A stretch of 38,299 bases of DNA from a virus. Positions 1 to 38,299 of the stretch are shown here, piece after piece (within the stretch, counting starts at the first letter, position 1; every line of letters begins with the position of its first letter). The notes beneath the pieces were generated by a model. That model did not search any database, was not told the DNA's origin, and saw only the letters and a list, made by a program, of their open reading frames with translations. Made by a program: the position numbers and the translations under genes. The stretch is from positions 1-38,299 of IMG/VR virus record IMGVR_UViG_3300025849_000091. One strand, given 5' to 3'.

Positions 1-2165
1 CCAGTTGCTCCTTGTAAACCGATTGCACCTTGGTTACCATCTGCACCTTGATTACCTATTGCACCACCTTCTCCAGTTGCACCTTGTAATCCAATTGCAC
101 CTTGTTCGCCATCAGCACCAGTTGCTCCTTGATTACCTATAGCACCACCTTCTCCTGTTGCACCCTGTAATCCAATTGCTCCTTGGTTACCATCTGCACC
201 TTGTGTTCCTGTTTTACCAACTTCTCCTGTTGCACCCTGTAATCCAATTGCTCCTTGGTTACCTATAGCACCACCTTCTCCTGTTGCACCCTGTAATCCA
301 ATTGCTCCTTGGTTACCAACTCTACCTTGTTCACCAGCTGCTCCTTGATTACCTATTGCACCACCTTCTCCAGTAGCACCTTGTAAACCAATTGCTCCTT
401 GTGATCCGCTTGCACCTTGGCCTCCAGTTTTACCTGCTTCTCCTGTTGCACCTTGTAAACCGATTGCTCCTTGTTTACCAATATCTCCAGTTGCTCCTTG
501 GTTACCAATTGCACCGCCTTCTCCAGTTGCTCCTTGTAAACCGGTTGCTCCTTGTGTTCCAACTGCTCCTTGATTACCAACTCTACCTTGTTCACCAGCT
601 GCACCTTGATTACCTATTGCTCCTTGTTTACCAATATCTCCAGTTGCTCCTTGGTTACCAATTACACCACCTTCTCCAGTTGCTCCTTGTAAACCTATAG
701 ATCCTTGTGATCCGCTTGCACCTTGGCCTCCAGTTTTACCTGCTTCTCCAGTTGCACCTTGTAATCCAATTGCACCTTGTTCGCCATCAGCACCCTGAGA
801 TCCAGTAGAACCAGTAAATCCTCTATCACCTTGTGATCCAGTAGAACCTTGTAAACCTACTGCACCTTGTGTTCCTGTTTTACCAACTTCACCAGTTGCT
901 CCTTGTAATCCAATTGCACCTTGTTTACCAATATCTCCAGTTGCTCCTTGGTTACCAATTACACCACCTTCTCCAGTTGCTCCTTGTAAACCGATTGCAC
1001 CTTGGTTACCATCTGCACCTTGATTACCTATTGCACCACCTTCTCCAGTAGCACCTTGTGATCCAGTAGAACCTTGTAAACCTACTGCACCTTTATCTCC
1101 TTGTGACCCAGTAGAACCAATTGTACCACCTTCTCCAGTAGCACCTTGTAAACCAATTGCTCCTTGTTTACCAATATCTCCCGTTGCTCCTTGGTTACCA
1201 ATTACACCACCTTCCCCTGTTGCACCTTGTAAACCTATAGCTCCTTGTTCACCATCAGCTCCTTGTGATCCACTTGCACCTTGTAAACCAATTGCTCCTT
1301 GTTTACCAATATCTCCAGTTGCTCCTTGTGTACCTATTGCACCACCTTCTCCAGTTGCTCCTTGTAAACCGATTGCTCCTTGGTTACCATCTGCACCCTG
1401 AGATCCAGTTGATCCGATTGCGCCGCCTTCACCCTGTTCTCCTGTTGCTCCTTGAGTTCCAACCAGTCCTTTATCACCAGTTGCTCCTTGTAATCCTGTT
1501 TTACCAACTTCTCCTGTTGCACCTTGTAAACCTATAGCTCCTTGGGTACCTGCAGCCCCTTGTGATCCGCTTGCTCCTTGTAAACCGATTGCTCCTTGTT
1601 TACCAATATCTCCAGTTGCTCCTTGGTTACCTATTGCACCACCTTCTCCAGTAGCACCTTGTAAACCTATAGCCCCTTGTTCGCCATCAGCACCCTGAGA
1701 TCCAGTAGAACCAGTAAATCCTCTATCACCTTGTGATCCAGTAGAACCTTGTAAACCTACTGCACCTTTATCTCCTTGTGACCCAGTAGAACCAATTGTA
1801 CCACCTTCTCCAGTAGCACCTTGTAAACCTGCAGCTCCTTGTGATCCAGTAGAACCTATTGTGCCACCTTCTCCAGTAGCACCTTGTAAACCTACAGCTC
1901 CTTGTTCACCTGCAGCTCCTTGTGATCCAGTAGAACCTATTGTGCCACCTTCTCCAGTAGCACCTTGTAAACCTACAGCTCCTTGTTCACCCGCAGCTCC
2001 TTGTGATCCAGTAGAACCTATTGCACCACCTTCTCCTGTTGCTCCTTGTAAACCTATAGATCCTTGTGATCCAGTAGAACCAATTGTACCGCCTTCACCA
2101 GTTGCTCCTTGTAATCCAATTGCACCTTGTGATCCGCTTGCACCCTGAGCACCAGTAGCACCAGC
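1..2165 (-). repeat. Collagen-coding repeat tract with long direct repeats
   Basis: The tract is built from 9- and 18-bp units encoding Gly-X-Y triplets. Larger perfect copies are superimposed on these: 775-868 equals 1675-1768 (94 bp, offset 900), 1052-1154 equals 1727-1829 (103 bp, offset 675), and an almost exact 81-bp tandem copy starts near 1860 and 1941. All offsets are multiples of 3, so the reading frame survives recombination between copies. On the plus strand the tract yields spurious Leu/Pro/Cys-rich open frames that are not genes. Confidence 0.9.
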
Positions 2166-2804
2166 AGAACCAGAACCACCACCGGTTGTACCTACATATC
2201 TAAATCCTGTTACATATAATTCAAATCCTCCACTATAATTACCGCCGGCGTTTGATGATATTGCACTTACTAAATCATTTGCTAGGAATAAAACTCCCAT
2301 ATCATAATTCCATACCCAACCGACATAACCTGGATTATTATCTTGTTCAGCAGAAGTAAATATTTGATTGAATGTTCCAGCTGCACCATTTGGATCACCA
2401 CTCCATAATATAATACCATAACCACCTGATCCTGCACCAGATGCTTGTGGGACTGACGGTGGAGCAATCCAATTTTGTTTAACACCGGAAGATGGTGTAT
2501 CTAAAGTATTATAAGCTATCCATGTATTATCAGCTCCACTTGTAACTCTACTTAATCGCACTGCACTTGTTGCAGCAGAAAGATCCTCTATATTAGTAGG
2601 ATCGGCAGCCGCATTAGTTACAGCATCAGATAAAACATTTGCAGTAGGAATTAAATTATAATTTGTTAATATTCTAGAAGGTAAGACCTTAGGACTAAAG
2701 GCTAGCCTAGCTTCATACCATCTTGATCCTGAGTCAGCATCAATAACACCACCTGCCTGTACCTTAAAGGTTAACTTATTTACTTCTGTAGTACTAAATC
2801 CCAT
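1..2804 (-). CDS. Collagen-like tail fibre protein (3'-truncated by window edge)
   Basis: The frame opens at an ATG (2804-2802) and stays open to the left edge, so at least 934 codons are present and the C-terminus is outside. Residues 1 to about 205 form a non-repetitive N-terminal domain beginning [14 protein letters not shown], probably the attachment module. A short Gly/Ser linker follows, then about 725 residues of near-perfect Gly-X-Y repeats with recurring GLQGAT, GNQGAI and GSTGSQ units. Such repeats form trimeric collagen-like shafts in phage fibres, so a long tail fibre or adhesin stalk is the likely role. The missing C-terminus would carry the receptor-binding tip. It follows another collagen-bearing fibre gene (2834-5467) after 29 bp. 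Function as a fibre is inferred from repeat type and neighbours; no named family was recognised for the N-domain. Confidence 0.85.
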
Positions 2805-2833
2805 TTGTCTTTATTCTCTTTTTATATTTATTC

Positions 2834-5467
2834 TTAACCTTGAACAACAGTTCCGTTAGCATAAATTAATTTTATAATTATTTGGTTAATACGAACCGCT
2901 GCATTAACAATTTGTAATTCCATATAAAAACCTTCCGTTGCGTTAAATCCTCCAAATGTACCGGAGATTGTATTATTTGGACCAGATACAGTTGTTCTAC
3001 ATGCAGCTGAAGCTGTATCAACACCGCTAGGTGGATCCAATATTGTAGTAAAAGGTGCCGAACCATGTAATGATAAAGGAACTGCACTATAACCAGTATT
3101 TCCGCCACCACCTGATTGATTTTCTTTTCTTATGTAAATCTTAATATTTTCATTAACTAAATCTTCATATGCAGATGCACCAACAAAATCACCATTAAAT
3201 TCAAATTCAAAAGATGCAATAGGATCTGTTAAACTTCCTGTTGTATGAAATAACCTATGATAAGTAGAAGTTACTTGATACCCTGCACCACTATAGTCAG
3301 GATTAGTTCCTGATTTATCTGGTTTATATGAAGCTAATGAACCAGTTAATTGACCATAAGATGGACTATCACCGTTATCTTTAAAGAATTTATGTGGTTG
3401 AACAACATTACTTCCTACTGTACATGCTTGGCAGAATGGAGAAGAAGAACCTGTTTGGTTTGCTAATCCTGTTGCAGTTAATGTTGCCACTGGATTAAAT
3501 GCTGAATAACTACCTGTTCTTTCTAATCTATATTGCTCATCATCAAACCTTTCTCTTAAAGTATTTGAATTCCCTGTTGTAGAATAAGTATCAACTAGAA
3601 TACTAGCTCCAGTAGAGTTTACTGTATTACCAACGTCCCATGGGTCATAAACATTAGCCTGCGCAAATGCATCAGTATTTCTAAATCTATAGTTAGTATT
3701 ATTTATAGCCCATGTATCATATATGAAAGCTACATTTTGCACATCAAATTGATTTGTCCATGCTGGCATACTACCATAAGCTAAATTCCATGCCTCTAAT
3801 TGTCTAGTAGGTAAACCATAATCTTGTCCTTGTATTCTAAAATTCCAAACAGCAGCTGTACTTCGACCTTGAGTATTAGCATTAAAATTATCAATATCAG
3901 TAACATCTAATTCAAATTGTGAATTAAGTATATAATATTCTACTCCACTTAAATGTTTTGTTAATATACTAGTTGGTGTAGTAGATTCTATTATAGCTGT
4001 AGTACCATTAATATTTGGCGTAGATGGGTCTGTATCAAAAAATACATCGTTAGTTTCACCATTATAAGATGTTGATGAATTTCCGTTTGGTCCAAAATAT
4101 GAGTATGTATTACCACCATCAGTTGTAGTATCTGTTGTCATTTGAAAAGAAACATGATAACGCCCACCAGTAAAACCATTTGCAGCAAGAATAGTTCCAG
4201 CATCTACTGTGATTGTAACACTAGCTTTAAATTTAGTTGGTAAATCGGCTCCGTAATTTGAAACTTGAAGTGTTATACCTGTACCGTTTGTAAATGTTTG
4301 ATTTTGATATAATGCATTAGTTGCAGAAGTATCTAAAGTACCACCCGTTAAAATATTAAGACCATCTGCTTGATATACATTAACTATAATTTTGGCATCA
4401 CCTGTTGCATCTGCACTAAAACCTGTACATGGATTTAAAGTATTGTATGTGATTCTTCCTGTTGTTACGGGAGTATCATATGTAGCTTTATTTGAACCTG
4501 CCCACGGAGTATTGCCTCCACTACCAGTTTGGAACGGATTACCTTCAGCTGTTGGAGAACTAATTCTAGGAGAAGTAAAAGATTTATTTCCATCCACACT
4601 AGCATTATTAGTCCCATCTGTTGTATTAAAGTGAGATAAGAAAGTTGGCGTTGGTATATAAACATTTACTTGGCCAGGAGTTCCACTATCTTCTGCCAAT
4701 ACATCGGTACCAACAAAGTTCATTGTAGTATATCCAGTTGCACCTACTTGTACGCCTTCATCTTTTACTATAAGACTTCCACCACCTGCAGAAGAACCTG
4801 TTGCACCAGTTAATCCTATAGAACCTTGAGCTCCACTAGCACCTATTTCACCAGCAGCACCTTGTGCACCACTTGCACCTATTTCACCAGCACCCGTTGC
4901 TCCACTAGCACCTATTTCACCAGCAGAACCTTGAGCTCCACTAGCACCTATTTCACCAGCAGCACCTTGTGCACCACTTGCACCTATTTCACCAGCAGAA
5001 CCTTGAGCTCCAGTTGCACCAGCACCAGTTGCACCAATTCCACCAGCAGCACCCTGTGCACCACTTGCACCAATTCCACCTGCAGCACCTTGAGCACCAG
5101 TTGCACCAATTCCACCGGCTGCACCTTGAGCACCACTTGCACCTATTTCACCAGCAGCACCTTGAGCCCCAGTTGCACCTGGATTACCAGCACCACCGCT
5201 ACCTACAAACTTCCAATTATTAATATTTGTATAACCTGCAACATTTAATAAAATATAAACACCATTATTTGCAGGTGTAGAATCTTCTGCAACAGTTACA
5301 GTCATACCTACATAAATATAAGTACCACCGTCATTGGCTTCCCATGTTGTAGCTAAAAGTAAATCAGCTTGAGTAGGTACAACAGCTCTTGCATCAAATG
5401 CACCAGCTACTTGCGGTTCAAAATTTGCCGATATTCCTAAAATTCCATTTGTTCTATTTCCTGCCAT
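2834..5467 (-). CDS. Tail fibre protein with short collagen-like segment
   Basis: 877 aa. Residues 1 to about 90 are an N-terminal head domain containing TQADLLLATTWEANDGGTYIYVGMT-type sequence. Residues about 92-225 are Gly-X-Y repeats (GATGAQ, GEIGAS, GAAGEI units). Residues about 230-877 are a long Thr/Ser/Asn/Gly-rich, probably beta-rich, C-terminal region. This head, collagen shaft and beta-rich distal part resembles phage fibre design, so a structural fibre or receptor-binding role is likely. No enzymatic motif was seen. It lies between two other fibre-type genes, with a 9-bp gap to the upstream gene. The C-terminal domain was not recognised. Confidence 0.8.
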   Translation of the reverse strand: MAGNRTNGILGISANFEPQVAGAFDARAVVPTQADLLLATTWEANDGGTYIYVGMTVTVAEDSTPANNGVYILLNVAGYTNINNWKFVGSGGAGNPGATGAQGAAGEIGASGAQGAAGGIGATGAQGAAGGIGASGAQGAAGGIGATGAGATGAQGSAGEIGASGAQGAAGEIGASGAQGSAGEIGASGATGAGEIGASGAQGAAGEIGASGAQGSIGLTGATGSSAGGGSLIVKDEGVQVGATGYTTMNFVGTDVLAEDSGTPGQVNVYIPTPTFLSHFNTTDGTNNASVDGNKSFTSPRISSPTAEGNPFQTGSGGNTPWAGSNKATYDTPVTTGRITYNTLNPCTGFSADATGDAKIIVNVYQADGLNILTGGTLDTSATNALYQNQTFTNGTGITLQVSNYGADLPTKFKASVTITVDAGTILAANGFTGGRYHVSFQMTTDTTTDGGNTYSYFGPNGNSSTSYNGETNDVFFDTDPSTPNINGTTAIIESTTPTSILTKHLSGVEYYILNSQFELDVTDIDNFNANTQGRSTAAVWNFRIQGQDYGLPTRQLEAWNLAYGSMPAWTNQFDVQNVAFIYDTWAINNTNYRFRNTDAFAQANVYDPWDVGNTVNSTGASILVDTYSTTGNSNTLRERFDDEQYRLERTGSYSAFNPVATLTATGLANQTGSSSPFCQACTVGSNVVQPHKFFKDNGDSPSYGQLTGSLASYKPDKSGTNPDYSGAGYQVTSTYHRLFHTTGSLTDPIASFEFEFNGDFVGASAYEDLVNENIKIYIRKENQSGGGGNTGYSAVPLSLHGSAPFTTILDPPSGVDTASAACRTTVSGPNNTISGTFGGFNATEGFYMELQIVNAAVRINQIIIKLIYANGTVVQG
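4795..5200 (-). repeat. Collagen-like Gly-X-Y coding repeat
   Basis: About 130 residues of Gly-X-Y triplets inside the 877-aa fibre gene, dominated by alternating GEIGASGAQ and GAAGGIGATGAQ units. Units are irregularly duplicated; one copy contains the fused GATGAGATGAQ variant, as expected from slippage. Confidence 0.85.
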
Positions 5468-5476
5468 TTTATATTA

Positions 5477-6607
5477 TTATGTTGTAAATCTTAATTGTCT
5501 TGCACCTATAGTAGCACCATTGTGTGTATATCTTGTATAATTAACAGATAGGCCCTGTATAGTTTGTTGAACTGCTGACTGTGTAAATGTTGATAAATTA
5601 ATAGTATCCCATGTCTGACTTAATGTATTAAATTGTTGTAAACCTGAAATAGTTGACCATGCATTTGGAATATCTATTTTTTGTTTTGCACCACCTCCAC
5701 CAGATTCAGTAACCATTGATACTTGTACATAAGTAGTCATTGATTGTAAACTTTGCTTAGTCATCGTAGTTAAAGATGAGGTTGTTGCAAAAGGAGGATA
5801 AACTCCAGTTATTGTTCTTGTAATTGCTGAGGTGGTTCCTGCTGGTAAAGGAGAATTAAAATTACCTCCTACACTATCTTTAGGTTGAACACCTGCATCG
5901 TATGAAACAGACCCAGTCCAACTTTGAGAACCTTGTAATACTGTATATGCCGCAACAGTTTCAGAATCAGATAAACTTGTACTTGTATTATTTGATACAC
6001 CAGTACCTGTATAATTATAAGTATTAGGTAATCCACTTCTCTTGTTACTCGTGGCTGTATATTGTGGATTAATTGATCCTTGATTAAATGTGGAACTAAA
6101 ACTTAAAGCAGTAGTTTCATTTATCTCTCTAAATCCTGATTGTGACAATACGAAGGCAGAAGAAGGGTTAGTTAATGTTGGATTTAATGTTGGATATAAC
6201 ATTCTATTCATCATTTCTTCAAATGTTTGATTTGTAAACGTCGACCCTGCTGCTATATTATCAAAGGGTGAATTTCCAGGGAATGGCTGTGGTGTTGGTG
6301 TTGCATTTGTATATGTACTACCTGCACCTGCACTATAAATTGGAATATTTAAAATTCCAGCATTTAATGTTGCTGCACCGCTAGTTCCTGTTGTTGTTAA
6401 GCTAGTTACTACACCAGAACCACCGCCTTGTGCATTAACTGTAATAGTAGTTCCTGATGGAGTTACTACACTATTAAGAGTTATATTTGTACCTGCAACT
6501 AATGTTGGGTTGTATGTAGCATCAATTAAATCATACAATGTTGTTTGTGTGATTAAATCTCCTGATTCGAATAATAGCTTTAATTGAAACTTAGGTAATA
6601 CAGCCAT
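5477..6607 (-). CDS. Putative tail fibre/receptor-binding structural protein
   Basis: 376 aa. The N-terminus (MAVLPKFQLKLLFESGDLIT) leads into a Gly/Thr-rich region that reads as a beta-structured fibre. Residues about 97-140 carry the pattern YTNATPTPQPF...IAAGSTFTNQTFEEMMNRMLYPTLNPTLT. I recall this pattern (GGI-x-AGTTF, then a LYPY-like motif before a beta domain) from tail-associated proteins of phages of Bacteroidetes and related hosts. The C-terminus ends YTHNGATIGARQLRFTT, a beta-strand-like end also common in that group. It sits in the fibre gene run after the lysine-rich 130-aa gene. A structural role is well supported by composition and context; the exact position in the tail is not. 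Confidence 0.7.
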   Translation of the reverse strand: MAVLPKFQLKLLFESGDLITQTTLYDLIDATYNPTLVAGTNITLNSVVTPSGTTITVNAQGGGSGVVTSLTTTGTSGAATLNAGILNIPIYSAGAGSTYTNATPTPQPFPGNSPFDNIAAGSTFTNQTFEEMMNRMLYPTLNPTLTNPSSAFVLSQSGFREINETTALSFSSTFNQGSINPQYTATSNKRSGLPNTYNYTGTGVSNNTSTSLSDSETVAAYTVLQGSQSWTGSVSYDAGVQPKDSVGGNFNSPLPAGTTSAITRTITGVYPPFATTSSLTTMTKQSLQSMTTYVQVSMVTESGGGGAKQKIDIPNAWSTISGLQQFNTLSQTWDTINLSTFTQSAVQQTIQGLSVNYTRYTHNGATIGARQLRFTT

Positions 6608-6634
6608 AGCAGTTAATAGTCTTTGTTTTATTTA

Positions 6635-7027
6635 TCAACCCTTCATGATATTTAAAAACTTGTCGAATGATACTAGGTGCTTTTTCTTCTTTTTCTTTTT
6701 CTTCTTTTTTATAGGCTCCAATAAATCACCGCTTCCGGTTTGTTGGCTACTAAAAGAATTTGCAGAACCTGGATTTCCAGGAAGTGTAGCATTACCCATA
6801 CTCTGAACATTCATGTTCGGATTAAGGTTTACCGTACCGGACTCGTTTTCTCCTATCTTGTTAGGTATTTCTTTTTCATCAGTTTTAACAAAATCTTCTA
6901 ATGTTTTAACTGGTAATTTTGATAACTCTTTAACCTCATCTGAAACATCAGAGGATTTAAGTTCTCCTTTTTTATATTGTAATGCTAATGCAAAAAATCT
7001 TCTTTGCGCTTTTGATTGAGCTGGCAT
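6635..7027 (-). CDS. Small lysine-rich protein, DUF3008-like N-terminus
   Basis: 130 aa. The N-terminus (MPAQSKAQRRFFALALQYKKGEL) resembles the small phage/bacterial family DUF3008, whose members start MPA-x-SK-x-QQ/RRF; the assignment is from memory. The middle is Asn/Gly/Ser-rich and apparently disordered. Near the C-terminus is a run of ten lysines, followed by HLVSFDKFLNIMKG, which resembles the FxxF core of the capsid-targeting motif discussed in the findings. Its ATG overlaps the stop of the upstream nucleotidyltransferase gene as TAATG, so the two are probably translationally coupled. A role in DNA binding or packaging is possible from the basic tract, but this is inference. Confidence 0.7.
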   Translation of the reverse strand: MPAQSKAQRRFFALALQYKKGELKSSDVSDEVKELSKLPVKTLEDFVKTDEKEIPNKIGENESGTVNLNPNMNVQSMGNATLPGNPGSANSFSSQQTGSGDLLEPIKKKKKKKKKKHLVSFDKFLNIMKG

Positions 7028-8355
7028 TATTTAATATTCTTTTTTAAGTAAGTTGTACAAAAGTTTAATAATTCTTTTCTTGCTGGAGCAATGTCACTCT
7101 TTTCTGTTGCAGGTCCACTTTTCCATTCTATCCAACCTTCTACTATTTCTTCTAATCCTTCTTCAAGACCACGCATAAGTTCAATATACTCTTCATTAAG
7201 TTTACTTTCATTATAACTAACAATATCAGAATATTCAATTTCATGCTCTCCGCCATCTTTATCTAATGCAAAAATAGTTTTATCTCCCCACATTGAATCA
7301 TTATCATCATTACCATTGCCAAATGCATAAATGACATACTCTTCACCATTACCTAGTTGAATCATACCATCATCCTTTTTCATTTTTTTCATTAATGACT
7401 TCTTGTTGAATTTTGCTTCATTAACGCTAAAGTCTGTAAGTGATTTTAAATTTTTCATATCTTTATTTTCTTTTATTGGTTGCATTATATCTTGTAACGG
7501 TTTATAAAACTTATGTATACTTTTTGGAGTCATTTTCTTAAAAGACTTTTCATCATCTATCTTTAAGGCATTCCTAACTTTAGATGCTGATATATTTTCT
7601 TCACCTCTTTTTATTTCAAAACCTTTAAAACTCGGATCAACACCTAACTCATCTCTGTATCTTTGTTTATTAATCATAGCACCATAAGATTTCTTTCTAT
7701 CAGTGCCGTATCCCCACATCATAGGTTCATATGCCGGTCTTGCTGCTGCAAACATTGTATCAATTGCTCCATTAGGAACTACAAAACTTGCTTCTAAAAA
7801 TGGATATTGTTTTTTCATTTTAGCAAACATAGCTTGTTGCATACTCTCATCAAATGGTCTTTTCTCTGGATCAGGCTTTCCACCTCTTACCATATAAACT
7901 ACAACAGGTAAACCATTTTCTTTATACATTTTTTCAAATACTTTAACATGACCTAATGTAAAAGGTTGAAATCTACCAACAAACATATTTACTGGCTTTT
8001 TACCCTTTTCTTTATGAGGTACATTTAGTGCTTCATTAAGTATAGTAGGTGTAGTTCTATTTTTTACTCTTTGTCCATAAGGAGATAATGCGTAAGTTAC
8101 TATACCTTCTTGGTCTTCACTAATATTAAATAGAGTTTTATTTCTACCTAACCATCTTTTATTAGCCTGGAGTTCAGTAAGAATTCTAGACATTTCTTCT
8201 TCAGTAATATGGCCGTCTGAAATAGCATCTAGAATTACACTCCTGATTCTAGCATTTGTAGATACATTCTTAGCAGGATATGCTTCTGTATATCTTCTCT
8301 TTACTACAATCTTCTTTTCATTTAAGAAATTATTTAAATCATTAATGTTATCCAT
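7027..8355 (-). CDS. NadM/NadR-like nucleotidyltransferase fused to a second module
   Basis: 442 aa. Residues about 122-265 are a cytidylyltransferase-like (HxGH) domain: GRFQPFTLGH at 127-136 is the nucleotide-binding signature with the T/HxGH pair, and ISASKVR at 255-261 matches the C-terminal ISxTxxR motif. NMN adenylyltransferases of the NadM/NadR type have this arrangement, so a role in NAD synthesis or another adenylyl/cytidylyl transfer is likely. Residues 1-120 are an uncharacterised helical region. From M300 a second module begins MKNLKSLTDFSVNEAKF; it looks like the start of an independent protein and continues as an acidic alpha/beta domain to the C-terminus. Downstream coupling to the 130-aa gene is through TAATG. 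The substrate cannot be read from the sequence. Confidence 0.85.
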   Translation of the reverse strand: MDNINDLNNFLNEKKIVVKRRYTEAYPAKNVSTNARIRSVILDAISDGHITEEEMSRILTELQANKRWLGRNKTLFNISEDQEGIVTYALSPYGQRVKNRTTPTILNEALNVPHKEKGKKPVNMFVGRFQPFTLGHVKVFEKMYKENGLPVVVYMVRGGKPDPEKRPFDESMQQAMFAKMKKQYPFLEASFVVPNGAIDTMFAAARPAYEPMMWGYGTDRKKSYGAMINKQRYRDELGVDPSFKGFEIKRGEENISASKVRNALKIDDEKSFKKMTPKSIHKFYKPLQDIMQPIKENKDMKNLKSLTDFSVNEAKFNKKSLMKKMKKDDGMIQLGNGEEYVIYAFGNGNDDNDSMWGDKTIFALDKDGGEHEIEYSDIVSYNESKLNEEYIELMRGLEEGLEEIVEGWIEWKSGPATEKSDIAPARKELLNFCTTYLKKNIK

Positions 8356-8366
8356 ACCTTATATAT

Positions 8367-11300
8367 TTACTTTGCCATTTTAAACCTGTTAGTCTCTGGA
8401 TCAAAATCTGCATGTTTTAGGTTTGCTGCATAAACTGCATTAGGCCTTGGTATGTTTGTACCATCTGGACCTTTACCTTTTGCAAACTTGAAACCAGGAT
8501 TTGGTTGAGGTTTCATTAATGATGCATTTGTTACACCATCAGTTATATGTACACCACCATCTTTCTTTGATGTAGATACATTTATATTACCATAAGACTG
8601 TTCTTCTAAATCTCCGTTATGAATTTCTGCAACTAAAAGGCATGCTTTACAATGTCCAGTTAATGCATCTTTCATATATGGTGGAAACGGGCCTCTGCCT
8701 TTTTTCTCCCATTCTTTTAGAGTATCATCTGCCCACTGTTCTGGTGATCTGTCACCGTACTTAAGTGGTAATTTATCTTTATCTATAATTCCATTTTCTA
8801 CTGCCCAATCTTCTTGTTTATCTAATTCTTCATTACCTTTTTTAATTGTATCAGTTGTAGTAGGCTCAGATAAAGTACCCATGAAATTATTATGATTATC
8901 TGCTAAAGAATCTAATCTATTTCCAGTTTCCTTATTATAAAATTCTGATTCACCTATTTTATTTTTTAACGCAGATGCAGCACCACCATCTTTCTTTACA
9001 GATATACCACCCATAGTTTCAAGATTAACTGCTAACCCTAATCCTTGCATTGCAACTTTACTTGCATAGTCAGGATCATCAGGATCTAAGTCAACAGCAC
9101 CACCTAAACATATAACATCAGCCACAGGGAAATTTTCACCAGCAGGAAGTTCAGTTCGGTAACCTCTTTTGTTCATTGACATATAAGCAAAAGATTCAGC
9201 TAAGTCAGCACTACCTTTTCTTATAGATTCAACATCATCCATTTTTCTTAGTACTTCAATAGTAGCATTATCAAAATCTTCAACAGATTCAATACCACTT
9301 AATTTTTCAATATCTGCTAAAACTTCTTTTTCTTTAGGTGTAGGGTTATCTCCAATTAAGTCTTTCATTTTATCATGAATTACTTTAGGGTATTCCTTTT
9401 GTATTTTTTCTGAACGTTCCTTTTGTGGTAAGTCATTTAAACCTGGAACAGTTTCAATCATCTCTACCTCATTTAGCTTTTCCCACTTTCCTAAATTTTT
9501 ATTGTGTCTATCAATTGCTCTATTTGTTCTATTAACTAATCTTCCTACCTCTTTATCATTTAAATCAGGATTTTGTTGTTTAAATGCTTCGGTTAATCTT
9601 TCTGTTAATTTTTCTTGGTCTGGTTTTTTGAGTCTTTTAATTTTAGTTGACCCCATTGTAATTTCTTCAATTTCACCACTCTCATTTTTAGTAACCTTAA
9701 CTTCTGGTTTATATGTTTTACCGCCAGATATTTTATTAGGATTAATATCTTTTCCAGCAATCTTTGGTTTAATTCCACCGTCAACTGTAGATGCTGAAGT
9801 AATCTCTAATCCTAAGTCAGTTAATTCCTTTACAGCAGCACCATCCTTATCTGAAAGATCCATAACTTTTTCTCTACCACCTTGCCTGAATTCTCCAGGG
9901 GTGTTTGATGCAAAATATATTTTTAATTTACCTTTGGAATCACTAAGTCTTGCATACTTACCTACCATTTCAGCTTCATCCTTTGAAAGCTTTTTCCCAT
10001 TTAATACTTTTTCAAATCCACCTTCAAACTTTTCTCTATCTTCTGCTGGAGAAAATGCAATTCTATCAAAGTCCTTTTTTATCTCTTCTACTCTTTTTGT
10101 TGTAAACTTTTTATTTAAAGAATCAGATAAACCTAATTCAGTTTCTTCAGTAGGTTCTTTATCACCAACTATTTCTTTTGCCTTTTTATATGCTGGTGTA
10201 TCTTTATCATAACCAAGTGCAGATGAAACTTTTACTTGTCTTCCTGTTTCTGGATTTTTAAATTTTTGATCTTCAGCATTAGCTTCTATAACTACTTTAC
10301 CTAAATTAATAAATTCATTGTAATTAAGAACTCTTTCTTCTACAACTAATTCTTCTAGATCTTTATGATTAACTTCTTCATCTACTTTATTATTTAAGTA
10401 TTCTCCGAATGTTGTAAATTCTTTAGAAATTTCTTTATTAATACTATCACTTATTTTAGAAACCATTTTATTAAAATCATCAATTACAGATGCTGTCATT
10501 ACTGCACCTATTCTTTTAGGATTTCTTTTCTTCCTTAAAGATCCTAACATTATTTTATATAAGTTCTTTAATGAGTCTGATTTTTGTAAAATTTCTTTAG
10601 TCCTACTATTTTTAATTAAATCTAAATTTACATCAAACTCAGGACCTTTTGCAAAATCAGCTTTTTGAATATCTAATTTTTTTAAATCAGTACCTCTCTT
10701 AGTTGTATAATCATTAAATAAGTTGTTTACTAATTCAATGTATCTTTCTTGAGGTGTGTTCATTAGCAATTCACCTGCTCTTAAACCTCTTTCTTCTATA
10801 AAAGCTAAAATATCTAATAAAAGAATTTCATTAATATCAGCAGGAGCTCTTCTTAAATCTACAGGCTCCTTATCTTTCATTAACATCTGAGTATAAGGAT
10901 CAATCATTTTAGCTGTAAATGTTTGATTAGTACCTGGTCTGTAAAATTTAAAGATAATAGAATCAATAGGTTTATCTAAATCATTTTGTAAAGTAGTTTT
11001 ATCGATAGTAGGATTTAAACAACCGATTAAATATTTTGCAAAAGAACTTGTACCAAATACTTCCATTTGGTCTTCTCTTGGTGTAGAAAGAAATTCTCTA
11101 ATCTTTCTTTTTTGTTCTTCTTTTAAATATCCGCTGAATATAGGAATAAGTGGAGTAACTTGAAATGCAGAAGCCCAGTCTCTTAATACTCTAGGATCTT
11201 CAATTACTTTAGCAATTTTACCTTTAGAGTTCTTTACTTGGATATGAGTTAATATTAAATTATTATCAGGAAGATTATCATATTTAATAGCTCCTGGTTG

Positions 11301-11594
11301 ATTATGAACAAAGTACTGAAAACAAAATCTCCAATGATCTGGTAAATCTTGTATATGCCCTTCTGTTTGTTTAAGTATGTATTGGATTGCCGGTTCATAA
11401 TACATCATTAGTGTTCGGTCCACTATATTGATAGGCATTTTGCTATTGCCTTTAAAAAATTGTATTTGGTCTCCATGCTTCTCAAAAGCAAAAGACGATC
11501 CGGATAGTTTTTCGGTCACTAGCAAATAATCTTTAAATAGATCATTTACGAATTGTTGCCCTACTTCTTTATATATGTTTGTTAACTCTTTCAT
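8367..11594 (-). CDS. Giant protein with divergent ligase-like nucleotidyltransferase N-domain
   Basis: 1075 aa. The N-terminal ~240 residues read as a degenerate RNA/DNA-ligase-type nucleotidyltransferase. Motif I is EKLSG (K29, with Ser where the family has Asp in KxDG), FFKGNSK follows at 46-52, a motif III-like RFCFQYF lies at 89-95, motif IV-like DSIIFKF at 211-217 (usual Glu/Gly missing), and motif V-like AKMIDP at 228-233. The lysines are kept, the acidic residues are not, so activity is uncertain. A middle region rich in Lys/Glu includes LNYNEFINLGKVVIEANAE. The C-terminal ~250 residues contain ENFPVADVICLGGAVDLDPDD and a GHCKAC pair that I could not assign. Expressed after a terminator-like hairpin and a TATATAA box. 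It may be a packaged or ejected phage protein, by inference from neighbours. Confidence 0.8.
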   Translation of the reverse strand: MKELTNIYKEVGQQFVNDLFKDYLLVTEKLSGSSFAFEKHGDQIQFFKGNSKMPINIVDRTLMMYYEPAIQYILKQTEGHIQDLPDHWRFCFQYFVHNQPGAIKYDNLPDNNLILTHIQVKNSKGKIAKVIEDPRVLRDWASAFQVTPLIPIFSGYLKEEQKRKIREFLSTPREDQMEVFGTSSFAKYLIGCLNPTIDKTTLQNDLDKPIDSIIFKFYRPGTNQTFTAKMIDPYTQMLMKDKEPVDLRRAPADINEILLLDILAFIEERGLRAGELLMNTPQERYIELVNNLFNDYTTKRGTDLKKLDIQKADFAKGPEFDVNLDLIKNSRTKEILQKSDSLKNLYKIMLGSLRKKRNPKRIGAVMTASVIDDFNKMVSKISDSINKEISKEFTTFGEYLNNKVDEEVNHKDLEELVVEERVLNYNEFINLGKVVIEANAEDQKFKNPETGRQVKVSSALGYDKDTPAYKKAKEIVGDKEPTEETELGLSDSLNKKFTTKRVEEIKKDFDRIAFSPAEDREKFEGGFEKVLNGKKLSKDEAEMVGKYARLSDSKGKLKIYFASNTPGEFRQGGREKVMDLSDKDGAAVKELTDLGLEITSASTVDGGIKPKIAGKDINPNKISGGKTYKPEVKVTKNESGEIEEITMGSTKIKRLKKPDQEKLTERLTEAFKQQNPDLNDKEVGRLVNRTNRAIDRHNKNLGKWEKLNEVEMIETVPGLNDLPQKERSEKIQKEYPKVIHDKMKDLIGDNPTPKEKEVLADIEKLSGIESVEDFDNATIEVLRKMDDVESIRKGSADLAESFAYMSMNKRGYRTELPAGENFPVADVICLGGAVDLDPDDPDYASKVAMQGLGLAVNLETMGGISVKKDGGAASALKNKIGESEFYNKETGNRLDSLADNHNNFMGTLSEPTTTDTIKKGNEELDKQEDWAVENGIIDKDKLPLKYGDRSPEQWADDTLKEWEKKGRGPFPPYMKDALTGHCKACLLVAEIHNGDLEEQSYGNINVSTSKKDGGVHITDGVTNASLMKPQPNPGFKFAKGKGPDGTNIPRPNAVYAANLKHADFDPETNRFKMAK

Positions 11595-11616
11595 TATTAG
11601 TTTTTAGTTATACCTT

Positions 11617-11623
11617 TTATATA
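11617..11623 (-). promoter_or_regulatory. TATATAA box upstream of the 1075-aa gene
   Basis: Minus strand reads CTAATATATAAAAGG, 22 nt before the ATG at 11594 and just after the terminator hairpin. It is one of six similarly placed copies and is compared with the T4 late promoter TATAAATA; the promoter role is inferred. Confidence 0.45.
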
Positions 11624-11647
11624 TTAGATTTAAAGAATGTTTAAAAC

Positions 11648-11673
11648 AAAAAAGATGAGTCTTTTAACTCACC
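11648..11673 (-). terminator. Candidate Rho-independent terminator
   Basis: On the minus strand a 7-bp stem (GGTGAGT / ACTCATC, one G-T pair) with a 6-nt loop TAAAAG is followed directly by six T residues. It lies between the 106-aa gene and the 1075-aa gene and is the clearest terminator in the window. The downstream gene has its own TATATAA box, which fits a transcription-unit boundary here. Confidence 0.7.
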
Positions 11674-11716
11674 TTTAATACACTTATATTATTTTCCTAT
11701 TATTATTACATATTAA

Positions 11717-12037
11717 TTATGATACGTCCATATAATCACCGTGGTCACATACTATACCTTTTTTGGATACTTGTTTACAGATGTTATCTAATTCACCGGT
11801 ATCATAATACATCGGGAAGCTATCTTTAATACCTAATGACTTTAAAAGTTTTTCAGTATCTGCATAACCAATCTTAGATCTTTTATTTACATTAGCAGTT
11901 TTAGCTACATCATATAAAGATGTTCCATAAAATCTACCTCTATCAGTATAAACAAAATTGATTCCTTTTATGTTAAAAGATTTACCACTACGATCTTTGT
12001 ATCTGGTGGCTTCATTAAGTGGTTTTACATATTTCAT
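11717..12037 (-). CDS. Hypothetical 106-aa protein
   Basis: 106 aa, not recognised. It starts MKYVKPLNEATRYKDRSGK, which fits a short version of the capsid-targeting-like N-terminus (MK, then LNE as a possible [LI]-x-E cleavage site). The rest is a mixed alpha/beta sequence with GTSLYDVAKTA and two cysteines near the C-terminus, in ICKQ and IVCDHGD. It lies in the block of candidate head-packaged proteins. It is preceded by a TATATAA box and followed by a strong hairpin terminator, so it may be a single-gene unit. No function is proposed. Confidence 0.65.
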   Translation of the reverse strand: MKYVKPLNEATRYKDRSGKSFNIKGINFVYTDRGRFYGTSLYDVAKTANVNKRSKIGYADTEKLLKSLGIKDSFPMYYDTGELDNICKQVSKKGIVCDHGDYMDVS

Positions 12038-12051
12038 ATCTATTTGTTTTA

Positions 12052-12058
12052 TTATATA
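12052..12058 (-). promoter_or_regulatory. TATATAA box upstream of the 106-aa gene
   Basis: Minus strand reads TTTATATAATAAAACAAATAG, 14 nt before the ATG at 12037. Placement and flanking A/C-rich sequence match the copies near 19557 and 20992. The role is inferred. Confidence 0.4.
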
Positions 12059-12112
12059 AATATAATCAATTTATTTGGGATAAAAAAATTATTTCACTAA
12101 AGTTATTAACAA

Positions 12113-13384
12113 TTATCTACCAAATTTAATTATACCCATTAATTGATTAATTGCAGCAAAGGTGCCAGTCAGCTTATAGATCTTACCTTTATATTTAAAT
12201 ACAATACCTTCAGTTGGAAATATTGATTCTATACCGCCAATACGACTTAGCCTTGCAAGTTCAGCTTCAACCTTTTTAATTTGTTCTACCCCACCTGTCT
12301 TTTTAATCTTACTTGCTTGAGTTTCAATTTCTTTTCTTAGTCTTTGTGCTTCACCAGATGGATTAGCAGCTAAGAAGTTAGAAGCATTCTTCATAATGAT
12401 AGAACCGAGCTCTAAAAATAAATCTTCAAAAGGTCTAATGTTTTCTTTATACTTTTTGGCAACATCCTCTTTATCAAACTTTTTAACTAATGCAGCTTCT
12501 TTAGGCCCAACTTGTTTTGCTAAAGATCTCATGTTTAAACTCTTCTTGTCGCCGTATGCCCATCTTTTAAGTAAACCTTCTTTAACATCTTGAGATAATG
12601 TTGGAAATTCTTTATCTATTAATTCTCTCCACCACATTTCATGGTATCTTGAAACTTCATCACCGTCGTTTAAGCCATATCTTTTTTCTAGAGCATTAAC
12701 TTGGTTAATAAACTTTTTCTTATTTGCAGTAAAATCTAAATCTCTTTGTAATTGAATTACTTTAGGAGGTATAATTTTAAATGTTTTACCAATATCAGAT
12801 TTTACCTTTTGAAGTATACTTGTTATTTCTTTGGCAGGTTTATTGTTTGTACCTATGATATTACCTTTACCATCCGTTTCTTTTATTCCATGAAATTGTA
12901 TAACATCAGTATCATAATGAATAACATTTGGATTTAATGAATAGATTAATTCCATATTCATAAAATCTTTTCCATTCTTAAAATACTTTTCTTGATCTGC
13001 TGGTGAAAGCTTTCTTAATAGCTTATCTAAATCCCTAGCAGCAAAGATATAAGTATCTTCTACTAATTTTGATGCATGGCCTGTAAACATACCAACAATT
13101 CCGTTAAGATCTATTGGGTTTGCCATTTGTCCTTTATTTCTAGCAAATTTTACTTTACCATCCTGCATAGTTACAAATAGGTTTTGCCCATCAGTCTTTT
13201 CAGTAGGATCTTCTTCAAAGTTTAATTGACCTCTAAGCCCAGCATCAACCATTGCTTTGAAATCTCCAAAGGTTAAATCTTTATCATCAAATGGATGCTG
13301 CATATGACCAGCTGCACCACCTTCAAACAAAAATGGCTGACTTTTGTCAGTCAGCCACTCTTCAAACAGTTTTATGTGTTTCAT
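12113..13384 (-). CDS. RNA/DNA-ligase-superfamily nucleotidyltransferase
   Basis: 423 aa. Covalent nucleotidyltransferase motifs appear in order: EKTDG with K63 as the candidate nucleotidylated lysine (KxDG, 63-66), ARNKGQ at 81-86 resembling the motif after motif I in RNA ligases, MNMELI at 142-147 (motif III-like), EGIVFKY starting at E392 (motif IV) and YKL at 403-405 (motif V). The 245-residue spacing between motifs III and IV is long and implies an insertion. The sequence also resembles a phage family I remember as DUF6267, which is uncertain. The N-terminus MKHIKLFEEWLTD is a capsid-targeting-like motif, followed by a GGAAGHMQHPFDD segment. It lies directly downstream of the acidic repeat gene (14-bp gap). 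Likely joins or caps nucleic acid ends; the substrate is unknown. Confidence 0.75.
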   Translation of the reverse strand: MKHIKLFEEWLTDKSQPFLFEGGAAGHMQHPFDDKDLTFGDFKAMVDAGLRGQLNFEEDPTEKTDGQNLFVTMQDGKVKFARNKGQMANPIDLNGIVGMFTGHASKLVEDTYIFAARDLDKLLRKLSPADQEKYFKNGKDFMNMELIYSLNPNVIHYDTDVIQFHGIKETDGKGNIIGTNNKPAKEITSILQKVKSDIGKTFKIIPPKVIQLQRDLDFTANKKKFINQVNALEKRYGLNDGDEVSRYHEMWWRELIDKEFPTLSQDVKEGLLKRWAYGDKKSLNMRSLAKQVGPKEAALVKKFDKEDVAKKYKENIRPFEDLFLELGSIIMKNASNFLAANPSGEAQRLRKEIETQASKIKKTGGVEQIKKVEAELARLSRIGGIESIFPTEGIVFKYKGKIYKLTGTFAAINQLMGIIKFGR

Positions 13385-13398
13385 TTAGTTTAGTTTTA

Positions 13399-15183
13399 TT
13401 ATGATCCCATAGTAGATTGTAAAGCTCCAACCATTGCTCCATAGTCTTCACCATACTTATCAATTAAACCATCAGCAGTTTCAGTTGCTTTAGTTTCATC
13501 AAAGTCATCTCCGAATGCATCTTTTAACATTTTCATTGCATATTCTTTGAATTGGTCAGCAGATTTAATTTCAGCTTCATTTACTTTACCTAATTTATTA
13601 TTGGCAAGCTTTCTGAATTTTTCAGCAATTGAATCATCAGGTAATACTTCTTCTTCTTCCTTTACAATTTCAGTACCATCAGCTTTATCATCTGCTTCAC
13701 CTTTAACTACATCAGTAATTTTTTGATCAGGAGTAATTAGTTCTTTACCTTTACCTTCAATAGATTTAGGCTTACCCATATCCATCATATCTCCAGCAAT
13801 ACCTGCAGCAGTTTCTGGTCCATCACCTTTAATTACAGGAATAGCTATTCCATCATCCCCAGCTTCTTCATCTTTAATTTCATCACCTTCAACTTTAGTA
13901 ATTACTTCACCTACAGCTTCTTCAACAGATTCATCCTTTTCGTCTTCATCTTCGAAATCTTCACCGTCGTGAGTTTTAGATTTATCACCTTTATTTCCAC
14001 CTAGTACAACATCATCGTACTTTTCATTTGCAGATTCATCTTTTTCATCATCATCTTCAAAATCTTCGCCATCATGTGTTTTAGATTTATCACCTTTATT
14101 TCCACCTAGTACAACATCATCGTACTTTTCATTTGCAGATTCGTCTTTCTTATCATCTTCATCCTCATCTTCAAAATCTTCGCCATCATGTGTTTTAGAT
14201 TTATCGCCTTTATCTCCACCGAATACAACTCTATCATATGCTTCATTAACAAATGTTGAAAAAGACATTATTTTAGATTCGTTCTTTTCAGCATCTTCCT
14301 CTTCTTCTTTATCGTATTCAACATCTTTCTTTAAAGCATCGATTTGTTTATCATCAGATTTAACAGCTCCTTTATAATGGTCTGCTTTTTCTTTATCATC
14401 TTCAGAATCAACTTTCTTATCGCCTTTATCTTCTAATTCATCACCTTTCTTTTCATCATCTTTACCTTCTTCTTCATCATCTTCATTGACTTTTGCTTCA
14501 GCAAGAGGATCAGCAGACGCTGCTACAGGAACAGCATAATCTTCTGGCTCTTCATCATCATCATGATAAGAAATGTTTTTATTAATAGTTTCTTCTTTTT
14601 CTTTAATGAAATCTTCGAAAGCCATAATTCTTCTAGTAGCTTTTGGAGTTTCTTCTTCTTCTGAAGCTACATCAACACCGTCCTCATCTTCAACCTCATC
14701 GGCTTCAGCTGGAACTTCTGCTGTAATTTCTTGTTCATCAGAAACTTCTTCACCTTCTTTATCTTCTAAAGATTTAGTATCACCAATTGCATTAACCTCA
14801 TCTTCTATTTCTTTAGCTTTTCCAGATAATTCTTTTACTTCATCTTCAGCAACCTCAGAATCAGAATCAACAACTTCAGCGTCGCCTTCTTTATCTTCAG
14901 TACCTTCTAGTGATTTTGCTTTACCTTTGGCATTCATTTCATCTTCAATATCTTCGGCTCTATCTTCTTCGATTTCATCCTCAGATATATCGTTACTTTT
15001 TGCAATTGTCTTAGACATTGCTTCGAGTTTTGAAAGAAGATCTTTCTCCTTTTTTAACTCTTCTATACTGTCAAAACCAATCTTTTTGATCAATTCATCA
15101 ACAGCTTCTTTTGTTACTTTTGCTGACTCAGTGATCGGTTGATCTTTTGCAGTCATTGCAGAAAACTTTTTGATTGACTTCAT
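13399..15183 (-). CDS. Acidic repeat protein, candidate prohead core/internal protein
   Basis: 594 aa, extremely rich in Asp, Glu and Lys. The N-terminus MKSIKKFSAMTAKDQPITESA resembles a capsid-targeting sequence ending in I-T-E. Two internal copies follow, IMAFEDFIKEKEE and IMSFSTFVNEAYD. The second opens three tandem repeats of about 35-38 residues of the type NEKYDDVVLGGNKGDKSKT then HDGEDFEDEDEKDES. The C-terminal ~60 residues (SADQFKEYAMKMLKDAFGDDF onward) look like a compact helical domain. Acidic, processed proteins of this kind form the scaffold core or internal proteins of T4-type heads. That role is inferred; alternatives include a disordered host-interaction protein. It has its own TATATAA box upstream. 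Confidence 0.7.
   Translation of the reverse strand: MKSIKKFSAMTAKDQPITESAKVTKEAVDELIKKIGFDSIEELKKEKDLLSKLEAMSKTIAKSNDISEDEIEEDRAEDIEDEMNAKGKAKSLEGTEDKEGDAEVVDSDSEVAEDEVKELSGKAKEIEDEVNAIGDTKSLEDKEGEEVSDEQEITAEVPAEADEVEDEDGVDVASEEEETPKATRRIMAFEDFIKEKEETINKNISYHDDDEEPEDYAVPVAASADPLAEAKVNEDDEEEGKDDEKKGDELEDKGDKKVDSEDDKEKADHYKGAVKSDDKQIDALKKDVEYDKEEEEDAEKNESKIMSFSTFVNEAYDRVVFGGDKGDKSKTHDGEDFEDEDEDDKKDESANEKYDDVVLGGNKGDKSKTHDGEDFEDDDEKDESANEKYDDVVLGGNKGDKSKTHDGEDFEDEDEKDESVEEAVGEVITKVEGDEIKDEEAGDDGIAIPVIKGDGPETAAGIAGDMMDMGKPKSIEGKGKELITPDQKITDVVKGEADDKADGTEIVKEEEEVLPDDSIAEKFRKLANNKLGKVNEAEIKSADQFKEYAMKMLKDAFGDDFDETKATETADGLIDKYGEDYGAMVGALQSTMGS
13952..14243 (-). repeat. Three tandem coding repeats in the acidic protein
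   Basis: Repeat units of about 105 and 114 bp, seen from the spacing of the shared GTTTTAGATTTATC block at 13973, 14078 and 14192 on the plus strand. Copies one and two are nearly identical; the third (N-terminal in the protein) is more diverged and begins directly at the end of an internal targeting-like motif. Confidence 0.85.
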
Positions 15184-15203
15184 TTTAGTTATTTTTATTT
15201 TTT

Positions 15204-15210
15204 TTATATA
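15204..15210 (-). promoter_or_regulatory. TATATAA box upstream of the acidic core-like gene
   Basis: Minus strand reads GGATATATAAAAAAAATAAAA, 20 nt before the ATG at 15183 and just downstream of the uvsW stop. It is a member of the recurrent box set; promoter role inferred. Confidence 0.45.
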
Positions 15211-15218
15211 TCCATGTC

Positions 15219-15246
15219 TTAGTGAAAAGATATTCTATATTAGAAT
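15219..15246 (-). terminator. Weak hairpin at the end of uvsW
   Basis: Minus strand has ATTCT-AATAT-AGAAT followed by ATCTTTTC; the stem overlaps the uvsW stop codon. The 5-bp A/T-rich stem and short T run make it a weak terminator at best, but it coincides with the switch to a new promoter-like box. Confidence 0.25.
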
Positions 15247-16745
15247 CTTATGTTCTGAACTTCGAATGGAAACTTTTCTTCTTTATATATTGTTCGCCTA
15301 GCAATACCGTGGCGGTAGATATAATTAACCCAATCATGGTCTTCGGCTTTATATCTAAAATCATCTATAAAATCATAGATTTTTACAACATCTTTCGATG
15401 CATGCTTTCTTAATCCTCTACCAATACTTTGTCTGATAATTACTTCAGATTTAAAACTTTCGGTAAAAAAGATATTATGTATATTTTTAATTGAAATACC
15501 AGTTGAAAAGGTACCATAAGATGCTACAATAATAACATCATCATTTTTTTCCATTCTGCTTTTAAACTCTTCTCTTATATCTACGTTAACAGAGCCGTCT
15601 ACATAGTAAACCTTCTTGTCTGTTATATGCCTTAATTTATTATATAGTTTTTCACCGTATGCAATCTTATGAAATAGTACTAATGAATTAGATGTAGATT
15701 TTTTAATTACTTGACAAACAAAATCTAATCTCTTTTCGCTTTGATTTATAAAATTTTGTTCTAATCCAAATAATCTTTGTCTATCTTGTGGATTTTTAGA
15801 TAAGAATGAAAATGATTCCTTTTGTTCATCTGTTGCATAATCCATATGAAGTTGCATAACTTTACAACTGGCAATAAAACCTTCTTGTTGTAATTGATTT
15901 GCTTTAACTTGAGTAACCAATGGGCCCATGGCAGACATTAAACTTAATCTATTAACAGTTCCTTTCTTAGGTATGGTTCCACTTAAACCAAATCTAAAAT
16001 CACAATGCCAACACTTATCCATAATCTTTTGAATAGAATTTGCTTTTGCTTTATGAGTTTCATCTACAAATACAGCATCAAATTGGCTAAAGTATTCCTC
16101 GTCCTTTTTAACTAAAGATTGATAAGTACCAATAACTAGATTAGAACTTTTTCTTATTTTTACACCGGCATAAATTTGTTGAGTCTTTAAAGGAACTCCG
16201 CATTTATTATATTCATCAAAGTCACCAGTAGCCTGTAAGACTAGATTTACATTAGGGACAATCATTAATATCTTTTTCTTATTTAGCTTGTCCATAAGAT
16301 AAGCAACTACCATAAAAGATATTAGTGTTTTACCAGCAGATGTTGCTAATTCCGCTAAACACCTTCTATACTTTAATATTTTAAAAGCTGCATCTATTTG
16401 GTATTCTCTAGGTTTAAATTCTGGTTGCTTTTTAAATATTTTAGTAACCCATTTCCTAAACTCGTCTTCTTTGATTTCAGTATCAAATATATTGGTTATA
16501 TTATTTAAGGTAACAGGAAAGTCATAATCTTTACAGATATCTAATATTTCTTTCCATAGACCTGCAGGTATTTTATTTCTTTTTACAAATGATACATTAC
16601 CATCCCATACTCTTTTTTTAACTAAAGGGTGAAAGCGCCAACCTTCAATCTTTTTAGTTAAACTACTTTTTAGTTGTTCATACTCTAATTCAGTACAAGC
16701 ATCAATAACTAAAAACTTTTTATTTTCCGAGAGGGATAATTCCAT
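15240..16745 (-). CDS. uvsW: UvsW-type superfamily 2 helicase
   Basis: 501 aa, against about 503 for T4 UvsW. The N-terminal ~100 residues form the accessory DNA-binding domain (EGWRFHPLVKKRVWDGNVSF). Helicase motifs follow: KPREYQIDAA (Q-like region, 111-120), Walker A TSAGKT at 135-140, DETH at 228-231, SGT at 255-257 and motif VI QSIGRGLRK at 439-447. UvsW unwinds R-loops and branched recombination intermediates and drives the switch from origin-dependent to recombination-dependent replication. Its ATG overlaps the uvsY stop as TAATG, so the pair is co-translated, and the T4 neighbourhood of uvsY with uvsW is kept. All catalytic motifs look intact. Confidence 0.95.
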   Translation of the reverse strand: MELSLSENKKFLVIDACTELEYEQLKSSLTKKIEGWRFHPLVKKRVWDGNVSFVKRNKIPAGLWKEILDICKDYDFPVTLNNITNIFDTEIKEDEFRKWVTKIFKKQPEFKPREYQIDAAFKILKYRRCLAELATSAGKTLISFMVVAYLMDKLNKKKILMIVPNVNLVLQATGDFDEYNKCGVPLKTQQIYAGVKIRKSSNLVIGTYQSLVKKDEEYFSQFDAVFVDETHKAKANSIQKIMDKCWHCDFRFGLSGTIPKKGTVNRLSLMSAMGPLVTQVKANQLQQEGFIASCKVMQLHMDYATDEQKESFSFLSKNPQDRQRLFGLEQNFINQSEKRLDFVCQVIKKSTSNSLVLFHKIAYGEKLYNKLRHITDKKVYYVDGSVNVDIREEFKSRMEKNDDVIIVASYGTFSTGISIKNIHNIFFTESFKSEVIIRQSIGRGLRKHASKDVVKIYDFIDDFRYKAEDHDWVNYIYRHGIARRTIYKEEKFPFEVQNIRF

Positions 16746-17194
16746 TAGTATTCTTTATCGTCTAAACTTATTCTATTACGAATAGCAAATGCTAAGTTAT
16801 CACAAGTCTTTATGCATTCCTGGTAATAGTCCATATGAGATTGTAGCATTTCCATTTGTGTTCTTAAATGAGATAAGTCAGCTTTAATAAAAGCAACCTT
16901 TTCACCACTTGTTAATTTAACATCATAATCAATTGAATATTCTCTATACTTGATTTTATAGTATCTGTCATATGCACCTTGTCTTTTTTGTTTTGTAGTT
17001 TTAAAATCAGTAATTTTATCCAATAGGATTTGTCTATAAGATAACATATTTACTTGGCACTCGGATAAATTGCGAACTTCTTTTAGTAAACCAACCAAGT
17101 GGCTTATCTTTTCTTTCCAATCATCTCTATCTTTAGCTAATCTTTTTGCTAATTCTTCATTAGCCTCACCTGTAGCCATGTCATTATACTCCAT
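16745..17194 (-). CDS. uvsY: UvsY-like recombination mediator
   Basis: 149 aa, close to T4 UvsY (137 aa). The central and C-terminal region aligns by eye with UvsY: a basic YDRYYKIKYREYSIDYD stretch, then a charged strand/turn and helices (DLSHLRTQMEMLQSHMDYY, then IKTCDNLAFAIRNRI matching the SRGFAIKHI end of T4). UvsY loads the recombinase UvsX onto gp32-coated DNA. The identification rests on this pattern plus position immediately before uvsW. Two starts are possible, ATG at 17194 or M6 (MATGEANEELAKRL). The first is directly adjacent to the upstream stop (TAAATG) and is preferred. UvsX itself is not in the window. Confidence 0.85.
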   Translation of the reverse strand: MEYNDMATGEANEELAKRLAKDRDDWKEKISHLVGLLKEVRNLSECQVNMLSYRQILLDKITDFKTTKQKRQGAYDRYYKIKYREYSIDYDVKLTSGEKVAFIKADLSHLRTQMEMLQSHMDYYQECIKTCDNLAFAIRNRISLDDKEY

Positions 17195-17416
17195 TTAAAA
17201 TATACCTTTATCTTTATTAATCTTTTTAAAACCCTTTACTTTAGGCTGAAACTTCTTTTTAGGTGCTGGTATAGAAAAATTAGTTTTAACTTCATCTAAT
17301 TCAGATTTACCAAATGTAGAAAAAAGTTTTAGTCTTTTACTATTACTTTCTAAATCTTTATAAAAGTCATCTATTTCTTCATTCACAAAATTATTATAAT
17401 TTTTTAAACTCATCAT
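17195..17416 (-). CDS. Small basic protein with capsid-targeting-like N-terminus
   Basis: 73 aa, not recognised. It begins MMSLKNYNNFVNEEIDDFY, matching the pattern MK/L-x-x-[FY]-x-x-[FL]-x-[NE]-E. A basic C-terminus follows (APKKKFQPKVKGFKKINKDK), and no membrane segment is visible. It starts inside the primase stop (ATGA overlap; the second Met at 17413 is an alternative) and ends directly before uvsY, so it is co-expressed with replication genes. A small basic packaged DNA-binding protein would fit, but this is inference from the motif and charge. Confidence 0.65.
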   Translation of the reverse strand: MMSLKNYNNFVNEEIDDFYKDLESNSKRLKLFSTFGKSELDEVKTNFSIPAPKKKFQPKVKGFKKINKDKGIF

Positions 17417-18486
17417 ATAAAAATAATATCTAATGAATCCTTTGTAAAATATTTATCCAGGTCACCTAAGCACCCAGATCTATTACTGTATTCCCATTTA
17501 ACTAAATCATTTAAATCTTTAACCTTTCTTGATGGAATGTCAAAATCCTTTAAAAACTTATCCCACATAAATACAGTTTGACCACCCTTAAGTTTTTCAA
17601 TCATTCTTGTTTTACCTTCTAAATCATTATCAAAGAAATATCTTGCTGTAGGTATTTCATTAAATTCAATAATTTGTTTTTTAACTCCAGTTAAACCAAT
17701 AGAGTTATTCATAAACATTGCATCAATAGGACCTTCAAATATTGAAAAATCTCGAGACATATCAACAGTTAAGATTCCAAATAACATTGATATCTTATTT
17801 AGGTTATCTAATTCTTCTTCGGTAACTTTTAATGGTAATTTTAATCTGTCATAAATTCTTTCTATATTCCAAGTTTTATATTTAGGACCACCACTACCAC
17901 CTAAGTCTCTAGTTTGGAATCCTAATATTTTACCTTCAGGTGTTAAATTAAAAACATATAGTTCTCTACGCCTTGGGTCAAAACCAAACCTTTCAGTTTT
18001 ATGATGGAGAAGCCTACTCTTTAAATAAGGATATGCTTGGTATGTTAAAGTATTAATTGGATATACATTAAAACCTAAAGCTATTTCATCAAAAGTTAAT
18101 GCTAATTCTTTTGCTTTATCAAAAAGATAAAAATCTAAATTTTCTCCTAATGAAAAATGTTTACGATTTTCCTTAATATAATTAATAACATTAATTCTAT
18201 CATCGCCTTCGAAGTTTTCATTATGTTCTGCTAAGAATACATCTAAGGAAGCATGAGCTGAACAATTATAACAATGAAAGTATAAATCATTCCAATAAAT
18301 ATTTCCTCTCTTTTTTCTTGGTGTATCATGAGAATCACCACAGTAAGGGCATGCAAAATTTAACCTACCTTTACTCTCCAATATTCTTCTCTTCTCTGGA
18401 TGAGTATGATTAGTATGAAGAACTCGGACTACCTTATCGATAATCCGAGCTTTCATTTCAGAAGATATTATTACTTCCTCTGCCAT
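17413..18486 (-). CDS. 61: DNA primase, T4 gp61-like
   Basis: 357 aa (T4 gp61 is 342). An N-terminal zinc-binding domain has CPYC at C46/C49 and CYNC at C72/C75. A catalytic primase core contains the TOPRIM acidic residues: IFEGPIDAMF with E251, and FFDNDLEGK with D286/D288. RELYVFNLTPEGKILGFQTRDL is typical of DnaG-type primases. It synthesises RNA primers for lagging-strand replication together with the gp41 helicase, which is not in the window. It follows gene 32 with only 5 bp between and overlaps the 73-aa gene, so it is part of the same operon. Confidence 0.92.
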   Translation of the reverse strand: MAEEVIISSEMKARIIDKVVRVLHTNHTHPEKRRILESKGRLNFACPYCGDSHDTPRKKRGNIYWNDLYFHCYNCSAHASLDVFLAEHNENFEGDDRINVINYIKENRKHFSLGENLDFYLFDKAKELALTFDEIALGFNVYPINTLTYQAYPYLKSRLLHHKTERFGFDPRRRELYVFNLTPEGKILGFQTRDLGGSGGPKYKTWNIERIYDRLKLPLKVTEEELDNLNKISMLFGILTVDMSRDFSIFEGPIDAMFMNNSIGLTGVKKQIIEFNEIPTARYFFDNDLEGKTRMIEKLKGGQTVFMWDKFLKDFDIPSRKVKDLNDLVKWEYSNRSGCLGDLDKYFTKDSLDIIFI

Positions 18487-18491
18487 ACTTA

Positions 18492-19415
18492 TTAAAGATC
18501 TAAACCATTAATGAAATCATCAAAGTCATCTTTCTTTTCTTCACCTTTTACAGGTTCAGCCTTAGGAGTTTCCTTTGTTTCAGTTGTTGCTTTAGTTGCA
18601 GCAGCTTCAGTAGCTTGTGTATTTACTGGTGCTGGTTTTGATCTTGTGATGTTTTGAATTGAATCACCTGGTGATGTGAATTGAGATAATACATTCATTA
18701 CCTTTCCTCTTACTATATCATCCCATGCTTTATAACCCCATGTTGATAAATCTGGTGCAGTACCTAACAACTCTAAAATTGCCTTACGGCTTTCATCACT
18801 GTTTGTAACCGCTTCACCTTCAATTGTCATTGGAGATTTATTTCCGTGGAATTTACTAGAATCATAATTTGGAAAACCACCTTTCTTTGAAATTACTAAT
18901 TCAAAATTCTTGCCTTCAAAAGGATCGAATACTTGAGTAGGTTCATCAAATTGTGGATTCAGTTCTTCATCAATTTTAGTTTTGATTTTATAACCAAACT
19001 TCATGATTTTAACCTGCCCTTCAAGATCTCTGTTTTGTGGATCTTTTATGATTTGTACCAATGCATAGAATACTTCTCTACGCTTTAAACCTTCTGACAT
19101 CTTTTTGTCTACAGCAGATTCAGAGTTTCTTAGTTTAAAGAACATATCCTGTACAGGACATTTTTCTCCAACCGTTGATGGTGAATCAGCATAAAAGCCG
19201 TTTCCCTCTCTGTCTTCTAACCAGTAGACATACTTTCTTTCAAATGGTTTTCTTGGGTTTTTAGCATTAGGTAGAAACCTAATTAAAGAACGGTAAGTTC
19301 CGTCCTGTCCTTGATCTGGTTTAGGTGAATAAAGATCACTCCCTGCGGAAGATGGTCTTTCACCAGTGTCTAAATCTTTTACACTTACGTTAAAAATGTC
19401 GAATTCATTTGCCAT
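18492..19415 (-). CDS. 32: Single-stranded DNA-binding protein, T4 gp32-like
   Basis: 307 aa (T4 gp32 is 301). Three expected parts are visible: an N-terminal domain, a core where KRREVFYALVQIIKDPQNRD (from residue 111) aligns with the T4 KRKTSYWANILVVKDP region and FEGKNFELVISKKGGFPNYD with [20 protein letters not shown], and a C-terminal acidic tail ending DDFDDFINGLDL. It coats single-stranded DNA and coordinates replication, recombination and repair proteins. The core normally binds zinc through three Cys and a His. Here only C86 remains (EKCPVQDM), so the zinc site appears lost. The 167-bp leader carries repeats that may be an autoregulatory operator. The ATG at 19415 is preceded by AAGG, one of the few Shine-Dalgarno-like sequences here. 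Confidence 0.92.
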   Translation of the reverse strand: MANEFDIFNVSVKDLDTGERPSSAGSDLYSPKPDQGQDGTYRSLIRFLPNAKNPRKPFERKYVYWLEDREGNGFYADSPSTVGEKCPVQDMFFKLRNSESAVDKKMSEGLKRREVFYALVQIIKDPQNRDLEGQVKIMKFGYKIKTKIDEELNPQFDEPTQVFDPFEGKNFELVISKKGGFPNYDSSKFHGNKSPMTIEGEAVTNSDESRKAILELLGTAPDLSTWGYKAWDDIVRGKVMNVLSQFTSPGDSIQNITRSKPAPVNTQATEAAATKATTETKETPKAEPVKGEEKKDDFDDFINGLDL

Positions 19416-19582
19416 GTTAATTGCCTTTTTTTTGTTATTATTAATTTATGATAACAAACTCCGTATCTAAACGCCTTTTAATTTTTTATTGCCTATTTAC
19501 TTCGCCTTGTTATCGCCTTTTAAAAAGTACCAATACTTTATTGATTCCTTTGTTTATTATATATCCCCTAAGTCAGTTTGTT
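19416..19582 (-). promoter_or_regulatory. Gene 32 leader with hairpin and AAAGGC repeats
   Basis: The longest intergenic region. On the minus strand it has a TATATAA box (19557-19563), then a hairpin AAAGTA-TTGG-TACTTT (19524-19539). About 100 nt of A-rich, largely unstructured sequence follows with five AGGC elements whose GGC lies at 19515-19517, 19504-19506, 19491-19493, 19473-19475 and 19423-19425. Four are in AAGGC context, and the last (AAAAGGC) is 10 nt before the ATG. T4 gp32 represses its own mRNA by nucleating on a structured element and spreading over an unstructured A/U-rich leader; this layout is similar. The regulatory role is inferred. Confidence 0.5.
19557..19563 (-). promoter_or_regulatory. 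TATATAA box before the gene 32 leader
   Basis: Minus strand reads GGGATATATAATAAACAAAGG, 141 nt upstream of the gene 32 start. Same core as the other boxes but at a much longer distance, which would give gene 32 a long 5' leader. Promoter role inferred. Confidence 0.4.
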
Positions 19583-19867
19583 TCAGACTATTTTAACATT
19601 TTTATCTATTATTGCAGTTACATCACGTTCTCTTATACTTAATACTGTTTCTCCTTTATATTTAAATTCACTACCAGCTAAATCATGAAAAAGTATTTTA
19701 ATTCCTATTTTAAAATCTTTATCTTCTACCCCATCTCCTACTCCAGTGATTGTACCTGAATACGGAGGTGCAAACATCCCTTCTTTTTTTAGTAAAATTA
19801 TACTGCCTTGCTTCTCTGGTTGCTCATCTTTTTTTAAAAATATTCTATTTCCTAAAGGTTTTATCAT
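19583..19867 (-). CDS. GroES-like co-chaperonin
   Basis: 94 aa, the standard length for the family. The N-terminus MIKPLGNRIFLKKDE matches the GroES opening (IRPLxDRVxVK). A flexible loop follows with SIILL in the place of the GroEL-contacting IVL tripeptide, then YSGTITGVGDG, KIGIKILFHDLAGSEFKYKGE and ERDVTAII, matching the GroES body and end. T4 uses gp31, a GroES analogue, to fold its major capsid protein with host GroEL. This gene likely plays that part or supplements the host protein, but it is closer to canonical GroES than to gp31. It lies between the RuvC-like gene and gene 32. Confidence 0.88.
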   Translation of the reverse strand: MIKPLGNRIFLKKDEQPEKQGSIILLKKEGMFAPPYSGTITGVGDGVEDKDFKIGIKILFHDLAGSEFKYKGETVLSIRERDVTAIIDKNVKIV

Positions 19868-19952
19868 TTTATTTTAATTTTTTTTATAGAAAGCTGAAAC
19901 AATGTTAACATGTTGCAATATAATTTTTAACTATTCAGAGTAAGAAAAGTAT

Positions 19953-20612
19953 CTATTTGTTAGCCTTCAGGACTTTAAGTATAAAGTAGGCATCAACGAT
20001 GTCATCGATAGGTTTAGGTATTTTAATGCTGAAGTCTTTTCCTTGAGTCCATTTCCAAAGTTTAGTGCTCCTTAAGTTCTTATCATTAAGGACATCATCT
20101 TGGAATGCTTTAGCCATATAATGTTTATTTGCATTTCCTTTCCCAGCAAGTTTCTTAACATGAGATGGTTGAAAGACAGATAAATTTTCTATAGAATACT
20201 TATCTATTAATTCTTTTCTTAAAAAAGTATTGTACTGAATAATGTCTATAAATGAATTACCCTTGGAGCCATAAGAAAATCCTTCTAATGCAACTGCTAC
20301 CTTATCACTTTCAAATAAGGTTGAAAATATATTAACCATAAGTGAGCTAATATTTCCTGCATCCTCTAACTTCTGTCTCTCTCTAGGTAAAAACTCTTTA
20401 CTTGTAACTTCTCTATTATAAGGAAATCCTAATAAAGCATTATCATCCATTAATTCTTTGTGTACACTGAATGCTTTAGGTATTTTTCTACCTTCTTCAT
20501 CCCATATACGATTTCCGTAATTAAAAAAAGTTATAAAGTGATATTTGCCATCGGCTGTTTCAACACAGGCACCAGGGCTATTTAATGAAAAGTCAATTCC
20601 TATGTGAATCAT
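19953..20612 (-). CDS. RuvC-like Holliday junction resolvase/RNase H-fold nuclease
   Basis: 219 aa. The RNase H-fold acidic residues fall at expected places: D7 in HIGIDFSLNSPG, E110 in VALEGFSYGSKG, and D203/D204 with D207 in PIDDIVDAYF. A lysine-rich KKLAGKGNANKHYMAKAF segment matches the RuvC-like region before the last acidic motif. RuvC-type enzymes cut four-way junctions and resolve branched DNA before packaging. T4 uses unrelated endonuclease VII (gp49) for this, so here the RuvC-like protein is a plausible replacement. It starts 5 bp after the glycine-zipper gene. Specificity for junctions is inferred from the fold. Confidence 0.82.
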   Translation of the reverse strand: MIHIGIDFSLNSPGACVETADGKYHFITFFNYGNRIWDEEGRKIPKAFSVHKELMDDNALLGFPYNREVTSKEFLPRERQKLEDAGNISSLMVNIFSTLFESDKVAVALEGFSYGSKGNSFIDIIQYNTFLRKELIDKYSIENLSVFQPSHVKKLAGKGNANKHYMAKAFQDDVLNDKNLRSTKLWKWTQGKDFSIKIPKPIDDIVDAYFILKVLKANK

Positions 20613-20617
20613 TCTAA

Positions 20618-20974
20618 TTATATTCTCTTGCCGATAACTGCACCTAGCGCAGCACCTACAAGACGTGAGGTTAATAAATCATAAAGAGCACCTTTAGTAA
20701 CACCTAATACTTTAGCTACTGCTTTACCTATAGTTTTTCCTAATGCAAACCCAGTAAGTCCACCAAATATACTACCAAGCAATCCTTCATTGATTATCTC
20801 CTCAACACAATCTTCTAAATTCTTACCTTCTTTTTGAGCTTCAAGAATTCTATCTACTGCTAAATCAATAGCAGCATCCTGCTCTTCTGTTAGATCATGA
20901 GATTCATTTAATAAATCTTCTATGTTTAAAGAATCTTCTTTATTCTCAATTAGGTAATCTTTAAATGTTTTCAT
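20618..20974 (-). CDS. Small protein with targeting-like N-terminus and glycine-zipper membrane segment
   Basis: 118 aa. The N-terminus MKTFKDYLIE is almost the same as the capsid-targeting sequence I recall for T4 internal proteins (MKTYQEFIAE), and LIE is a candidate prohead-protease site. An acidic helical stretch follows to about residue 60. Residues 64-91 and 104-116 are glycine-zipper-like hydrophobic segments (GLLGSIFGGLTGFALGKTIG; RLVGAALGAVIGKRI), typical of membrane-inserting helices. It is preceded by a TATATAA box and followed by the RuvC-like gene. A head-packaged, membrane-active protein acting at DNA entry is one reading; a holin-like protein is another. No family was recognised. 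Confidence 0.7.
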   Translation of the reverse strand: MKTFKDYLIENKEDSLNIEDLLNESHDLTEEQDAAIDLAVDRILEAQKEGKNLEDCVEEIINEGLLGSIFGGLTGFALGKTIGKAVAKVLGVTKGALYDLLTSRLVGAALGAVIGKRI

Positions 20975-20991
20975 TAGTGTTCTTTATTTGT

Positions 20992-20998
20992 TTATATA
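20992..20998 (-). promoter_or_regulatory. TATATAA box upstream of the glycine-zipper gene
   Basis: Minus strand reads CTAATATATAAACAAATAAAG, 17 nt before the ATG at 20974, right after the stop of the tail tube gene. Promoter role inferred from recurrence and position. Confidence 0.45.
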
Positions 20999-21553
20999 TT
21001 AGTCTATGTTAACAACAACATCTAGAATGTTATATCCAAAAGTAATATCAAAGGTTTGAAATTCTATCGTATTACTTGAAAAATTTAAATCCAATGCACC
21101 TACTTCAGAGATAAACATATCTTTAAGTTGAACTGTCACAAAGACAGTCCCATCAGCATCTAACATCTGTACACCAACGCCTTCGGGTAAATACGGATGT
21201 TTGCCACTAAGTTTATAATAATAGTCAAACATTTCTACGGCCATCCAATAATTTACATACCCATCAAATGCTTGCATTGTAACAGTCATAGTTTTATCAA
21301 ATAATTGTTGCTTTGGTAAGCTTGATCTGAATGCACGCTGATTACCAGGATAGTCTACCTGAGTAACTGCATCAAAAGAAGGTCCTGGTAAATTAAGAGA
21401 TTGAATTCCATAATTCCAATAATCTATAGGTTCTTTAATTATTCCGCCAGGTATTCTTGTAAGAAAAGGTTTATACTTTTTAGCAATTGGCTCAGGTATA
21501 AAATTTCTAGGGAAATCAAATTTAAATTGATTATTTCTTGCGCTTAATATCAT
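20999..21553 (-). CDS. Tail tube protein, gp19-like
   Basis: 184 aa (T4 gp19 is 163; the gp54 baseplate tube protein is about 320). The C-terminal half aligns by eye with gp19: KTMTVTMQAFDGYVNYW, then VTVQLKDMFISEVGALDLNFSSNTIEFQTFDITFGYN against IKGLWPTNVGELQLDWDSNNEIQTFEVTLALDYW in T4. The fold is that of tube proteins of contractile injection systems, which stack as hexamers to form the channel for DNA. It sits at the end of a run of tail genes with a 9-bp gap to the upstream gene. A second tube-like protein elsewhere cannot be excluded, so it could be the baseplate-proximal version. Confidence 0.7.
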   Translation of the reverse strand: MILSARNNQFKFDFPRNFIPEPIAKKYKPFLTRIPGGIIKEPIDYWNYGIQSLNLPGPSFDAVTQVDYPGNQRAFRSSLPKQQLFDKTMTVTMQAFDGYVNYWMAVEMFDYYYKLSGKHPYLPEGVGVQMLDADGTVFVTVQLKDMFISEVGALDLNFSSNTIEFQTFDITFGYNILDVVVNID

Positions 21554-21562
21554 GATTAATTG

Positions 21563-22561
21563 TTAATATGTATTTCTATCTGGATCAAATCCATTTCCTG
21601 GTCTACCATCAAATAAGTCAGGCTTAATCATAGATCCAACTGAAGTTCTTCCAATAGTAAAATTCTGTAAATTCTTAGCTGCATTTCTAAAAAAGAATTT
21701 CTGTTTAGATTTAGTTTGTGCAACTATTGCTTTCTTCTTTGAAGCCATTATTTGTTGCTTTCTTAGTTTTTGTCTATTAGCAGCTGCTTGTGCCTCTTTG
21801 GCTCTACGGTTGATTAATTCTATAGTAGTGGACTTTAAGTCTTTAGATAATTCTGCTATTTCATTTGTTAATTCTTCATTACTATTTTGTAATCTTATTA
21901 TAGTAGCATCATCTTCTTCACCTGAATTAATTAATTCAGCATTTTCTGCTTTTAATCTAGTGTTTTCATCTTGTAACTTTGCTAATAATATACTATATTC
22001 TACTCTCGCTTCCTCAATCTGTCTAGTAAGAGATATTCTATTTGCATCATCTACAGCTAGCCATATACCTTGATATAAAACTGATTCATCAGATGTAGAT
22101 CCATCTTCACGATCAACCATTCTTGTAGATATGTAAAAATTATTGTTAGATAATGCTAGTATTTTTTTACTATCTGACCTAGTAATTCTAAAAAGTACCT
22201 CACCTTTTGATAAATCTATTTCATCAACTTGAGTATGGTTAAGTATATCAATTTCATCCTCTTCACCAATAAAGTTTAAATATAAATCACCTACATTACT
22301 TAAATCAATAGGAGTGTCCTCGCCATCAACTTCATCAAACATTGTAAAAAGATAATAATCATCGAATAAAGATATTCTAATTGTACCATCACCTGAAGGT
22401 AAAGGCATTTCATTAACTGAAAGATTAACAAATTTTTGATAAAATTCCTTTTCAGTTTTAGTTAATGATATATTAGTTCTTACACCACCAACTACCTGTT
22501 TGGTTTTAGCTTTCTTTTGTATTTGTTCTGCTTGTGATAATTTACTCTGTCTCGCTGCCAT
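21563..22561 (-). CDS. Baseplate/tail structural protein with coiled coil
   Basis: 332 aa. Residues about 45-175 are beta-rich (GTIRISLFDDYYLFTMFDE, LFRITRSDSKKILALSNNNFYIS, ESVLYQGIWLAVDD) and resemble the immunoglobulin-like N-domain of BppU-type baseplate proteins, by pattern only. Residues about 180-250 are a long heptad-type coiled coil, followed by a basic Lys/Arg/Gln-rich stretch and the C-terminal FNFTIGR-like end PDLFDGRPGNGFDPDRNTY. The start overlaps the end of the upstream gene by 20 bp. A structural role in tail or baseplate is inferred from context between tail genes. Confidence 0.65.
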   Translation of the reverse strand: MAARQSKLSQAEQIQKKAKTKQVVGGVRTNISLTKTEKEFYQKFVNLSVNEMPLPSGDGTIRISLFDDYYLFTMFDEVDGEDTPIDLSNVGDLYLNFIGEEDEIDILNHTQVDEIDLSKGEVLFRITRSDSKKILALSNNNFYISTRMVDREDGSTSDESVLYQGIWLAVDDANRISLTRQIEEARVEYSILLAKLQDENTRLKAENAELINSGEEDDATIIRLQNSNEELTNEIAELSKDLKSTTIELINRRAKEAQAAANRQKLRKQQIMASKKKAIVAQTKSKQKFFFRNAAKNLQNFTIGRTSVGSMIKPDLFDGRPGNGFDPDRNTY

Positions 22562-23924
22562 TGGTTTGTGTTATTGTTTGAATTTTAACTGGAGAAATTG
22601 CAGCTTTAACTTTTATTCTATCCCTAAAGGTAGTTACATAACTAGTTTTTACTACTAATTTCTCTACAATTTGCTCAGTGGTATCTACATTAAGTGTTTC
22701 TGCACCACTACCACCACCGACTACAATTTGTTTTCCCGTATCATTATTAATTCTATTATATACATTAGCAACCGTTGGTACTACTCCTAAGTTAACTTGT
22801 ATCATATTAGGTCCATAAATCTGTGGTTCAAATGATGTTAGCTTAGCATTTTTAATTATCTGTGTAGCATCAGCTTTATTGTATAATCTTAATACATAAT
22901 TTATAGAAAATGAAACGGCTTTATTTGCATTCTTAATAATAGGCCTAAATAATACAGGTTCATCAAATTCAGTATCTTGAGTTATAACTTGAAAACTAGT
23001 CTGTGTAAATACTTGCCCAACCTGTTCTGTAACACTTATTTCATGAAATACTACATACTGTCCACCTGAAGAATTTAACTGTGCAATAAAATTACTAAAG
23101 GTAGATCCTGTTACTTGCCCTGATAATTCAAAGTAATCACCATTATCTGATTGAATTACTTGTGCATATAAATTATCATAGATATCTCTACTTAATATGG
23201 AAACCGAATTGATTTCTTGCATTTCATAAAAGCTATACGCGTTTTCAACAATAGTTTGATAAATACCGGTTGCTCTTAGTGTAATTGGTGGAGTACTTAA
23301 AAATCCTTGTCCTTCAGTTATTTTATAAGCTACTCCATTAGGTTGAGATGCACTAAATAAATTATTCATAAAATATAGTGAAGGTACTCGCCATTCAATA
23401 TAAGTAGCATAAAGCTTATCAGCTAATAAGAGTGGTTCTGGGCTAAACGTTGGTGTATCGGTTTTAAGAAAATTAATCGATGCTAGGTTTAACATAACAT
23501 TATCTCTCCTAGGAGCTAATGCTTCAAATACAATACCATCAAATCCTTCAAAATTAAATCCAGCTACAAAATGTATTTTTATTTTATCATAAGCTACATC
23601 TAATGCTGGACTAAATGTTTGTAAAAGATCTGCACTATCAGTTAATGCTGAACTAAAATCATTATAAGGAACACCAATGTCTGTGTCCAATGAAACATAC
23701 TGAGTTTTAGTAGCATTGTTAGATGCAGCTGATATATCTCTATAATTACCCATCACAGCAGAAACACTATCTGTATTAAAGAAATAAGTTCCTTTAGTAT
23801 TAGTATCTCTCATAAGCTCAATAGGGTACGATGCTGTATTAAACGTAGTAGGCGTTGCCTGACTAGTATACACATACTCTATAAGTATTTGCTCAGATAT
23901 TTGTATAAACCTTGATGATTCCAT
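22542..23924 (-). CDS. Putative baseplate/tail structural protein
   Basis: 460 aa, not assigned to a named family. It begins MESSRFIQISEQILIEYVYTS and is beta-rich throughout, with aromatic and Asn/Thr-rich segments and no enzymatic motif. KIHFVAGFNFEGFDGIVFEA and VLFRPIIKNANKAVSFSINYVLRLYNKADAT look like repeated beta-sandwich pieces. A Gly-rich linker (VVGGGSGAE) near residue 400 precedes a short C-terminal domain. It lies between the envelope-protein gene and the coiled-coil structural gene, with overlap into the latter. Its size and place fit a baseplate wedge or tail-terminal component, but this is context inference. Confidence 0.65.
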   Translation of the reverse strand: MESSRFIQISEQILIEYVYTSQATPTTFNTASYPIELMRDTNTKGTYFFNTDSVSAVMGNYRDISAASNNATKTQYVSLDTDIGVPYNDFSSALTDSADLLQTFSPALDVAYDKIKIHFVAGFNFEGFDGIVFEALAPRRDNVMLNLASINFLKTDTPTFSPEPLLLADKLYATYIEWRVPSLYFMNNLFSASQPNGVAYKITEGQGFLSTPPITLRATGIYQTIVENAYSFYEMQEINSVSILSRDIYDNLYAQVIQSDNGDYFELSGQVTGSTFSNFIAQLNSSGGQYVVFHEISVTEQVGQVFTQTSFQVITQDTEFDEPVLFRPIIKNANKAVSFSINYVLRLYNKADATQIIKNAKLTSFEPQIYGPNMIQVNLGVVPTVANVYNRINNDTGKQIVVGGGSGAETLNVDTTEQIVEKLVVKTSYVTTFRDRIKVKAAISPVKIQTITQTNGSETE

Positions 23925-23938
23925 TCTATTCTATTTAT

Positions 23939-24724
23939 TTACCATTGCAAAAGCTTTGGGTTCCAAGAAATTCCTATTCCGATGTATGGTCCAAAATTAC
24001 CATCACCAGTAATTCCCATTCCCATATTAACACCTAATCCAAAAGGTTTTCTATTTTTCATTTGTATACTTTTAAACTCAGGACTATTTTGATCAATCAT
24101 AATTCCCTGAGTATTATTAAATGTTGTACCAGGATAATCAGAAGTTAATTTAATAAAAACTTCCTTTGTATTTAAGTCCTGTGACAGCGTAGCATCTAAC
24201 CATATATTTTGTTTCAATCCTATGGTAGCAGAACCGAACATTAAACTATCAGTAAATGTATAAGGTAAAGATACATCAATTAATCTTGAGCTTTTTTCCC
24301 AATCACTTTTAGAATTAAAACTTAATACCGATTTAAACTCCACACCATCTTGTTTAACAACAGTGTCTTTTGATTTGACTGGAACTTCTACTATTCTTTC
24401 TTCTACGATTGTTTTGTATTTTACAATTGTTATAGGAGGTCTATTCTTTTCAAATTCTAAACTATCTCTTAATTCTTCTAAGGATAAATTAAGACCTTTT
24501 ATTTCACCAACTGATTCTCCATTTTCATTTACATAATTACGAATGGTATCATTAGCTGCCTCAAGATTATTTTGAAACCTAGTAACTTCACCCTTTGCCT
24601 GTTCAGTTTCATTGCATTGCCTAACTAGTAAAAATAATAACACTATGATTCCTCCCAATAAAAACATCCTAGTGTTCTTTGGGTCTGTTAGAATACCAAG
24701 AATATTTTTAATAATTAAAATCAT
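23939..24724 (-). CDS. Envelope-spanning protein, possible spanin
   Basis: 261 aa. One transmembrane segment lies near the N-terminus (MFLLGGIIVLLFLLVRQC, about residues 20-37), followed by a charged coiled coil to about residue 100. A periplasmic beta-rich region ends in GLGVNMGMGITGDGNFGPYIGIGISWNPKLLQW, which looks like the closing strands of an outer-membrane barrel or anchor. This topology resembles proteins I remember as DUF6808 in Bacteroidetes and their phages. Linking inner to outer membrane, it could act as a single-protein spanin in lysis. C37 is not in a proper lipobox. It overlaps the upstream 77-aa gene by 4 bp (ATGA). The lysis role is inference. Confidence 0.65.
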   Translation of the reverse strand: MILIIKNILGILTDPKNTRMFLLGGIIVLLFLLVRQCNETEQAKGEVTRFQNNLEAANDTIRNYVNENGESVGEIKGLNLSLEELRDSLEFEKNRPPITIVKYKTIVEERIVEVPVKSKDTVVKQDGVEFKSVLSFNSKSDWEKSSRLIDVSLPYTFTDSLMFGSATIGLKQNIWLDATLSQDLNTKEVFIKLTSDYPGTTFNNTQGIMIDQNSPEFKSIQMKNRKPFGLGVNMGMGITGDGNFGPYIGIGISWNPKLLQW

Positions 24725-24954
24725 TTTATATACTTCATTAACTTATTAGGTGTTACTTCAGTAGCTCCATATTTTTTTGCAATTTTATCAATAAACTTTT
24801 TTTCTTTAAGTTTCATTCCGTCTACTTCTTCAAATAGACCATCTCTTTTCTTTGCTAAACTCTCAATACTTTTTTGCATTAAGTCTAAGGAAAGTTGAAT
24901 TTCCCTGTACCTACTTACATATCCATTAAGTTCTTTTATTTCTTTCTTTGTCAT
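24721..24954 (-). CDS. Small coiled-coil protein
   Basis: 77 aa, not recognised. Charged heptad pattern from about residue 10 to 60 (QLSLDLMQKSIESLAKKRDGL) predicts a coiled coil; no signal peptide or membrane segment. It is coupled to the downstream envelope protein by an ATGA overlap, so the two are probably partners in stoichiometric production. Function unknown. Confidence 0.6.
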   Translation of the reverse strand: MTKKEIKELNGYVSRYREIQLSLDLMQKSIESLAKKRDGLFEEVDGMKLKEKKFIDKIAKKYGATEVTPNKLMKYIK

Positions 24955-24973
24955 TCTAATTTAAAATTAATTA

Positions 24974-27900
24974 TTAATTTCCTCCTTTGTTATGTACCAA
25001 TATTTCATTTGTATAATAGTTATGATTACCACTAACATTGGTTATATTGTAAACAGTATATAAACCTTGCTCCTCTTTTGTAGATACTACTTTAGCCTTT
25101 TCTCCATTTAATTGATATACTTCAAAACCTTCTCTTAATTCAGCTGCATCTATTAGACCTACATTTTCACCATCTATATGATAGAACGGGTGATGTTCAG
25201 TTACCTTAAGAGTAGATCCATTGTCAAAGTCTAATACAATTACCATACCTACATTTTCTATTACATCTAATCCACCTACGGTACCTACCTCAGTTGTTTG
25301 TTTTGATTCATTCCATGTTATTAACTCTTCACCTGAAATAATATCTTCAATATTTTTTGTATCTCCATTCGCTAAAGCTATTTCAGTCCCGGCTACAAAA
25401 CACCCTGGTGAATTATCATAACCACTAATTGCTATTCTATTACTGTTCATAGATCCAATAGAAGATGACATTACAGCCCAGCCATGTTGTACTTGTGTTG
25501 AGAATGCATTAGCATCAGCAAAATTTACCTCAGCACCCTGTTGGGTTACATATTTACCATCCCAAAACATATCAATCATTTTATATCTACCGATCCCATC
25601 ACCAGCATCAGCTGAACTTGTTGATACTGTAATTACTTGATAACCATCAATAACCTGTGCAGAGCTACCACTACTACTTGCTGATCCCCACCAAGAGGTC
25701 CAGTTTCCTGTTGATGTAGGCGACTTAATTCTAAACATTGGTATCCTTAGATCAACCGACCCATAATTGCTAATAGTAACAACAGGGCTCCCAGGAGCTT
25801 TAGTATTTTGAAGATAAGATAACGACTGTACATATACTTTAAGTAATAACCTTTGCCCAGGGTATCCACCAATAGGAAAACTAACTTTATAATCATAGTC
25901 CAGGTTAACATTGTTAAATGCCGGCGACGGCTGAATAGATGGGTCAGCAGTAAAACCAAGACCCGGTCCAAAGTTAAGAGAAATATACGGAACTGTTAAT
26001 TCTTCAGTTGTTGGCATTCCTAAAGAAGGATATTGACCACTAGGTGTTAGACCTTGTGGTGTTGCAATCTGTCGTGAATTCCACCCATAATTCATAGGAG
26101 CGGACTGAGTTGAGCCCGGTGAATAAGATAGATCAGGATTGTTATTAATAGATGAATTTCTACCAGTTGCTCTTTTTAATACCCACGGTGATGAAAATGC
26201 AATTTTATTTTTACTTGCAGTAAAGTATTCATTATTATTACCACTGTCTCTTACAGAAAATCCTAATGTATTATCCCACATAAAATTAGCTGCAGGTACA
26301 GGGCTCGATGGCCCTTCGCTTCCCATTGCTATAGCCAATAAACCTGCATCTAAACCAGTAGATACTTGTGTTCCACCAGTCCATGCTTGTAACATTGCAC
26401 CTTGGGCATAATCAGTAACACCATTATTTCCAGTTAATTCAAATATATTAGTTGTATTGCTAGCATAACCAGTAGGATCTTTATATATAAGATTACCGAA
26501 TGATTCTGGAGGGTATGATGCAATAAACCCTGCTATTGTTTGTGGTCCTACAAACCTTGTATGAGGTTGAGGTGTACCTGATGTAGGATTAAATCTTCCA
26601 TAATCAATAACTATACTACAATTATTTAATGCAGTCTGAGTAGTTTTCTTTAAAATAATTTGACTATTTCCTTGTATATAAATATCACCTCCTACTACAC
26701 TGTTAGGGGCCTGTGAAAGGTTTTCAATAACAATATTCCCAGTGTTTGAATTACTAGAATTAGATTGTTGAATATTAATATTTCCTGTACTGTTTGTATC
26801 TAATGAAATTCCACCACTTCCCGAGTTTAATGATATTGTACCTGCTGGATTTGAACCAGTTCTTGTATTTAATTTTAATTGACCACCTGAGTATAATTGT
26901 ATATTTTGATTAGTTGAAGAAGTTAATTGAATTAAACCTGCTCTTATTTGCGCTACACCTACTTGTGCTGTTTGTTGTAATACAACTGGAAAGCCTGCAC
27001 CTAATTCCATAAGAGTTGAACCTGCAGTACCTGCCGTAGTTAAACTAAACTTATTTCCACCTGGAGCGGAACCAACACCTACATTAATTGTAAAATCAGA
27101 ATTCTCTCCGGAAAAATCCTGTGTAGTTCTTTGTCCTGTTTGAAATCCTATTGCTTTACCTGCAGTAAAACTTTGAGACTTTGCAGGAGTATTAAGTTGA
27201 ATTCCTATTAAATCATCTGGGGTAGTTGGTGTCGTAGCTACTTTAGGCACATCTAAAATTAGACGGTCATCTTGTCCAATTTTAATATTGGATAAATTAG
27301 TCATTTCACTATTTATACCAGGCTGCCCTTGCCAATATTTTTCACCAGGAATTGCTCCTCCTCCTTGAAAAACAATAGCCTTACCACCAGAATCTTTTTG
27401 ATGAATGAGTAAAGAAACATTATTACTCTGTGCACCAATTGCTATTTCATTAGGAATTATATAAGCATTTGTTAAAGGAATACCAGTCAGAGCAGTAGTC
27501 GTCGTAACAGCACCACCAATCATAACAGTAGGAATTCCTTCATTAGTAGTGGTAGCACCTTGCCCACTACCAATAGGACCATTATAAATTGCAGTTTCTT
27601 GGTTTATTGATATAGGTCCACCAAATAAATCTCCCATACCACCACCCGGTCCTTGTGGGCCCATTGGCCCTTCTAAATCAATAGTAGTCTGAGACCATGT
27701 TAATCCAGTATATTCCCAAACAACTCCATTAAATTGTAAATAATAATCACCTCCTAATGGCGTACTAGTAGGTGGCACTGCAATTGGTGTGACCCCAGGA
27801 GCGGATGTAGAAGTATCTTCATACCAGGTAGTTCCTTTAGGTCCTCTTCCACCAGCAGGCCCTACTGGTCCTATTGGCCCGGCTGGTCCTGCAGGCCCTC

Positions 27901-27997
27901 CACCATTAAGTAACAATTGGTCAAAATTAAAATTTGTTTTATCGACCAGTTGTGAAATAGTATCTGATGCTATTATTTCTTGTATAGTGATTGGCAT
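24974..27997 (-). CDS. Collagen-containing tail fibre with C-terminal Hint domain
   Basis: 1007 aa. The N-terminus MPITIQEIIASDTISQLVDKT is followed by short collagen-like Gly-Pro-X repeats (about 32-56, and GPMGPQGPG further on). A long Gly/Ser/Asn/Thr-rich beta region reaches about residue 860 and contains GNIVIENLSQ-type strands and large fibre-like blocks. Residues 866-1003 are a Hint (hedgehog/intein) domain: C866 starts CFVAGTEI, TEHHPF supplies the block-B TxxH, and NYYTNEILVHN ends with His-Asn at 1002-1003. Only KGGN follows, so there is no C-extein and no +1 nucleophile. The domain can probably cleave or form a thioester at C866. It is structural by context, between baseplate genes and the spanin-like pair. 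Confidence 0.85.
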   Translation of the reverse strand: MPITIQEIIASDTISQLVDKTNFNFDQLLLNGGGPAGPAGPIGPVGPAGGRGPKGTTWYEDTSTSAPGVTPIAVPPTSTPLGGDYYLQFNGVVWEYTGLTWSQTTIDLEGPMGPQGPGGGMGDLFGGPISINQETAIYNGPIGSGQGATTTNEGIPTVMIGGAVTTTTALTGIPLTNAYIIPNEIAIGAQSNNVSLLIHQKDSGGKAIVFQGGGAIPGEKYWQGQPGINSEMTNLSNIKIGQDDRLILDVPKVATTPTTPDDLIGIQLNTPAKSQSFTAGKAIGFQTGQRTTQDFSGENSDFTINVGVGSAPGGNKFSLTTAGTAGSTLMELGAGFPVVLQQTAQVGVAQIRAGLIQLTSSTNQNIQLYSGGQLKLNTRTGSNPAGTISLNSGSGGISLDTNSTGNINIQQSNSSNSNTGNIVIENLSQAPNSVVGGDIYIQGNSQIILKKTTQTALNNCSIVIDYGRFNPTSGTPQPHTRFVGPQTIAGFIASYPPESFGNLIYKDPTGYASNTTNIFELTGNNGVTDYAQGAMLQAWTGGTQVSTGLDAGLLAIAMGSEGPSSPVPAANFMWDNTLGFSVRDSGNNNEYFTASKNKIAFSSPWVLKRATGRNSSINNNPDLSYSPGSTQSAPMNYGWNSRQIATPQGLTPSGQYPSLGMPTTEELTVPYISLNFGPGLGFTADPSIQPSPAFNNVNLDYDYKVSFPIGGYPGQRLLLKVYVQSLSYLQNTKAPGSPVVTISNYGSVDLRIPMFRIKSPTSTGNWTSWWGSASSSGSSAQVIDGYQVITVSTSSADAGDGIGRYKMIDMFWDGKYVTQQGAEVNFADANAFSTQVQHGWAVMSSSIGSMNSNRIAISGYDNSPGCFVAGTEIALANGDTKNIEDIISGEELITWNESKQTTEVGTVGGLDVIENVGMVIVLDFDNGSTLKVTEHHPFYHIDGENVGLIDAAELREGFEVYQLNGEKAKVVSTKEEQGLYTVYNITNVSGNHNYYTNEILVHNKGGN
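24977..25402 (-). other. Hint self-processing domain at fibre C-terminus
   Basis: Coding segment for the 142-residue C-terminal part beginning at Cys866 (codon 25402-25400). Mini-intein size, with no homing endonuclease inserted. Terminal His-Asn is present but is followed by Lys, so canonical splicing chemistry at the C-side is not supported. Confidence 0.85.
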
Positions 27998-28007
27998 TTC
28001 TTTTTTA

Positions 28008-31000
28008 TTATTTTTTAACTATTGTGACACTGAACCCATATGATTCAGAGAAACCTGTTCTTTTATTATATATTAGCCTTAAATCAAATGGATTTGTATT
28101 TAAGGTTTTAGATGCTACATTATTATTAATAGTTAACCCTTTACTAATCTTTTCCTCATTAGTTAATTCGGCTGTAGTAAATGTAGATCCACCTTTAGTT
28201 CTACTTGCTAATGTATAAAAATCAACCTTTTCTATTTTATATAACTTTAAAATATTTTCTTTTATGTATTGATTTACATCATCATCTAATGTTTCTAAAT
28301 CACCATAACCAAATTCATCTTTTATATAAAGTAAAAACTGCTCTTTTATTGGAGTAAACAAATATTCCATTAATCTTTTTTGATTAAACAAATAAAATGT
28401 TTCTACTGGTGCAGATTGTTTTTTCTTAATAGCTCTAGTATTTAAAACGCCTTCTGACTTAATAGACCTTTTACTGATTGACACTGCAGGTTGATCCTGG
28501 TACATAAATGTTCCACTTATTAAACTCGGTTGTCTAATAGCGGCTTTTATAAAAGGGTCAGGTTTAAATGTTTCTAATACAATCGTTTCTGGAACTTTAA
28601 GATATTTGGATCCAAAAAATGATTTTCTTTCAAACATTGATCTTGTACCTATAACTTTTTCTATTGCTGATTTATCAATACTCTTTATAAAATAAGAAGG
28701 TTCCCAGTTAGAAGAAAACATATAAAAATCTCTATAATCAATTCCTATTTCATTAATAAGAGGATATAAACTATTAAACGCGCTTTCTCTAGATAATTCT
28801 AAAACAGCAGATGGATCTTGTTCATTTACTTTATGATAAAAGAAATTTTGAATTTGTCCAAATTCTGGATCGGAACTATTAAACTGTGCATTCTTATATT
28901 TACATAACTCCATTACTTTTATTTTATATGCTGCATCTGGAATAAGTACACTACCTGTCCCACCTGTAACTTCTTCAAAATCTAAATTTTGATAAGGGTC
29001 TCTAAATGATAATAAAGGTAATGCGTATGGTTCATAATAACCAGCATGCCTAGCTATAGGAGTTATTCTTGGTGTCTTTTGCAAAGATAAATCATATCCT
29101 ATTACATCAGCCAAGTTAAAGGCTGTTGGTTTTGCAGGATCTGGTAATACACCAACATAAATAGATTTTAAAATATCAGACTGTGCACGTAATTCAATAC
29201 CAAAGGTTTGCGCTAAACTTCCGTCTTTATTTTTAATTTGGCTACCATCGGCTGCAATTGTTTCATATATAATGCTAGGATTACCTTGATTAATAGAATC
29301 AAAAATATTACCGAAAGCAGCAGCAGTTAACCTATTATCAAATTGTTGATAACCACCTTGGCTAATGTCATATTCAGCCGATCTTAACGCGTTGTTTGGT
29401 GGAGATCCAATAGGAAGGCTAACATTAGTTGTAACACCACCTTCAGTTTTAGTAACGGTAGTAGCTGTAAGTGTGCTATTATCAATTACACCTTGGATTC
29501 CTGTAATTTGAAAAGTTTGCTGCGCCGGTGTACCGATTCCAATCCTCCATTTAATAATTCCGTATGAACCATCTTCTAATATTCTAACATCATTAACTAA
29601 TTCAGGTAATGTACCGTCAAGGGATGGCTGAAACCTAATTGTAAAGATACCATTTGAATCTTGTGTAGAAGTAGCAAATGAAACTGCCCCTCTTAGATTT
29701 GTTTTCTCATAATCATATTTACCATTACTTAATATTCTAGGGGAACAATCACTAAGAGTTACATATGAACTATTTAAAGAATATAAAGTTGTTCTATCTA
29801 TAATAGAAGTACTATTAATATCTGGTTGCAAACATTCATCTATGTAAGCCATAGAAATTAACATAACAACAGTTTTCCATTTTTCATTTTTTATAAATTT
29901 AACTTGAAATTCTGGTATGTTAGGATCTGGTGTTCTACCGTCTGAGTTTAAATTAGGAACTAACATTACTGAAAATCTATAATCATTAAATTCACCATCT
30001 CTGACATAAGATAATGATCTTGCATTAAAATCAGCTTTCTCTGTACCTATTGCTTTATTTTTTGCTATAATTCTAACCCCTCTTAAAAATGTTTCTGAAA
30101 AATTCTTTTCATCACCACCATTTAATCTACCATACCTTAACTGCCTATCTATTTCAGTAATGCCTCTGGTTGTAAACTTTTGAACTACAAAGTAATCATT
30201 AAAATAATCTTTAATAACATTTTGAAATGTTCCTGGGACAAATGCTTGCCCTGTTGCGAAATTAGCTTGTGTGTTATCTCTAGGTGCCTTATCTATATAA
30301 CTCCAGGATTTTTCAATAGCATCTTTTGTAAAATAATTTGGAAATTCTGATAAGTAATACCATTCATGAGTATAACCACTAGCTTCTTGGATCTTATCCC
30401 ATTTAGATGGTGCAAAATTATTTAAGCCAAATGCTTCGTTTGCATTTAGTCTATATGGATGGTTTCTAACATCTTTACCATTATTAACCCATGCCCATTT
30501 ATTAATATATGGAGCAATTCTTGAAATAGCAGCTTGAGAAGTTAAAAAGTTTTCCTCTAATCTAACATATTCACTTTTAATATATTGTTCATCAGGGTTT
30601 TGTTTTTCGGCATCACCTACTAAACCGATAAGGTTATAAAAACCACCATTATCATAAAAGCTTCTAATTTCAGGATTACTACTTACACCTTCATATTCAA
30701 GTGGCACTGCTCCTGCGACTGTTTGATTGTATTCATTATATTCAAAATCTAATTCGCCTTCTTGGCTATATAAAGTACTATAAAAATCAAAATCAAAATC
30801 TTTAACTTCAAAAAATGAAAATCTACCAAACGAAGGTTTGTAATCTGAGTATAAGGCCACTTGCCCAGATCGCGTTACCATTATTTGATTATCATTACAT
30901 GTAATAATTACGTACTTATCAATATCAGTATATCCAATAATTTCTCGTAAGCCATTATAAATAGGTTCATCAGTATAAGGAACCCAGTCACCTATAACCG

Positions 31001-32762
31001 CATAATTACCAGTAGTTTGTACATAATCACCTTTGGTAAATCTATCTTGGTCACCTAATGTAACTTTTAATAAACTGTTTTTTACATCATTTCCACCAAC
31101 AAAGTGTCCATCCAATTTTACTTCAGATGTTAAAGGATATGTTTCTGTTTGATCAAAAAATTCAGGATATTGATTATCTAATTTAAAATTTAATCTATTA
31201 AACCTAGATCCACTAAACCTTGATTTAACATAAACTGTACTATCATTACAAGTAGCAACAAAAAATCTATCATTTTCACTAATACCTTTATTAATTGCAG
31301 ATGCTATAGATTGAGCTACTTCTTGTATGGTTCCGTTTGGATTAAAGAATCGTTCAAAGGATTTGCCAGGCGTTGGTGCTAATGTACTATTGGCAAAAAT
31401 TTGACCAGTAAATTCGCTACCATCATAAAAAGCAATAGAGCTACCATCTTGTACATTGTCTAATATCTTAATATACATTTGCGCTACACCTGCACGACTA
31501 ATAATACTTGCATTAGCAAAAGTATCAGGCTCCTTATATCCAGTAAATAAAGATATGTCTACTTCAGTATCAAATAATCTTATCTGATCTTTATCCCAGG
31601 TTGATCCTTTTTTAATAGTATGAAAATCATCTTCTTTATCTTTAACATAAAATATAGACTCTACTTCATTAACTCTCTCCGGTGTTGGTAAGCCTGTTAT
31701 AACTTCAGTTTTATCAGGATCTAAATAAAGTAATATACCATTTTCATTTGTTAACTTAAATGGAGTATTTAAAAATTGGGAAACTTCTGTTATAGAAGTT
31801 ATAGTAGGCTGTTGTGATTTCTCAATATTTGTTCCTTTGTAAAAAGCCTCACCGGATATATCAAACTTACCTTCTTCAATATCATTAACATACATACCAA
31901 AATATCTATTAATAGAATAATCTTTAGCAGTAGGATCGTCAAACAAAAATTCCATGTTTAAAAGATTTGCTAAAAGTATGCCATTATTCTGAAACCCTTG
32001 TGTAAATAAGTATTCATCTTGTATAATAGTTGAATCTTTTGTAACCATATCTTCATATGCAAAATTACCTGAACTTGTAAAACCTCCATTACTATATGAT
32101 ATTCCATTCCACAACATAGGCTCATCCCTTCTCCAAGTCATATTTAATGGAACTTCTGGAAAGTTTTCTTGATTTCTATAATTTCTAATATAAGACCCTA
32201 ATGCAGTACCTTGTGTTAAATCAAAAGTTTTAATTGCTGTGCAATTCTCCAAAACATTTTTATTAAAATTAACTGAGGTTTGCGCATTCGCCGTATCGGC
32301 ATTTTCTGTTGCGGCTCTAAAGTTGTTGACAGCTGCTGGATTATCTAATCTAAAAATTACAAAATAATTTGGTATTTGTTCATTTAACCAAAGTGGTGCA
32401 AAAGTACCTAGACTTTGAGAATAGCTTTCTGATGCTACAGACCTGGTACCAGCACAATAAAACATTTCATATTGATTACGATAATTGGAAAGTACAGCAT
32501 CATCCTCGTATTCTTGGAATATCTCATATGCGGCTTCTTTAGGAAACTTGCCATTATCAAAAAATTTAAAAACATCCTGGTCATAAGTACTAGTACCGTC
32601 GACTTTAAATGCTTTAAACTTCTGAGATGATAGTCGAGTATTAGCACTAAATGATTCTAGATAGATGTCTATACCATCAGACACAATCTTAACATTACCC
32701 GTTAACTTAGGGTTTGTTCTAATTAAACTATAGGATGCTTTATCGAGCAGGTTTTCAGCCAT
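28008..32762 (-). CDS. Very large tail/baseplate structural protein
   Basis: 1584 aa, no named family assigned. It begins MAENLLDKASYSLIRTNPKLTGNVKIVSD, a start I associate with uncharacterised large structural proteins of T4-like phages. It is rich in Tyr/Phe/Asn with long beta-rich stretches (FFDQTETYPLTSEVKLDGHF, KYVIITCNDNQIMVTRSGQVAL) and no catalytic motif. It follows the 1304-aa gene after 51 bp containing a TATATAA box, and precedes the Hint fibre gene. Size and position suggest a baseplate wedge or hub-spanning protein; T4 wedge proteins gp7 (1032 aa) and gp10 (602 aa) are only analogues, not demonstrated homologues. Confidence 0.75.
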   Translation of the reverse strand: MAENLLDKASYSLIRTNPKLTGNVKIVSDGIDIYLESFSANTRLSSQKFKAFKVDGTSTYDQDVFKFFDNGKFPKEAAYEIFQEYEDDAVLSNYRNQYEMFYCAGTRSVASESYSQSLGTFAPLWLNEQIPNYFVIFRLDNPAAVNNFRAATENADTANAQTSVNFNKNVLENCTAIKTFDLTQGTALGSYIRNYRNQENFPEVPLNMTWRRDEPMLWNGISYSNGGFTSSGNFAYEDMVTKDSTIIQDEYLFTQGFQNNGILLANLLNMEFLFDDPTAKDYSINRYFGMYVNDIEEGKFDISGEAFYKGTNIEKSQQPTITSITEVSQFLNTPFKLTNENGILLYLDPDKTEVITGLPTPERVNEVESIFYVKDKEDDFHTIKKGSTWDKDQIRLFDTEVDISLFTGYKEPDTFANASIISRAGVAQMYIKILDNVQDGSSIAFYDGSEFTGQIFANSTLAPTPGKSFERFFNPNGTIQEVAQSIASAINKGISENDRFFVATCNDSTVYVKSRFSGSRFNRLNFKLDNQYPEFFDQTETYPLTSEVKLDGHFVGGNDVKNSLLKVTLGDQDRFTKGDYVQTTGNYAVIGDWVPYTDEPIYNGLREIIGYTDIDKYVIITCNDNQIMVTRSGQVALYSDYKPSFGRFSFFEVKDFDFDFYSTLYSQEGELDFEYNEYNQTVAGAVPLEYEGVSSNPEIRSFYDNGGFYNLIGLVGDAEKQNPDEQYIKSEYVRLEENFLTSQAAISRIAPYINKWAWVNNGKDVRNHPYRLNANEAFGLNNFAPSKWDKIQEASGYTHEWYYLSEFPNYFTKDAIEKSWSYIDKAPRDNTQANFATGQAFVPGTFQNVIKDYFNDYFVVQKFTTRGITEIDRQLRYGRLNGGDEKNFSETFLRGVRIIAKNKAIGTEKADFNARSLSYVRDGEFNDYRFSVMLVPNLNSDGRTPDPNIPEFQVKFIKNEKWKTVVMLISMAYIDECLQPDINSTSIIDRTTLYSLNSSYVTLSDCSPRILSNGKYDYEKTNLRGAVSFATSTQDSNGIFTIRFQPSLDGTLPELVNDVRILEDGSYGIIKWRIGIGTPAQQTFQITGIQGVIDNSTLTATTVTKTEGGVTTNVSLPIGSPPNNALRSAEYDISQGGYQQFDNRLTAAAFGNIFDSINQGNPSIIYETIAADGSQIKNKDGSLAQTFGIELRAQSDILKSIYVGVLPDPAKPTAFNLADVIGYDLSLQKTPRITPIARHAGYYEPYALPLLSFRDPYQNLDFEEVTGGTGSVLIPDAAYKIKVMELCKYKNAQFNSSDPEFGQIQNFFYHKVNEQDPSAVLELSRESAFNSLYPLINEIGIDYRDFYMFSSNWEPSYFIKSIDKSAIEKVIGTRSMFERKSFFGSKYLKVPETIVLETFKPDPFIKAAIRQPSLISGTFMYQDQPAVSISKRSIKSEGVLNTRAIKKKQSAPVETFYLFNQKRLMEYLFTPIKEQFLLYIKDEFGYGDLETLDDDVNQYIKENILKLYKIEKVDFYTLASRTKGGSTFTTAELTNEEKISKGLTINNNVASKTLNTNPFDLRLIYNKRTGFSESYGFSVTIVKK

Positions 32763-32778
32763 GTATCTTTCACTTTTT

Positions 32779-32785
32779 TTATATA
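32779..32785 (-). promoter_or_regulatory. TATATAA box upstream of the 1584-aa gene
   Basis: Minus strand reads GTGAATATATAAAAAAAGTG, 16 nt before the ATG at 32762, in the 51-bp gap after the 1304-aa gene. Promoter role inferred. Confidence 0.45.
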
Positions 32786-32813
32786 TTCACCAAAAGATAT
32801 AGCAATGGTTAAA

Positions 32814-35800
32814 TTACAGGTCTGCTTCCCCAATGAAAGTATTAGCTCCACTTCTTCCTCCTCCGCCACCACCTGACCTAGTACTTACGGCAGTTTGTGT
32901 TAATGAAGGTCTTAATGCTGATACAACTTTTTCTAAATCACTTAAGCCTTTAGTTACTGTTGCTTTAGGGAATACATCTATACTTAATCTATCAGATCTA
33001 TAATTAGCAGAAACTTCAATATCAAATTGAACTACATCTGAATTATTTGGATATAAATCAAACCCAATTCTTTTAGTATATGTTAAGTTAACAGTAGAAC
33101 CTGTTTCATCACCACCAATATTACCTAAACCTGTACCTGATGTAGTTCCAAAGTAATCAGTCATTCTATATTGGAATACCAAAGGAACACTAACAGCATT
33201 CTGTTGGCCAAACTGTACTACCTCTCTAGATTGTATAGAATCTCCATCTACTTGAATATTCAAATGATTATCAGAAGATATAAACAGATAAGATCCACAA
33301 GACTGTCTTCCTAAAGTATATTGGTCAAAACCTTCAAATGAATTTTTAGCATTTCTAGAATAACCACCAGTAATATAACCAGCAGCAGTAGTATCCCACA
33401 GATTTACTAAAGCAGCCGACGATAATGATGGGCTAGGCTGAAGTATTTGTCCAGTATCAAAAGTAAGCCCTGCGTATGGCGCGCCTGTTGCGGTTGACAA
33501 ATTATACAAGTCGGTAACATTTTCATTTAAATAAATCCCTTGTTGTTTTCCATAAGGAGAATCAGAAGTTAACGGTGAAAACTTAGACTGTCTAAATAAT
33601 ACAGCAGCTGTACCATTACCGGCAACAGTACAATCTATACCAACACCTGTTGGTAATACAACTGGCAATGTATTAATATCACCAGTTAAAGATTCATAAG
33701 CAGCTTTATATGCAGTGTAATTAGTTAAAAACGGGTGTGCAATTGAAACTGATACTAAATTATCAGCAGGTGTTTGCGAACCTGGATAAGAAGCTGTTGT
33801 AGTAGGAAGCCCAGTATCTAAAAATCCACCACCCCAAATAAATTGTGTTGTCGGATCAGAAACTGTAGTTGCAGCTGGTGCACTATAAAAATTTTCTAAT
33901 GTATCTAAATTAAAAGTATAACCATTTGTTGGTAAATCTGCATTAAGATAACTATAAAAATTACCTTCGGCAGATACATCAGCAAATCTACTATAAATAA
34001 ACTGATTCTTATTTTGTGTAGACTGAAATGGTGGTTGAGAAACCATTTGCCCATACTTTGTGCTGGCAGTAACATCAGGATTTGTTAAAAGAATTGGTGA
34101 TAGATCATATTTTCTAATTGTATTATAATCAGCATCATCACCCCTGTATGTAGCCCTATCATTTGACTGATTATCTTTACTATTATCTAGCCATGAATAT
34201 GTTGCTGGTAAAATAACCGAACCATTTATTAAACTTCCAGTGTTAGTTGGCGAATATAAGCCAGGGTTTTCAGATTGTTTTACCATCCTACTTCTATTAC
34301 CAGTAATTCTAGCTATTAACTGTAAAGCAGTTTGTGATCTATTTGCAATGTTAATAAAATAAGTCTTTGAAACAATAGCACCTCTAGGATCATCCAATCC
34401 ATCAACTTCTTGTGAATAGAATCCAGCAAATACTTTTGTAGTTGCATTTCTTCTTAAATTAAATGTATTACCAGTATCATCAACTAAAGTAGTTACTAGT
34501 TCACCTTGTGCACTGCTTAGTATTTCTGAAAACAGATCCAATTGATTTTGCATATCTTGTAATTTTGTAAACAAATCAATTGGTGTTTGATTCTCGGATA
34601 GAAAACCAGAAGCAATTACTGGAGATGAATGAGCAAAATATGTTTCATTAGCAGTAAAAGAACTGCTTAAGTGAGTAGGTAACCCAATAGATTCTAAATT
34701 TTCATTTAATGAAACTAGCGCTAAGTCTTCTTGGTTTTGAGTCAATATAGATTCAAGAGCACTATCAGAACTTAAATCAGCTGGAAATTCTACTCTTATA
34801 GCTGTACTCCATTCACTTTCTAATGGATTAGCTGGCCACCCTGCTTCAGAAATAGATTTAACTTGTATTTCTACTTGTTCACCTTTTCTAATTGGAATGT
34901 CTAATTGATTAATATTTACTGCATCTGCATTATCATCATTAATAGCAACCCATTCATATAAACCAGTTATAGTATTTTTAACCCTAGGTCTTAATACACT
35001 ATCCACTATTACATAATTAGAAAATGCACCTTGGCTAGTACCAGACCCGTCAGTATAAGTAAATTGATCTACTGCATTAGCAGCACCGTCCGACGAAAGA
35101 TACCTGTAACGATATTTAAATTTTATTATATCCTGTACACCTGTTTCAGGAGCTGATTTTTCTTGTGGCATTGCCCAGAATCCTCTTACTCTATATTTAG
35201 GAGTTATACTACTTACAGAATTATCAGATGCAAAAGAATCAATTTCGGTAACTACAGATGAATATAATTTAGCCTGTGATGCTCTTTCAGTAATTAAACC
35301 TTGTAACGCATTTTTATCTGAATCCCTTTCAACTTCAGTAGTATAATTAGTTGTTTGTATTTTTGCTCTACTCTGAGAAATAGCAACATCTAATTCACTA
35401 AGTGTTGCTTGTATTGTACTCTTTTGATTATTTAAGTCTTTAAGCTGAACAATAGAATCTGAATTACTAACCTGACCATTTATTAAAGCCACAGTAAAAT
35501 CCTCAGAAGTTAAAACTGGAGCATTAGGTGTTAAACCTTCTCTACTTGTTGGCATCTTGTCTTGTGCAAACGATAAAAGATATCTACCAAAATCAACAGC
35601 ATTCTGTTGATAATAATCTGCTAAAGTCTGCTGAGTACCAGCAGCATTAATAGTTGTTAAATTATTTGTATAAAATCCACTACCCGGTGACCAATTAACA
35701 GCAGGTATTTTTGAATCTGGATCAATAGGTTTAATAAAGGTTACACATCTTTCATTAAATCCAACAGTAACGTCTACCTCTAAAGTATCACTTAATGAAG

Positions 35801-36728
35801 ATCCTATTTTTAAAACATCAGCACCTATACTTATAGTCCTAGAACCTTCCTGTAATCTTACTGTAACGGAATTAGTACTAGCATCAATCTGTGTTACTGT
35901 GTATCGAGTATCAATTGGTGTAGATACTACTTCTAAACTATCTCCTACTTTAAGTTGTACAGTATCAGCAAAATCAGCCTCCGAATCTGTATAAAATATT
36001 TTATTTAACTTATATAATTTTTGAACAGTTGTTTGCTCTACACCATTTACAGTTTCAGTAACACTTTCTTCTCCAATTCTAATTACACTAAAGTTACCAG
36101 AGTATCTCTTATCTCTTGGTGGTAAATCTACTACAGCCTCGTCTAATACATAAGCTATATTCTTTTCTACAATTTGTTGTAAAAAAGTATCATAATCTAT
36201 TACTGCATTCCCATTATAATTTGATTCAAAGTAATTAATTTTACTCTGTGAGTTTGTATCTAAAATGTATCTTTGTACAATAGCCCTTTCAGTATCAATA
36301 GGAGCCTGTCCTGTAATATCAAATGCTACAAATAATAATGGATTTATTAATTCCTCAAAAAACCAATTAGGTTTAATATCAAATTCATTAATGGAATTTA
36401 ATGAAGTAAGATCTTGTGCCTCGGTTGGTAATTTAGCTAAAACTAATTTTCTAAATGTACCATCAGCTAATCTTATAGAACTATTACCATCATTAAAGTT
36501 AGTAATAGTATTAATGTTTGTATTTAATCTGTCTACCGAATTTTTAAGAAAACCAAAACTTGGAATAGTAATCCTAGAATTTGTACCATCATTATTCTGA
36601 ATGTTAACAGTTACAGAATCTCTACTTGATGTAATCGCTTGATTTACTTTCTCAAAGCTCTCCAGTGAATTGTTAAAAAGTCTTAACAGTTCCGGAAGCA
36701 TTGTTTGTATTGAATTATTTTCAGCCAT
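32814..36728 (-). CDS. Very large tail/baseplate structural protein with FnIII-like segment
   Basis: 1304 aa, begins MAENNSIQTMLPELLRLFNNSLESFEKVNQAI; the N-terminus is helical. Beta-rich domains follow, then a coiled-coil stretch near residues 430-480 (SELDVAISQSRAKIQ). Next is a segment resembling a fibronectin type III or similar Ig-fold domain (KYRVRGFWAMPQ through GEQVEIQVKSISEAGWP). A long Asn/Ser/Thr-rich region leads to a Gly-rich C-terminus (SGGGGGGRSGANTF). No enzymatic motif. It lies downstream of the partial 493+ aa gene (23-bp gap). Structural function in the tail is supported by composition and context; exact identity is unknown. Confidence 0.7.
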   Translation of the reverse strand: MAENNSIQTMLPELLRLFNNSLESFEKVNQAITSSRDSVTVNIQNNDGTNSRITIPSFGFLKNSVDRLNTNINTITNFNDGNSSIRLADGTFRKLVLAKLPTEAQDLTSLNSINEFDIKPNWFFEELINPLLFVAFDITGQAPIDTERAIVQRYILDTNSQSKINYFESNYNGNAVIDYDTFLQQIVEKNIAYVLDEAVVDLPPRDKRYSGNFSVIRIGEESVTETVNGVEQTTVQKLYKLNKIFYTDSEADFADTVQLKVGDSLEVVSTPIDTRYTVTQIDASTNSVTVRLQEGSRTISIGADVLKIGSSLSDTLEVDVTVGFNERCVTFIKPIDPDSKIPAVNWSPGSGFYTNNLTTINAAGTQQTLADYYQQNAVDFGRYLLSFAQDKMPTSREGLTPNAPVLTSEDFTVALINGQVSNSDSIVQLKDLNNQKSTIQATLSELDVAISQSRAKIQTTNYTTEVERDSDKNALQGLITERASQAKLYSSVVTEIDSFASDNSVSSITPKYRVRGFWAMPQEKSAPETGVQDIIKFKYRYRYLSSDGAANAVDQFTYTDGSGTSQGAFSNYVIVDSVLRPRVKNTITGLYEWVAINDDNADAVNINQLDIPIRKGEQVEIQVKSISEAGWPANPLESEWSTAIRVEFPADLSSDSALESILTQNQEDLALVSLNENLESIGLPTHLSSSFTANETYFAHSSPVIASGFLSENQTPIDLFTKLQDMQNQLDLFSEILSSAQGELVTTLVDDTGNTFNLRRNATTKVFAGFYSQEVDGLDDPRGAIVSKTYFINIANRSQTALQLIARITGNRSRMVKQSENPGLYSPTNTGSLINGSVILPATYSWLDNSKDNQSNDRATYRGDDADYNTIRKYDLSPILLTNPDVTASTKYGQMVSQPPFQSTQNKNQFIYSRFADVSAEGNFYSYLNADLPTNGYTFNLDTLENFYSAPAATTVSDPTTQFIWGGGFLDTGLPTTTASYPGSQTPADNLVSVSIAHPFLTNYTAYKAAYESLTGDINTLPVVLPTGVGIDCTVAGNGTAAVLFRQSKFSPLTSDSPYGKQQGIYLNENVTDLYNLSTATGAPYAGLTFDTGQILQPSPSLSSAALVNLWDTTAAGYITGGYSRNAKNSFEGFDQYTLGRQSCGSYLFISSDNHLNIQVDGDSIQSREVVQFGQQNAVSVPLVFQYRMTDYFGTTSGTGLGNIGGDETGSTVNLTYTKRIGFDLYPNNSDVVQFDIEVSANYRSDRLSIDVFPKATVTKGLSDLEKVVSALRPSLTQTAVSTRSGGGGGGRSGANTFIGEADL

Positions 36729-36751
36729 TATCTAGGTTTCAATTTTATTAT

Positions 36752-38299
36752 TTATTTGATGCAATCATATACAAAACTTAACACTCCTTGCTCTGTACAA
36801 ATTAGATCAATTATTGGAATGTTAGTATTGCTTAATTTAGCATTAGGTATAGTTGCAGCCAATTTTCCAAATGAACCAGTATTAAGTCTACTTGGAGAAT
36901 CGGTATATATTTTTATATCACGAGATCCCATAAGAGGAATGTTGTTAAATGTTAGTCTTACTGTTTGCCCAGTTCTCCACTGAATATCAGTATCATCAAT
37001 ATAAATAGCTAAATCACCAGCAGCTGTATTTATAGTATCTAGTCTTAACATATTTGTATATGTTCCTAAATCTACAAATACCCTAGGATCAACTACATTT
37101 AAGTTTAATGGTGCAACTGTAGTAATTGGAACATTACCAGCATCTACTGGTACCATTAAATTATATGCTTGCACATTATTAGATATTTGAATTTGATTAG
37201 GTGTGTTAGTGTTAACTGTTATACCTGTTCCTTGCCTAACAACTTCAGTGTTATATTGTAAAGTAGTAGCAACCTCACCGTTAGCTAATGCTTGAATTTC
37301 ATCAGAGTTTTTAGCAATTAAATCTAACAATGTAGTACTACTTGCAAAAGCCAATGAAGCATTATCAATTTGTGTTTGTAAACTATTAATTTGCGACTGT
37401 AAGAATGCAGATGTACTAACTGAATTAAGAGTATTCTCAACAGCAGCTAATCTTAATTCCATGTCAGCTATCTCTAATTGCTGTCTTTGGAATATTTGAG
37501 CCGATGCTTGTAACTGCGCAGATGCATCTGAGAATAATCCCATCGAAAAAGTATTATAATCATTTACAATTGTATCAATACCTGCAGTACCAGGAGAAGC
37601 ATCAAATCTTAAATTAATTTTAAATCCATAACTATTACCATTTTGGCCAGTTGTAAGATTAGGTTTATATTTCGGGTATCTTTGAATATATCCTCCATCA
37701 GTTGTAGGAGTTATATTGTCTAAAATTAAAATACCGTATAAGTTTGTTTTAGTTTTGCTAGAATCACTTAAGTCTACCATATCATAGTAAACCGCAACTG
37801 CATTAAATTCAAATGATTCAGCTAAGTCAGTTCCATTAAATTGTGGAATAGTACTTATTGTAGCATCCTGCACAATCTGTTGATAATCATTAGGATTAAA
37901 ATCAACTGATATACCATCAAGCTCGGATCTTACATAAGCAGATCCACTATACCCTGTAGGATTATTGTAATCAGCAGGATATTTTCTAATGTTAGCATTA
38001 AGAACACTTTCAAATGTAGTTGGTTCTGTGAAGTAAGCATCTACAGTATTAGGAGGTGTTGCTTCATTCATCCAGTTACCACCAGAAATTGGTAGTGCTG
38101 GGTCTGTTATTGAAGCCGTAGCATAAGGTAAAGTATACCCAGCAGGCCCTGGACCTTGTAAAGGTTGGTCATAATCATAATAAGCAAATATGTCTAATCC
38201 TTGTGGGTGGACTGTTGCTGAATTCCTTCCCATTATATACTCGCTTGTACCTTGGATTTTTAATGATGGTTGATAATTATTATCAGATACTGAATCAAA
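36752..38299 (-). CDS. Tail/baseplate structural protein (5'-truncated by window edge)
   Basis: At least 515 codons. An ATG at 38233 is available, but the frame remains open for 22 more codons to the window edge (FDSVSDNNYQPSLKIQGTSEYI before the Met). This reads as continuous protein and the ATG has no special upstream signal, so the gene probably starts outside and the ATG is internal. From that Met: Pro/Tyr-rich PLQGPGPAGYTLPYA, beta-rich segments, and a coiled-coil stretch (QLEIADMELRLAAVENTLNSV, then LQSQINSLQTQIDNA). The C-terminal domain (NTPNQIQISNNVQAYNLMVPV onward) is beta-rich. The coiled coil between two beta domains is typical of fibre or baseplate trimers. No family assigned. 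Confidence 0.75.
   Translation of the reverse strand, partial: FDSVSDNNYQPSLKIQGTSEYIMGRNSATVHPQGLDIFAYYDYDQPLQGPGPAGYTLPYATASITDPALPISGGNWMNEATPPNTVDAYFTEPTTFESVLNANIRKYPADYNNPTGYSGSAYVRSELDGISVDFNPNDYQQIVQDATISTIPQFNGTDLAESFEFNAVAVYYDMVDLSDSSKTKTNLYGILILDNITPTTDGGYIQRYPKYKPNLTTGQNGNSYGFKINLRFDASPGTAGIDTIVNDYNTFSMGLFSDASAQLQASAQIFQRQQLEIADMELRLAAVENTLNSVSTSAFLQSQINSLQTQIDNASLAFASSTTLLDLIAKNSDEIQALANGEVATTLQYNTEVVRQGTGITVNTNTPNQIQISNNVQAYNLMVPVDAGNVPITTVAPLNLNVVDPRVFVDLGTYTNMLRLDTINTAAGDLAIYIDDTDIQWRTGQTVRLTFNNIPLMGSRDIKIYTDSPSRLNTGSFGKLAATIPNAKLSNTNIPIIDLICTEQGVLSFVYDCIK

Follow-up and report, generated by a model that had tools for sequence, protein, structure and literature searches.

The window analysed here, a 38.3-kb stretch of viral DNA (38,299 nucleotides), comes from a T4-related phage and is an incomplete fragment. 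Part of it carries genes for an NMNAT-like protein, two ligase-like proteins, a long acidic protein, a DUF3008-like protein and three small proteins of 118, 106 and 73 residues (Table 1). A preliminary description had proposed that many of these neighboring proteins share a motif close to the capsid-targeting sequence of T4 internal proteins, and every string that it quoted was located at the gene it named, always on the minus strand.

Table 1. Features of the window; scores are those of an N-terminal tag profile built from phage LR756500
Feature	Position	Strand	Detail
118-aa protein, tag MKTFKDYLIE	20945..20974	-	Gene 20618-20974; score 11.8
73-aa protein, tag MMSLKNYNNFVNE	17378..17416	-	Gene 17195-17416; score 12.4, best of 26
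594-aa acidic protein	13399..15183	-	Internal tag-like sites IMAFEDFIKE and IMSFSTFVNE
Acidic protein, internal site IMAFEDFIKE	14599-14628	-	Score 6.7
Acidic protein, internal site IMSFSTFVNE	14242-14271	-	Score 4.5
423-aa ligase-like protein, tag MKHIKLFEEWLTD	13346..13384	-	Gene 12113-13384; score 11.0
423-aa ligase-like protein, putative cleavage site FLFE/GG, residues 18-21	13322..13333	-	Family conservation
106-aa protein, decayed N-terminal tag MKYVKPLNEA	11717..12037	-	Family N-termini
Second ligase-like protein, 1075 aa, KLSG at motif-I position	8367..11594	-	N-terminally untagged
NMNAT-like protein, tag MDNINDLNNFLNE	8317..8355	-	Gene 7027-8355; score 7.9
NMNAT-like protein (gene 7027-8355), NMNAT/cytidylyltransferase-like domain, residues 124-223	7687..7986	-	Pfam, PHROG
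130-aa DUF3008-like protein	6635..7027	-	Capsid-protein arm copy and C-terminal tag-like end
130-aa protein, capsid-protein arm copy, residues 60-101	6725-6850	-	Matches LR756500 capsid protein
130-aa protein, C-terminal tag-like end LVSFDKFLNI	6647-6676	-	Score 1.2

We searched the first 16 residues of the called window proteins of at least 60 aa with the pattern [FYWIL]xx[FYW][LIVM]xE and found it in 3 of 25, whereas shuffled N-termini gave a mean of 0.10 and a maximum of 2 in 500 shuffles. The same search of another phage, LR756500, returned 27 of 623 proteins against a shuffle mean of 4.19 (maximum 10), and the N-terminal frequency of the pattern thus exceeds that of shuffled controls in both. 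A profile built from 33 N-termini of LR756500, and therefore out-of-sample for the window, gave a score of at least 7.9 to 4 of the 26 N-termini in the window, with the next best at 0.08; these four tags sit within residues 1-13, at the extreme N-terminus. Among 2029 internal window stretches scored with this profile, three, which overlap, reach 8 and none reaches 10. The recurring N-terminal motif is real and above chance, although the proteins that carry it are partly different from those first listed. The [LIV]-x-E ending had also been read as a fit to the gp21 cleavage rule. The full motif is enriched, but within the first 16 residues [ILV]xE by itself hardly is (window, 11 against 6.4; LR756500, 172 against 155), and we rejected it as evidence because this enrichment over shuffles is too small. 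A tblastn search with a tag peptide was uninformative, returning four uncultured huge-phage records at E values of 3-7.

Mutations in T4 IPIII assign targeting to positions 4 and 7 and processing to positions 8 and 10 (PMC9026906, section 10), and the T4 record reads MKTYQEFIAE/A, with the slash marking the cut. Both the 118-aa and the 73-aa protein have tags that fit the aromatic targeting positions and the [ILV]/Glu processing positions in full. The NMNAT-like tag has Leu in the first targeting position, and the ligase-like tag has Trp, a final Asp and a second site behind it. The 118-aa copy is kept across its family, with 31 of the 32 distinct N-termini printed (of 47) beginning MKTFKD[YF], and the 73-aa protein, which has the top score, belongs to a family in which [YF]xxF[VI]xE is kept in 29 of 30 distinct N-termini, both counted by eye. 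For the ligase-like family, with the start taken as the Met before Lys or Arg nearest the body, the tag was found in 27 of 27 distinct N-termini, against a mean of 1.07 and a maximum of 5 in 500 shuffles. These three N-terminal copies were as first proposed. The NadM-like protein is also tagged, but at its own N-terminus rather than through the internal copy originally cited, MKNLKSLTDFSVNE, which scores 3.7; where the NMNAT-like architecture of the window occurs, 31 of 31 ORFs (13 distinct N-termini) carry the tag. The weak copy reported for the 106-aa protein scores as background in the window (-3.3), yet it derives by decay from a canonical tag of the family, with MKNFNEF[IV][NT]E present in 6 of 7 distinct N-termini and the seventh identical to that of the window.

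Two further elements of the preliminary description fared less well. The N-terminus of the acidic protein, listed there as a tag, scores as background (-7.0), and the internal copies, of which LNYNEFINLG is the highest at 8.0, are not clearly above background and lie within the range of unrelated sites. We regard the internal copies as suggestive only, because the whole-window count of pattern sites is 10 against a shuffle mean of 3.4 and maximum of 8, and because an unrelated internal site in a tail-type window protein scores 8.8. From its composition, the acidic protein may have a role in the prohead core and, considering also its tag-like sites, we propose it as a possible counterpart of the gp67/gp22-type core proteins of T4.

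The NMNAT-like protein is a putative NMNAT by its domain, which matches Pfam CTP_transf_like (E=1.6e-7, 32 bits against a cut-off of 21) and the PHROG cytidyltransferase (E=2.4e-14), and a GRFQPF..GH motif can be read from its sequence. For the 423-aa ligase-like family, K63, D65 and G66 as well as E392 G393 ... K404 L405 T406 G407 are invariant across 18 sequences. Searches of Pfam and PDB sequences yielded no ligase match for this protein and fold comparison none that was significant; Foldseek ranked T4 RNA ligase 2 at the top with E=0.7, from a weak model (pLDDT 65). The 1075-aa protein may be a second ligase, judging from a motif read by eye; it has no N-terminal tag by the LR756500 profile and no informative Pfam or PHROG family. 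Where an NMNAT is fused behind the second ligase, the tag is present in 0 of 25 ORFs. Because this fused NMNAT is untagged, NMNAT packaging is not general, and packaging of every NMNAT in the group was rejected.

The tag is modular, and unrelated bodies carry the same N-terminus. A smaller set of 122 distinct tagged proteins provided 121 bodies that fall into 75 clusters, and a larger set of 293 pattern-tagged proteins gave 98 body clusters; such pattern-defined sets include some chance matches, and 10 of the 98 cluster representatives were judged to be so. Removing these and adding two gave a set of 90 proteins in which the F, E and hydrophobic positions are fixed by the pattern, and only the other positions and the post-tag residue count as evidence. 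NMNAT, VWA-metallopeptidase, GNAT and PNK 3'-phosphatase are among the families that carry the tag, together with weak ATP-grasp matches below cut-off. About thirty tagged proteins were found in LR756500, the one whole genome read. Stretch L021 has a run of 16 genes of which 14 are tagged (14 of 28 over the entire stretch). Gene calls in unannotated records came from a simple rule based on ATG instead of from a gene finder, and several of the 31 related stretches come from one 429-kb contig sharing identical proteins with LR756500.

A candidate cut site accompanies the tag. All 27 distinct N-termini of the ligase-like family contain [ILVF]xE/GG at a variable spacing from the tag, and in the window protein, whose tag ends in Asp (LTD) and not Glu, the conserved FLFE/GG comes after it. 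Thirteen of the 27 family tags end in Asp and those 13 also have the second site; with Asp at the tag end, T4 proteins are still targeted but no longer processed (PMC9026906). Across the set of 90 proteins, the residue after the tag is S, A or G in 45, compared with 333 of 1800 residues over the 20 positions that follow (p=6e-11) and with 65 of 214 after other [ILV]xE sites in the bodies (p=0.001). A gp21-type protease had been expected elsewhere in the genome. The incomplete 38.3-kb fragment contains no S77 protease, but LR756500 has both a gp21-type S77 protease and a gp23-type capsid protein, and among 16 related records of our choosing the protease is found in five, the five longest, four of which have the gp23-type capsid protein.

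Virion presence is known, from published data, only for some tagged proteins of isolated cyanophages. We picked S-CREM2, S-SZBM1 and S-SCSM1 for the NMNAT-like enzymes reported from their virions, and left out S-CBWM1, for which the same is reported. Published mass spectrometry places the NMNAT-like enzyme of all three in the virion, and the enzyme bears a T4-type tag. With the pattern fixed beforehand, 4 of 6 tagged S-CREM2 proteins were virion proteins, compared with 48 of 213 untagged ones (p=0.029); the four are a SAM hydrolase, an APH-like kinase, a 78-aa protein and the NMNAT-like enzyme. A relaxed pattern gave 5 of 9 (p=0.037). For S-SZBM1, where matches were checked by eye against annotated starts, one of four tagged proteins was detected; ORF191 and ORF192 have canonical tags and are absent from the virion table. 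Coverage of S-SCSM1 was limited to a stretch of 72 genes, which turned out to contain the NMNAT, and one of the three pattern matches there is a virion protein. Pooling the three proteomes gives 6 of 13 tagged against 84 of 496 untagged proteins in virions (p=0.016), a modest p-value in phages selected for NMNAT; in the two whole proteomes, 5 of 10 tagged and 77 of 427 untagged proteins are in virions (p=0.024). The strict class M[KR]...E, defined after S-CREM2 had been seen, is found in virions in 6 of 8 cases against 84 of 501 (p=0.00055). Carry-over can enter virion detection, as the S-SCSM1 authors point out. All nine cyanophage NMNAT-like proteins read begin with [FY]xxF[IL]xEA, six cyanophage NMNAT N-termini having been picked from 531 hit records.

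We interpret the motif as a propeptide for capsid targeting, as known from T4, that acts as a modular address label, with a probability of roughly 0.8. This interpretation, already put forward in the preliminary description, is supported by the positions mapped in T4, by the protease and capsid protein in relatives and by the tagged NMNAT of cyanophage virions. As in T4, the tags most likely serve as prohead-core targeting propeptides, with an S77 protease cutting them off.

T4 IPIII influences head assembly (PMC9026906) and the composition of the acidic protein suggests core material, both of which would agree with a tag that mainly serves to build or size the prohead core, on structural proteins of which little reaches the host. 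We consider this unlikely, since the tag precedes bodies with no relation to one another, enzyme-type families among them. Many uses are conceivable for a short amphipathic segment, and the motif might send proteins elsewhere, such as to a replication compartment, a membrane or a host partner, and merely resemble the T4 signal; agreement at four functionally mapped T4 positions, the cut-site signature behind the tag, the gp21-type protease in relatives and the presence of tagged cyanophage proteins in virions make this very unlikely.

Alternatively, selection may not have acted on the peptide, and the common N-terminus could stem from shared DNA, such as a gene duplication, a recombination site or an element for translation start; within one genome the tags are indeed alike at the DNA level, with the tagged genes L037 and L038 looking like tandem duplicates. 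However, 13 tags of L021 use different codons in 241 of 721 same-residue codon pairs, DNA identity is 79% in the tag and 44% in the 25 bases upstream, the bodies are unrelated, and ligase homologues start with different sequences that contain the same motif. Because of the synonymous change in the tags, we find shared DNA hardly credible as the explanation.

Under the capsid-targeting interpretation, newly made tagged proteins would bind the prohead scaffold core through the short N-terminal segment and become enclosed during shell assembly. The S77 (gp21-type) prohead protease would cleave after [ILVF]-x-E, either where the tag ends or at a second site shortly after it, and the mature cargo would remain in the head with the DNA and, by analogy with T4, be injected into the host upon infection. 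For this phage we infer scaffold binding, cleavage and delivery of a cargo that would comprise the 118-aa, the 73-aa and probably the 106-aa proteins, the ligase-like nucleotidyltransferase and the NMNAT-like enzyme. The two enzymes would probably serve in early repair of NAD or nucleic-acid ends after damage by host defences.

As with T4 IPI, IPII and IPIII, a short N-terminal segment precedes unrelated mature bodies and has an aromatic residue at position 4, Phe at 7, Ile/Leu/Val at 8 and Glu at 10. In contrast to the T4 proteins, the tag here usually has three more leading residues, MK[HY]IK[LT][FY]EEF[IVL]NE, a final Asp followed by a second site occurs in some tags, there is one C-terminal form, and LR756500 carries far more cargo per genome, enzymes included. 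The ADP-ribosyltransferase Alt of T4, cut by gp21 after ITE-6 at the N-terminus and LTE-619 at the C-terminus (PMC5694885), is likewise an enzyme packaged in the head, but with another activity and another tag sequence. The cyanophage NMNAT-like virion proteins share a domain family with the window protein and have a T4-type tag, whereas the window protein additionally contains a KRRYTE domain, and its tag is weaker and has a longer spacing. Propeptide removal by a prohead protease and ejected cargo are also described for phage P1 and, with N-terminal propeptides, for the giant phages SPN3US and phiKZ; most of the SPN3US propeptides described exceed 100 residues and do not form a shared tag of 10-13 residues.

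The mechanism is already known; its scale and cargo were not found described in the literature searched. T-even internal-protein genes have previously been identified via the signal sequence (PMC12373910), and NAD/ADP-ribose enzymes have been proposed as phage-head cargo (PMC9503650). The literature searched, which had subscription papers and preprints outside its scope, contained neither the tag strings nor a mention of DUF3008; "capsid targeting" occurred together with "cyanophage" in one T4 review and was absent from the cyanophage NMNAT papers, and related terms are absent from a 2026 jumbo-phage review (PMC13282480).

A broader reading, to which as a whole we give even odds, is that the T4 signal is now a general delivery address in uncultured T4-related phages, including for early NAD-, RNA- and DNA-restoring enzymes, with a capsid arm as a second address. 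The group would be a widespread one, with many unrelated tagged effectors per genome, sometimes in tandem arrays; the ligase and the NMNAT would arrive with the DNA and act before phage gene expression; and a copy of the mature capsid-protein arm would mark at least one further head protein. If true, the rule would be that tagged proteins are in the head and cleaved after [ILVF]-x-E, and the N-terminus alone would help to predict proteins delivered with the DNA, even in phages far from T4 and including many proteins of unknown function. This would account for the NMNAT-like enzymes in cyanophage virions and would directly supply candidates for injected counter-defence proteins as well as new packaging tags to load proteins into phage heads.

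Over 42 aa, the arm copy in the 130-aa protein matches the LR756500 capsid protein (residues 44-85) with 60% identity and E=1e-14. DUF3008 in the same protein scores 23.4 bits, under the Pfam cut-off of 24 (E=6.7e-5), and the protein is 37% identical over 59 aa to protein 93 of S-SCSM1 (E=2e-8). Its C-terminal end of the LVSFDKFLNI type is retained in homologues despite its low score.

The 38,299-base virus record is a fragment with its main genes on the minus strand, and it encodes a UvsW helicase, a UvsY-like protein, a gp61-type primase, a gp32-type single-strand binding protein, a GroES-like protein, a RuvC-like nuclease and a tail tube protein, so that, judged by gene content, the phage is T4-related. 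Among named phage records, the nearest found was LR756500, from an uncultured phage of 462 kb; its UvsW shares 58% identity with that of the window, and its ligase-like and NMNAT-like genes sit in the same neighbourhood.

The preliminary description reported a capsid-targeting-like motif recurring in the window, an observation that is partly confirmed. The strings it quoted are present, and the N-terminal motif lies far above chance in shuffled controls, both in the window (3/25 proteins versus 0.10 expected) and in LR756500 (27/623 versus 4.19). A stronger test than shuffling was a profile built solely from 33 LR756500 N-termini and then applied to the window. It picked 4 of 26 proteins (73 aa, 118 aa, ligase-like and NMNAT-like) with a clear gap below the fourth, and the best three N-termini exceeded a score of 10, which none of 2029 internal window stretches reached. 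The profile upheld the N-terminal copies described for the first three and added that of the NMNAT-like protein, which had been overlooked; the N-terminus of the acidic protein was unsupported, scoring at background level, and is rejected as a tag. The 106-aa protein carries a decayed form of a tag that is canonical in 6 of the 7 distinct N-termini of its family. The proposed internal copies scored 1.2 to 8.0, individually indistinguishable from background.

Positions of the features discussed
Feature	Stretch	Position	Strand
118-aa tagged protein	window	20618-20974	-
73-aa tagged protein	window	17195-17416	-
Acidic 594-aa protein	window	13399-15183	-
Ligase-like 423-aa protein	window	12113-13384	-
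106-aa protein	window	11717-12037	-
Second ligase-like protein, 1075 aa	window	8367-11594	-
NMNAT-like protein	window	7027-8355	-
DUF3008-like 130-aa protein	window	6635-7027	-
1007-aa tail-type protein	window	24974-27997	
632-aa protein with prohead protease (LR756500)	L006	26725-28623	
Run of tagged genes	L021	5881-13537	
Repeated tagged genes	L037	2440-6584	
Cas9-like ORF12 (S-CREM2)	L130	7704-10313	

Thirty-three N-termini of LR756500 match a loose tag pattern; many resemble MKYIKEYEEFINE, and chance probably accounts for a few. Searching IMG/VR with an exact degenerate DNA version of the tag retrieved 31 stretches, several of them from one contig having proteins in common with LR756500, and a second pattern gave at least 120 matches. 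With the first 20 residues cut off, 121 tagged bodies formed 75 clusters and a larger set of 293 formed 98; from these sequences, the tag is modular and common. Identical tag residues are encoded by differing codons and the bases upstream agree little, which argues that selection acts on the peptide. Nameable cargo comprises leucine-rich repeat proteins and VWA-type metallopeptidase, GNAT, polynucleotide-kinase 3'-phosphatase and NMNAT families; ATP-grasp matched more weakly, below the cut-off. Pfam at E 0.001 gave no family for 16 of 20 tagged proteins scanned singly. In one run of related phage DNA (L021), the tag is found on 14 of 16 genes. By eye, no clear Shine-Dalgarno sequence precedes the genes there, a pattern typical of Bacteroidota-type hosts, a candidate host group. 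L037 and L038 show near-identical tagged genes of 211-232 aa repeated within a single stretch.

The portion consulted of PMC9026906 assigns targeting in the T4 IPIII signal to residues 4 and 7 and processing to residues 8 and 10; with Asp at position 10, processing stops but targeting is still possible. The tag positions recurring in this phage group are these same four. Ser, Ala or Gly directly follows the tag in 45/90 proteins, versus 333/1800 across the next 20 positions, and the tag looks like a combined targeting and cleavage signal. Among 27 distinct N-termini of the 423-aa ligase family (from 78 ORFs, some N-termini being nearly identical), all carry a tag despite changing tag sequence and spacing, with an [ILVF]xE/GG site (slash, putative cut) ahead of the body. 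The final tag residue is Asp in 13 of the 27, and the second site is where these are predicted to be cut. LR756500 encodes both a gp21-type S77 protease and a gp23-type capsid protein. In 16 related records of our choosing, the protease occurs in the five longest (all of at least 126 kb) and the capsid protein in four of those five, and neither was seen in the 11 shorter records. An LYE/[DN]A site lies at residue 44 in each of the five capsid proteins that were read. The LR756500 protease is contained in a 632-aa product whose C-terminal region is long and which may combine protease and scaffold.

Published virion mass spectrometry was consulted for three cyanophages, S-CREM2, S-SZBM1 and S-SCSM1, picked because papers report NMNAT-like enzymes in their virions. 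A tag pattern set beforehand on an earlier tagged-protein collection matches 6 of 219 S-CREM2 proteins, four of which (a SAM hydrolase, an APH-like kinase, an NMNAT-like enzyme and a 78-aa protein) are among the 52 virion proteins in the portion consulted of PMC10665884 (p=0.029). ORF12, a Cas9-like virion protein, has a tag-like LRFASFMAE that spans residues 17-25 and falls outside the pattern. In S-SZBM1, the cytidylyltransferase (MRFRQFIIEA) was detected in the virion; two more proteins with a canonical tag, and a weaker fourth match, are absent from the detections in the excerpt available (PMC9146016). The S-SCSM1 NMNAT (MKSFLQFLKEA) is marked in its record as a virion protein, unlike two weaker matches in the 72 genes read; the S-SCSM1 authors allow, in the part consulted, for carry-over in virion detection (PMC9602691). 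Pooling the three phages, 6/13 tagged versus 84/496 untagged proteins are virion proteins (p=0.016). Six further cyanophage NMNAT-like proteins, selected from 531 hit records, also have the tag followed by Ala, making 9/9 read.

The 130-aa window protein carries a copy of the N-terminal arm of the mature major capsid protein: its residues 60-101 match residues 44-85 of the capsid protein of LR756500 at 60% identity over 42 aa (E=1e-14). The copy begins at the putative cut, and behind it come a lysine run and a tag-like C-terminal segment that is kept in homologues. The LR756500 counterpart has the same arm copy (57% over 30 aa), and 27 ORFs in fetched loci match an arm pattern. In cyanophages, arm and tag-like end are on separate virion proteins: comparison with the S-CREM2 capsid protein places the arm on S-CREM2 ORF160 and on S-SCSM1 protein 97, and the DUF3008-like S-SCSM1 protein 93 ends in RTFKEFLEYIE. 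The arm copy and these separate counterparts support a predicted head location for the 130-aa protein, by a route absent from the preliminary description.

The T4-mapped positions, the residue bias after the tag, the protease in relatives and the cyanophage virion data together support the proposed T4-type capsid-targeting signal. We consider packaging of the tagged proteins likely (probability about 0.82), and we infer cutting and delivery in the window phage. The mechanism is that of T4 and already known; within the literature searched, the scale, cargo and phage group appear to be new. Delivery of nucleotidyltransferase-type enzymes, also proposed, finds support in the case of the 423-aa protein and of the window NMNAT but does not extend to every such enzyme, since NMNATs fused behind the second ligase-like protein have no N-terminal tag (0/25 ORFs) and the profile found none on the 1075-aa protein. 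The tag accompanies a KRRYTE-type domain in 42/45 ORFs. The putative ligase assignment rests on motifs and was not confirmed by Pfam, PDB sequence search or a weak structural model.

By eye, the 118-aa protein has a glycine-zipper-like hydrophobic C-terminus that could insert in membranes, and the LR756500 protein encoded at the matching place, of 283 aa, has a hydrophobic stretch rich in glycine. The translated 1007-aa tail-type protein shows, again by eye, a C-terminal Hint/intein-like stretch (CFVAGTEIALANG...VHN).
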